Of a stretch of 64,000 nucleotides of DNA, positions 1-64,000 are shown piece by piece. The number at the start of each line of letters is the position of its first letter. The stretch's first letter is position 1. The position numbers and the translations under genes were made by a program. Origin of the DNA: Siphonodentalium dalli (taxonomy: Eukaryota > Mollusca > Scaphopoda > Gadilida > Siphonodentaliidae); the NCBI GenBank assembly GCA_032622095.1, contig CP136066.1, forward strand, positions 181,944,716-182,008,715. Reading direction: 5' to 3'. The notes beneath the pieces were generated by a model. The model was not told where the DNA came from. It searched no databases and saw only the letters and a list, made by a program, of their open reading frames with translations.

Positions 1-27
1 ATGTATTTAATTTGTATTGCCTACAGT

Positions 28-33
28 TTTATT
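28..33 (-). terminator. poly(A) signal AATAAA
   Basis: A canonical AATAAA lies on the minus strand about 110 nt downstream of the TGA at 143-145. Its place and strand fit the end of the unknown minus-strand gene. Confidence 0.55.
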
Positions 34-142
34 TGTATGCAAATTCATATCAATAGAAAAACAGTCAACGAAAAATACAAATAATCAACAGCATAAAATA
101 AAAACATATTTTTAATCGACATTGTCGTGAACTGTAATGTCT

Positions 143-501
143 TCATCTGCGCAGCAGTCTTCCGATCAGGCCTCTCTTTTTCTTCGACTTTTCTGTCTTC
201 CCTCCATACACGGAACAAGAATCGTCCACGACGGTTCCACAATAAACTCTCTGAACACAGGCCACGATGTTCTGGTTGTCGTCTGAGCGCACCAATTTGT
301 CATCTTGGTTGTAGCATCTGGCTTCTGTGTGTGTTTGGATGTCATAGCAATGTAGGAACTGTTGCTGAAACTTGGCTCTTTGCGCGCATCTCAGCTGGGG
401 ATCGTCTAATGGAGTTGACGTATATATAGGTCTTGTAATTCTTGATTAATATGAGTGTTCTCAAGGACTTCGGGTTCTTTCGTGTGCGTCTGCGTTTCTG
501 T
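143..501 (-). CDS. 3' terminal exon of unrecognised gene, frame broken
   Basis: I do not recognise the family. Reading the minus strand, a frame open from just after a candidate acceptor (pyrimidine-rich stretch ending GTTAG at 506-502) gives an acidic segment containing EVLENTHINQELQDLY. A second frame then takes over near 420-430 and runs to TGA at 143-145. It encodes a cysteine-bearing segment (LRCAQRAKFQQQFLHCYD, then ARCYNQ, IVACVQRVYCG and DDSCSVYGG) and a basic tail ending RGLIGRLLRR. The regular cysteines and the charged end look protein-coding. The two frames meet exactly at a TATATATA run, so a 2-nt gain or an assembly error there would explain the shift. The poly(A) signal downstream supports a gene end. 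Function is unknown. It could also be a decayed gene. Confidence 0.5.
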
Positions 502-834
502 CTAACTGGCACGGGTGGGGTTTGTTTGGTCAACGTTTTTGTTGCAGATGTTGCTGGTGTGCAGGCAGGTTTCGTTGTTACGTGAGCCACCCAAACCCCG
601 ACGTCGCGTCGTTTGATTGGTTCCATGTGACCGTACATCGATTTCTCGCGGGACTGAAGAGCTCTCTTCATCTGTTGTTTGCTGACGTCATGTCGGAGGT
701 TTTTGGTTCCATTGCTTCGTTTAATGGTCGGTTGTCTGGTCGTTGGTTTCCTGTTGTAGAACGGGTCAAGAGGCAGACGAAGTATGTCATCGGTCACGAC
801 CGACTGGTTTACTGGGTTGCAGTCATCGATCATC
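502..834 (-). CDS. upstream coding segment of the same unknown gene
   Basis: On the minus strand a strong polypyrimidine tract (TTTTGTTCTTCATTTCC) ends in AG immediately before position 834. From there a frame stays open through the whole segment and encodes a basic, Thr/Pro/Lys/Arg-rich, probably disordered protein with stretches such as RLPLDPFYNRKPTTRQP and MYGHMEPIKRRDVGVW. A TGA sits just upstream of the first ATG (831-833), so this looks like an internal exon rather than a translation start. Whether it continues directly into the next segment, or ends at a donor such as the GTAACA near 583, cannot be decided by eye. No domain was recognised. Upstream exons were not found in the repeat-filled DNA to the right. 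Confidence 0.4.
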
Positions 835-2028
835 CTTCAAGGAAATGAAGAACAAAATCAGATAAAGGGAATATAAAAACATTTTCGTATATGTACGTGC
901 AACCATGCAATCTATTGGTCGAGAAATATGTGCATCCTATAGCACTTGCATGGTGTGAGTTACATAATCGGGTCAGAATATAGATGATTAAATCCAATAA
1001 TTCACATAATATAAATATAAAATAATATACTTCTGAAGGTCTGATTGTCAAGATGTCAGATATATCAAAATAATGAATTACCTTTGAAACGTATATTAAA
1101 TACAAACTATTATTACATATTGAAGTTTTCTACCTGAGATAACATTTATTTCTGAGAAAAGGACTTTTAAAAAATGGCTCGAAGGCTTGCTGCACAATCC
1201 TCTTTTGAACAGTTGTATTTATATTACATGTCAATGTATATTTTGTGCTTTTGTTGTGTTTAGTTCAAATAAAATAATGTTTAAACTAAGTGTTCGACAC
1301 GTGCAGGCTTAATTGTATGTGTATTTAATGCATGTTTGAGTCGAGAATATTTGGTCATTTGTTAAAACATAAGCTGGAATCTTTTGTTCTGGGTGTAAAT
1401 ATTAATTTTCCGCAAGGCGCATACTGTATCATATATATAGGAACGGAATTTCCCGTTTATTTTTGTTCTGCGCGCGTATCTGTGAGACATCTAACAATTA
1501 CATCTATAGATATTCTAAGTGTTATTTCACTTATATTTTGAAAAGTTAGCTTGAACTCGGAAATATTAAGGCTGAAATGTAAGTCGATCTATATCAACAA
1601 TGTAACTCGGGCTATAGTGGAATGATACTAAGTTGGGTAATGTGGGTATATATAGACCCTGAAATAACAGTCGGTGAACTCACGGTGAAAGCTATTCTGT
1701 GACCATGCAGTTGTCAAGGCGTTTTCCAAGAGAAAAAACAACCCCCCGCATTCGCGTCTCTCTGAAAGTAACGCCAGGATAACAATCGGACCGCTTGCAA
1801 ATACCTCAGGGCAAACAGAAGTAACAAGATGGTCCGTAATTACTGATCATTGTTTTGTTTGCACAACAATCTGTCCGACGGACCTTTTTTCTTCTTCACA
1901 ACTTAGTGGTCGAAAATTTCTTCCTCGTTGAGATCAGTTCGTTTCGTATTTAGTTTATTCTGCGTTCTTTTGTAGTTTTTGAAAATTTATTCTTGCCTTT
2001 TTCCAATCATCTGTTGGTAGTGTTTCGG
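835..2028. other. non-coding, AT-rich
   Basis: Intron or intergenic DNA to the right of the unknown gene. I see only short chance frames and no clear repeat. Confidence 0.4.
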
Positions 2029-2552
2029 TAGATCATGTCATGCATCTCTACTCTGGCTAACGCCCGTAGAGATCATATTCCACCAGTACAAAACCTTGGA
2101 ACTTTTTTGAAGTTTTGACATGCATGTGAACATTATAAAGTCGAACAACTAACGCGGGGAATAGGTTTCTTAGTTATTACCTGTTATTCATAGTGCACTT
2201 CACTGTATGCGAAGGTCCGAACTCGAAATTCACGATTTAAGTGAATTTGTGAGCGATTTTTCTTTGCGTCGGTTACAATTATAGAATTTATCCTGAGTAA
2301 TTAATTCGGTGTTTATTGCGATATCGGCTCACAAAAGTCAGAGAAAAACATGCAATTTTGAGTTGGGACATTCACCTACAATGAAGTACATTATTAAGGA
2401 ACAGATAACAACTAAGAAATATATTCCCCACGTTATTTTGTCGACTTTATAAGGTTCCCTGCTAAAACTTCAAAAAGTTTCCAGGTTTTGTACTGGTGGA
2501 ATATGATTTCTATAAGGGCATTAGCCAGAGTAGAGATTCATGGCATGATCTA
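2029..2552. mobile_element. foldback (long inverted repeat) element
   Basis: The left arm (about 2029-2190) and right arm (about 2390-2552) are imperfect reverse complements. The left arm reads TAGATCATG...CTACTCTGGCT and the right arm AGCCAGAGTAG...CATGATCTA. Inner parts also pair (AGTCGAACAACTAACG against CGTTATTTTGTCGACT). A related single arm recurs near 8575-8680. It looks like a non-autonomous foldback transposon with no coding capacity. Confidence 0.65.
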
Positions 2553-2741
2553 ATGTTTCGGCGGAGGGAATTTCAGAGTTGGTGAGGAATACAACATGTA
2601 CCTGAAATGTCCATTTTTAATTTCTATTGATATTGATTCTTTCGAGAGAATGTAACCTACATACTTCTGCAGCACAGTATACATTCTTTAATTATTTAAA
2701 TATACCGCCCGAGGCCTATATATACGGTGGCCCGTAAGTGC

Positions 2742-3050
2742 CACGGCAAAACAAACTTTTCATCCATACACACGGCAAAACAAACTTTTCAATCACGGCA
2801 GAATAATCTTTTGACTCACGGCAGAATAAACTTTTGACTCACGGCAAAATAAACTTTTCACTCACGGCAAAATAAACTTTTCACTCACGGCAAAATAAAC
2901 TTTTCACTCACGGCAGAATAAACTTTTGACTCACGGCAAAATAAACTTTTCACTCACGGCAAAATAAACTTTTCACTCACGGCAAAACATACTTTCACTC
3001 ACGGCAAAACAAACTTTTCACTCACGGCAGATAAAACTTTTCACTCGCAG
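2742..3050. repeat. 23-bp minisatellite, left arm
   Basis: About thirteen units of consensus ACGGCARAATAAACTTTTCA plus CTC, with small variants. It is the inverted counterpart of the array at 5342-5527. Confidence 0.9.
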
Positions 3051-3059
3051 CTTTAATAA

Positions 3060-3900
3060 TATATCAACTTCAACCCTTAGTTGTATGTACCCTTTATCAA
3101 CTTCGAAACTGACGCTTATAATAAAGAGCGTTTAACCAGTATGTGCCCTTTGTCCATATAAAACTGATGAATAATAAAGAGCGTTTACTTTAAAAATTTC
3201 GTCAGTATATGGCATACCTTCAAAGCAGTACTGGTGCTTATTCCAAAAGAGTCTACTTTCCAAAATCTATGACTATGAGTCATGTCACAGAAAACCTCAA
3301 CCAGTATGTGCCCTTTATTAAGACTTTATCAACTCCACCTTAGTCTTACAATGGAGAGCGTTTAATCAGTTTTTGCACTTTATCAACTTCGAAATTGTCG
3401 CTTACAATACACAGCGTTTTATCAGTATGTGCCCTCTATCAAATTCGAAACTGGTGATTGCAAAAAAGAGCGTTAAGTATATGGCCTATACCTTCACAAC
3501 TGAAGCTTATATCAATGGGGTAATACCAGTAAAGTGGGGCATGTCATACAACACTTTAATCAGCATGTGCTCTTTTCAACATCAAAACTGGTGCGTGTGA
3601 TCAAGGGCGTTTACTCTTAGCATTCCGTCAGTATAATAATGTATGACTACCTTTAAAACTGTCGCTTATACCAAGATGGGAATTCAAATGAAGATGGTTA
3701 TATTACAGAAAACTTTAATCATTATGTGAACTTTACTTCAATTATTTTATCCTCAAACAGAGCGTTTAATATGTAAGTGCCCTTTATCAACTCGAAATTG
3801 ATGCTTACAATAAAGAATGTTTATTATAAATCAGCATACAATATGACAGTCTCTTTACACAGTGCAGAGAAACAGTCGGAACCTCACCGCCACCGGGGTT
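3060..3900. repeat. degenerate tandem block, ~60-bp units
   Basis: Recurring phrases CAACTTCGAAACTG, AATAAAGAGCGTTTA and CAGTATGTGCCCTTTATC appear several times with drift. The block is present only in the left half of the surrounding element. Confidence 0.6.
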
Positions 3901-3907
3901 ACGTATA

Positions 3908-4144
3908 GCGTTTTTCCGAAGACCCATAACTCCGAAGGTCCGATTCTCCGACGCCCCGATTCTCCGAAAGCCCATAACTCCGAAGTCCCGATTCTCCGAA
4001 ATCCCATAACTCCGAAGACCCATAACTCCGAAAGCCCATAACTCCGAATGCCTATAACTCCGAACGCCCATAACTCCGAAGGTCTATAACTCCGAAGGGC
4101 CGATTCTCCGAAGGTCCGATTCTCCGAGGGTCCGATTCTCCGAA
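3908..4144. repeat. inner minisatellite, left arm
   Basis: Repeated CCATAACTCCGAAG and CGATTCTCCGAAGG units alternate irregularly. It is the inverted partner of 4843-5160. Confidence 0.85.
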
Positions 4145-4842
4145 GATTAAGTTTTATCGCTTATTAAATAGTGTACAGTCCAGTGGCGGGGTCAATGGGG
4201 CCCTAGGGAAGACCGCCCCCAAAAAACGTGTCAAATGTCATGTAAACGTCAGGAAATCCCTCCTAGGCATTCAAATATTCACAGTGTTCCTGCCCAGGGG
4301 AGCCCCCGGACCAACGATTGGGGGCGACCCCTCCCATGTATGCGCTCCCCAAATCAGGCCTTCGTGATATGCTTTCGGCATATCATATGCATGATATATC
4401 CCCCACATATGCTAATTAATGTACACCCCTAAATGGGAACCCTGGCTCCGCCACTGGTGTGCACCGGGTATATTATAACGAAACGCTGCAAGAATGTCAG
4501 AGTAGCCTAACATGCACAAGGGCGACAAGTTCTTCCCCGTTCACCCCTGTACATTTTACTCTGGCATCTCATGGGCCAACGTAACGTTGTAGTATCTGGT
4601 GTATAGTCAGTGGCGGGCCAGGATTCCCATTTAGGTGGGGGCAGTAGGAAAAGTTTGAATATTTTGATGCCCCATGAACGATTTCCGGGCGTTTACATGA
4701 CATTGGACATGTTTTGGTAGGGGCCCATATTGTCTGAAATAGCAAGTAGAGGTTTAATGGGGGCAGTGGGAATTTTGGGACCCCTTGGCTTCGCAACTGG
4801 ACTGTACACTATTTAGTAAACGATAATACCCCGATAAAACAA

Positions 4843-5160
4843 AATCTTCGGAGAATCGGACCTTCGGAGAATCGGACCTTCGGAGTTATGGGCCGTCGGA
4901 GAATCGGGCCTTCGGAGTTATAGGTCTTCGGAGAATCGGCCCTTCGGAGTTATAGGTCTTCGGAGTTATAGGTCTTCGGAGAATCGGCCCTTCGGAGTTA
5001 TGGGCTTTCGGAGAATCGGATCTTCGGAGTTATGGGCCGTCGGAGAATCGGGTCTTCGGAGTTATGGGCCGTCGGAGAATCGGATCTTCGGAGTTGTGGG
5101 CCGTCGGAGAATCGGGTCTTCGGAGTTGTGGGCCTTCGTAGTAATAGGTCTTCGGAAAAC
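4843..5160. repeat. inner minisatellite, right arm
   Basis: Units of CTTCGGAGAATCGG and CTTCGGAGTTATGGGC alternate. The apparent peptides (ELWAVGES and the like) are translations of the repeat only. Confidence 0.85.
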
Positions 5161-5285
5161 CGGTCTGACACCGCCACCGGGGACCTTTACTCACCGCATG
5201 CTATAGAGATTTACGACCTGATATACTATAGCTCGCATATAACTCCCACGTCACCACAGCCATATGCATGAAAATATTTTTAATC

Positions 5286-5286
<1 letters not shown>

Positions 5287-5319
<33 letters not shown>
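5287..5319. repeat. (GA)n microsatellite
   Basis: An uninterrupted GA run with one late GG interruption. Confidence 0.9.
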
Positions 5320-5321
<2 letters not shown>

Positions 5322-5341
5322 TATTGCGGTTTTACCGTTAG

Positions 5342-5527
5342 TGAAAAGATTATTCTGCCGTGAATGAAAAGTTTTTGCCGTGAGTGAAAAGTTTATTTTG
5401 CCGCGGATGAAAAGTATGTTTTGCCGTGAGTGAAAAGTTTGTTTTGCCGTGATTGAAAAGTTTGTTTTGCCGTGAGTGAAAAGTTTGTTTTGCCGTGTCC
5501 ATGGATGAAAAGTTTGTTTTGCCGTGG
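5342..5527. repeat. 23-bp minisatellite, right arm
   Basis: About eight units of GTGAGTGAAAAGTTTGTTTT plus GCC, the reverse complement of the left-arm array at 2742-3050, followed by the right terminal repeat. Confidence 0.9.
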
Positions 5528-5558
5528 CACTTACGGGCCACCGTATATATATATAGGC

Positions 5559-6238
5559 ATGTGAAGCATATTCGTATTCTAGTCGAGAACTAATTTTAGT
5601 GGAGATTGTATGGGTAAATGTGTTTATAGTATCTTTTTGGCCTATCTGAAAGTTTGACTCAAGTAGGAAGCATTTAAATCTTGGTCTAAATCAACCTACA
5701 TCGTTTTTTTAAATAATGTTTAATTGTGCGTGTATAACTTTACATAGCCAGTCAACAGGCTAGACCAATATAAGACCAAACCCACGATAAATATAATACT
5801 TAACTAATAAAAACCTGACCGGATTCTAGCTCTATATACCGAAATGCTTGCAATAGAATGCACAGCAAATTTGAGTGTATGAAGGTTCTAACTATAGCAA
5901 TCGATTTCGTTAGTCGCCAATTGTATTTCTAACTCATAAGTAGCTGATTGAATTTGGTAATATTGAGAGAACATAAATCAAAAAGATGATATTGCTAACA
6001 ATGTGGTAACAATTTCAGTAACTGGATGCTACACAATATGCCATATAAAGGTACTGATAAACTAGTGATTCCAGTCTACACATAGTTTAAATTTTTCCCA
6101 TGTAAAACAGTATTATACACAAGAGAAGTGTTCATTGTAAATATATTTGTTAATTGCTTTTTTCCCCTCTGTTCTCATCAAACTGTAATCCATCAGTTCA
6201 TTAATCTTCTCATCATGCTCCGTATCTCTTTCTCTTAC
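5559..6238. other. non-coding, no feature seen
   Basis: AT-rich DNA without convincing frames or repeats. Confidence 0.4.
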
Positions 6239-6637
6239 TTAACCCTTTCCCAACAGAAGGGCCCTGTGCCAATGCATTCTCTTATATATGCGAGTCGACC
6301 ATAGGTCGCCTCGCATATATAAGAGAATGCATTGGCTTAACACATTAAAAATTATAAAATTGTTAAAGAATGTAAGAAAAAATGGTAAAAAGTGTTAAAA
6401 AAATATATTTTTTAGGCCAATGCATTCTCTTATATATGCGAGGCGACCTATGGTCGACTCGCATATATAAGAGAATGCATTGGCACATGGCATAACTGTA
6501 ACTATCACAATGTGGTCAAGGAGCCGGTTCCAATGATATCCATATTTGTATGGTTCTATTGAGACAGACCGAAGATATTTTAGGCTGTTGAAGCTTTATT
6601 TGGCCGGTTTTGTCCGTTTTGTTGGGTAAAGGGTTAA
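6239..6637. mobile_element. TTAA-bounded (piggyBac-like) MITE with two hairpins
   Basis: The ends are inverted: TTAACCCTTTCCCAACA on the left and TGTTGGGTAAAGGGTTAA (one base different) on the right, with TTAA at both boundaries. Inside lie two near-perfect palindromes (6268-6336 and 6416-6484), each starting GCCAATGCATTCTCTTATAT and ending with its complement, separated by an A/T-rich spacer. A second copy in opposite orientation lies at 61106-61494. TTAA target sites and CCCTTT-type ends are typical of piggyBac-derived elements. No transposase is present. Confidence 0.8.
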
Positions 6638-7370
6638 TCTTGTGTTCCACTTCCCACTGACCACTATATGTAACCTGTTCTTTTCTGAGGAGATGACTCT
6701 CTATAAGCATCTGATGCTTGTTGTCAAATCCTCTTCATCCCTTCTATTCTTTACATACATGTGTCATATTTCATAATTATAACTTTTGGGAAGAAATAAA
6801 TATTGTTTAAACCAATGCCCAGCAAATTTGCGAGTGTGTGAAGGTTCCGTAACACACTAGCCGGTGACCACCCTCGAACAAATTATGATGCGAATCAACG
6901 TGTTCCTATCAAGTGAACGTGTAAACAACTCGTTTGTCAGCGGGACATAAAATCACCATTACGTTAGTGTAGAGCCCATATGGCCCCCATCACGCCAGCC
7001 CTGTCAAGGAAATGCTAGATTAAATCCCTATTACTTATCGTTAATTAATTCGATTTTATATGATCGTGTATACAAACCACGATTACATTAATGTCACTTT
7101 ACAAACGATATTATCGTGATTTGACGGGTCATGATACAGAAATTCCTGCAAGTTGTGTCGATTATTTAAGACTATAAGCAATATAAGCACATGCGCCTGA
7201 TTTGCGTTTGGATTTTTCTGCGTGGGTTAAACAGACATGGCTCATTCGAACTACCAAATTATGTTTATATGCAATTTGGAAGGAGGTATAAGATAGGATG
7301 ACTAATACACGGAATATTGATATAGCGGCTTCATGTGCTCTGAACAAATACAAATACTTTCCATGGTCAT

Positions 7371-7371
<1 letters not shown>
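6638..7371. other. non-coding, no feature seen
   Basis: No supported gene or repeat. Confidence 0.4.

Positions 7372-7402
<31 letters not shown>
7372..7402. repeat. poly-G tract (31 nt)
   Basis: An uninterrupted G run. Length may be unreliable in sequencing. Confidence 0.9.
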
Positions 7403-7406
<4 letters not shown>

Positions 7407-7729
7407 AAACAAAATCCAAGATACAACGTTGAAATTTGTGGAATTTTTTATTTTTAGGACTCACCACCCCGGGAACGCAAATTTCTTGCTTACCAACCTC
7501 GGACTCCCACCACTCCAACACAAGTGTTATAAGAGAATAATTATTGGGTAAATGCTCTATATATTGGTCCAGTTTATAAGCCTGTGCATTTTAAATAATT
7601 TTACTAGTCATAAATTATATTTTTATAACATGGTTTGGAATTTTTTTAACATGGAATTGGGAAAATCTGCTATCGGCGCTCAAAGCCACCCACCCACCCG
7701 GAACCTTGTATCCTGGAGTTTTTCATCAA

Positions 7730-7750
7730 CCCCCCCCCCCCCCCCCCCCC
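7730..7750. repeat. poly-C tract (21 nt)
   Basis: An uninterrupted C run about 330 bp from the G31 tract, with opposite base. Confidence 0.9.
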
Positions 7751-8299
7751 GGTCACAGTCAGTTTCCAGCAGTTTCATGTTCACATATGTGAAATAAAGA
7801 CTCTTTATTCTACCATATCAGGAAAAGACAAAACGGAACGCTCTTTTCTTTTCTATGCCTTGTTTTTTTGGGGACCCAAAAATCTTGTTCAAAGTTGCAT
7901 TTTCTATGAATTCAATGCGTCTTTCTGTGACATATAATACTCGTTGAAAGGTAGGTCAAATATTTATCGACCTACTTCGATACCGGGATATACTCAAAGG
8001 CGAATATTATTAGATGGGTTTTGGAGCGCAAACCTCCATGCGGTTTTAAACGGACTTGGCTCATTCGAACTTCAAAAAATATGTTTATGTAATTTGGTAG
8101 CAAGGGCAATATGTAGGTCGATAAATACACTGAGAACCAAGCTATAGGCTAAATATACTCTCAAAACTCGCTCAAGTCAAGTCATATGTTCGAGCTGTTT
8201 CCAAGTCTAAGCACAACAGTGGAATAAACGCTTTTTCTTTTCACCATTTCAGGGCCCTTTAATTATGGTAGCAGAGCTGGTGCAGCATTAAATATACTG

Positions 8300-8501
8300 T
8301 GTCATCCATGCTTTTATATATGCATGCGAGTCTCCCATAAGGAGCCTCGCATATATAAGAGAATGGACTGGCTTACAATGTCAATTGAGGTAAATATTGT
8401 TAGGCCAAATTATGCTCTTATATACATGCGATGCTCCCTATATATGGGAAGGTCATATATACAATATAATGCACTGGAAGCTCCAGTCATGGAAGGGTTA
8501 A
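8300..8501. mobile_element. degenerate TTAA-type hairpin MITE
   Basis: It contains decayed copies of the GCATTCTCTTATATATGCGAG-type palindromes (about 8308-8370 and 8400-8475) and ends CATGGAAGGGTTAA. The left boundary is eroded. Confidence 0.6.
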
Positions 8502-8559
8502 TATATTAATCGACCTAATTTGATTTCTGATCCGGACCGAGATGTATACACTAAAATAG

Positions 8560-8690
8560 GTCTAAAAAAGTCAGAACATCAAAAAGTTCCCGGTCTGAGG
8601 TATTGAACTGTTGGAATATGATCTCGAGTCCTCGACGGGCGTAGCCAGAGTAGAGATACATGGCGTGATCTATGCAAATGGTTGATCGAT
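8560..8690. repeat. single arm of the 2.0-kb foldback family
   Basis: It shares GGAATATGATCTCGAG-like sequence and GTAGCCAGAGTAGAGAT...CATGGCGTGATCT with the right arm of the element at 2029-2552. Confidence 0.6.
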
Positions 8691-9395
8691 GAGGTCTGAA
8701 CAATATCAAACCCAGACTTGAAAAATATGTCCGATATAATACACACACGCGGACGTTGTAACATACGCTTGATATTTTCAACAATCACAATAAACAGCCC
8801 GCATCCGACACAATTAGGCAATAAAAGGCACAATAAAACGATTGGTTTACTGTATGTTGGTGGTCCAAATGATGTTTCTCACATTTGGTACAACTCGTAG
8901 AGCCCATTTCATATCCAATTTGTACCACACTATCCCTAACTTAGATATCTGTGTCTTTTTTACGACGAAGCAACAGAATTTAATGTGAAATGTTCAGCTT
9001 GTGATCGTGTTTATAGAACCACCTAATCCGTTTGCAATGATAGTGTTGGCTTTTATTTCGCAGTTTTGTCGGTTCTAAATGAACAGATATCACCAAGCCA
9101 CTTCATTTCTTATGTCATTATATACTCCATCCCAAACAACTGCTGGATACAATCAAATAATGGCCGCTATGTTGGGAGTTCTGACGCCACTGATCTCAGT
9201 TATCGCCCTTTTTATCATTCACATTTAACACGGATGTGCATAATGTGGTCGTGGTCTGCGCCCCCATCAAAATTCCAATTTTGTGGGTTTCCGTTTGCCC
9301 ACCCTCATGAGTTCGAATGTTTTCAATGCCACTATATAAAGCTTTGCATTGGTGCGAACGCTTATATAAATCTATACATTATATATTATACTAGC

Positions 9396-9600
9396 CGATG
9401 AGCCCGACGTTGTCCGGGCTATTCAAATACCAAATTTCAAGTCGATAGCTCCACCCGTTTCCGAGATCTGGTCTGCGCATGCACGAAGCTGGCGTAGCAC
9501 GGGCTCAGCGACCCGATAAAATTCGTATCCGGGACAAGATACATTCACATACCAAATTTCAAGTCGATAGCTCCAGACAGAGGTCTTCAAAATATATATG
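9396..9600. repeat. interspersed repeat, possible retroelement tail
   Basis: It begins CTAGCCGATGAGCCCGACGT and contains the phrase ATACCAAATTTCAAGTCGAT twice, ending in GGTCTTCAAAATATATATGA. A related block is at 32985-33355 (CTAGCTGATGTTCCCGACTT...CCAAAATATATAATAG). The shape resembles the 3' region of a non-LTR retrotransposon, but this is an inference. Confidence 0.45.
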
Positions 9601-9845
9601 AGATAACACAAAGTAACAAAACATATACATGTCTCAAATTAGACCCAGTAATTGTCTGTATATTTGTCACATTCTGGCGATTACGACGACACATGATGTT
9701 CCAGCCTCAAATTAAACAAACTGAATTTATATAGAGTCTGTCACATCTGGTGCATATATAGAATAATGTTTATGCTGATTCCCATTCCGTATACATTGTA
9801 TTTGCTCTGGTTATATGATGCTATATTGCCTTCTCGCCAACCCTC

Positions 9846-9875
<30 letters not shown>
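9846..9875. repeat. (CAA)n microsatellite
   Basis: About ten CAA units. Confidence 0.9.
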
Positions 9876-9876
<1 letters not shown>

Positions 9877-10021
9877 CTAGCCGTTTTTGTTTAATATTTG
9901 AAAAAAAGAGTGTTAGAATCGTCCCAAAAAATGAATTTCAGCACCATGCAGCACTATATATATCATTCTTACTTAAATTATTCTAACTATATATCCCACC
10001 ATCACTTGTCCTTAAAGAGAT

Positions 10022-10215
10022 ATTATGGACTTGTTCAGGTACGTGAAATTTATCAGATAGTACTACTTAGGCGCTATGCCAACCTAAGGGATGTAGCAGC
10101 ATTCTACTAACATTGTCGAAAATTTCAAAGAAATCTACCATATCACCCCTCGTCTGAACTTAGCTAAATTGTAAATATTTACATCTTGATTCGGGACGCA
10201 ACTATCGTCGATAAA
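10022..10215. repeat. ~200-bp repeat, copy 1
   Basis: It includes GTAAATATTTACATCTTGAT and CGGGACGCAACTATCG. An inverted, diverged copy lies at 16742-16952. Confidence 0.7.
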
Positions 10216-10914
10216 CTAACACAAACGACTTCACCATTGAGAGTCAGTGCATTTAATTAATATATAAGAATGACGGTGTGTGTTGTCAATTTGGATATTT
10301 ATAAAAAAAAAATAACTACTTTGAGCAAGATTATTCTTAAATTCTGATTGATCACAATACCGGAGTGTTTCACATCACTTTAATATCGTTTAAAGATACA
10401 TACTGAATTACTCTTTATTTGGCTTTGGGGTAAACAATATTTTATTTCGAGTCGAGGAACCCACCCATCAAAGCTGAGAGTTATTATATATCGATTTTTG
10501 AAATCTGTTATTTATCATCACCTGGAATATTTGTTGTCCTGGCAATTATTCAATTATAATAATACTCTTGATATGCCAAATTTCATTGAACAAAATGTTG
10601 ATATATATAACACGTTTTGGGAAATTTTATACTATAGCTGACAGTGGTTTGCATTATCTTTTGGTAGTTAATCGATTGACAACTGAAGCGTCTTTGGAAG
10701 AAATGTTGTTGGAATCTGATGATACGCGGTGACCATCAGATCGGATTGTGTACCTTTAGTCTAATAAATGAATACACACTTTCAAATCAAATTTAATATC
10801 GGAACGAGTCTCACCGATTTTAGTCCTAGTCGCTCATGTATATATATAATAATATAATATATATTTCGAACTTATGCAATGTCAGAAACATATCTTGTGT
10901 CATCCAGGTGTATG

Positions 10915-11145
10915 TCTATTCTTGAAAACCGCCAAATCCCGTGCATCAACCACGTCACCTGGTAAACTGTTCCACAAATAACTCTCTGTGAGAAGAAGTA
11001 TTTTCGCATGTCCTTGTTTTTATGTTGCATTTGTAGTTTGAATGACCCCTCGTGGGTTGGTAGGTTGACCTTGTAAACAGCGAATTTGAATCCGTATTAT
11101 AATATCCATTTTGGATTTTATATACTTCAATCATATCACCCCGCG
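10915..11145 (-). pseudogene. LINE reverse-transcriptase C-terminal fragment
   Basis: The minus strand reads RTRGDMIEVYKIQNG, then RGHSNYKCNI, then a serine/arginine stretch and RELFVEQF, before stops interrupt it. The pattern RGDMIE.YKI.NG followed by RGHS.K and then a FF.R.WN-like block is the usual C-terminal tail of CR1/L2/Jockey-type LINE polymerases. Two in-frame stops follow the last recognisable residues, so it is dead. Nothing upstream in the minus direction was recognised as its RT core. Confidence 0.7.
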
Positions 11146-12829
11146 TTCTCTGGTGTTAAAGAGAAACCAGGTTCAGATGATAAGGCGATCGTGATGATGA
11201 ATATCGCCTGAGCAATAGAATGGCGGATTGGGACCAAGTTGAAAATGGTTCGATATTTTGCGATAGGGTCATCAAGGTTACATGCAGGTTGCTGACGTTG
11301 TGCCATACTATTATAAGCGGATGCCACATACCGTTTCGCGACTGGAACTTGTTAGCCATTATCCAGAGTAATTAGATGGTCACGCGACATTAGTGTCGGG
11401 CTTCCAGATTATTGCAGAAGCTTGTGTCCGTCTGATAAAAACATTACGACATAAACAAAACCAATCGCGTTTCTCACTGAGTAATTAATCGATTCAGTCA
11501 TCTTAAATCACCGGCGATTGTGATAATAACGGCCGGCTAGGGCAGATACCGACACAACTGGCCCTCGATACCGCCAATTCCAGAAGGTAAATAAAAATAA
11601 TTTCGACGATAAATACGACTTTTGATTGGCAGAAATCTCTCGATTTCGTCCAGAGTATTAAATAAATGCTTGTTTACGAGGCAAAACTTAGGCAAATGGA
11701 TTTGATATTTGTTTTGTTAACTGGTCAACGGTCTGATATAATCGTTTTGGGTATTTTGTGTTGATTGTTCCATTGCTAACCCGCTTTATACGAAATGACC
11801 GGCTGGGGTATTAACACCGTCGAGCACGTTCAGACTTATAATATAAGCAGCTCAAATATCTGCGAAAGAGTCCGTATCTAAATGTCGTAGATATACCCCA
11901 TGCCGTCTAGACGAGGAGCTCGCTGGTTCTAACACCCGTGACGTGAATATGGGCGAAATTCGGTCTGAATTGAGGGATATTTCAACGTGCCATTCCGTAA
12001 CAAGGCTAAATTTCGATAAAAATAATGAAGAAATGATTTTTTTTATGCATACATGGATACTGGGTTAAAACATGTGGGGGGGGGGGGGGGTATTTCCAAA
12101 GCTGCATGAAGTGAGCAGTTATATATCGCTTATATATAGTGGATACAGGAATTAATTTGTGACACAATGTTGGCAGTTCACGAATAAATATGTGTTCTGA
12201 TGGCACGCGAATAACCAGGACTCGAACATTCAGTGGACCTTTTACAATTTCTTCAATGAATGGATTCTCCATTCAGTTATAAAAGTACATGTTATGACGG
12301 TCTATCAGTAGGAATTGATGTTCATGAAATATATATATATAAAAAAGCAGCCGACATATAATACAAGCGCGGAAGGATTCCTGTTCATTTGTGTGGAAAT
12401 GACCAACAAACCGCCTAGATATTGTAGTTCAGCCTGTTCTCCTGAAAATCAGCACGTTATGGGCTAGATTCATTCGCCGTCTCCGAGATGGTGAGGAGTC
12501 TAATTGGGCACCCGAGCAAAAGGAAAAACCCGGTAAAACTGCCTCATCTGAAGGTAGATATCTGAAAACTCCAAATATACAGTATATGTTCGATCCAGGG
12601 ACGTGGCTATAGAGGGTCTCCGTTGTGGTGTCCACTTTGGGGAATTCCAACTGCGCGCCCCTTGAATCTGACCTGATCAAACACAAGTTTTGCATAATTC
12701 CATTTGCACCCCCACCCTTGCATCTCAGTGATCAGAATAGCCTATATATTCATTAACCATGGTTCTATATACTGTTATGAGAACATTCAGATATTTATTT
12801 GAACCTGAAAATAGGCCGACCATGCATGG
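11146..12829. other. non-coding; G15 tract at 12076-12090
   Basis: No supported gene. It holds a short G run and a phrase near 12595-12660 (GGGACGTGG...) that recalls the repeat at 12830-13545. Confidence 0.4.
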
Positions 12830-13545
12830 TGTAAGAAAGTTTTGAAAACTAAACAAGAAAATCGCCAACTCCTATATATAGCATCTAGACTGGCCTCAAG
12901 CTTTCCTAGTGTTGGAAATTTCACTGTTTTCTTAATCTAATTAGCAGTTTTTTTTATTGGCCATGGGGAGAGACCATGACACAACGGACCGACCATGGTT
13001 CGGCCCGGTGTTGGAAAATTTTGAAATCTGAACAAGAAAATCGCAAAATCCTAGCATATAGACTTGCCTCAAACCTTCCTAGTGTTGGAAATTTCAAACA
13101 TTACACCCCCCCCCACTTAGGTTGGAAAATTTCCCACTGATGACAATTCCAATGACAATGTTGACCAAATGTAGGCCAATATTGTTTTCTAAAATTAACT
13201 AGTAGTTTTTGACTGGCCATGCACGGGGGAGGGACAAGGACACAAGCTTTCCAAGTGTTGGAAATTACCAACCTGACACCATAAGTTTGGACATTTGGAA
13301 AATTTCCAACTGATGACCATTTCAGTCCAAAATTTTGACAAATAGTAGGAAAATATGCAAATATTGGTCCAAAAACAATAATTTTCCCCAAGTAAATAGT
13401 TTGAAAATCAAACTACAAGAACATTTTCAACCTATTGTTGGTGTGAAATTTCCAACTAATGTTGTGTCAGGTATGGAATTTCCAACTGTTGACAATTTTG
13501 ACCAAAGTTGGGGGGGGGGGGGGTGAGACACCCCAAACCCCCCTG
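12830..13545. repeat. composite repeat rich in GTTGGAAATTTCC phrases
   Basis: It has two partial tandem copies (about 12830-12920 and 13000-13100: TTTTGAAA...AACAAGAAAATCGC...TTCCTAGTGTTGGAAATTTC), then further phrases GGAAAATTTCCAACTGATGA, ending in a G run at about 13509. It is related by phrase to 14676-15994 and 58770-59235. Confidence 0.6.
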
Positions 13546-14675
13546 TCGCCATGTCTCTGGTTCGATATCAGCATATTCAGATATATAAAGCCTACAGATG
13601 TTAGTATATGGTGTTAAACACCTTGAAACGCGAACTGTTTTAAAATAGCAATCACATTGTCAGCAAGTTCCCAAATGAAGCCATGGCATGTGGAGATTAA
13701 AATTATGCAGCTTTATTTCGGAAGATTTACTTTTAGAAAATGTTTTCAGGGTGATCGACGTTGAAACGGCCATCTTATCCATGTCTATACTATCCCAGTT
13801 AGTTGAAAAGTGTACATAGGAATGGTATATTATTAATTTGGAGGGATGTTTCTGGCTATAAAAGCAGACGACAGCTAAATATAAAGTTCAGAAGGAGCCG
13901 TATTTATTGATGGAAATGTTTAGATAATAAGTTCAACAAACGACCTATTATCTGAACATGTCCTATGTGATAACCACTCATCAATGATGCGTTTGTATAG
14001 AAAAGGTTAATCTATTAAAGGTGCTCTGTCTCTTCCCGGTTGTAAGTCTTTATTCATTCACCATTGTACATACATAAGTGATATATACATGTAATGGTAT
14101 TAGAATATATATAATCATAAGTATAACGGTAACTCTGCCAACAACATTAAGATGTATAACTCTTTTGGAAGAAACGTCTGCATTATTGTTCCCCACAAAT
14201 CACAGGATAAATATCTGGTATTATAATACACATACTTATTTCACTAATCAAACATGTAATATATTTTTAACAGGCACATTCTATGTCTGAGTTCGTTGAA
14301 TTGATCTCCCTGACTCAGAATTATATTATTATTTACTTCTGAACCAATACAGAAAGTTCAGGGAAGATATATATATCATTAAGTAGCGGGTTTGCATTTT
14401 ATCCCATTGCGATTATTTGAGAGAGAAAGAGAAAAGCTGGTACACTAATGATTTATTGTGGGGAGGGATCACAGGATTTCATTAATTTAATTATTACCGT
14501 TATAAAACAGGAATTCGCTATAATTACGCGGAAATTGAGACGAACATTATCTTGGTGGAATAAATAAACTGCTCGTGTCATTGCTGGTTTAATACGCCCC
14601 ACCTGGTTTTATTGGAGTCGACCACCAACGCGCAATAGTATCGAGTTCCTCTGATTTAGCAAATAAACCTCCATG
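13546..14675. other. non-coding, no feature seen
   Basis: AT-rich DNA with no supported gene. Confidence 0.35.
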
Positions 14676-15994
14676 TGCGGGGAAAGTTTGCTAATAACTG
14701 TATCCGTTCTTTGGTTATATCAATAGATCGGTTTCGCAAAATTTCTATTACAACTTTCATTGTGCTAAACTGTTAACGTTAGATCCATTCTGTGTCACAC
14801 GTTGAATCCATGTTCACACTTATACTGAGCTCAAATATGTGCATGCAGGGACGTGATGAGAGGGGTGTCTACCCCCCACAACTCGGCCCTTAATTTTCAA
14901 CAGTTGAAAATTTCATCCCTGACACAACTCCGTCTCACTGTTTGATTTTTCAACAAGTAATTTGTGGGGAGTTTGTTGTTTTCAGGCCAACAGTAGTAAA
15001 TTTTTGTCTACCTTTGGTAAAAATGTTGTTTTAAATGAACATCAGTTGGAAATTTTCTGACCTTAATGGGTGTCAGATTGTTGAAAAAGTCAGAATGGAC
15101 CCCACCCTCAGAGAGAACCTGCGGGGAAAGTTTGCTAATAACTTTATATGGTTATATCAATAGATCGGTTTCGCAACATTTCTATTACAGCTTTGATTGT
15201 GCTATACTGATAACGTTAGATCCATTCTGTGTCACACGTTGAATCCATGTTCACACTGATACGCAGCTCAAATATGTGCATGCAGGGACGTCATGAGAGG
15301 GGTGTCTGCCCCCACAACTCGGCCCATAATTTTCAACAGTTGAAAATTGCATCCCTGACACAACTCCTTCTCACTGTTTGAATTTCCAACGAGTAATTTG
15401 AGGGGAGTTTGTTGTTTTCAGGCCAACAGTAGTATATTTTTGTCTACCTTTGGTAAAAATGTTGTCTTAAATGAACATCAGTTGGAAATTTTCTAACCTT
15501 AATGCGTGTCAGATTTGTTGAAAAAGTCAGGGTGGACCCCCCCCCCCCTCCACAGAGAGACCCTGCGGGGAAATTTTGCTAATAACTTTATATGGTTATA
15601 TCAATAGATCGGTCTCGCAACATTTCTATTACAGCTTTGATTGTGCTATACTGATAACGTTAGATCCATTCTGTGTCACACGTTGAATCCATGTTCACAC
15701 TGATACGCAGCTCAACTCTGTGCATGCAGGGACGTGGTGAGATGGGTGTATAACCTCCCCCCCACAACTCGGCCCATAATTTTCAACAGTTGAACATTTT
15801 ATCCCTAACACAATTCCTTCTCACTGTTTGATTTTCCAAAAAGTAATTTGTGGGGAGTTTGTTGTTTTCAGGCCAACAGTAGTATATTTTAGTCTACCTT
15901 TGGTAAAAATGTTGTCTTAAATGAACATCAGTTGGATATTTTCTAACCTTAATGGGTGTCAGATTTGTTGGAAATGTCAAGGTGGACCCCCCCC
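14676..15994. repeat. three tandem copies of a ~445-bp block
   Basis: Copies begin near 14676, 15121 and 15566 at GCGGGGAAAGTTTGCTAATA (last copy GCGGGGAAATTTTGC). All share GTTAGATCCATTCTGTGTCA, GTGCATGCAGGGACGT and GTGGGGAGTTTGTTGTTTTC. Copies 2 and 3 are closer to each other than to copy 1, as expected for serial duplication. No coding frame is conserved between copies. Confidence 0.85.
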
Positions 15995-16518
15995 CTGTGA
16001 TAGATCCACTAGCCACATCCATGACTACGTGAAATGGCTTCCTTTTAGGACATCCTCTTATCCGATGTCTGGGCTAGATGATGATGATGTTGTGCATGGG
16101 TTAGAACCCCGATGCGTGTGTGTACATTTTTTTGTGTACACATGCATTCTATTATACGTGTTCCATTTTAACTGATGGGTTATAGCAATAAAGTAATCAC
16201 ACATCGACGTTACAGGATCTGTGACTGTGTTTCAAAATATAATTTTATTTGAATATATGGTAGCCACCAATATATGGACCATCAATGTACCGATGGAAAA
16301 TAAATTGTTCAATGTCTGGGCTATTTCTTTTTGATTATTCTTGTGATTTACTATAAGTGAGTGTGAAAACGCGCATATTTTGGCTGTTTCTCTATAAAAC
16401 CCGTTCCTCCGACATAACCCGCTCCGATTGCCGATGGGTGGTATATTTATTAGATTCATCATTCTTAGGCATATTAATGCAATTTTGGGTGATCAACTAC
16501 ATGTGTTATTTGTCACAG

Positions 16519-16596
16519 GTCCCTGGCACAATAGACCCCAAACACCCAAAGACATATATATGTCTTTGGGTGTTTGGGGTCTATTGTGACAGGGAC
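16519..16596. repeat. 78-bp near-perfect palindrome
   Basis: It is centred on GACATATATATGTC, with arms GTCCCTGGCACAATAGACCC and its complement (one mismatch, G against A). It would fold into a long hairpin. Confidence 0.9.
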
Positions 16597-16741
16597 ATGT
16601 GGACATAGCCACTCTCGCGTGTTATCCAACGTGGGGATAAGATGAGACAAAACGGATATTTGGAATATATATGTGGAATATGCATATATCACATGAAACC
16701 CCTATTATATCATTAAAAAATGACTCTTGGTGGCCAAATCA

Positions 16742-16952
16742 TTTGAGTTAGCTTATCGGCGATAGTTGCGTCCCGAATCGAGATGTAAATATTTACAATT
16801 GAGCATAGTTCAGATGATGTTTTCTATAGAGTGGTATATGGTTTATTTCTTAGAAATTTTCGGCAATGTTAGTAAAAAGCTACATTCCCCAGTTTGGCAT
16901 AGCACCTGAGTACTAACTTATCAATTGCACGCACCCGAACAAGTCCATAATA
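16742..16952. repeat. ~200-bp repeat, copy 2 (inverted)
   Basis: Reverse-complement copy of 10022-10215: CGATAGTTGCGTCCCGAATC, then ATGTAAATATTTACAATTGA, and at the far end GCACCCGAACAAGTCCATAA. Confidence 0.7.
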
Positions 16953-18010
16953 TGTCTTTAATATTATTATTCATAAATAAACTGAGCAGGGAATGCTTTA
17001 TGACAATAAATCTCCGTCGTTAAAATTTGCATTATAAAATATTTCATGTTCACGGTTTCGGTGTCGCATCTAATTAATATCATCCCATGATATGTATAGG
17101 TTGCAATGTAGGCCAAATGATATCCTCTTGTGTTTGCGAAAAATAACAAGTTCAATTTCCGTCTTATTGATGGTGTATTTGTTCTGTCTCATTTATAAAG
17201 TATTATGGGAATCTTCAATGGGTCAAAATCATGCAAAAAATCGTTCTTCCAATATTTAGATTTTGCACGTAAATTTCGAAGCGAAAAAATCCTATCACTC
17301 CGTAGACTCTGGTATACTTTCTGGCTAGAATGCATCCTGTATTGTATATATAATTATGAGAATGCGATATTGTATTGTTTATAACCGTTGAACGGTAGCT
17401 GTAACAATAAGTATACGCTCTTTATAATAGGCGAATGTTTGACTTTTTGGGCGCCCATCAAGTAAATTCAAATGAGAATCTGGTAAAACTGACTAAGTCC
17501 GATAGATAAAACTCTCATACGAATGGTCGAGGATCATGAGTTTGATCTCATTATTAATGGTATTAATGGCCAAGCATAGAAAACATAAAATGCATCGACA
17601 CATTGTATAAGAAGTAATCATTGTCATGTTAAACTAAACTAATCACATACACCAATCTTTAATAAGTAGTTGATAGGAAACAGACACTAATATTCTAATA
17701 TTCTTCCGAAAAAAAAGAAAGAAAATTATTTCGTGTTTCTCGGGGGTGTGTGTCGAAAAATGGTCCGAAAAAAAACAACTTGCTAAAACGGAACAAAAAT
17801 AGGGTCGAGGGTGGGTGCATGGGTGAAGAAAAAAAATGGCCAAAGATAAAAAAAAAAACATCATCGATCTGATACATGTAGTAGTTTTAATGTGTACAAA
17901 TTTAAAGGGTCATTTTCAAAATTCCGCGATCATGACGTTACATGCCAGTTTCAACCATGGCGGTGCATGGATCAATGGGTGCGCGGGCATTCAGCCCGGG
18001 CTCCAGCCCC
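16953..18010. other. non-coding, no gene seen
   Basis: Only A/T-rich sequence. A small inverted motif (GATCAATGGGTGCGC against GCCCCATTGATCGAT) lies near 17968-18022. Confidence 0.35.
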
Positions 18011-18152
18011 ATTGATCGATTGTTTTATTTTATGCTGGCAATCATAGTATATAAAAATTACATCACACAGTCGTGTATACATCTGTATTGTATCTGTATT
18101 GTTACGTCCAAGATCCCAATAGTGGTAATGTAGGACGGTGACTGGGCAGATG

Positions 18153-18845
18153 TTAGTTGCGCGGTTTTTGTGTCTCTTCCTCTTTTGCTGGTACTAAAGC
18201 AGCAAGGAAGGTCTCTGGTGTTTCCGACGACACAATATAATCATCCAGGTGGTTCCAGTCGATTGTGGTGCGAACAAAGAAGGAGTTCTCGTATTGTGCA
18301 CAGTATGATCGTGGCACTTGGAAGCACTTGTTGTTTTTCGTTTCGTACTTCTTGACCAGGTTTGTTACTTGATGGTCACTGAATGTTTTTGATGTAATCT
18401 TTCTGGTCTCTCTCTTTTTGGTGAGGAAATTGTCGGATGGCATAGCTGGTACCAGGTTCATTACCACCTTGTAAAAATACGACAGTCGCTGGATTTTCCT
18501 CCTCTCGTATAGTGGTGGTAGCTTTAGTTCACTGAGTATGGTCGTCATTGATCCAGGACGGTAGCTTCGATAGTCATTTTTAATGAATCTCCCTGCTTTC
18601 CTCTGTATTTTTTCTAGGAGATCAATTTCTTTTTGTTGGTATGGATCCCAGATGGTTGAGCCGTAGTCCATGATGGATCGGACTAGAGATAAGTATGCTA
18701 TCTGTTTGAGTTTTCCTGGCATGAACTTCAGGTTGCGGCGTAGAAAGCCCAGTGTTGAATTTGCTTTCTTTGATATGTTGTTGATATGTGTTGTCCATTT
18801 TAGGTCGTTTGAGATTACTAGTCCGAGGTATCTGTTGTGTGCCAC
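18153..18845 (-). pseudogene. LINE RT C-terminal domain
   Basis: The 230-codon frame opens HNRYLGLVISNDLKWTTHI, followed by KANSTLGFLRRNL, AYLSLVRSIMDYGSTIWDPY, a KIQRKAGRFI stretch and a terminal WNHLDDYIVSSETPETF segment. These are the standard post-RT blocks of CR1/Jockey-clade polymerases (YLG..S..L.W..HI; LGFLRRNL; SLVR...YGS..WDP). It is the continuation of the RT at 20494-22008, displaced by an insertion and one base out of frame with it. Confidence 0.85.
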
Positions 18846-19009
18846 TTGCGGTTTTGTCCATCTAGCATATACATCTTGTCAGGTTTCTTTTGCATGTTCA
18901 TTACATAGCACTTCGTTGCATTGAATGACATTCCCCAGTGTTTGGCCCATCCTTCAAGGCTCTGCAGATCTTGTTGCAGTTGATGTTGGTCACTGATGTT
19001 GTTTATCTG
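18729..19009. repeat. 281-bp direct repeat, left copy
   Basis: It matches 20405-20685 with about eight substitutions and no indel seen. Both copies carry the same RT segment with the same frameshift. Together they bracket the LINE fragment 19010-20404 exactly. Confidence 0.9.
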
Positions 19010-20404
19010 ATATGGAGGTTGGACAATCAAACTATTCAGGAAGTTACAGAATGTGCCCATCTTGGTGTAATTCAGGACAAGTTTGCGAAGCAGGTCAATT
19101 CCGCCTCTTCTGTGTCGACAAAAATGAGGAACAACTTTTTCAATATCATGGGTAACAAACTTATGAAATCCACTACACCCATCACCATGACAAATGTCCT
19201 CAAAACTGTTGTTCTACCGAGAGCTCTCTACGGTGTCGAGGTGGTTCCTTTTTATCAAAGTTCCGCCATCACCATTATGAACAAAGCCGCCAGAACATGT
19301 CTCAAATACGCACAATCCCTCCCAAAACGAGCGTCAACTAGGCTATCGCTAGGTCTTCTTGGATTTCTACCAATTGAATATCAACTGCATATCACAAAAC
19401 TTTGCTTTATGTGACGTCTTATCCATGCATCTACCGTTCGGCCATCAATTACCATTACGACTGTTTGTCCTGAAAGCACACCTCTACAGACTATACAGTC
19501 GCTCCAGTGGTTTTGTACAGGAAATGTTCTCCATATTAGCCAAATACGATCTTTTGAACTATTTGAACGACTACCTGGACATTGGGGTCTTCCCAAAACT
19601 GTCAACGTGGATAACTCTTGTGAAGGCAGCTGTCAGGGGAACGTTCATTTCCTCGTGGCAGACCAAAGTTTCGTCCGATCCATCCTTGCGAATTCTGTGG
19701 AAAGTTCACCCTAATCCCCTATCAAACTGGACAGTCTGGAAACTTCCCCATGGAAACGCTCACATGTTGAAATATCTCAAAAACTTAGTACTGCTTCTCA
19801 ACAGGACTACCTAGCTATGCCAACAATTTAGTGTGTCATCTCTGCAGCGAGGTGTACTCGAACGAAATCGACAACGCCATGCTCGTATGCTCTTCTCCAG
19901 CCGCACTCATTATTATAAACTCTTTTTGGGAAGGGATTATCTCTCGTTTCGGCATACCCGAATATTTTCACCTTGCGTCGTTAGCCAGAGATGACCTGGT
20001 AGCAACCCTCCTCGGAAGTTCTCTGGAAACCCTAACAGAACACATATCTCACTGCCTCAAGGAACTAGTACTATATTCTGCGAAGTTCCTGTACGTTCTC
20101 AGCACAATGATAAGGAATGGCGTACAGCAACCCGTGTCTCGTCCATTGTAATTATCCTCTCAACACCCACGCATTTTGTAACGACTAACTGTCATATTTG
20201 TTGGACAAATCAGATTTTCCTGCAACAAAAGCTGTTGTGAACATTCAAATGCATATATGCTTCACTCTCGTGGTTTCCAACACCTCTCCATACTTGTACA
20301 TAACGGCCCACCACATTGGTCAGGGGAGCCCACTTTAATCCAACTGTATGTATATGTCATGTGTATCGATCTCTCATATACTTTGAGGTAATAAAGATAT
20401 CTCT
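19010..20404 (+). mobile_element. second LINE fragment inserted in the first
   Basis: Plus-strand remains of a different LINE polymerase C terminus. A frame from about 19015 to 19414 contains ECAHLGVIQDKFAKQVNSA, VLKTVVLPRALYGVE and a SLGLLGFLPIEYQ block. It then shifts frame several times to a terminal C..C...H/C-type segment (HLCSEVYSNEIDNAMLVCSS). A non-coding tail ends AGGTAATAAAGATATCTCT at 20404, where the flanking duplicate begins. It is 5'-truncated and dead, and differs in sequence from the host LINE. Confidence 0.75.
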
Positions 20405-20685
20405 CAGGTTGCGGCGTAGAAAGCCCAGTGTTGAATTTGCTTTCTTTGATATGTTGTTGATATGTGTTGTCCATTTTAGGTCGTTTGAGATTTCTAGTCC
20501 GAGGTATCTGCTGTGTGCCACTTGCGGTTTTGTCCATCTAGCATATACATCTTGTCAGGTTTCTTTTGCATGCTCATCACATAGCACTTCTTTGCATTGA
20601 AGGACATTCCCCAGTGTTTGGCCCATCCTTCAAGGCTCTGCAGATCTTGTTGCATTTGATGTTGGTCAGTGATGTTGTTTATCTG
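20405..20685. repeat. 281-bp direct repeat, right copy
   Basis: Partner of 18729-19009. It starts CAGGTTGCGGCGTAGAAAGC and ends GATGTTGTTTATCTG, as does the other copy. Confidence 0.9.
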
Positions 20686-22008
20686 CCGGTAGAGTAGGCA
20701 GTCATCGGCAAAAAGTCTGACTGTAGATTTGACACTATCTGGTAGGTCGTTTATGTGACATAGGAATAACAGAGGACCCAGAATATTTCCCTGCTGTACA
20801 CCGGAGTCCACGTCAACTTCGTCTGATGTCTGTCCCTCCAGTACTACTCTCATTTTCCTTTGTGATAGGAAGCACTCTAGCCATGTGTGGAGTTGGCCAC
20901 GGATCCCATACTGGTGTAGTTTATAAAGGAGCCTCTTGTGAGGTACCGTGTCGAATGCTTTGGAGAAGTCTAGGATGATCATGTCAACTTGTTTTTTCTT
21001 ATTATATGATTTTGTCAGGTCGTCTATTGTTGTAAGAAGCTGCGATTCACATGAGTAGCCTGATCTGAAGCCGTGGTTGCGTTTTGTGAGGACATTGTTC
21101 TTCTCGAGGTGTTCCAGCAGCTTACAAGCAACATACGTGAGTGAGACTGGGCGATAGTTTCCTGCGGTGTGTTTGTCGCCTTTTTTGAAGATGCTTGAGA
21201 TGTTTGCTTTCTTCCAGTCATCTGGTAGCTGTCCGGTGTCTATTGAGTATTGGAATATGCTTGCCAGGCCTGGACCAAGTTCATCTGCACACTCCTTAAG
21301 TATTCGGTTTGGTATGTCGTCTGGGCCAGCTGCTTTGGATGGAATTAGCTCCTTCAGTAGTTTGGTGACCCCCTCTCTGGTGATAGTCAGTGGTTGTATG
21401 TCAGATGGTATGTGTATCCTGGTTGTGGTTGGTGGTCCTGATTTATCCTTCGTAAAAACTGACTTGAATTGGTTTAGGAGGATTTCTGCTTTCCCTTTAC
21501 TGTCGTCCGTCAACGTTCCATTTGCTAATAGTGGTGCCACCCCGATGGAATCCTGCTTTTTCGCCTTGATGTATTTCCAGAACGGCTTGCTGTTCTTTTT
21601 TCCAAGCTGCTCGGCGATGGTGGTGTTCGTGTAATTCCACTCTGCTTGCCTCATAGCGTGTTTGCATTCTCTTTGGCACTGTTTATATTTTGTCCAGCAG
21701 TTGGTTTTTCTGGCTTTCTTATACAGACGTGCTTTTTTCCTCAGCAATCTTTTTTCTTTCCCGGTTAGCCAAGGCGGTTTATTTCTTGGCTGTAAGTGTT
21801 TGGAAGGGATGTGTTTATCCATTGATGTTTTCAGTTCAGTCTTGAATGTTGTCCATATTTCATCAATGTTTTCTTTCTGTGCTTTCATATGTGCAACATT
21901 TGCTGATACTAATGATGCATCTAGTTTCATGAATGTCTCCCCACGATGCTTTGCTGTAGATGTAGCACTTTCTGGGTGGTATCTTGTTGTAGTGTGGTCT
22001 TGTGTCAA
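20494..22008 (-). pseudogene. LINE reverse transcriptase core
   Basis: A 504-codon frame with ordered RT motifs: KAAGPDDIPNRILKECADEL (fingers), WKKANISSIFKKGDK with NYRPVSLT, DMIILDFSKAFDTVPH (first catalytic Asp), SGVQQGNILGPLLF, and FADDCLLYR (catalytic FADD box, replacing the commoner YADD), then a thumb segment EGWAKHWGMSFNAKKC. It ends at a stop caused by a one-base frame change just before the HNRYLG block. Upstream residues PPWLTGKEKRLLRKKARLYK form the usual basic linker after the endonuclease. Confidence 0.92.
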
Positions 22009-22060
22009 TGTCAGTGACTACCATGTCGTGGTCAACTAGCAACAAGCATGTCCCCAGTCC

Positions 22061-22454
22061 CCTTCCGCTTTCCCAAAATTTAGAATTTGACATAAACTGG
22101 GGGCGGGTCGAAAAAATCCTAAAACTAAACAAAACATGGTTCTAAATGTACTGTGTAATGTTCCTTACCGCTGTCTATCTGCATATTTCACATTGAGAAA
22201 AGTTACGTTCAGAATGTTGAGCTCACCCATCTATTTCCCTTCAGTAGTACTCTCCTACCCCTGATTCCAATTCCAACATTGCAGACGGATGACAACAGAC
22301 CCCGTGAGACCAGATGTCGACGCTGGTGAAGCTTGCCTGATAAATTTTACAATAAATGGGGAGCAACTCTATAATTCTTTAAAACCACTTTCGATTTCAA
22401 CGTTTTCTTCTCGTAAACATTCGCAAAAAATGCCACTGCGGGCAACTTTTTAAC
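22061..22454. promoter_or_regulatory. 5' flank and probable 5' UTR of Aven
   Basis: The stretch between the LINE end and the Aven start codon. No TATA box or CpG island was recognised and the transcription start cannot be placed. Its short length means the promoter is either here or within the LINE remains. Confidence 0.3.
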
Positions 22455-22637
22455 ATGAGACCAGATCAACACAAACAGAAGAGGAGCACTCAATATAAAA
22501 AGAAACATGGGATCAACACGGAAAAGTCTAAAACAAATGAACAGAAGGGGAAAGTTGAAACTAAAAACGAAACTCGCCAGAATTTGAATAGGAATAAAGC
22601 GAAATTAGGAGAGTCTTCGTCCGAAGATTCGTCAAGT
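22455..22637 (+). CDS. AVEN: Aven homologue, coding exon 1
   Basis: Aven is a metazoan protein known in vertebrates to bind Bcl-xL and Apaf-1, restrain caspase-9 activation, and take part in ATM signalling. The six exons here join without a frame break into 393 residues (human about 362). Exon 1 gives residues 1-61: start ATG at 22455, a very basic Lys/Asn/Gln-rich stretch (MRPDQHKQKRSTQYKKKHG), then GESSSEDSSS, ending in phase 0 at a weak GTAATA donor. Human exon 1 instead encodes a long RGG/RG-rich tract, which is absent here. The acidic serine run leading into exon 2 corresponds to the acidic stretch before the conserved core. The assignment of this exon rests on phase, donor and composition. 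Confidence 0.8.
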
Positions 22638-23076
22638 GTAATATTTTTCTCCTGTATTCCTATTCAAATTCTGTATTTTAATATACCAATAATTTGAATA
22701 ACATGATTTTTGAAGTCTTTATGGTTTATCAAACGCACGACAAGAATGATTATTAGTAACAGCCCGAGGTCTTGGGCCGCTAGTAATACTAATAGGCCTG
22801 AGGCTGAGGCCAGTGAGGGCTGTTAATCATTCATGGAGGGCTGTTAATAAAGCCGATGGGGTCATTGTCACAAGGCTCCGGTCACATTCGTAGCCAGCTT
22901 TTTATATCGATCACAAATGTAGCCAGCTTTTCGCCGGCGATCACATTCTAATTCCATGCTTTATATATGATGGCGCGAAATATGACGTCATCGCGTTCGT
23001 GACTAATTGTCAGCGCACACGATCCCGATTGTGCCCAGGTTAAATCCAGCTGGCGGATAAATCAGCCCGATAAAAT

Positions 23077-23077
<1 letters not shown>

Positions 23078-23127
<50 letters not shown>
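23078..23127. repeat. poly-G tract (50 nt)
   Basis: Fifty consecutive G residues, flanked by similar sequence on both sides (GCGCACACGATCCCGATTG before, GCGCACACGAGTCCGATTTT after). On the transcribed Aven strand it would be an RNA G run able to form quadruplexes. Confidence 0.9.
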
Positions 23128-23128
<1 letters not shown>

Positions 23129-23677
23129 CAGCGCACACGAGTCCGATTTTCACTCCAGTCATATGCATGCTATGGTCACTGTACATACCGTAGTATATAG
23201 CCAACTGGTGTGGCCAGCCTATCTAGCCATTTACTATAGCTAGTCGTGGTGATTTATATTAATATGTATTTCTAAAGACTAATATTTATTAATAATAAAC
23301 TAAATAATATATTAATAATAATATATTGAGCTAATTTGAGGTCACAAGCAATACTGCCAATAGCCGTAAATTGACGTAATAGACCTTTCCACAGCTGCTG
23401 CCCTCTTGTTGCGAACTTGCGATTATTATATACGGGCACTCATCTTCTGCCCATAGGTCTACCAGCCGTTGTTCCTTGTCGATTGATCAGAATTCTTGAT
23501 TTATTTTCAAATAGTGGTCGCTGCTAACTATTCCGACATTTTGAATGAGGTTTTGGCCACGTGACGGTCATGTGACAAGCATAACACGCGCATTGCCATC
23601 ATCACAATCCGGATGAAATCAAACTCAGTTTGATTGGTTCGATTAAATCGGATCCGACAAAAACCGGCCCAAAGTTA

Positions 23678-23752
23678 GGCGCACACGATCCCGGTTGTCC
23701 CCAATTTATCCGGCAGCTGGATAAATCGGGGACAACCGGGATCGTGTGCGCC
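23678..23752. repeat. 75-bp palindrome
   Basis: GGCGCACACGATCCCGGTTG pairs with CAACCGGGATCGTGTGCGCC. The core GGCAGCTGGATAAAT matches phrases beside the G50 tract, so it is a compact version of the same unit. Confidence 0.85.
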
Positions 23753-24589
23753 GACACTAAAATATCGACATAATGCTCCAAAACTGACTTCGTTTATCAA
23801 CTTATATTGGAATATAATTTGAGCATCTTACGACATTGATCGGAAACCTCAGGTTATTAGATGAACTAATATAAAATTAAAATTTATGTTGTTTTTCATT
23901 CCATCAACTCAGAAAAATGAGAATAACCTAATCTTGTTCATTGAGGCTCGCATGAATATGAAAAGCTGGCTACAAATGTGATCGCCATAGAAAATCTGGC
24001 TACATTTGTGCTCGATTTAAAAAGCTGGCCACGAATGTGACAGGAGCCTTGTGACAATGACCCCATTTAAATTTTTAAGATTTCGGCAACATTTCTGTTG
24101 CTGCCACATAAAATCGTGTCCTGGCTTGAACAGGGAATTGGGAAATTATGTTAAAGTTTAAGCTCCAAAGTCGAAGAACTGCGTGGAATTCAAATGACAT
24201 TTGATATTTTATGATAATGATTACTAGTACATTCAAGCATGAGTTTTCTTCATAGAAGGTATTGGAGAACTGGAAGAGGTGCATGGGATAACTTATTCCA
24301 GGAAGAATCCAGACTACTCAATTCCAACTCGAGAAGTTCACAATTACCAATTGAACGACAGCCCACTCTAAGAGTGAATCTGATTGGCTGTTGCGATAAT
24401 GACATTCCGTCAGAGGACTATTGTAATGAGTCTACTAATGACCCTCGTCCGTGCATTCGTGTGTGCATCCGTCTGGCCGGAACTTTGTCCGAGTCTGGAT
24501 TCCTTTATTTTTTGGTCATTTTTAGCTCAACTTACTTTGTAAGTTTGAGCTATTGCCATGGTTTGTCGTCCGTGTGTCCGTCAACAATT

Positions 24590-26850
24590 TCCTTTGGCGC
24601 GGACTACAGGTCGTACCTTTGGTCTAATCTTTATGAAATTTGTCATGAATGTTGACATTCAGATTGACATGTAGATGGTAACGAGTCATTTTGGGGTCAT
24701 TCGGTCAAAAAACATGGCCGCTGGCAGCCATCTTGGATTTCAAAATTCAATCCATTGGCGCGGGCTACAGGTCGTACTGTTCGTCTGATCATCATGAAAT
24801 TTGTCATGGATCTCAATATTGACATGTAGATGGGAACGAGTGATTTTGGGGTCATTCGGCCAAAAACATGGCCGCCAGCAGTCATCTTGGATTTTACTCT
24901 TTGCATGACTAAATCCTTTGGCGCGGGCTACAGGTCGTAGCTTTGGTCGGAACTTTATGAAATTTGTCATAGATGTTAACAATGAGATGTAGATGGTAAC
25001 GAGTCATTTTGGGGTTGTTCGGCCAAAAAACATGGCCGCCAGCAGCCATCTTGGATTTTACTCTTTGCATGACTAAATCCTTTGGCGTGGGCTACAGGTC
25101 GTAGCTTTGGTCGGAACTTTATGAAATTTGTCATGGATGTTAACAATGAGATGTAGATGGGAACGAGTCATTTTTGGGTTGTTCGGCCAAAAAACATGGC
25201 CGCCAGCAGCCATCTTGGATTTGACTCTTTGCATGACTAAATCCTTGGGCGCAGGCTACAGGTCGTACCTTTGGTCTGATCTTTATGAAATTTGTCATGA
25301 ATGTTGACATTGACATGTGGATGGGAACGAGTCATTTTGGGGTCATTCGGTCAAAAAACATGGCCGCTGGTGGCCATCTTAGATTTAAAAATTCAATCCA
25401 TTGGCGCGGGCTACAGGTCGTACTGTTTGTCTGATCATCATGAACTTTGTCATGGATGTTAATATTGACATGTAGATGAGAACGAGTGATTTTGGGGTCA
25501 TTCGGCCAAAAAAACATGGCCGCCAGCAGCCATCTTGGATTTTACTCTTTGCATGACTAAATCCTTTGGCGCGGGCTACAGGTCATAGCTTTGATCGGAA
25601 CTTCATGAAATTTGTCATGGATGTTAACAATGACATGTAGATGGAAACGAGTCTTTTTGGGGTCGTTCGGCCAAAAAACATGGCCGCCAACAGCCATCTT
25701 GGATTTTACTCTTTGCATGACTAAATCCTGTGGCGCGGGCTACAGGTCGTACCTTTGGTCTGATCTTTATGAAATTTGTCAAGAATGTTGACATTGACAT
25801 GTTGATGGGAATGAGTCATTTTGGGGTCATTCGGCCAAAAAACATGGCCACTGGCGGCCATCTTGGATTTCAAAATTCAATCCATCGATTGGCCCGGGCT
25901 ACAGGTCGTACTGTTCGTCTGATCATCATGAAATTTGTCGTGGATGTTAATATTGACATGTAGATGGGAACGAGAGATTTTGGGGTCTTTCGGCCAAAAA
26001 ACATGGCCGCCAGCAGCCATCTTGGATTTGACTCCTTGCATGATTAAATCCTTTGGTGCGGGCTACAGGTCGTACCTTCGGTCTAATCTTCATGAAATTT
26101 GTCATGGATGTTAATATTGACATGTAGATGGGAACGAGTCACTTTGCGGTCATTCGGCCAATAATCATGGCAGCCATCTTGGATTTTACTCTTTGCATGA
26201 CTAAATCCTTTGGCGCGGGCTACAGGTCGTAGCTTTGGTCAGATCTTCATGAGATTAGTCATAGATGTTAACAATGACATGTAGAAGGGAACGAGTAATT
26301 TTGGGGTCATTCGGCCCAAAAACATGACTGCTTGGATTTCAAAATTAAATCCATTGGTGCGGAATACAGGTCGTACTATTCGTCTGATCATCATGAAATT
26401 TGTCCTGGATGTTAATATTGACATGTAGATGGGAACGAGTCATTTTGGGGTTATTCAGACAAAAAACATGGCCGCCAGCAGGCATCTTGGATTTTACTCT
26501 ATTCATGACGAAATCCTTTGGCGCGGGCTATAGGTCGTAGCGTTGATCGGATCTTCATGAAATTTGTCATGGATTTTAACAATGACATGTAGATGGGATT
26601 TGTAAAGGCTGTTGACATTGACATGTAGATGGGGAAAACATGGCCGCCAGCAGCCATATTGGATTTCACTCTTTGCATAACTAAATCCTTTAGCACAGGC
26701 TACAGGTCGTACCTTTGGTCAGATCATTATGAGATTTGTAAAGGCTGTAGATGGGAACAAGTCATTTTGGGGTAATTCGGAAAAAAACATGGCTGCCGCG
26801 GTGGCTATTTTATAATTTACTCTTTGCATCACTAAATCCTTTGGCACACC
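24590..26850. repeat. satellite-like array, ~160-bp unit, about 14 copies
   Basis: Each unit contains GGCGCGGGCTACAGGTCGTA, TCATGAAATTTGTCATGGAT, GACATGTAGATGGGAACGAG, TTTTGGGGTCATTCGGCCAA, ACATGGCCGCCAGCAGCCAT and TTTGCATGACTAAATCC. Unit starts fall near 24597, 24757, 24918, 25085, 25249, 25404, 25567, 25733, 25890, 26053, 26211, 26357, 26520 and 26690. Two subtypes alternate in part (with TTTTACTCTTTGCATGAC or with CAAAATTCAATCCATTGG), suggesting a higher-order unit. Single related units occur at 48660-48920. Confidence 0.88.
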
Positions 26851-27542
26851 ATAATCACCACATCCATGATTCGATCATTATGAAACCTGTCATGAATGTC
26901 GATATTGTCATGTACATCTTGTCTTACTTAGACATTTCAATTATAGCACCTTTCCTATTCCTCCATTTATTTCCCTACCTAAGTTGAGCTACCGTGTCAT
27001 TGACACTTTCATTTAAAAAACTTAGCACATATATCAACCAGCATGGTAACCTGTGCACCTTTGATTTTGAGTTTGGTAGGACTAATTTTGGCAGAGTTAT
27101 TGCCCCTTCTTGATGTAGAATTGTACATCCTGGGACTCATCATTTGTTCGAGCCTGTATTCCTTCATTTTCCAGTCAATTTTTAAAAAACATGGCACAGA
27201 TGTCAACCAGCATGGGAACCTGCGATTTTGAGTTCGATCGGACTCATTTTGGCCGAGTTATTGCCATTTTTTCGACATAGATTTTCGAGCTATTGACCCT
27301 TTCTCGACACATTGAAGATGTGCAACAGGTTTAGTGAATATGCACTTTGTATCATATTGGTGTATTCAATTCCTCCTACAGTTTGTAGTAAAGAGATCTG
27401 AAACCCATATATCCTTCAAACCTGCCACCTTCGTCGGGGTACATTTTGGTCAGCGACCTTTTATTTTACATGGCACTAACCGCTGCCAATTAAATATGAA
27501 AGTGAAACAAACACTTGAATTTCTTGAATTATATCTCTTTAG

Positions 27543-27696
27543 GAGAATGAAGCTGAGAAAACAAATGTTCCAATGGCATTATTCCAGCGCAGGAAACTTG
27601 TGAGCAACTGGGACAGATACGAAATACCCGATGCAGACGATCAGGAAAATGAAGGAACAAGGGGCGAAGATTTCAATAAATTGCTTTCAAATACAG
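27543..27696 (+). CDS. AVEN: Aven exon 2 (conserved core)
   Basis: Residues 62-112 and the first base of codon 113. It follows a CTCTTTAG acceptor in phase 0 and ends AATACAG|GTACAT in phase 1. It encodes ENEAEKTNVPMALFQRRKLV and SNWDRYE (82-88), then RGEDFNKLLSN (101-111). The block RK.VSNWDRY...RG.DF..LLS is the most conserved part of Aven from vertebrates as I know it, and fixes the identity of this gene. The donor is followed within about ten bases by a hairpin-forming MITE end. Confidence 0.93.
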
Positions 27697-27702
27697 GTAC
27701 AT

Positions 27703-28430
27703 GTACAGTAATGCCCTAAATAATCGACTCCTTCAAGATACCCGTATCTTTAAGGAGTCGATTATTTAGGGCATTGGTGGTGGGTATGCTGTTAAAATAT
27801 TCACCTTCGTCAAAAAACGCCATAAACAGAAATAATAGTAAAATATAGACCGACTTTGTTCTTATACCAATCAGAAATATGGCGTTAAAAGTATGTTATT
27901 GTCAAATGTTTTTCCTTTGTTATGTAAACAAAAGCAAAAAACGTTACAGAACCTGGCTTTTGTTTAGATCCGATATGGTAAACACAAAGAGCGTTATTTG
28001 TTACTGTATTCCTGATATGGAAATAATAAAGAGCGTTTATATCATTTGTTTGTGATTAACCAATAGAATTGCACTGTGTTATGTAAACAGAAGCAAAATT
28101 TCTGTAACAGGCTCTTGTTTATGTACACCATCGTACGTCTTGACGACAATATACTATTTACGCGCTGTATGTTTGGCATATATAACAAAACTATATATAT
28201 TTTAATATTCCTTCTGTTGATGGCGATTTGAACAAATATGAATATTTCTGCAACGAACGCCACCCGTGCCTTTAAACACAGCAGAATTATGGGTAATTTT
28301 TCAGGATTTAGTCGGAAATATGGTGAGAGCTTTTCGATGAATGGCAGCAAGCCATATTTCCGACTAAATCCTGAAAATTTACCCATAATTCTGCTTTGGT
28401 TAAGGAGTTGATTATTTATGACATTACTAT
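27703..28430. mobile_element. pogo/Tc1-like non-autonomous element, TA-flanked
   Basis: The left end TACAGTAATGCCCTAAATAA is directly followed by a self-complementary 64-bp hairpin (27711-27774). A second foldback at 28258-28412 carries the family interior (CAGCAGAATTATGGGTAATT, GGATTTAGTCGGAAATATGG). The right end near 28430 is ATTTATGACATTACTATA. CAGT...ACTG ends at TA sites suggest a Tc1/mariner-pogo relative. The hairpin could be a separate solo copy. Confidence 0.65.
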
Positions 28431-28540
28431 ATACTGATTTAATATAAAAATAAGTTCAACAGTTCTGTAACTCGAACGTTGAACATATCATTTGAACGTC
28501 TCTGTAATCGAAGAATACTGGACTCTCGTGGCTCAACCTA

Positions 28541-28816
28541 TTAACCCTTCCATGACTTGAGCATCCGGAAATTATGAAAAAACCCTGTGCCAATGCATTC
28601 TCTTATATATGCGAGTCTTCCATAGGCAGCCTCACATTTATAAGAGAATACTTTGGCCTAACAATATTTACCTTGATATTGTAAGCCAGTGCATTCTCTT
28701 ACATGTATATATGCAAGGCTCCCTATGGGGGGACTCGCATATACATTGTATAAGCAAATCCACTGGCATAGGATCCTTAGGCTCAGCGCAGCTCCCATCA
28801 TGAACCCCAAGGTTAA
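28541..28816. mobile_element. TTAA-bounded hairpin MITE
   Basis: TTAACCCTTCCATGACTTGA on the left and a decayed ATCATGAACCCCAAGGTTAA on the right, with two GCCARTGCATTCTCTTA-type hairpins inside. The end sequence differs from that of the 6.2-kb copy, so it is a sister family sharing the same core. Confidence 0.75.
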
Positions 28817-28929
28817 GTCATTGAAAAGCTGGTTTTATTCACTTTTATAACTGGTTTTATCCAGGTAAAGGAAGAGTTACTTGATTTGTTTGTCTGAGCA
28901 AGTTTGTCAATTTCTTACCACTGGCTAGT

Positions 28930-29580
28930 GGTTTGTATGTGTACACTAACCTGGTAATAGTGTCGGACATTTGCAGAATGAGGTCCCCAGAAGGTGAATT
29001 TCGTGATGCTATCCCACACAGCAGGATAGCATCACCAACTTCACCCTCTAGGGACCTCATTCTGCTAAGGCCTCTATGGGAGATCTAGGATCAGATTAAA
29101 GTTCTCCAGTTGAAGATTGTGATGATATTTATTAGCACCTTGATTATACATTTTATCTTCTGCAAATTAGGGGATATAAAAACAGAACAGAAGAGAAAAA
29201 GTAACTAAAAACAATGTTAATTTGAGACTATAGATTCTTCCCAGAAGGTGAGGCCTAAGAAGAATGAGGTTCCCAGAGGGTGAATTTGGTGATGCTAGCC
29301 CACTGTGCACCTCTGGGGACCTCATTCTGCAGATGTCAGACACACTATTTCCAGACTTGTATGTGCAGTGGCATGGATTTATAGCGTGATTAGCCTCTGC
29401 ATGGGTTCTTCTCAGAATTATCCAGTCCAAGTCTGAGTTTAGTGTGCCTGTCATTTGCAGAATGAGATCCCCAGAGGGTGAATTTAGTGACACTATCCCG
29501 TATGGCAGGCTAGCAAGCCTGGATATAATTTTTTTTTGAGTGTCTGACAAAATGACAGGCACCAAAGATTTGGCGTCTGA
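28930..29580. repeat. cluster of decayed palindromic repeats
   Basis: Hairpin units at about 28960-29066, 29265-29340 and 29450-29530 share TTTGCAGAATGAGGTCCCCA and CACCCTCTGGGGACCTCATT. They are diverged members of the 8-bp-duplication MITE family best preserved at 34679-34828. Confidence 0.7.
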
Positions 29581-29790
29581 CATTTTAAAAGTGTGTCTGT
29601 CATTTACCTGGTATCAATAAATAGCAGCAATTAGTTGTTTTTTAGCCCATTCGCGGAAACGTGAAACGAAACGACGCTTAATTATATCACTTACTCAAGT
29701 TACTGAAGCTATTAATGTCGATCAAATCGGAAAATTAGGATTACTACACGTGATCGGGACTTTTGCATACATTATGTGCTGTGCTAAGTC

Positions 29791-29960
29791 AGTGAACTGC
29801 CCATTGCTAATTTCAAATTGGCCGGATCGGATCAGATTAATCGGAAGTTGTCCGATATAGTAGCGCAAAATAGTCCGCCTAAAAAATCCTACGCCGTGCT
29901 TCCCCCAAGTAAACACGAGCACATGTTTCAAAACGCGGCGATTTTAAAACTACCTGGTAT
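29791..29960 (+). other. possible unassigned coding fragment
   Basis: A frame opens after a TAA at 29785 and reads VSELPIANFKLAGSDQINRK, then LSDIVAQNSPPKKSYAVLPP, ending LKLPG at a possible donor (CCTG|GTATGA). The composition is more protein-like than its surroundings, but no ATG, domain or partner exon was identified. It may be a transposon gene remnant or chance. Confidence 0.2.
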
Positions 29961-30429
29961 GAATTTTTTCGGAATTTCTTCCGCTAAATCTCCAACTAAC
30001 ACCCTTAACTTGTGGAATACATTACACTTGTGCTGATTTAACTTGTGACATCTCCGTGTATCTTACGTCAAACGAGAAAAACACGACGAAGTGTATTTCT
30101 TGGTTGGAGTTTCCCCCCAGTGGCAGCCATTTTTTTCTGGGTTTTTCACGTTCTAACAATAGAAACATTTATAGGTCCTGTATACGGAACGGATCATTAA
30201 CATGTTTTCGGTAAAACGCGTTGTATTGGTGGGGGAATTTGATATTTAGTGCACAGTAGTGGTAATTGAATGTCTTTGCCGCGGATAATACATCTATTTG
30301 TTGTTTTCCCCTTAATTATATATTTTTTGTGAAGATAATGGGCGCCGGACAAACCGACGGACGATAATAAGGCGGCGCTGGTCATCGGTGTATTTGGCTC
30401 GGTCAATGACCATGTCCGACCTCTTATAT

Positions 30430-30490
30430 CCAGGCTTGCAGGCTAACATCACCAAATTCACCCTCTGGGGACATCATTCTGCTTAGGCCT
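30430..30490. repeat. half copy of the palindromic MITE family
   Basis: Only one arm (AACATCACCAAATTCACCCT...CATTCTGC) is recognisable. Confidence 0.5.
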
Positions 30491-32255
30491 CATCTGCTAT
30501 GGGAGACATACAGTAGACTCAGATTGAAGTTCCCAAATGGTGAATATTGTGATGTACACCCATTGAGGGAACCTCGATTATGCAATGTGTCACCTGCCAA
30601 TTTGGGGATATAGAGAAACTAAACTTAAAAAGAAATAGATTATAAGCTATAGAAATTTGATAATAAAGAACCTTCTGTAAATGATAGGCACACTAAACTC
30701 ATGCTTGATCCTGTGTAGTATCAGACGTAAAAAAAAGTCAACTTTTCCCACTTGCTAAATTACCCCATTGTTCCCATTTTGATGTCTAAAATATTGTAAT
30801 TTACCAAAGTGATTGATTTCATTATAAAAATCCCCAAGAAATTACTAAAAACTTCATTGTTAATTGGAAATGATAAGTTGATGGATGGTACCACAATGGC
30901 ATTAAAAACATCTTGATTAAAAAAGAGCATGCCACTTTAACAAACATATCCCTATTGACATAATGCTGCACATGGGAGAGCACAAAATTGAATACCTCCT
31001 CACTTCTAATGGCCATACCTGTAATTCTCCTAATCAGATTCATAAAATTGCGATTCTAATCGCTCGAGTAAAAGCAATGATGTAAAAATCTGGTGCACAA
31101 TTCTGAATTAAACTGTCCAAAAACTCATAACACAGATGATAAACAAAATAATCTTCAAGAGCACTGGCTAGGGAAGACAGACTTTATTACTGAAAACAAT
31201 ACACCATATATTCCAAATACAGAATTTACCGATAAAAAACCCACATTTTGTCAAAGCCTCTACAAGTATAGACAGATCTATTGGTGGGTAGTGATATATT
31301 CTCAAATAACAATGGTGGGATTAAAGAAGAGATGGTATTTGAAGGTATGGACATAATTATACAAAATGTTAGGTGTTAAATAAACTTAAAAAAAAAATTA
31401 ATTGTGAGACCAATAAATGAGGATTTAATTTGGCCAGAGTTTTTTTTAATTTGGCAAAAAAAATCAGAATTGGGAAAAAGATTTTTCAGCCCAGCGTGGC
31501 TAGGATAGGATATTTTATTTCCAATACATATTACATAATAATGTTGAAAATTTTAGATAATTCTGTCGTATGTTGTGGGGGATGGCATAATCTGGCAAGA
31601 CTGTCTTCCTGCCATCCCCAGTATGGTAAATATAGAAAGTAATAACTTATAGTAAGATGGCCTCGGTTGAGCCATGCACATATTGTGTATATGTAATTTA
31701 TGAGTTTAGGGCTTAGTTCAAGAGTGTGTGAAAATGGATACTACCCGAGGGATGTTTAATATCATGTATATGGTTCAAATTCAGATGATCGGGTAGTATT
31801 TTTGGCGGATGAGGTTACAGGGACTACTGATTCATGTAGGTTGACGTTGAACACGTTGTATGTACGCTTAACGGGGTACGTTCTGGGGGCAGTCTGGGCA
31901 TACTCGATTTTTGCATTTGATATTGTTAGAATATGCGCTTATTGTTTTCTCTGTGATGTGTTTTTTGAATACATACCTACTTTGAATTTTAGTCATAGTG
32001 TTATCAAAGTTGTTCCATGAGGTTGGGAATGCATGAAATGAAATAAAAAGGAGGTTCTCAGGGTTTTGAGGAATAATGGGCGCTGTTGTCTACTCTCTAG
32101 TGTCAGGTCCGGCAATACGTATAGTGAACATTTGGGGAAAGGATTCAGGTAGGCGGTTGTTATACCAATCATGCATGAATAGAGTAGTATGGACACTGGT
32201 CCCCTTCCCAATCACAATATGATAATCTACATGGTCTTATCCTTTTGTTTTTCAG

Positions 32256-32419
32256 GAAATGTGTTGTCACAATTTCGTTTTGAGGAAGATTTAGATTGGA
32301 CTACTGGATCGTCTGCTGGCAATCATGATGTGTTCGCAGTCAATACCAGTCAGCTTGTGGATGCCCTAGAGTGCCTACCTATACACCAAATACTCAGAGT
32401 TGACAAAGAAATGTTTCCG
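32256..32419 (+). CDS. AVEN: Aven exon 3
   Basis: Residues 113-167. It follows TTTTGTTTTTCAG and ends ATGTTTCCG|GTAAAC, phase 1 in and phase 0 out. The segment starts NVLSQFRFEEDLDW, which parallels the DSFSQFRFAEEKEWD segment of vertebrate Aven, and continues into DVFAVNTSQLVDALECLPIH, corresponding to the stretch where vertebrates have a helix ending in ALQELPL. Together with exon 2 it forms the folded conserved part of the protein. Confidence 0.93.
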
Positions 32420-32785
32420 GTAAACATTTGTTCTGTAATTGTTAGCTATTAAACTCCAAGTTAAAGGGACAACCTGCTCCAACAGAAGTATAGACCTCAA
32501 AAATGTGTATTGGTTCAAGCCTAAATTTAGCGCATCTGACATTTGCAGAATGAGGACCACAGTGGGTGAATTTAGTGACACTATGCTGCATAGCACGCCA
32601 GCATCTCCAAATTCACCGTCTAGGGAGACCTAGGATCAGATTAAAGTTCCCCAGTTGAAGTTGGTGATGTTCACCAATTAGTCACCTCGATTATGAATTT
32701 TATATTCTGCTAATTAGGAGATAATGAAACTGAACAGAAGGGAAAATGTAAATTAAACAATGTTAATTTGAGACTATAGTTATTT

Positions 32786-32930
32786 CCCAGAAGATGAGGC
32801 CTAGCAAAATGAGGTTCACAGAGGGTGAGTTTTGTGATGATACCCCACTAGGTGGGATAGCATCACTACATTCACCCTCTGGGGACCTCATTCTGCAAAT
32901 GTCAGACACACTAATTTCAGACTTGCATTG
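32786..32930. repeat. diverged palindromic MITE
   Basis: AGGGTGAGTTTTGTGATG pairs imperfectly with GCATCACTACATTCACCCT, and the right end reads CAAATGTCAGACACACTAAT. No clear target duplication. Confidence 0.6.
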
Positions 32931-32984
32931 GTTCTCTACTTCTTTTGTACAACATGGACAACAAACTTATAGATAAATTATTAT

Positions 32985-33355
32985 ATAACTAGCTGATGTT
33001 CCCGACTTCGTCCAAGCTATGTAGGGATTTCTTTGTGATCGCCTCCATCTTGGCAGTATATAAGTCTGGACAAACTATTGTTCGTCGGTCCAGAAACATG
33101 GTCACACATGAAGTTGGACCTGCCCATATTGTTCCCGGGATCAAAGTAGGCCTACATACCAAATTCGAGTCCGATCGGTCAAGGTCAAGAAACATGCCTA
33201 TATGAGCGTATATGAGTGAGGTCAAGGACATGGAAGGCACGTGAAATTGGACCCGCTCATATTGTTCCCGGGATCAAATTTGAGTTGGATGGGTCGAGCA
33301 GTTTTCGAGTCTATAACACACACAGAGACAGACAGAAGTTCCAAAATATATAATA
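32985..33355. repeat. retroelement-like interspersed repeat
   Basis: It starts ACTAGCTGATGTTCCCGACT and ends CCAAAATATATAATAG. The phrase CATATTGTTCCCGGGATCAA occurs twice inside (33127, 33259). Related to 9396-9600. Confidence 0.5.
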
Positions 33356-33785
33356 GATGTGGCATATATATGTATCTTATCATTTTAAAGTTATTAGAGA
33401 ATAACATACATGTAACAATATTACTACAAACTCATGTTCAAGAAAATATACTTCCAGTTATCTATACCAGTTGTTTGAAAAAGGTATTGCTGCAAGAGCC
33501 ACTGAATCATTCAATCGTCATTCATCCATGCTGAAAACAGGCTCTTTTTTGCATATGAAAGATTGTCATTAAAGACATAGATAATCTCAAAGCAGGCCTT
33601 GAAATCCATAATATTTTACAAGAATCAAACGATAGCATTTCTACAGTGAATCAGCTGCTTTTATGAGAATCAAATTAAGAATCATGATTCTGATTCTCGT
33701 CAGATTTTAAGCCCTGCCAAGCCATGAATTAAGCCTAGTAATTGCTCAGCTTTGATTTATCTGGGGATGAAAATATGTTGATTAG

Positions 33786-34475
33786 TAGGGCCATTTGAAT
33801 CGGCACTTTTCTGCAGATTCAAATTCCGATATCGAATCGTGGAGCTGTTGTCGACATTGAATTGTGTCTAATCAAATCAAATCGGCTAGCCACTAGCACA
33901 GAACATAGGTCTTCAAAGTCAGTCACGATTTTATTCCTATATTAATGGCATCAAGAAATTTCGTGGTAAGGTTATTGACAGAAAAATAACATCGCATGAG
34001 AATACTCTGATTGTATATGTTATATACATTATCATTAAGTTTTATTAATTGAAGTAAAATATTTCATAGTACATTTATGTGTATGCGCAAAAATAATGAA
34101 TCCAGTTAATTTTTTAGCTCTATCCGTTTAATATCAATACCACATAGTCAGCAGACAGATTCGTGGCGTGATAACATGACACTAACTATCAATATATTTA
34201 CATGTATGTATACACCCACAAAATCTTTTTGACAATATTCCTATGTGAACCAACCTCTAATAAAACAAAGTTAGTTTATCACTACAAATAACGCTGATGC
34301 ATCACTCCCATATTACATCATCACCCTGAGCAAAATGTGCAACATATTGTCAATGATTGGGAGAAATTGGTTTTCTGAAACTATTCGAATCAGGTTTCTG
34401 ATTCGGTGTTTATCCAAACCTAGTCACAACACCGATATTGACATCAAATCGAATTTCAAATATTCCAAGACCCTA
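33786..34475. mobile_element. hAT-type non-autonomous element
   Basis: Ends TAGGGCCATTTGAATCGG and a right end whose complement is TAGGGTCTTGGAATATTTGA. The flanks are TTGATTAG (33778-33785) and TTGATAAG (34476-34483), an 8-bp duplication with one change. The 8-bp target site and TAGGG ends match the other hAT-like copies here. Confidence 0.7.
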
Positions 34476-34525
34476 TTGATAAGTACATGAACTAATTATA
34501 TATGCCAGGCCTCAACATATGGGCC

Positions 34526-34612
34526 CCCCCCCAGAGGGTGAATTTAGTGACACAGTAGGCTGGCATCAATAAATTCACCCTCTGGGGACCTCATTCTGTT
34601 TGGGTCTCATCT
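34526..34612. repeat. palindromic MITE, truncated
   Basis: CCCAGAGGGTGAATTTAGTG against AATTCACCCTCTGGGGACCT with a short loop. Outer ends are missing. Confidence 0.65.
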
Positions 34613-34678
34613 ACTTTGGAAAGATAATTCAGAGTCGATATGGCAACTCATAACTTGTAGCAAGCGTGATAACCCAAT

Positions 34679-34828
34679 CAAGCCTTGAAATAGGGTGTCT
34701 GTCATTTGCAGAATGAGGTCCCCAGAGGGTGAATTTAGTGATGCTACCCCGCATAGGGGTTAGCATCACTAAATTCACCCTCTGGGGACCTCATTCTGCA
34801 AATGACAGACACCCTATTTCAAGACTTG
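34679..34828. mobile_element. 150-bp near-perfect palindromic MITE with 8-bp duplication
   Basis: The best copy of the family. It begins CAAGCCTTGAAATAGGGTGT and ends with the complement (one change). Almost the whole length is self-complementary around a small loop at GCTACCCCGCATAGGGGTTAGC. It is flanked by AACCCAAT at 34671-34678 and at 34829-34836, an exact 8-bp target duplication. Confidence 0.92.
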
Positions 34829-35349
34829 AACCCAATGCATGACATACTGTTGCGTTATAGTATGTTAATAAAAGCTGAGATTCATGTGTCCACATATAAA
34901 AGCAAGTGAACATCGTTTTAACTCATTTCGTGGCATGCATGGATCTTGGATATTATTAAATTGTTAGCTAAGTGAGTGGATTGTGATTGTGAGTCAGTAT
35001 AGTCACACACATTTCAGAGTTTTGTGATTTACACAAAATTTATTTATTTCTATGACATTACCCTGTCGTTCAACTTATCAGTTTACGTCAAGTGTTCGTG
35101 CAGGTATATCCAGGCCTTAAAATTTGACAAGAATCAGAAAATTTGACAAGAATCAGAATCGTGATTCTCTATTTGATTCTCGTAAAAGCAGCCGAATCGC
35201 TGTAGAAATACTATATTTTGATTCTCGCAAAACTTTATTGATTTTAATGCCTGATATCATCACACAGTGGTTTTGCACCAAGGATATTTCTATAACAACG
35301 CAAGTTTAAATTTTTCCGTTTTACAATCTAAACCTCTCTATTATTGCAG

Positions 35350-35890
35350 GAAGAGCAACTGACATTAATGGAAGAAGCCGCCCGAAAGAACCGAGATGAA
35401 TATTGTGCTCGACTACAAGAAGATTTATCTCCTACAAACAAACATTTCCCTTCAATGTCCGCCAAATCAATCGCCAGTATGGCTATCATTGAAAATAGCC
35501 ACAAAGGGACAAAACTCTCAATCGATTCCCCCTCTCCTTCCACTGAAAGTGAGATTAACTTGCAAGAAGTTGTTGATAAGAGACTTCGGAAAGTTTCTGG
35601 TGATGATTCTAGAGCTATCACTGGAAAATTGGTCGAGAATGACAAACAGGATACGAGCAGCATTTCTGAGTCAAATTTGAGTACTTTGAAGAACTCTTCT
35701 GAGATACTCACAAAGGATAGTTTCAAGCTTCCAAGCACCTCGCACCAACATGTGGTATCTGAGACTGTGGGAGGGGCTGATAGAGGGAACCATACTGATG
35801 CAGACGATGATGATCTGGATTTGTTGTTAACCCTGGACAAACCGACACCCAGCAGCTTGGGGTTGTTAGAGCCAACGTCCTCAGAAAATG
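35350..35890 (+). CDS. AVEN: Aven exon 4 (large)
   Basis: Residues 168-347 and the first base of 348. It follows TTATTGCAG in phase 0 and ends AGAAAATG|GTAAGT. It starts with a charged helical segment (EEQLTLMEEAARKNRDEYCA), continues Ser/Thr/Lys-rich and probably disordered, and near its end contains DDDDLDLLLTLDKP (319-332), matching the EEELDLLLNLDAP element of vertebrate Aven. The middle is longer than in vertebrates. The reading frame beyond 35890 continues a little into the intron by chance. Confidence 0.93.
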
Positions 35891-35947
35891 GTAAGTTCAA
35901 AAGGCGAATGGGTCAACCTTTACTCATCCAACACCTGAAAGTTTCAC

Positions 35948-36436
35948 GGTGGGGAATCATGTAGTTTCGAGTTGATTAGTATCACGCATTCAAAATGGCT
36001 GAGGCGATCTAAAACGTGACCAGAAGCGAGGAAAAATGCTAATAAACTAAGATTTGACATATTACATAGTATTTTGACAGCTACGAGCAGATGCTATACT
36101 ATTTTTCAAACAAGCTGATACCTCATTTATGTCCAAATTCACATTTGTTTGCTCTAACATTTTGACTACAGTTGTCAGTCAAAGGATTTTCCAAGATGTA
36201 TGGACTGGTGTATTCCACGCACCTCCGACCGGCAACTTTGGTCAGAATGTTATAGAAAACCACTAAGTATTTCCGAACAAATAAGGTATCAACTTGTTTC
36301 AAAAATAAACCAGCATATGCTCGTAACATTCAAACTGCTATGTTTTGTGTCAGTTCCTCGTATATTATGATTTTGTGTTTTTGCACATTTTGAATGTGTG
36401 GTACTCACCAACCTCGAAACCACGTGATTCCCCACC
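35948..36436. mobile_element. MITE with GGTGGGGAATCA ends, copy 1
   Basis: Ends GGTGGGGAATCATGTAGTTT and CGAAACCACGTGATTCCCCA plus CC, about 24 bp inverted. The interior has a second inverted pair (AAGCTGATACCTCATTTATG against ACAAATAAGGTATCAACTTG). A second copy is at 59663-60162. No certain target duplication. Confidence 0.8.
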
Positions 36437-36701
36437 ATGAGTTTATAAACTCGGTGTACAGAGGCTTCAAAATATGGTGCTGGTCATTTGCCGGACAAAT
36501 AACAGAGGATTAATTTTACAGAAAAATTATCATCCCTATCAAAATGAACACGCATGAAAGACTATTTACTAAATGACTAATGTCAATTTCTGGCTCTCAT
36601 CAAGATCTCAGTTCAATTACTAATGTAATGCTTCATAACAATGGGTCAAAAAACTTTGGCCTCTACTGAGATTTTATTTATCATCAACAAATGACTCAGG
36701 T

Positions 36702-36792
36702 GTGCACATGTGCCGAATGAGGTCCAAGGAGGGTGAATTTTGTGACGCTACATATAAATTCATCCTTTGGGGACCTCATTCTGCATATTTTC
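36702..36792. repeat. palindromic MITE, decayed
   Basis: GAATGAGGTCCAAGGAGGGT pairs loosely with ATCCTTTGGGGACCTCATTC. Confidence 0.55.
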
Positions 36793-37134
36793 TTATATTA
36801 TGGGATAATCAATTGGGACAATTTTTCTTTACAGTTTTTAGAACTTTTAGACAGAGTTATCTCCGAACATATGCTAGCGTTAACATGTCCCAAATTGATT
36901 GTATGTACATGTATATTATACCAGAAAATTCAAAAGAAAATCAATATTAATTGATAGAAGCGTTTCCGTTTGCAATTCCTTTTATTATTTTATACCCAGG
37001 AAATTATATAAACTTGTTATATGAAGAGATAGACCATCTTTGAATGTGTTTTTTTTGTCCCCCGACGTTTCCGTTGGAGGACTATAGAAATGACCCTCGT
37101 CCGTGCGTCTGTCCGTGCGTGCGTCCGTCGGTCC

Positions 37135-37700
37135 GAGATTGGGTACCTTCATGGTGTAATCAACTCCTCCTACAGTTTTAAACGTAGAGATTTGAAACTC
37201 TGGAATATTGTTCCTAACATGTTGGTGATTTGCAATATCTATATAGCTAATCAAAAATATAATTTTTTCCATATTTTTGGGGGGGTTTTCGACTTAGAAA
37301 ATTTGGAACATTTTTGCCTTTTGGATGAGATTGGGTACCTTCATGGTGTAATCAACTCCTCCTACAGTTTTAAATGTAGAGATTTGAAACTCTGGGATAT
37401 TGTTCCTAACATGTTGGTGATTTGCAACATCTATATAGCTAATAAAAAATAGAATTTTTTCCATATTTTTGGGGGGGTTTTCGACTTAGAAAATTTGGAA
37501 CATTTTTGCCTTTTGGATGAGATTGGGTACCTTCATGGTGTAATCAACTCCTCCTACAGTTTTAAATGTAGAGATTTGAAACTCTGGGATATTGTTCCTA
37601 ACATGTTGGTGATTTGAAACATCTATATAGCTAATAAAAAATATAATTTTTTCCATATTTTTGGGGGGTTTTCGACTTTAAATGTAGAGATTTGAAACTC
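37135..37700. repeat. three tandem copies of a 192-bp unit
   Basis: Units start at 37135, 37327 and 37519 with GAGATTGGGTACCTTCATGG. All hold GTGTAATCAACTCCTCCTAC and TTTTTGGGGGGGTTTTCGAC. Copies 2 and 3 are nearly identical. A decayed relative sits at 27335-27420. Confidence 0.9.
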
Positions 37701-38044
37701 TGGTTTAATTTCTTTAAAGACCAGCTGAATAATACAATTAATTTAGCTCCAACCATATCTAAATATGTCTTAACTCATGCTAAATAAGGTTTATAACATG
37801 TATCCTTTCCATTTTGTTCACATTTTTACAAAAAAGTACTATTTCCAGACATTTGAATAAAACGGCTTCTTTGTTTACAATAGTCATTTTTGAATCGGGT
37901 GTTTCCGTCGCGACTCGGAAATGACGTCACCGAGGGTACAAAGACCGAAGAAATTTTATGCGCCGTTTTTAAAATCACGTATTTTGAAATCGTCTTTTTT
38001 ATTGTTGTTTATTTTTTTGAAGAATAAAACGTATTCGTCGCTGC

Positions 38045-38301
38045 ATGGCTGCAAACTGTAGCCATAAATGTTCAAGTGGCACAAGAATTAATGCAGCCAT
38101 TCAACAACAGTGGACGGCGTTTGTCCACAACGAGAGTTTGGAAATTGGAATGGGCTGTCACAATACAGCTGCTTGTGTTCCAAGCACTTTGAAGAAGGAT
38201 CTTTCACAAATATTGTGAAATGCAAGCTTAGCTGGGACATACAAAAGTGTGATTCACATTGTCAAACAAAATGTTATCTACGTGAATACCGGTACCAATA
38301 A
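38045..38301 (+). pseudogene. THAP-type zinc-finger fragment, frameshifted
   Basis: From ATG at 38045 the frame reads MAANCSHKCSSGTRINAA, then QQWTAFVHNESLEIGM, and closes at a TGA at 38216. A second frame overlapping from 38110 reads GLSQYSCLCSKHFEEGSF. Together these give the C..C, W..F and C..HF...F signposts of a THAP (C2CH) DNA-binding domain, broken by a frameshift near 38155. THAP domains are common in P-element-like transposases and their host derivatives. The location in an Aven intron inside a possible transposon suggests transposon origin. The FHRFP-like segment between C2 and W is missing or diverged. Confidence 0.6.
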
Positions 38302-39926
38302 ACACCCATGCACTCACGGTCCTTGTGGGGGGGTATCAATAGTCTAGTAGACCTACGGCTACGTCGTAGTACATGGATCATACATGAGGATTTACTTTCG
38401 GCGATGTGTGAATCGTCACTTGTTCTACTCAAGCGTGAATACATAAATCGACACCTTGGCAATACAAAATGTCAGCTATGCATGACAATATGCAAAAATA
38501 AGCATGATTTACAAGGCTATCAATCAACAATCTGTGTAATATAAGTGACTGTTCTACGTTAATTCTAGTCTAACGTGACGTAAACATCGATTAGAACCTG
38601 AACTTGAAATGTAATGATTCAATGAAAATCATTAGTAAGTCTTCTCACCAGATTGAATGTTTCGAATAATTAAAATCCAATACGAATCACCAATGTATTA
38701 ATCCATTTGTGAAAGCATATAAATGAAATCAGACGAAAAAGTACGGCACTGCATCCACGTGTTACGAGCTGTGTCGATCATGTCAGTTTGTCACGATTTT
38801 TCGCCAATATTTCCACCAACAAAACATAAATTCCTTGTATTCCAATCGAATTGTTCAGAGAAATTCTTGACGGTACTTCGAATTATATACATGGCTACGA
38901 ATTTATATGACTACATCAGTCATTAAGCAGTAACCGAGCATTAACAAACTGGTATTTGAACTATAAACACAAACAAATATTATGCAGGTGATGTGACCTA
39001 TACATCTGACCTAACCTCAACGTCATACACGTGCGTGTGCATATCCATACTCGACAATAATGTGTCTAAAGTTGACTATGAAACACCTACTATCGTAAAA
39101 GATAGATCAATTATGGAATTATGTTACCTTTTAACATGCCTTCAGTCCACTGTATGGGTATTATTTTTAAAATAAGAACAGCAATCGCGAGGGACTATTT
39201 TGTTATTGCGAACGTAGCTTGCGTAAAATATCGTTCGATTTGTGATCAAAGCGCAGTACCGTAGGCCTAGTAAGTACTACGTTCGTCGTATGCACAGGAA
39301 CGCCCACATTTCCACCGAGTGTGGTAGATATAGGCCTATATAGCCCCTAGATAGTTGCTCCGTGTGGAGATTGTGCGTTACTAGTCTTGATTCATTTGAA
39401 ACAATAAATTGAATAAACATAATACATATACTGAAAATAATATATATACGTACGCCTTTTGCGGTTTTTGTTTTGTTGACAGATTGTCAAAAAATGTGTT
39501 GTATATGATAATCTAAAGGCCATGCATGATACTGCATTTAGACTTCAGGTCAGTATCGGTACGTAGACAGCAGTTTGGAAATTCTTGATAGTATAAAATG
39601 TTTGATGTTTCACACCTATACCTACCATTAGTGACCAGACATTCTCAATGAGAACTTGGATGTCTATATAAAGCCAGTTGAAAAATTTAAACATAAAGAG
39701 CATTTAATTGGAGGATTATAGGGCCTACTAGTAATGGAATATATAGGTCAAGCTTTTGCGGATTTCTGCTCACTATGTTCATGACTGACTAGATGAAATA
39801 ATTACATACCAACAAATCTAATACCCAGTATCGTGAATATCAAGTTAAAACATAATTGTTTATTTAATCATGGAGCGATCTACTTGTGATATGCAGTTTC
39901 TGCATAAATGGTGAAAGGATGTGTCT

Positions 39927-39946
39927 CCCCCCCCCCCCCCCCCCCC
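39927..39946. repeat. poly-C tract (20 nt)
   Basis: Uninterrupted C run. Confidence 0.9.
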
Positions 39947-40943
39947 GCAATTAACTGCTTGACACAACATAAGTCGAAAATTATACGTAACCACATACAG
40001 GCTGAACTGTCTAACTGTTTGAATTTCAATTCAGTTATTGTTGAGGATTGGGAAATGTGTTGACGTTTAGACCAACGTACAGCAGCCTATCTGTTTGGTC
40101 CGAAAGAGGGGGAACCGGTGCAAATGCATGGTCCATGGATGCGATGATTTATTGTCGGATCGTCGGTAACCGGTCTCTCGCCGATATGTGGAGGATCATT
40201 GTCATCAGGCTCGAATGCAGCAAGCTCAAAATCATCTTTACAACGTTAGCGCTGACCTGCCATCGCCATTATAGCCGCACGTTGCCAATGACGCAAAGCA
40301 GAACTGTGCATTTGTGTTCCCTCCGTGACGTCATGTCACGTGCTCCTCCAGTAGCCATGTGCGCGCAGTGCAAAATGAAAACAAATCTTCGGCGACTGTT
40401 TCGTTCCCAAGATATAAAAAATAATTGCAAGATATTTTGACGGGATTTTTTGCGGATTTGTGTTAAGGGGACTTAGATACACACGGGATGATATATCAAT
40501 ACTCAAATTAGGTTACAGTTCAGCTGGACTTTAACAAAGAGGCCATCGACATTTTTTTAAATTTCTTTAACAAAGCGGCCATCTACTTGCCACGTTGTCG
40601 GGGGACACTGTGGTCGGCCGACCTTTTATTTAACTTTATTAAAGTATTATTTTATTAAGAGCATTTGGCATATTATTTGGCAACTTCAGTATTAGTAATT
40701 TGAGGCAAATGACAGGTACTCACTTTAATTAGGTACACTTTAATTAGGTACATGTAGGTTACAATACAGTCTTTGTAAACATACACTCAGATTCATACTG
40801 ATACTGAGTCTGTTGCACTCCCATCAACTTTTCATTTCTGTACGGTTGCGGGCTTCCCCCTAATTACGTCACACTGCGCTAAATATAAATGTAAAATTAG
40901 TTGTGATTGACAGGTGTAAACATGGTCACGTGCCAGTGCCGTC

Positions 40944-41168
40944 ATGGCCGCTTCAACCCCTGTGAAGCCGATTCTCAGAATCGGAATTAATAGGTGCAGG
41001 GTTTGTGACTTTTCGTTCGGCGGTAGTTTTACTGACAATAAAGGTAAACAGCATCCAGGTTCCAAAATAAAATGTATTTTAAAGACAGATCTGCTTGAAA
41101 TTATAAAAAATGTCAATTTATGTGGATTTCTTGGACTTAGAACAAATTATTTCTCTCTTCCGGTATAA
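40944..41168 (+). other. unassigned 74-codon frame with Cys pair
   Basis: The frame starts ATGGCCGCTTCAACC and encodes MAASTPVKPILRIGINRCRV, then CDFSFGGSFTDNKGKQHPGS and a Leu/Ile-rich end (KTDLLEIIKNVNLCGFLGLR). The CRVC pair, a later Cys and the helical end resemble the start of a zinc-binding protein or transposon-encoded factor, but I cannot name a family. It lies 260 bp before Aven exon 5 on the same strand and its frame does not join Aven. It may be a first exon of a transposon gene. Confidence 0.3.
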
Positions 41169-41430
41169 CATGACGTCATGGATACTATTTTTAACAACCT
41201 TTAGCCACACCTTCGGAATTTCCACACCAAGAGCACGTGACATGTTAATAGTTTTTTATTGGCGAACACATTTCTTAGAGTAAGTTTTGATTGGCGGTAA
41301 ATACAAGGAATCACGGTTTTGGGAAATGAAAACTGAACGAAAGGTCGCCAGACCCACTATTTTTTATATGTGGGTATGTAGTTTACTCCAGACTGGTTAC
41401 AATACACTGATAGTTTTGTTTCCTCTTCAG

Positions 41431-41496
41431 ATGAAACACAGCATCTTGAGAAACAGAGTTCAGATCTATCTAGTCAGAGTGACAGCCAGCCCTCAG
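41431..41496 (+). CDS. AVEN: Aven exon 5 (small)
   Basis: Sixty-six bases, phase 1 to phase 1, residues 348-369 plus one base. It follows a strong TTTGTTTCCTCTTCAG acceptor and ends CCCTCAG|GTATGT. It encodes DETQHLEKQSSDLSSQSDSQ and PS, a polar linker before the C-terminal motif. Because it is 22 codons and phase-symmetric it could be skipped without frame change. The exon end and its donor are repeated twice more just downstream. Confidence 0.85.
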
Positions 41497-41800
41497 GTAT
41501 GTCTCTAGTCTCCTATCTAGTCAGAGTGACAGCCAGCCCTCAGGTATGTCTCTAGTCTCCTATGTATTCAGATCTATCTAGTCAGAGTGACAGCCAGCCC
41601 TCAGGTATGCATCTGTCTCTAGACTCAAGCCTTGAAATAGTGTGTCTGTCATTTGCAGAATGAGGTCCCCAGAGGGTGAATTTGGTGATGCTAGCCTGCT
41701 ATGTGGGGTAGCATCACTAAATTCACCCTCTGGGGACCTCATTATGCAAATGACAGGCACACTATTTCAAGGCTTGTCTAGACTCCTATGTATTCAGTGT
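41465..41800. repeat. triplicated exon end and 5' splice site
   Basis: The string CTAGTCAGAGTGACAGCCAG followed by CCCTCAGGTATG occurs three times, with potential donors at 41497, 41544 and 41605. The third copy is split by the MITE at 41626-41776. Only the first donor keeps the Aven frame: the second adds 47 nt, and the third adds 108 nt but includes an in-frame TAG. Confidence 0.88.
41626..41776. mobile_element. palindromic MITE with exact 8-bp duplication
   Basis: CAAGCCTTGAAATAGTGTGT to its complement, one hairpin. Flanked by TCTAGACT at 41618-41625 and 41777-41784. Confidence 0.92.
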
Positions 41801-42399
41801 TCAATACCTCCAGTTACAACAACACAACAACATTATAAAGTTATTATACAATGAGTCCAGGTTTTGGTGAAAAGTCATAATGGATGAGACACGCAGTCCA
41901 CAGTCCACAACCTGGACGAGTTCAAAAAAACACATACTGTACACAACATTGTATAATGACATTTTTATTATCCATCTGTATGTTTAATATCAAACATTTT
42001 GGATTAAACTTTTGTGGTTATTTTTGGTATTTGTCGGCACTTAATTCTCTATAAAAGCCTGTATTTTGATCATCAGAAAGCATGATTTGGCAGAGTAAAC
42101 ACGGAAGTGAAAAAAACTCAACGCGGAAGTGAAACTTCTGCTAAATCCACCAGTGTTGCTAGCGCATCACAATTTCACCGATTCATTTTGCAATAAAAAG
42201 TCATGTTGCACACTTGGGAGTCCAATATGACATTCGGGAGTCCAATATGTCTTTTTACCGGATTATTATGTGGCGGCCTTTGCCCAATCAGAAAAGGTGT
42301 TAATTAAGAGATGGATAATAATATTTCTTACTGCAGGCAGAACATACTAGTATTTTATACACCCATTTTAATAAACGGGACAAATTATGTTTTTGGTCC

Positions 42400-43070
42400 A
42401 TTTGTCTGTTAAAATTGTGTTTTCGGATGATAACTTTTGTTCTATTGAACTGAATTGAATGAAATTTGATATGTAGGTTCACTACGATTAATTACAGTTC
42501 GATTTTGGGGTTTGGCCATCCATTTTTTACCAGTTACGACCCTTTATTGAAATTTGGGCTCAATTTTAGTTTCCGAATGATAACTTTAGTTAAAAATAAC
42601 TGAATGGAATTTTGTATGCAGGTCGACAAACATAAATTACAGGTTAATTCGATATTTGGTTCCATCCGCTTATTTTTACCTGAGTTATGGACATTTATCG
42701 ACTTTGAAATTTGGGTTTCTTGGTTTCCAGATGATAACTTCAGTTAATGTTGACTGAAATTAAATGAAATTTGGAATGGAATGAAATTTGGTGCATGTTT
42801 ACAACCATAAAATACAGATCAAGTTCAATTTCGGGTTCTGTCCGGGTTTTTTTTACCAGAGTTATTGACCTTTTTCGACTTTGAAATTTGTGTTTTCTTG
42901 GGACCGGATGATAACATCAGATAGTGTTGACCAAATGGAATGAAATTTGTTATGCATGTTTGAAACCATAAAGGACAGTTGAACTTTGATCTTCGCTACC
43001 ATCCGCCATTTTTACAAAATTTATGATCCTTTATTTACTTTGAAATCTGGTTTCTGTTAATAACTGCAGC
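42400..43070. repeat. diverged tandem, ~155-bp unit, four copies
   Basis: Recurring GATGATAACTT, TGAATGGAATGAAATTTG, CATAAANNACAG, TTTTTACC and TTATTGACCTTT phrases in the same order, with many changes. Confidence 0.75.
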
Positions 43071-43106
43071 TGGTGCTGATTTACCAACAAACTCGGTATG
43101 TGGATG

Positions 43107-43366
43107 CAAGCCTTGAAATACATGTAGGGTGTCTGTCATTTGCAGAATGAGGTCCCCAGAGGGTGAATTTAGTGATGCTACCCCACATAGCAGGCTAGCA
43201 TCACCAAATTCACCCTCTGGGAACCTCATTTGGCTGAGGTGTAAGCAGAATGAGGTCCCCAGAGGGTGAATTTGGTGATGCTAGCCCGCTATGCGGGGTA
43301 ACATCACTAAATTCACCCTCTGGGGACCTCATTCTGCAAATGACAGACACCCTATTTCAAGGCTTG
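43107..43366. mobile_element. double-hairpin palindromic MITE with 8-bp duplication
   Basis: Two hairpins in series between CAAGCCTTGAAATA and TATTTCAAGGCTTG. Flanked by TGTGGATG at 43099-43106 and 43367-43374. Confidence 0.92.
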
Positions 43367-43819
43367 TGTGGATGAATTAGCTAAAAATACAAGCTGTGCT
43401 TGAATGGGTGATTTGTCCAAATATTCTCACCAAACTTATTTCGCTCTTTTTTGGCTAATTTTTTTTAAATTTTATTAGTTTTCGTATATGGAATCTTTCT
43501 GGAATGCATTTTGAAACAAGTCAACTGCCGTATTATGACACCATGGTGATGCTCTTGATAAATCTATAAAATAAATGTTTACATCATAATTTATCACAAA
43601 ATTAGCCCCTAAACCCAGCGTCATATTTTTAACAAGACACACGTTTATTATCGGCACATGCATTGACGTAAGAGCTTAGCGCAATGATGTCAGGGGGGGT
43701 TAGGGGGGGTATACTGGAATCAGCTGTGCCGTCCGTCGTCTGTCGAGCTGTCCGTGGACACAAATTTGTCCGGAGATTTTCTCAGTCGTTTTTTGATCAA
43801 TTTCCGTGAAACTTGGCAC

Positions 43820-45668
43820 TAGGGTTGAAACGATTAATCGACTAGTCGTAGACGACGCTGAAATGTCAGAACGTCGACTCTGAATTTTGCCGTTGACTAG
43901 TATGAAGATAGTGTATTACTTCCATGTATAACGTTTTCAAGATCGATTCCGGCATAAACGGTGTTAACTGCGCATAACTTATGGTAAGTATAACGTTTGG
44001 TGGCACCCGGAATTGACAGTGTTACTAGTATAGACACACACGGTGACCCGACTATTAATTGAAAGAATGAAATTGACAACACAATGTCTCATTCGTCGTT
44101 TGAGGTCAAAGACATCACTGCGACATGATGGCAATGATTGACGCGGCTTTATCGTTTGTCGGAGACCGCTTGGATCTAGACACTGTGTATATTTCAATTG
44201 ATCTCGCACCGTCGGGTTATGATGCGACTCTGGGATAAGGTCGCTTAAGGTGACGTCATTGGTGCTACCGTATATAAATGATACTGACATTAAGAACTGG
44301 CTATCATATTCTACAACATAGCCTATACTATAGGGCGTATTTAGTCGGAACATTATCATTTTATAGTGACACCGCTCGGCACCGGTTTATTGGTGATCAC
44401 GTGACTAAAACGAGATCTCGAACGCTGATATTAAATTTAAAACCTGTATAAATGATCGAGTTTCTAATCATTATCCACCACATGTCTAATTATATGATTA
44501 CATTCAGTGTGTTGGATAAATATCAAGATGTTTACAGTATTATTTCCTAGAGCTGGGACGGTTATGCGGTTAACCGGTTAACCACCAACTATGGCCGTGA
44601 CCGGTCACGGATTTGCCGTGGTCGGTTAACCGTAACATCACTATTATAGTGTATGATCATTGTGATGGTCAGCTATAACTGGCTATAAGAGGGTTAATCT
44701 GTCTCCGTCAATTAAAATGAATCCGAGATTGATGGAACAACATCAAACGCGGTGTGTCGGCTCTTTGAAGGCTACATTTAACAGCCTGCCGACGAAACAT
44801 CAAAGGGTCAGCACATGTGTGATCTTACAACATTGTCACATCACATGACTCGTATTCAGTATTATTATCAGGAAGATAATTGTTTTTGTTATCAACGACT
44901 AGTTATTTCTTGAGACTCCCGGCCCTTCAATCCATTTCCCCCCCCGGACAACATCACATACCAACGTATATGTAAGTATTTCATTAAGAATAAATAATAA
45001 TTGTTCGCCCACCCAGCTACCGGAAATTGCGGAATAATCAATAAAATATTCCGGAATGTATATTAAACCTTTCTAGTCGTCACTTCCGTGTCGGTGTGTT
45101 CAGCTTCCCGCCCGATCACATATCCCGATGGCGATGGAGTAATTTTACAAGGACAATAAATGAACACAACACAGCCTCACAGGGGAATGACATTGTATAT
45201 TTATTTTATTCAGTAATAAATTGAAGATGTGTACTTAATTAGATATGTGATTATGTGTGTCATGGGTGACAACTTCTTTGTATAATGGGCAGGAGCCGTT
45301 CTCAAACTTACCATGTCAGTGAGCATCACAATCATCGCCGTTCTGCATACTGGGCTTACCCACCCGTAATAGTACCTATAATATGTGGTTAACCGGTTAA
45401 TCGCGGTTTTTTGCCGTTCATAACCGGTCACGAAAAACCCGTAACCGTCCCAGCTCTATTATTTCCCAAATAAATTGGTGTCTATGCAGGGAAATGCGCT
45501 ACGCAATAGACCGTCATTGCATTAGTCATCAGTGTACGCCATGTACGATGATTTTTCCGTACCATGTTATGTTTGAAAGTTTTGATATCGGGTACCGACT
45601 AGTTGACGCAACGCGACTTTCGGGTCTCGACTAGTCGACTCTGAAATTCACTAATCGTTTCAACACTA
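43820..45668. mobile_element. hAT-type element (outer)
   Basis: Ends TAGGGTTGAAACGATTAATC and, on the right, the complement of TAGTGTTGAAACGATTAGTG, followed inside by CGACTAGTCGA motifs at both sides. Exact 8-bp duplications CTTGGCAC lie at 43812-43819 and 45669-45676. It contains another hAT-type element. No transposase was seen. Confidence 0.9.
44548..45458. mobile_element. hAT-type element nested in the outer one
   Basis: Ends TAGAGCTGGGACGGTTATGC and complement, with repeated GGTTAACCGGTTA and ACCGGTCACG sub-terminal motifs. Exact 8-bp duplications TTATTTCC lie at 44540-44547 and 45459-45466. About 911 bp, no coding capacity. Confidence 0.93.
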
Positions 45669-45689
45669 CTTGGCACAGACATCAACCAC

Positions 45690-46050
45690 CATGGGAACCT
45701 GTGCACCTGCAATTATGACGTCTGTCGGACTTTTTTTGGTGGGTTTATCCCCCCTTTTTCGACTTAGAAATTTTTCGCAACATGTATAATTTTGTCCGAG
45801 CTTTTATTCCGACATTTTTAGGTCAATGTTTTTTAATCTTGGCACTGATATTTAGTACCATGGGAACCTGTGCACCTGCGATTATGATGTCTGTCCGACT
45901 TTTTTTTGTGGAGTTATTTCCCTTTTTCGACTTAGAACATTTTCGCAACATGCATAATTTTGTCCGAGCTTTTATTCCTAAATTTTTCGGAAATAGGTTT
46001 AAGATTAGGGTTAGGGTTGTGCACCTGCAATGGAAACTGTTATTTTATTA
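45690..46050. repeat. two tandem copies of a ~165-bp unit
   Basis: CCATGGGAACCTGTGCACCT and CATAATTTTGTCCGAGCTTT occur in both. A relative lies at 27040-27230. Confidence 0.75.
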
Positions 46051-46199
46051 TTTTAACTGTATCCTTAGTCCCATTGGGACAGTCACACCTCCAGTTAAAA
46101 TATAATTATGATATTCGATTTGTGTTGGGCTATTTAGTGTTGACTGTGAGATAATGGGTGATTGTTACCCTCCTCCCTATTTTCCACCCTTCTGATTGG

Positions 46200-47264
46200 C
46201 CCATGTCCTTTCACGTGCCGGGCGACAAATCACACTGTCGCCCGCTGAGCCGGGAGACATTGTTTTTGTCGCCCGCTTGATGTTATATTGCAAGAATATC
46301 TCCAAACACACTGCAGTAACTCATCTATTTCACATCACTACGACGTACTAAAATCATAGTTCTTATATACCCCACGGATTCGCAAAACACACCAGTTGTG
46401 GTGTTTGCTAATTTGCATATATTTAGTGAACACTAATATTCGAACTTTTAAGTTGATACTTTTATCGGACAAGCGTTATTATGTACTTTTTATATCGAAA
46501 CATCTCGGTGATTCAATATATTCATGTCAACATTATGGTGCAAGATTGAAAGAGTGGATCCCTAGGGGTTGGTTGGTTATAAATGTTTGCTGGTAGACAA
46601 CATAATGCATACGTTTGTCGTGAATGAATGGTACTGTAAGCTTATCCATGATATCAGACCGCTCCGCGATGTCTGCACTGTGATCATAAAAGTATTTTTG
46701 TGTGAAGATCGCCATGTACTTGGGAGCATTGACACATATGAATGTACATTAATGAAATTGACAACTTCCGAATATCTTTCGGGGAAGACCGTTATGAAAT
46801 GAACATCGCGAGTAAATCCGCACACAAGACGACATTGACTATGCCACATTTCAGAAGGCGATAACATACCTATATATGGCTTATTGGTTTACATTGCATG
46901 GACCGATATTGACGATTTAACCACCAAAATGATCGTAAATAAACGCTGATTATCAAACGCTTGACTATCTTTATGGAACAGAATTCCTATAGGACGATAA
47001 GTAGTTACTGAAAATATACATAATCGGGAAAGAAATTTAAGCACTTGTGACTCAGTGCAACATCGTGCGTGTGAATGGCAAGGATTTTTTTCTGTGGTAT
47101 AATCGGATAACAAAACAGTTGTTGCCCTTCTTCTCGGGAGACATCGAGATTTGTCACCCGCGCGAGAACGGAATGTCTCCCTCGGAGCTGCGCACCTCGG
47201 GAGACATTCCGTTCTCGAGCGGGTGACAAATCTCAATGTCTTCCTCGACAGCGGGCGACAACTG
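46200..47264. mobile_element. possible element with GGGCGACA/GGGAGACA palindromic end
   Basis: The right part (47119-47264) is a large palindrome (GGAGACATTCCGTTCTCG against CGAGAACGGAATGTCTCC, around CTCGGAGCTGCGCACCTCG). The left part near 46210-46285 has GGGCGACAAATCAC and GGGAGACATTG. The outer boundaries are uncertain. Confidence 0.5.
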
Positions 47265-47755
47265 TATATTGAACAATTTGTCAACATGAAATGACACATT
47301 TAAAATGAAACTATATTTTTTTCTTGAAACTCTCTTAACATCCTCTTTGACTGTGATAAGGAAGTCAATATTAAATTTTGTTTAACCCCAGCCGTATCAA
47401 GATCATTTTTCCTTGCTAAAATGTGATTATGTGATAACATCGATTTCAAGTTCATCTCAATTTTATACAAAATTTAGTAACCTTCTCCACTAAATTTGAT
47501 TTGAGCCTTGTTAAAGTGTACTCTGATTGTACATTTCGTATATTGCGACTCATTAGAGATCCTCTATTTGTAGAATAAAATTCCTAAAACATGTGAGATA
47601 CCATACATGATATATAAAGTTTGTCTATAAATACCAAACTATGTCATTTTAATTTTAAAATTATTTTTGTCGACAAAATGCTGTTCACACATCATGATTG
47701 ATTCCACAAAGAGTGCATCTATGTGTTTAATTATTAACATTGTTGTCATCTGCAG

Positions 47756-47829
47756 AGAAGCCACTGACGAAAAAGAAGACAGAGTCAGAAGATCTAGAGG
47801 ACTGGCTTGATAGTGTTCTAGAGGCTTAA
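47756..47829 (+). CDS. AVEN: Aven terminal exon 6
   Basis: Residues 370-393 and stop TAA at 47827-47829. It follows TTGTTGTCATCTGCAG and enters in phase 1, so codon 370 (Glu) is shared with exon 5. It encodes KPLTKKKTESEDLEDWLDSV and LEA. Vertebrate Aven ends in an almost identical EELEDWLDSM motif, which makes this exon secure despite its small size and its 6-kb distance from exon 5. No AATAAA was found in the next several hundred bases, so the 3' end is not placed. Confidence 0.93.
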
Positions 47830-48036
47830 ATCCATATGTCTGGGATATCATCATCCACATTACGAAGTTGTCTATAATAACAAGGGACAGACTGGATTAA
47901 TTGTGTTCTAGTGCGTTGAACCATATAAACATACATCAGAGTCAGTGGGAGTTATCATCCAACCTCCAAAGCTAGTAACCTGTGTGAAATTGTGATCGAA
48001 AAGTGACAAAGATTGGCTTGATACTGTTCTAAGGCT

Positions 48037-48285
48037 TTAACCCTTTAATGACTGGAGCTTCCTGAAATTTTGCGAAAGCCCTGTGCCAGTGCATTCTCTT
48101 ATTTATGTGAGTCTCCCATAGGGAGCCTCAACTATATAAGAGAATGCATTGGTCTAACAATATTTACCTTGAACTTGTTAGCCAGTGCATTCTCTTATAT
48201 ATGTGAGGCTCGCATATATAAGAGAATGCACTGGCATAGGATCTTTAATTCTGCACCAGTGCAGCTCCCAACATGAAAGGGTTAA
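48037..48285. mobile_element. TTAA-bounded hairpin MITE
   Basis: TTAACCCTTTAATGACTGGA to CCCAACATGAAAGGGTTAA, with two GTGCATTCTCTTAT hairpins inside. It lies about 200 bp after the Aven stop, possibly in its 3' UTR. Confidence 0.82.
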
Positions 48286-48300
48286 ATCTACAATTTATAG

Positions 48301-48437
48301 TACAGTAATGCTCTAATTAATCGACTCGGGGAGAGCTTTCCGATGAATGGCAACACGCCATATTTCCGACTAAATCCTGAAAGGTTACCCATAATTCTGC
48401 TGTGTTTAAGGAGTCGATTAATTAGAGCATTACTGTA
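48301..48437. mobile_element. pogo/Tc1-like foldback MITE
   Basis: TACAGTAATGCTCTAATTAA and its exact complement at the right end, with TA at both sides. The left inner arm is deleted relative to other copies. Confidence 0.85.
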
Positions 48438-48659
48438 CATATCTACATACGACGGAACATAATTAGTCTTAAGATGGCATCATTCATCCATCAAAGCTCC
48501 TTATAAAGGAAAGGAATGAAGGAAATGTGACAGATATTATATTTTTCTTGGCTTTTATTTTTAAAATACAAACTAAAAGGCTATTCCATATGTTGTGTTA
48601 TTATTTCTCTATTCAACAGACGTACAATGTCATGCTTACCACCGACATCAACTATGACT

Positions 48660-48920
48660 AAATCCTTTGGCACACCCTACAGACTCTAAAATTCATATTG
48701 ATCTTCCAGATGAAGTCATAAAATTTGTCTGAACATCGATAAAAACATGGCCACCGGCAGCCATCTTGGATTTTACTCTTTGCATGACCAAATCCTTTGG
48801 CACACCCTACAGACCACATCACTTATGCAGTCATCACCAAACTTCATATTGATCTTCGGGGTGACGACTAGATGGGAGTTATCAAAAAAAAATTAATTTC
48901 ATTCGAAAACATGGCCGCCA
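48660..48920. repeat. units of the ~160-bp satellite family
   Basis: ACATGGCCACCGGCAGCCAT and CTTTGCATGACCAAATCCTT match the intron 1 array; one and a half diverged units. Confidence 0.7.
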
Positions 48921-49082
48921 GATCACCTCAGGCGGAAAAACTTACCCGATGAAAATCTGCTGCACCTAGGTGTAAAATTTCGTCGAAATCCGCCAGTTTT
49001 ACCCGATTTGACCTTGAATTGATCATTTTCAAGGTCAAGGTCAGGTCGGGGTCACAATTTAACCCGCCCATGACACTTCCCG

Positions 49083-49092
49083 TATATATATC

Positions 49093-49130
<38 letters not shown>
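49083..49130. repeat. (AT)n microsatellite
   Basis: TA/AT run ending TTTAAGG at the start of the SINE. Confidence 0.9.
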
Positions 49131-49133
<3 letters not shown>

Positions 49134-49324
49134 AGGATGTCCCCGTAGCCGAGGTGGTTAGGTCGGGACCGGTTTTCAAGCTTGATTTGGTTTGGGGAAC
49201 ATCTCGATGTACCATTCCGATCGACACATGGCTATTTCGATAAGAAATGAGAATTTGTTCACGCAAATATGAAGCAATGAACACTCATACTGAGTCCGTG
49301 CCTCCATAACTCTGAAATATATAT
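49131..49324 (+). mobile_element. tRNA-derived SINE, internally deleted
   Basis: It begins AAGGATGTCCCCGTAGCCGA with the A-box-like GTAGCCGAGGTGGTTAGG, then jumps to GGGACCGGTTTTCAAGCTTG, lacking the B box. Its tail is the same as in the next copy. Confidence 0.75.
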
Positions 49325-49484
49325 ATATGCCAGTACCAGTAATCGTATGGTCACAGATGCAATTTCGGAGGAAGTGCATTGACATGTTTCCAGAATGGCA
49401 GATCAAGAATTTCGAAGGTAGTGGGTTCGAACCCATGTTCAGACTGATACGCTTCCTAACTCTCGGTGAAAGGGCTTCCTTTTT

Positions 49485-49858
<374 letters not shown>

Positions 49859-50609
49859 ATGATGACATATAGCATACTTACTCATTTTAACTTTCCGCAT
49901 TCCTAATCGCTCCATTCACTGTAACACGTGAAATAATCCCCTCTTCCAAGTTGAGCTACAAGTGTCATTGAAACTTTAATTCTACTTGTGGTATTCCATT
50001 CCCACACTGGGCAATATGCCATGCAGGGGTATGCACCAGTCGACAGCCCAGCTCTTGTTAAATCTTTATTTTTAATCTCTATGACAACTCATAATTATAT
50101 AAATATATACATTTATATACATAATGTTTTGAATACATGTAGTTACATACCGGTATAAAAATTTAAATGCAAACTAAGAAAAGAAGCTGAAGACATCCAC
50201 CAACGAAGAGTACATTTATAGGTGATTCACCAGTCTCTTTCAAAAGCAGATCATAACCATAAGTTTTGTAAGTTTCCTGGGTATAAAATAATAAATATGA
50301 ATCGAAGACCCTTATCTGGAAACGCTTCTATCAATTAATATTGATTTTATTTCAAATGTTCTGGTATAATACATACAATCAATTGGGACAATTTTATGGG
50401 CTATTTTTAGAACAGATCGGCCACTTTACTTCAGGCGATCTCAGATAGAGATACAGTTCTCCTGCTTGCTATGCTCCAAACAGTTCAGCGAGGTTCTGAG
50501 AAACATTCAGAGAGTGACAAATGTCCCTATTGATTATATGTATTATACCAGAAAATTTGAAACTAAACCAATATTAGTGGCTAGAGGTGTATCTAGACAG
50601 GGTTCCTTG

Positions 50610-50858
50610 CAAGCCTTGAAATAGGGTGTCTGTCATTTGCAGAATGAGGTCCCCAGAGGGTGAATTTAGTGATGCTACCCCCGCATAGCGGGCTAGCATC
50701 ACCAAATTCACCCTCTGGGGACCTCTGAGGTGTAAGCAGAATGAGGTTCCCAGAGGGTGAATTTGGTGATGCTAGCCCGCTATGCGGGGGTAGCATCACT
50801 AAATTCACCCTCTGGGGACCTCATTCTGCAAATGACAGACACCCTATTTCAAGGCTTG
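50610..50858. mobile_element. double-hairpin palindromic MITE with 8-bp duplication
   Basis: CAAGCCTTGAAATAGGGTGT to its complement. Exact flanks GTTCCTTG at 50602-50609 and 50859-50866. Confidence 0.92.
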
Positions 50859-50866
50859 GTTCCTTG

Positions 50867-51650
50867 ACTAATATATATTTTTTTTACCCAGGAAACTCTA
50901 TAAAACTTGTTACAGGAAGAGGTAGACCATCTTTAATGTTTCGGAAATCCTGATGCGAATCATTTCTAGGGGGAAATCGGACGTTATTCCGATCAAATTA
51001 GTTTGATTGGGCCAAAAAAAAAGGGTTCTCAGGTGCTGTCGCATTGAATAAAAAGGGCCGCATTAGGCCTTTTTATTGCAATGCCTGATGTTATGACAAA
51101 AAAAACTGACATGCAGGCTTACAACATGAAGTAGATGACTACAATTAAGAAAATGATCAGCTGATCCTCATGCTCTTCTTACAATTAGTCATTGTGAACT
51201 AACTTACACTAATTGTAACTCCATACAATTGAAAGGCGCAGGATTAAATTCAGGATCACATATTATAATGGGGAGGTATCAGTTTTTAGACAAAAATAAC
51301 AGTAGTTAATGTCGGGGGCAATATATAATTTTAGGTAATCCCAGTCATACACTGGTAGTACAATGTCATTTTTATATAAGATTAAATATGCATAACAGTT
51401 CCCTCTACATTTCTGGTTATTACTACACAGAGGAAGGAATCTTTGTCCATGCTTACTATGTGCAGAACAAAATAAAAAATAAAAAAATAAACCCTCCCTC
51501 CCTCATTGATTTGAAAAAAAAATTGCCCGAGAACCAAAACTCTTTTTTTGTAGGGTAAATTCATTTGCAACACTGAAACAACCAACACAGTTGACACTTG
51601 TGAGATGATTTTTTTTTAAAGAAGGATAAATATATTGAAAACGATATTTG
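50867..51650. other. non-coding, no feature seen
   Basis: AT-rich spacer. Confidence 0.35.
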
Positions 51651-51879
51651 TTAACCCTTCCATGACTGGAGCTGCCTAAAATTTTGTGTAAACCCTGTGC
51701 CAATGAATTCTCTTATAAATGCTAGTCTCACATATATAAGAGAATGCATTAGCTGAACAATATTTACCTTGACATTGTAAGCCAGTGCATTCTCTTATAT
51801 ATGTGAGGCTCCATATGGGAGACTCGCATTTATAAGAGAATGCATTGGCACCAGTGAAGCTGCCGTAATGAAAGTGTTA
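51651..51879. mobile_element. TTAA-type hairpin MITE, right end decayed
   Basis: TTAACCCTTCCATGACTGGA at the left; GTAATGAAAGTGTTAG at the right. Two hairpins with CATTCTCTTATA. Confidence 0.75.
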
Positions 51880-51927
51880 GCTGCTGACTAATCACTCTCA
51901 ATGGTTCATGGTTTACAACCTGATCAA

Positions 51928-52036
51928 ATGTAATGCCCTAAACAATCGACTCCTTAACCACAGCAGAATTATGGGTCATTTTTCAGGATTTAGTCAGAAA
52001 TATGGCATGTTGCCATTCATCGGAAAGCTCTCAGTG
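51928..52036. repeat. half of a pogo-like foldback MITE
   Basis: GTAATGCCCTAAACAATCGA to GCCATTCATCGGAAAGCTCT; the other arm is absent. Confidence 0.75.
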
Positions 52037-52298
52037 AGTATAAAAGGAGATTGTCCCATGAATGGCCGGATTTGGTGTACAGTACCCCTTTAAGCAGAAG
52101 TTTCCTGAAGCATCATCTAACATAAAATACATTGTCATGTGTTGCATAAATGATCACATCGTATGGTTAAAAATATCAATCTTGTGCATATAAACATAAA
52201 AATATGGTATCCTCTATGATTTATATTAAAATAGAAAATAGAAAATATACACCTGTAGATATATACGTATCAAGCTTACTCAGTACCTGGCAATTTGT

Positions 52299-52761
52299 TT
52301 AACTCTTTCAGTGCCAGGGGCCGATCTCATCGGCCCTAATTTACGGTCTGTAAAATCGGCCCTAAAAAAAATATTTTTTAGATTTTTTTGGGTTGAATTT
52401 TTTTTGGGTATGCTTAAGCATGCTATAGCGAATTTAAAAACAAACTGGATAATACCTTAGGGGCATGTTATAACTCAAAACTATCACCAAGTATTCAGAG
52501 TAATAATTTTGATGCCCATGAAAAACGTAAGATTCCCTGGCACTAAACTTACAAAATAAGTCTGTTAAAGAATATAAGAAAAAAAACTTTAAAATTGTAA
52601 AAAAAATAAAAAAATAATAACAAATGATGAAAAATTGTTAGGCCAATGCATTCTCTTATATATGCAAGGCGACCTATGGTCGACTCGCATATATAAGAGA
52701 ATGCATTGGCACAGGGTATATGGGTTGATACAAAAATCAGACCTGGCACTGAAAGGGTTAA
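52299..52761. mobile_element. TTAA-bounded MITE, TTTCAGTGCC end type
   Basis: TTAACTCTTTCAGTGCCAGG to CCTGGCACTGAAAGGGTTAA with TTAA at both ends. It contains one hairpin (about 52641-52710) of the shared GCCAATGCATTCTCTTATAT core. Confidence 0.85.
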
Positions 52762-52942
52762 TGTTTGCAAAAGTAGATAAAAATCTTATCTTGAAAAGAC
52801 AAGTATGTACATAGTTTACATAAGTAAAATGCGTGAATCCTTCTTGTCCCCTCTCTCGTACATATAGTTTCTTCATCTGATATTGATATATATATACAAG
52901 ACCACATTTCCATTGTCCACAATTTTAGAACAAAAGTACATG

Positions 52943-53159
52943 TACAGTAATGCCCTAAATAATCGACTCCTTAACTAACCACAGCAGAATTATGGGTAAT
53001 TTTTCAGGATTTAGTTGGAAATATGGCTTGTTGCCATTCATCGGAAAGCTCTCACTGCAAGCTTTCCGATGAATGGCAGCAAGCCATATTTCCGACTAAA
53101 TCCTGAAAATTACCCATAATTCTGTTGTGGTTAAGGAGTCAATTTTGGGCATTACTGTA
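52943..53159. mobile_element. pogo/Tc1-like foldback MITE
   Basis: TACAGTAATGCCCTAAATAA to ATTACTGTA, with a nearly full second arm. The 23-nt phrase after the copy repeats one before it (TTGTCCACAATTTTAGAACA), so the copy may sit in a small local duplication. Confidence 0.85.
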
Positions 53160-54508
53160 CATTGTCCACAATTTTAGAACAAAAGTACATAATAATTTGA
53201 TATTCCAACCAGCATTTATTGTGAAATTTGTTGTTTTTAGACCAAAATTTGAATTGTTTCATACTCATACATCAAATTTTTGGACTGAATGGCAATCACT
53301 TGGAAATTTACAACAATTGAAAAGTTTGATATATGAGTTGGAAAATACCAACACAAAGGGAGAGTAATAGAAATTTCCCAGACTTGGATATATTTGTTTT
53401 CAAGTGGTGTGGGTTAATGCTCCCATTAGAGCCCAGTGGTTGCGTCCCTGTATCTGGCTGGTGTACATGGTGGAAACTTCACTCAGTACATATTTTGCTG
53501 AACATAACAATATATGTTAAATTGTGGACACCAACAATTTTGTATATAACATGAACTGCTTCAGAAAGTCAATCCAATGTCCAGCGACATATTTCATTAT
53601 CACCACATCAGAGTTGAATCTCTGTGAAGATGAACGATTCTATCTTGTGTCAGAAGGAACTCACATCACTGAGTCACATATTAACATTGAGTCTCATTTC
53701 TAAAGCTGACTAGATCTTTCGTCAATCTGTCAGAGTTGTCAGCATTCCTCCATTTGGAGTAGAATATACTAAGCATGTCAATGACAATTTGCAAAGTCCC
53801 ATAGCTTTGAAAGTCATCCGATTCATGTTGAATGATTGACACATTACAGTCGAGATCAAATTGAGCTCACTCCATTCTGAAGGGGGAAACCTCACTCATG
53901 ATTTATTGTGAAAGTCTAATTACAGAGCTGTGTGCGCAGGGTGGGATATATATATATACATATATATACACAGCACAATATAATATCACGTAATTAACCA
54001 TCAGTTAGTATCTAGTTATACTAGTATCAAAGGCTTAAAGGCACGGATGGCCTTCGAAATAGTTATACTAGGTTATGTTATAATTTAGAAATTTATACCA
54101 AATTATGAAAATTTCCTCAAGAGTATAGTAATAGTATAATAATAGTATGGATGCGATATTTTCCCACACTTTCTGTGAGCTGAGCATTTGTTTATATACA
54201 GCACCTAAAGAGTGAGCGATAAGTGAAACACTCAACACTGTGACATTTTTTTAGGAGAGTGATTCACTGTGACCCATTCAACACCAAAATCTTGATTGGC
54301 AATGATTAGCGAGCACTATACCAGTACCTTGGTGGCAATTATAACCAAATTTCACATATTGGGGTCTGTCCGGTTTGAGTGTTTTGCTTATCGCATGCTC
54401 TTTAAGTACTGTACTGTTATTAAATGGCATTTGTTTACATAACACACCATCCGAACATGACAATTACATACTAGTTATGTGATATTTATGATCGGTGTAA
54501 GAACAAGG
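53160..54508. other. non-coding, no gene seen
   Basis: No supported frames. 54170-54390 shares GATTCACTGTGACCCATTCA and GATTAGCGAGCACTATA-like phrases with 58660-58765. Confidence 0.4.
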
Positions 54509-54743
54509 CTTGTCATTTGCAGAACGAGGTTCCCAGAGGGTGAATTTAGTGATGCTATTCCGCACAGCGGGCTAGCAACACCAAATTCACCCTCTGGGAA
54601 CCTCATTCTGCTTAGGCCTTAGCAGAATCAGGTTCCCAGAGGGTGAATTTGGTGATGCTAGCCTGCTGTGCGGGATAGCATCACTAAATTCACCCTCTGG
54701 GAACCTCATTCTGCAAATGACAGGCTCACTATTTCAAGGCTTG
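54509..54743. mobile_element. double-hairpin palindromic MITE, left end lost
   Basis: TTGTCATTTGCAGAACGAGG to CACTATTTCAAGGCTTG. No target duplication because the left terminal bases are missing. Confidence 0.75.
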
Positions 54744-54830
54744 TTTATGGCAGTTTTAACAGATTTGACTATTTTAAAAGCAATACCCATTGCGAAGGCC
54801 ATCTGTATCTTTAATTAAAGGCATAGTCTG

Positions 54831-54836
54831 TTTATT
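54831..54836 (-). terminator. candidate poly(A) signal of the EGF gene
   Basis: AATAAA on the minus strand about 270 nt beyond the TGA at 55104-55106. The first good match downstream. Confidence 0.4.
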
Positions 54837-55103
54837 ATGAAGTGGCATAAAGTTTGCCAAATTTTATTGGGTCTCTTTTACTTATAAGTGACTTCCTCAG
54901 CTAGTGAATTAGTTTTCGCTAAATTAAAGGGCCTGGTTATAGAAATAAAAATGACTGAAACGTTCAGAGATGATATACATTCTGGTCGCACCTGTTCGCA
55001 AAAAAATCTGCAACTAGTCTCAAAGTACTCAGTATATATATGCCACGATCATAGAGGCCTCCCCCTGTGATGTCATGTTATGCTCAGCAGACACATCTGT
55101 CAA

Positions 55104-55333
55104 TCACAACAATTCCCAGGTTTTGAAGTATTTCGTTGTGGGTATCTCGAAGCAGAAGTCTCGTGGTCCCTTCCTATCGGAACACAGCCACATGATAACA
55201 GCGATGCCTATGAGCACGGCTATCGTGAAAAGAATCGCGAGAATTATCACCAAAGATGTCGGGTTGACACTGGATGATCTCGGGCGAATTGGACCGAAGG
55301 GCTGTGTTGGTTTGACAGGTTGCACAGTTGAAC
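55104..55333 (-). CDS. EGF membrane protein, terminal exon: TM helix and tail
   Basis: It follows GTGTCTTCCAG in phase 1 and runs to TGA. It encodes a Pro/Ser-rich stalk (STVQPVKPTQPFGPIRPR), a hydrophobic helix (SLVIILAILFTIAVLIGIAV plus IMW) that spans a membrane once, a stop-transfer SDRKGPR, and a tail of about 25 residues ending KTWELL. With EGF modules on the N-terminal side this makes a type I membrane protein, the EGF part outside the cell. The tail is too short for a Notch-like intracellular domain, and no kinase or adaptor motif was recognised. The joining codon with the previous exon is AGT (Ser), consistent with phase. Confidence 0.85.
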
Positions 55334-55396
55334 CTGGAAGACACAGCATGAATTAGTTTTATATATCCTGCAAGGAATCTCTATTGTTTTCTATTA

Positions 55397-55890
55397 GTGC
55401 CACTTCCTAATGGCGCGTTCGACGCGCGCCGAAAGTGCCAAAACATGCGCACATTTTGGCACTTGTGGCGTGTGCCAAAATCTGGGATATGAGCACGTGT
55501 TTCGGCATGCCGAAAGCACCAAAATGTGCACCATAATGGTGCACATTTTGGCGTTTTCGGCATGCCGAAACATGTGCTAATGACACAAATTTTGGCGTCC
55601 ACCGAATTTGAAAATGCCAAAAAGTGAGCCCATTAGCGCATGTTTTGGCGCACGACGAAATGTGCGACTAATGGCGCTTTTGGTGCACGCCATAACATGC
55701 AATAATATTGCACATTTTGGCAAGTGCTGAAAGCGCCAATATGTGCACCATTAGCACATATTTTGGCACCCGCCGAAAGAGACACAAGTGTCGAAATGTG
55801 TGACTAATGGCGCATGTTTTGGCGCTATTCATAGCGCATGTTTTGGCGCTTTCGGTGCGTGCTGAAATACCATCAGGAAGTGGCCCTAAT
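55397..55890. repeat. dense short-motif block, possible element
   Basis: Many short units of CACATTTTGGCGC, GCGCCAAAAYGTG, CACCATTAG and GGCATGCCGAAA in both orientations, bounded by the inverted GCCACTTCCTAATGG and CCATCAGGAAGTGGC. No coding frame. Confidence 0.7.
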
Positions 55891-56533
55891 AGTATTCCAT
55901 ACTATTGGGCTATGCCCGTATAGAGATTATATTCCACAATTTCAAAACCTGACAACTTTATGTAGTTCTGACAGGGATCTTTATCACATGATAAAATAAG
56001 GAAAGTAATATATTTCTTAGTTAATACATGTACATGTTCCTTAATGTATTTCACAACGTGAAGGTCCCAATTTGAGATTGCATGATTTATGGAAGTTTTG
56101 TAATCTCCATTGTGGGGTGTGGTGGAATCTACTTCCAAGTACATACAGAATGTTTGGTAAATTTGGAAAGAAAGAGAAATATAATTCTGGTAAATTTCAC
56201 ACAGAACCTTGTTTGGCAGATTTTGCTAGAAATTTAAACAGTTTTTATGACAACCATATAACTTGTGGTACATGTTGAAAAAGATTATCGATCAATCACA
56301 TTTTCTTTATGTTTTGCTGCATGCTTCTTATAGATTTTCTCCACCCAAATCAACGTAAAGGACAAAAATTTACGACATCTTTTGTCATACCACCCACTAG
56401 ATTACTTACCATAAGTTTGCCATATTCCACACCTCTGGATTACTTACAATTTTGTTCCATACCATCCCCTGGATTACTTACTGAATGTTTGTCACACCAA
56501 CCATTTGGATTACTAACTACCATTCTTGCTATG

Positions 56534-56677
56534 TACAGTAATGCTCTAAGTAATCGACTTCTTAACCACAGCAGAATTTCTGATGAATGGCAACAAGCCA
56601 TATTTCCGACTAAATCCTGAAAAGTTACCCATAATTCTGCTGTGGTTAAGAAGTCGATTACTTAGAGCATTACTGTA
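56534..56677. mobile_element. pogo/Tc1-like foldback MITE
   Basis: TACAGTAATGCTCTAAGTAA and exact complement, TA at both sides. In the EGF gene it begins 21 nt after a donor. Confidence 0.88.
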
Positions 56678-56698
56678 GTCCCACTCTGAATTACTTAC

Positions 56699-56830
56699 TA
56701 CAATTTTTTCCATACCACCCTTCTGGACAATGACAGTAGTAATCATCTATCCAATCAACACAAAGAGTGTTGAGACATGGTCGTCTTGCGCAGTCATCTA
56801 TGTTAATCTCACAGTTGTGGCCTCGGAATC
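56699..56830 (-). CDS. EGF membrane protein, EGF module exon
   Basis: One hundred thirty-two bases, phase 1 to phase 1, between TAATTTTCAG and GTAAGT. It starts FRGHNC, completing the previous EGF module. It then encodes a full module: NIDDC-ARRP-C-LNTL-C-VDWIDDYY-C-H-C-PEGWYGKN-C. All six cysteines are present, with the normal C4-x-C5 pattern and a G.C end. The D..N/D-type residues before the first Cys are compatible with a calcium-binding EGF. Joins upstream as CPKG|FRGHNC and downstream as KNC|SSTV, so the exon order is self-consistent. Confidence 0.92.
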
Positions 56831-56858
56831 CTGAAAATTAGGTAAAATTATGTACAAT

Positions 56859-57406
56859 ACTCTTATTTAAATTCGCGCAGTACTATTTTTCGCACTCCCA
56901 TTGGTGCGTGAATTTAAAACGTGAGCGAAAAATAGTACGACTCCTAAGTTTAATCTAAACCACAGTCCACAGGAAATACAAGAGGGCTATGTTTCTGAAT
57001 TTACATATTTTATGAACGGTTGAATAGACAATTACGCCTATAAATGTATGCATATATTAACATTCGGCCAACCGCTATCAAGACCCTTGCTCACAATGCC
57101 AAGCGACTAATCATGGTAACACAGACATTGTTGAAATGCTTGTATAAGAAATACTAATATTCCAGGTCGACACAAGTAGTTACTAGTGTATTGTCAGCAC
57201 GGTTGTGTTTTAATAAACACATACTATCTGCAGCAATGACTAAGAACCAAAACTTTCACCAGCTTCAAGATATACGAAAATATCACGGAAATATTGCGAA
57301 AATAGTTTTGTCAGTTTTGAATTCGCGCAGCTATAGATGCGCAAATTTAAAGAGAGCGAATTCAAAACTAAGCGAAAAATAGTACTGTGAAATTTAAATA
57401 CGAGTA
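56859..57406. mobile_element. ~550-bp TIR element
   Basis: TACTCTTATTTAAATTCGCG on the left and the complement of TACTCGTATTTAAATTTCAC on the right. Sub-terminal GCGAAAAATAGTAC appears in both ends, with a local hairpin near each (56872-56935, 57310-57390). Confidence 0.7.
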
Positions 57407-57560
57407 AGCCTCAGTAAAGGGTTCACGAAAACAAACAAAAACGCTATTATGTTATAGTTATATGCTGCAGAAAAACTAGAACTGGTTTGAAATGCAAAAT
57501 CTGCCTGTTCAATAAGTCTACCAGGGCAAACATTATTATTTAAAAGTATTGACATGTTGT

Positions 57561-57988
57561 GGTCTGACATTTGCATAATGAGGACCCCAGAGGGTGAATT
57601 TAGTTATGCTATCCTGCACATTGGGCTAGCATCACCAAATTCACCATCAGAGGACCTCATTCTGCTTAGGCCTCACCTTCTGGGAAATATCTATAGTCTC
57701 AAATTAACATTGTTTTAGTTTATTTTCCCCTTCTGTTCAGTTTATAGATCCCCAATGATGAAATGCACAATCGAGGTGACTAATGGGTGAACATCAATAT
57801 CTTCAACTGGGGAACTTCAATCTGATCCTCAGTCTCTCATAGAAGTTGAGGCATTATAATAGTAAGCAGAATGAGGTCCCCAGAGGGTGAATTTAGATGC
57901 TAGCCCACTATGCGACAGGATGGCGTCACTAAATTCACCCTCTGAGGACACCATTCTGCAAATGTCAGACACAATATTTCAAGGCTTG
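57561..57988. mobile_element. palindromic MITE remnants (two)
   Basis: Hairpins at about 57566-57670 and 57865-57988 with AATGAGGTCCCCAGAGGGTG and ATATTTCAAGGCTTG, separated by diverged sequence. Confidence 0.7.
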
Positions 57989-58378
57989 ATTAATAATTTA
58001 GTACTCTGATTTATAGTGTCTAGACAGGAACCTGCATGCTGCTAACACCGCTGATTGTTTATGAACTTGTCTGCACCAACACTGCAAGGCGGAGTTCATG
58101 CCCCTGCTACGCTGACATGACCACTACCACCACATACATAGAATATGAGCAAATCACTCATCTTTGTATGTAGGACTTTGCTCAGTTATAATTCATTATG
58201 CATTACTCTGAGAAACCGAACGGTCCATATTCATTTGGAAATGGGCTATGAATTGTAAGCGGAAAAACTCTTGAATAAAAAATATTATATTTATTGACGT
58301 ATATATACATGAACGCAGCGGTCAGACCAGCGTAGCGAGGGGACTGAACTCTGTCTTGAAGTTTGGTCTGCATCTTAC

Positions 58379-58489
58379 CTTTGGGGCACTCGCATCTATG
58401 TGTTGAGTCTGGCTGTCTGAGGCACACTCCTTGATTGAAACAGAAATTCCTCCCACATGGTACGTACACTGCACCTGGGTCTGTTACAT
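58379..58489 (-). CDS. EGF membrane protein, EGF exon with linker
   Basis: One hundred eleven bases, phase 1 to phase 1, between ATCTTTCACAG and GTAAGA. It encodes a short linker (VTDPGAVYVP) and the first five cysteines of an EGF module: C-GRNF-C-FNQGV-C-LRQPDSTHR-C-E-C-PKG. The sixth cysteine is supplied by FRGHNC in the next exon. The CECP and FNQGVC patterns are typical non-calcium EGF. The upstream junction with the 62883-63017 exon makes codon AAT (Asn). Confidence 0.9.
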
Positions 58490-58769
58490 CTGTGAAAGAT
58501 GAAGACATCGTTGAGTGAATAGCCACTAGGTATATCTGTCTAAATGATTATATATTTAAATGATATGCACAGCTACAAGGACTAATTTTGCAAACCGTTA
58601 CGATCGCCTTTCGTCTTGGAATAATGCACATACAGTCTGTAATTAGTGTGGGATAAGCAAAACTCTCAAGATCATTGGCGATATTTTCTGGGAGAATGAT
58701 TCACGGTGACTCGATCAATCAACACCGAATGCTTGAGTGGCGATGATTAGCGAGCGCTATAGTGTACAG

Positions 58770-59235
58770 GGACGTATCGACCCGGGGTGGGTTTCTCACC
58801 TCCAACTTTGGTCAAAATGTTCAACAGTTGGAAATTCAATCGTTAGTTGGAAATTTCAGATCAACAATTGGTAAAAATTGTTCTCGTACATTTTGATTTT
58901 CCAACAATTTATTAGTGGGGAATATGTTGGCCGAACCATTGTCGGCCCGGTGTGTCCTGCACGATCCCTCTCCAATTGCTAAGCAAACATTGCTAATAAA
59001 TTTAAGAAAGACAAATCGGACCACTGGATGCTAAGATATTACAATTTCAGGTTCAGATCTCAAATTTTCTCCCAGTGGATCATGTCCCTCCCCAGGCCGG
59101 TGGCCAGCCAAAGACTACTGGTCAATTCAGAATATAGCCTACCAACCATGCTTGTGATATACCATGTTGGAAAAATCAGAGCCCAAGGGGGTGTGCAAAT
59201 GGAATTTGTTGGAAGGTGTTTGCGGTTGCAAATTC
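58770..59235. repeat. GTTGGAAATTTC-type repeat
   Basis: GGGACGTATCGACCC, AACAGTTGGAAATTCAATCG, and later CAAATTCCAAGGTGGACGCC; the same phrases as in 12600-13545 and 14676-15994. Confidence 0.6.
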
Positions 59236-59341
59236 CAAGGTGGACGCCGATTATCCAAATCTTGATCGCTATATATAACTATGCATGAATCGCCGCGACA
59301 CACCATGGATCACCGGTATTCACCGCAAATCATACATATGA

Positions 59342-59558
59342 TACAGTAATGCCCTAAATAATCGACTCCTTAATCGCAGCAGAATTATGGGTAACTTTTC
59401 AAGATTTAGTCGGAAATATGGCTTGTTGCCTTTCATCGGAAAGCTCCCATCGAAAGCTTTCCGATGAATGGCAACAAGACATATTTCCAACTAAATCCTG
59501 AAAAGTTACCCATAATTCTGCTGTGGTTAAGGAGTCGATTATTTAGGGCATTACTATA
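59342..59558. mobile_element. pogo/Tc1-like foldback MITE
   Basis: TACAGTAATGCCCTAAATAA to GGGCATTACTATA; both arms present around TCGGAAAGCTCCCATCGAAAG. Confidence 0.88.
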
Positions 59559-59662
59559 TATACAATGGAAATAGCATTGTATATATATAGGTCTACAATT
59601 TCCACAAATTGTCATTTTCGCGGTCACTATAAGTTTGAACAAGTCAAGACAAGACAATTGAC

Positions 59663-60162
59663 GGTGGAGAATCACGTGGTTTCGAGTTGAAATGGCCGAG
59701 TTCAAAATGGCCGACGCGATCGAAAATGCGACCAAAAAAAACGAGGGAAAAGGTAATAAACTAAGATATGACAAACTACATAGTATTTTGCCAGCTACGA
59801 GCAGATGCTACACTGTATACTATTTTTCAAACAAGCTGATACCTCATTTGTGTCCAAATTTGCTCTAACATTCTGAACAAAGTTGTCAGTGGAAGGATTC
59901 TCTACGATGCATGGACTGGTGTATTCCACGCACTCCGACTGGCAACTTTGGTCAGAATGATATAGAAAACCACTAAGTATTTCCGAACAAATAAGGTATC
60001 AACTTGTTTCAAAAATAAACTAGCAAATGTTCGTAACAGTCAAAATGCTATGTTTTGTGTCAGTTCCTCATATATTATGTTTTTTTTGTGTGCGTTTCCA
60101 CTGTCCTCGGCCATTTTATATACGTGGTACTCACCAACCTCGAAACCACGTGATTCCCCACC
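59663..60162. mobile_element. MITE with GGTGGGGAATCA ends, copy 2
   Basis: GGTGGAGAATCACGTGGTTT to CACGTGATTCCCCACC. Over most of its length it matches 35948-36436 closely. Confidence 0.82.
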
Positions 60163-60406
60163 CGCATCTGCAATTTGGTCCGAAACCGTCGGCTCGTTGA
60201 CTGTTTACTGGGCCATCAATAATTCTCGATGGTGAAAAATAATAGATTTCAAAAATCCATATCTAATAACTCTGAGCTTTGATTGATGGGTTCCTCGACT
60301 CGAATTAAATATTTTTACCACCGAATCCAAATAAATGGTAATCGAGGGGCGCTTAACCTGATTATGCATCTTTAAACAAAGTAATGTTGTTATTAACCAG
60401 TAGATA

Positions 60407-60621
60407 TACAGTAATGCTCTAATTAATCGACTCCTTAAACACACCAGAATTATGGGTAACTTTTCAGGATTTTGTCGGAAATATGGCTTGTTACCATTAA
60501 TCGGAAAGCTCTCACCGAGAGCTTTCCGATGAACGGCAACAAGCCATATTTCCGACTAAATCCTGAAAAGTTGCCCATAATTCTGCTGTGTTTAAGGAGT
60601 CGATTAATTAGAGCATTACTG
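60407..60621. mobile_element. pogo/Tc1-like foldback MITE
   Basis: TACAGTAATGCTCTAATTAA to TTAATTAGAGCATTACTG; arms meet at GAAAGCTCTCACCGAGAGCTTTC. Confidence 0.88.
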
Positions 60622-61105
60622 AAAATAGTGTTCTCTTATGAAATTTAGGCCATTTGTTGGAATTATTATCAAAACATTCCACACCAAGCATTACGGACCC
60701 TTCTGCACTTGTATTATCTGCCGCCTGCTTAAAGGTACACAATCCGATTCGATTGTCCCCGTATCATCACATTCCAACAACAACATTTCTTCAAAAGACA
60801 CTTCGGTTATCAGAATGGATTAATTACCAAAAAAAAAATGCTAACCATGGTCAACTGTAGTACAGAATCCCCCTCCCCCAAAAAGTGTTATATATCAACA
60901 TTTTGTTCAGCACAATTTGGTATAACGAGAGTACATGTATGTCGGTCGGCTTGTCGAATATTTGATAGGCTGCCAAATATTCCAGATTGTGAAAAATAAA
61001 ATATTAAAAAATTAAAAAATCCAATAACTCTGAGCTTTGATGGTGGGGTCATTGACTCTGATCAAATATTGTTTACAAAGCCAATGACATAGTAATTTAG
61101 GAGCG

Positions 61106-61494
61106 TTAACCCTTTACCCAACAAACCGGCCAAATAAAGCTTCAACAGCCTAAAATATCTTCGGTCTGTCTCAATAGAACCATACAAATATGGATATCAT
61201 TGGAACCGGCTCCTTGACCACATTGTGATAGTTACAGTTATGCCCTGTGCCAATGCATTCTCTTATATATGCGAGTCGACCATAGGTCACCTCGCATATA
61301 TAAGAGAATGCATTGGCCTAAAAAAATCTTTTTTTAACACTTTTTACCATTTTTTCTTACATTCTTTAACAATTTTATAATTTTTAATGTGTTAAGCCAA
61401 TGCATTCTCTTATATATGCGAGGCGACCTATGGTCGACTCGCATATATAAGAGAATGCATTGGCACAGGGCCATTCTGTTGGGTAAAGGGTTAA
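61106..61494. mobile_element. TTAA-bounded (piggyBac-like) MITE, copy 2
   Basis: TTAACCCTTTACCCAACA to TGTTGGGTAAAGGGTTAA, TTAA at both ends. Reverse orientation of the 6239-6637 copy, with the same two hairpins (61249-61317, 61396-61464) and the same body. Confidence 0.88.
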
Positions 61495-62882
61495 ATCTAT
61501 CTTTAAATTTCTTGCCCATGCCTCAAAATGAATAACAGATTATTCTGATCTTCTACATACAGTTGAAGGTGTGGCTTAGAGGTCAGCCGATTATGTTCCT
61601 TGTTGCTGTACGCGTATTGATGTGGGGTGTTTGGCCACTGTGTGGGAAATAGTGAACGGCAGTGCCTCATATATCATGAGAACAAAACAATTCCCATGAT
61701 TCTATCACCTGTACGGATAACGAATTGCCTTGGATTCCGGTCGAGTTATGCGGCAGCATGGTATTCCCCACTATATATGTTTAATTACTTATTGACGGAT
61801 GTAACCAATTAATAGCTGCGATTGACCCCCTCCCATGGCGCCTGACTCACGAAGGATACTAAGACGATCATCATTATTATTACGCAACAACTCATTATTG
61901 AAAACTCCTCACCACTGCCCCCTCTTCCAGCATCTCATCCCCTTTATCTCTCTCGTCCTCTCTATCTATCTCTTTCTCATTCACTATATATCTCTCTCCC
62001 TGCTTCTCACGAAATCATCATTACTATAATTATAATATTTTCATTCCTTCCCGTCCGACCCCCCTCTACACTTAATGAAGAGCGGGCGCGAAACAAAAGG
62101 GGAGCAAACTTAATAAAAGCCCTTTGCTTGTTGTTTAATCCCCTTTCCAATCAATCGAGCATTTATATTATTCTATCTTACTGTAAAATGTTTGTCAAAT
62201 GTTTAAACATGTTATTATTTTGATTGGAATACAATATGTTTACACCAACGTACACCGAATCTCGGCCAAGACTTAATAATAATCTCATGCAATATAATAT
62301 TAACTCTGTATAGACATATTTCTTTATGGGAAACCCGAACTGACTTATACTGAGACTAGTGATATTTTTAAGGCTGTACAATCGTATATTAGATCGAGAT
62401 TCCGCTCGATTTGAGAGAACCTAACACTTTGACCATGCCATTTTACACTCAAAATCTACTTATAATAGAATATATTCTATGTTTGTACCTTGTTTCCTAT
62501 ATGTAAAATATATCCCAGTTATGCCCCTGTTAAGGCACTGGATAATTGATACATGCCTGTACTATCGTATTTTTACTTGTTGCAAGGGAATGATCACCGA
62601 CGTGTTAATGAAGCATACACACACTCATCCCATCTCGTCACTGTACCGAACTTCCGATTCTACTCCACAATCGCCATTCTGTATTATTTTTCTTATATTG
62701 TTCATTATATGTATGTATATAATATACCTTGTGTTTGTTCGTCTTTAGTGTTATGACATTTGTTAGTGTATTGTACTAGGGAGAGGAGTGTATTCTAAGT
62801 GATTATAGCACTTGTCCTCCAATCCCTTTTGTCATAAATCAATTTATGAACAAATAAAATATGTTTAAACAAACCAACGTAC

Positions 62883-63017
62883 TGCATATTTTGCCACTGA
62901 GTCCGTCAGGACAGTAGCAGTAGAAGTCATCGACCTGATCCTTGCATTTCGCACTTCCATAGCACGGATCAGAAGCACAATCGTTGATGTTTATGTGACA
63001 TCGCTCTCCGGTGATAC
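62883..63017 (-). CDS. EGF membrane protein, most upstream exon in window
   Basis: One hundred thirty-five bases, phase 1 to phase 1, between TTATGTTTCAG and GTACGT. ITGERC completes a module whose start is outside the window. Then comes a full module: NINDC-ASDP-C-YGSAK-C-KDQVDDFY-C-Y-C-PDGLSGKI-C. The NIN.C start and aromatic D.FYC spacing suit a calcium-binding EGF. Since it begins mid-module in phase 1, further EGF exons must lie to the right. Such phase-1 exon chains are typical of Notch-ligand-like, fibropellin-like and other extracellular EGF proteins. The exact family cannot be named from this part. Confidence 0.92.
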
Positions 63018-63045
63018 CTGAAACATAATGACGAAACATTGGCGC

Positions 63046-63476
63046 TAGGGTCGTAACGATTCATCGTGATTTCGATGCATCACGATTTCCGATTCTCGAT
63101 TCGATTCACGATCCGTTTCCTTGCCGATTCGATACCGTATTTTTAAATTATTGCAGCATAGATTTTTTTCGTAAAATGGTTCGACAACACTCGTTGAATA
63201 TGTTTCTTGTCAAATTCAGATGTGAAATAAATATTGTGAACTATAAGTTTGATTGATTACACAAGTATTTCTAAATTGAACAGTTTAAATATCATGATAA
63301 GATAATATGCTGTGTAAAAAAAACTCTACTGACCCGATGTCAGTATATATTACTGGAAAAACTTGGAAGCAGCCAATGTCATAGTCCAGAGTAGCTGCAT
63401 CGCGATTTGCATCGAATCGTTAGACAAAAATCGTGATTCGAATCGAATCGTGAAGTTGTGAATCGTTAAGGCCCTA
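63046..63476. mobile_element. hAT-type non-autonomous element
   Basis: TAGGGTCGTAACGATTCATC on the left, and the complement of TAGGGCCTTAACGATTCACA on the right, with repeated GATTCGATTCACGAT motifs. Flanks ATTGGCGC (63038-63045) and ATTGGCAC (63477-63484) differ at one base. It lies 29 bp upstream of the EGF exon's acceptor, within the intron. Confidence 0.85.
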
Positions 63477-63484
63477 ATTGGCAC

Positions 63485-64000
63485 GAGCAATAGTCCCTTC
63501 AGTTCTGGGTGCACATTTGGCCCAAAATTACTGGTATATAGTTTATGTCTTAAAAGGCATGCCCGATTCATATGCTTTATAATGGTCGGTGAGCCTTTCA
63601 GCTGTTACCGTTTTTTATTTACAGTCATTATTTACACAGTATAGTCAGTGAAATGTGCACACATAATCCTCTTCAAACTTCAAAGTTTCGTAAGTATTTT
63701 CTATCACTGTATGCATTGAGAATTAAAGTTTCATCAAACTTATGATCGCAATGACTATCAGGAAATCATATTGTCATCACTGGAAATTGGCTAATTCTAC
63801 GGTAAATTGGAAAATTAAAAGCACGATTTGGTGTTGAGTTGTGATACAAAAATATTGGTCCGCCCGTTATTAGTTACGGTCTTGATGTTAATTGAAGGGT
63901 GTTGAACCGCAAAAAGAAATACAATGGTCTGGCAATTAATGGTTACAGTTTGCCATGTTGCTTATATGTTTTTTTTTTACCCGTGGAATATGCTGCAGTC
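63485..64000. other. intronic, no feature seen
   Basis: Presumably intron of the EGF gene; no Cys-rich exon recognised before the edge. Confidence 0.35.

Follow-up and report, generated by a model that had tools for sequence, protein, structure and literature searches.

The stretch analysed here (the window, 64,000 nucleotides, corresponding to C6:181944716-182008715 of the Siphonodentalium dalli assembly) most probably contains a gene of the Aven family on its forward strand, of which the coding part amounts to 1182 nt that are spread over 25 kb. The six exons listed in Table 1 were cut out and joined at their GT-AG borders with the phases 0, 1, 0, 1 and 1, which yielded 393 codons followed by a TAA stop. 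The earlier note had proposed exactly this chain, and the motifs that it had read from it, SNWDRYE, SQFRFEED, DLDLLLTLD and DLEDWLDSV, were all recovered in the joined sequence at the proposed span. It was also right that exons 1, 2, 3, 5 and 6 are each shorter than 190 nt, but its statement that no automatic long frame displays the gene went too far, as the mechanical list of open reading frames contains frames of 206, 87 and 80 amino acids that correspond to exons 4, 3 and 1, respectively. With its short exons and long introns, the gene would not be assembled by a search for long open frames alone.

Table 1. Exons of the Aven gene model, the repeat at the exon 5 donor and the matches of the joined protein in the assembly (window coordinates).
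Feature	Position	Strand	Description
Aven exon 1	22455..22637	+	183 nt, ends in phase 0; start codon, lysine-rich N-terminus, residues 1-61
Aven exon 2	27543..27696	+	154 nt, ends in phase 1; RRKLVSNWDRYE block
Aven exon 3	32256..32419	+	164 nt, ends in phase 0; SQFRFEED and LVDALECLP block
Aven exon 4	35350..35890	+	541 nt, ends in phase 1; serine- and acid-rich linker, DLDLLLTLD
Aven exon 5	41431..41496	+	66 nt, phase 1 to 1; can be removed without a frame shift
Aven exon 6	47756..47829	+	74 nt including TAA; SEDLEDWLDSVLEA C-terminus
47-bp repeat with exon 5 donor	41466..41620	+	tandem pair of identical copies (41466-41559), followed by a copy at 83% (41574-41620)
Genome matches of the joined protein	22455-22637, 27534-27701, 32252-32428, 35341-35898, 41385-41507, 47749-47826		

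A stop-free run of 393 codons would arise by chance with a probability of 6e-9 if all bases were equally frequent and of 5e-12 at the base composition of the window, figures that apply to one given chain and include no correction for the free choice of splice sites, so that the weight has to be carried by the similarity test described below. The splice borders were ranked against the GT or AG sites of the window with a rough matrix. By this measure, the donors of exons 2 to 5 and the acceptors of exons 2 to 6 all reach at least the 95th percentile, with exon 2 at the 97th percentile for its donor and the 95th for its acceptor, and the acceptor of exon 6 at the 98th. Downstream of the stop codon, where positions 47830 to 52000 were scanned, no AATAAA or ATTAAA occurs within 2.4 kb; the first AATAAA lies at 50290 and the first ATTAAA at 51243. 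Exons 2, 3, 4 and 6 are well supported. The model is likely to be complete, although exons 1 and 5 contain no motif that could be aligned to human AVEN and no poly-A signal lies close to the stop.

A frame of 504 amino acids on the minus strand (20494-22008) contains a reverse transcriptase domain (RVT_1, 2e-30) and probably belongs to a LINE-like element. Its edge lies upstream of the Aven gene, at a distance of 447 bases from the start codon. Intron 1 harbors a tandem array of 13.3 copies of a 164-bp unit (24590-26739) and a run of 50 G at 23078-23127, the length of which may be unreliable in the assembly. A palindromic hairpin repeat with the core GTCCCCAGAGGGTGAATTTRGTGATG recurs between 28983 and 57949, where the core was matched 26 times when up to 3 mismatches were allowed, against an expectation of 0; its arms are up to 111 nt long with 95% complementarity in the three stretches that were examined, and it looks like a MITE-type element. 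Further downstream, two minus-strand frames with EGF-like domains (58203-58526, 5.4e-5; 62839-63039, 6e-5) probably represent exons of another gene, with EGF repeats, on the opposite strand.

Members of the Aven family are characterized by a central block with the motifs SNWDRY and SQFRF and by an acidic C-terminal tail with LEDWLDS, and both are present in the joined protein. Compared by blastp with human AVEN, the letters of which were not taken from a database, in a search of this one sequence, the central block aligned with 70.5 bits and an E-value of 7e-18 over residues 75-166 (37 of 95 positions identical), while the C-terminal tail gave a second match of 28.9 bits with 12 of 22 positions identical. 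A third match with 18.1 bits and an E-value of 0.36 was regarded as noise. The local score against this human sequence was 210, and none of 1000 shuffled sequences reached it, the highest shuffle scoring 76. As the first match crosses the junction of exons 2 and 3 and the last one falls into exon 6, the chain is held together by more than its open frame. The DLDLLLTLD of exon 4 faces LDLLLNLD of the human protein in a MAFFT alignment and was not found as a blastp match of its own, and nothing in exon 1 (residues 1-61) or exon 5 was aligned by blastp. A profile search of the joined protein against Pfam and NCBIfam, the latter of which serves bacterial and archaeal genomes, returned no match up to an E-value of 1, and no solved structure was found in the PDB up to an E-value of 10. 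With its matches at the SNWDRY/SQFRF block and at the LEDWLDS tail, both far above the shuffles, the name Aven proposed in the earlier note is supported, and we are highly confident that the span represents an Aven ortholog, allowing for an error in exon 1. The further likening to vertebrate Aven holds for the motifs, but not for the N-terminus, as the RGG/RG motif of the mammalian proteins is missing from the model.

Exon 1 is the least certain of the six exons, because its donor is weak and because it carries no conserved motif. The donor AAGT/GTAATA (the slash marks the exon border) reaches only the 77th percentile of the GT sites in the window by the rough matrix, and an alternative donor at 22636 breaks the frame. 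It is therefore conceivable, even if we consider it unlikely, that the gene is indeed Aven while its real first coding exon is at another place upstream, perhaps beyond the edge of the window, which would be a variant of the favored interpretation and does not exclude it; such an exon could even carry an RG-rich N-terminus. Apart from the low rank of the donor and the lack of a blastp match in residues 1-61, this is favored by the abundance of possible substitutes: the region from 12000 to 27540, upstream of exon 2, holds 230 first-ATG frames, and 27 start-donor pairs among them, with 18 different starts, end in phase 0, are at least 60 nt long and have a donor score of at least -2.0, and thus a donor equal to or better than the chosen one, which scores about -2.0. 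No exon 1 donor scoring above 3 was found between 20000 and 27500, and none of the 27 alternatives was preferred, since by eye none of them resembles Aven. Some of them are antisense to the reverse transcriptase frame, and at least one is located inside the satellite array of intron 1. On the other hand, the ATG of the drawn exon is preceded by an in-frame stop at 22380, and no further ATG falls between the two. The exon encodes a basic and hydrophilic stretch (the first 60 residues include 16 K/R, 8 D/E and 3 G) with an acidic serine stretch at its end, immediately before the conserved block. Human AVEN likewise has an acidic serine stretch just ahead of its conserved block. A guide sequence for exon 1 of human AVEN, as given in PMC4561382, reads G-A-S-A-P followed by GTAAGA. 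Read along the human protein, it points to a phase-0 intron 1 in the human gene a few residues from the position of intron 1 in our model. We therefore consider exon 1 as drawn to be plausible.

A different peculiarity is found at exon 5, the donor of which lies within the 47-bp repeat. Each copy of this repeat carries the donor sequence CTCAG/GTATG, resulting in donors after positions 41496, 41543 and 41604, and only the first of these joins exon 6 without a stop to give the full-length protein. Use of the second donor shifts the frame and leads to a premature stop; the third keeps the phase, but includes a TAG and is likewise terminated prematurely. Skipping of exon 5 altogether preserves the frame. 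The three nearly equal donors are a possible source of aberrant transcripts. Just 3' of this repeat, at 41626-41776, there is also a palindromic repeat with arms of 71 nt.

The joined protein was searched against the complete assembly (2,226,750,531 bases in 9 contigs), and all 6 of the 6 matches in these 2.23 Gb were the exons of the window itself. A paralog, a retrocopy or a second Aven was not found in the assembly by this protein search, in which 15 candidates were scored. The span would thus represent an intact Aven ortholog on the forward strand, the only copy found in the assembly, with six exons to be spliced over 25 kb. Large introns full of repeats, an exon 5 donor that has been multiplied by a repeat and the lack of a nearby poly-A signal are features that could also be expected of a decayed or non-functional copy, but the introns and an intact frame are retained and no other Aven copy was found in the assembly, which makes a pseudogene very improbable. 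A chance chain of exons that merely resembles Aven, for which one could adduce the missing profile match in Pfam and NCBIfam and the ease with which short motifs are picked by eye, can practically be dismissed in view of the match across the exon 2-3 junction, the additional C-terminal match in exon 6 and the failure of all shuffles to reach the score. We think that the name is very likely right, and we see in the gene an ordinary Aven ortholog.

The functional data considered here come from mammals, in which AVEN is known to associate with the Ski complex and with FOCAD at ribosomes, and any mechanism proposed for the protein described here would have to be carried over from there by analogy. 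Work in mouse cells describes AVEN and FOCAD as interactors of the Ski helicase SKIV2L and reports that AVEN prevents the stalling of ribosomes on structured RNA; the same source cites AVEN as “conserved from mammals to flies” (PMC7083229). An anti-apoptotic role by way of Bcl-xL and Apaf-1 is mentioned in PMC4561382. A search with the FOCAD profile PF11229 gave no match in the assembly, and it gave none in any of 14 control genomes either, which leaves the missing match without weight as a sign of absence. Human AVEN is described to possess an N-terminal RGG/RG motif that binds G4 RNA and is a target of methylation by PRMT1; deletion of residues 1-73 removes this motif (PMC4561382). According to PMC11789052, which repeats the methylation of the RGG/RG motif and the binding of G-quadruplexes, the RGG motif of AVEN recruits DHX36.

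In the protein modelled here, RG pairs are completely absent from residues 1-61, and the whole sequence contains only two of them, at positions 101 and 312. The mammalian type of N-terminal RGG/RG motif is therefore missing from the model, provided that exon 1 is right. We treat this motif as a feature of the mammalian members and not as one that defines the Aven family. As the modelled N-terminus is lysine-rich and without RG pairs, contact with RNA might be made by a simple basic tail or via partner proteins rather than by a methylated RGG/RG motif, a step of which we are less sure than of the identity of the gene. It may be that this Aven lacks the motif altogether, that the ancestral job at the ribosome is carried by the conserved core, meaning the SNWDRY/SQFRF block together with the LEDWLDS tail, and that the binding of G-quadruplexes was either gained on the way to mammals or lost in the lineage studied here; this proposal is tentative, and we give it somewhat less than an even chance. 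If the N-terminus is right, a comparison of the RGG-free protein with its mammalian counterpart would allow the ancient portion of Aven to be told apart from the portion that binds G-quadruplexes. The missing RGG motif is the one modest point in which the gene goes beyond a routine ortholog, and it rests on the weakest exon. No paper on the evolution of the RGG motif in invertebrate AVEN was found in a literature search that mostly left out subscription papers, so that the matter may already be published.

Compared with human and mouse AVEN, the human letters again not being those of a database entry, the protein shares the elements RK(I/L)VSNWDRY, SQFRF, LV-AL--LP, LDLLL-LD and LEDWLDS, and it shares them in the same order. 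The corresponding protein of flies is named dAven. Two differences to the human and mouse proteins stand out: the RGG/RG N-terminus belongs to them and is not part of the model presented here, and the linker that leads from the central block to LDLLL is longer in our protein, as judged from the MAFFT alignment with the human sequence.
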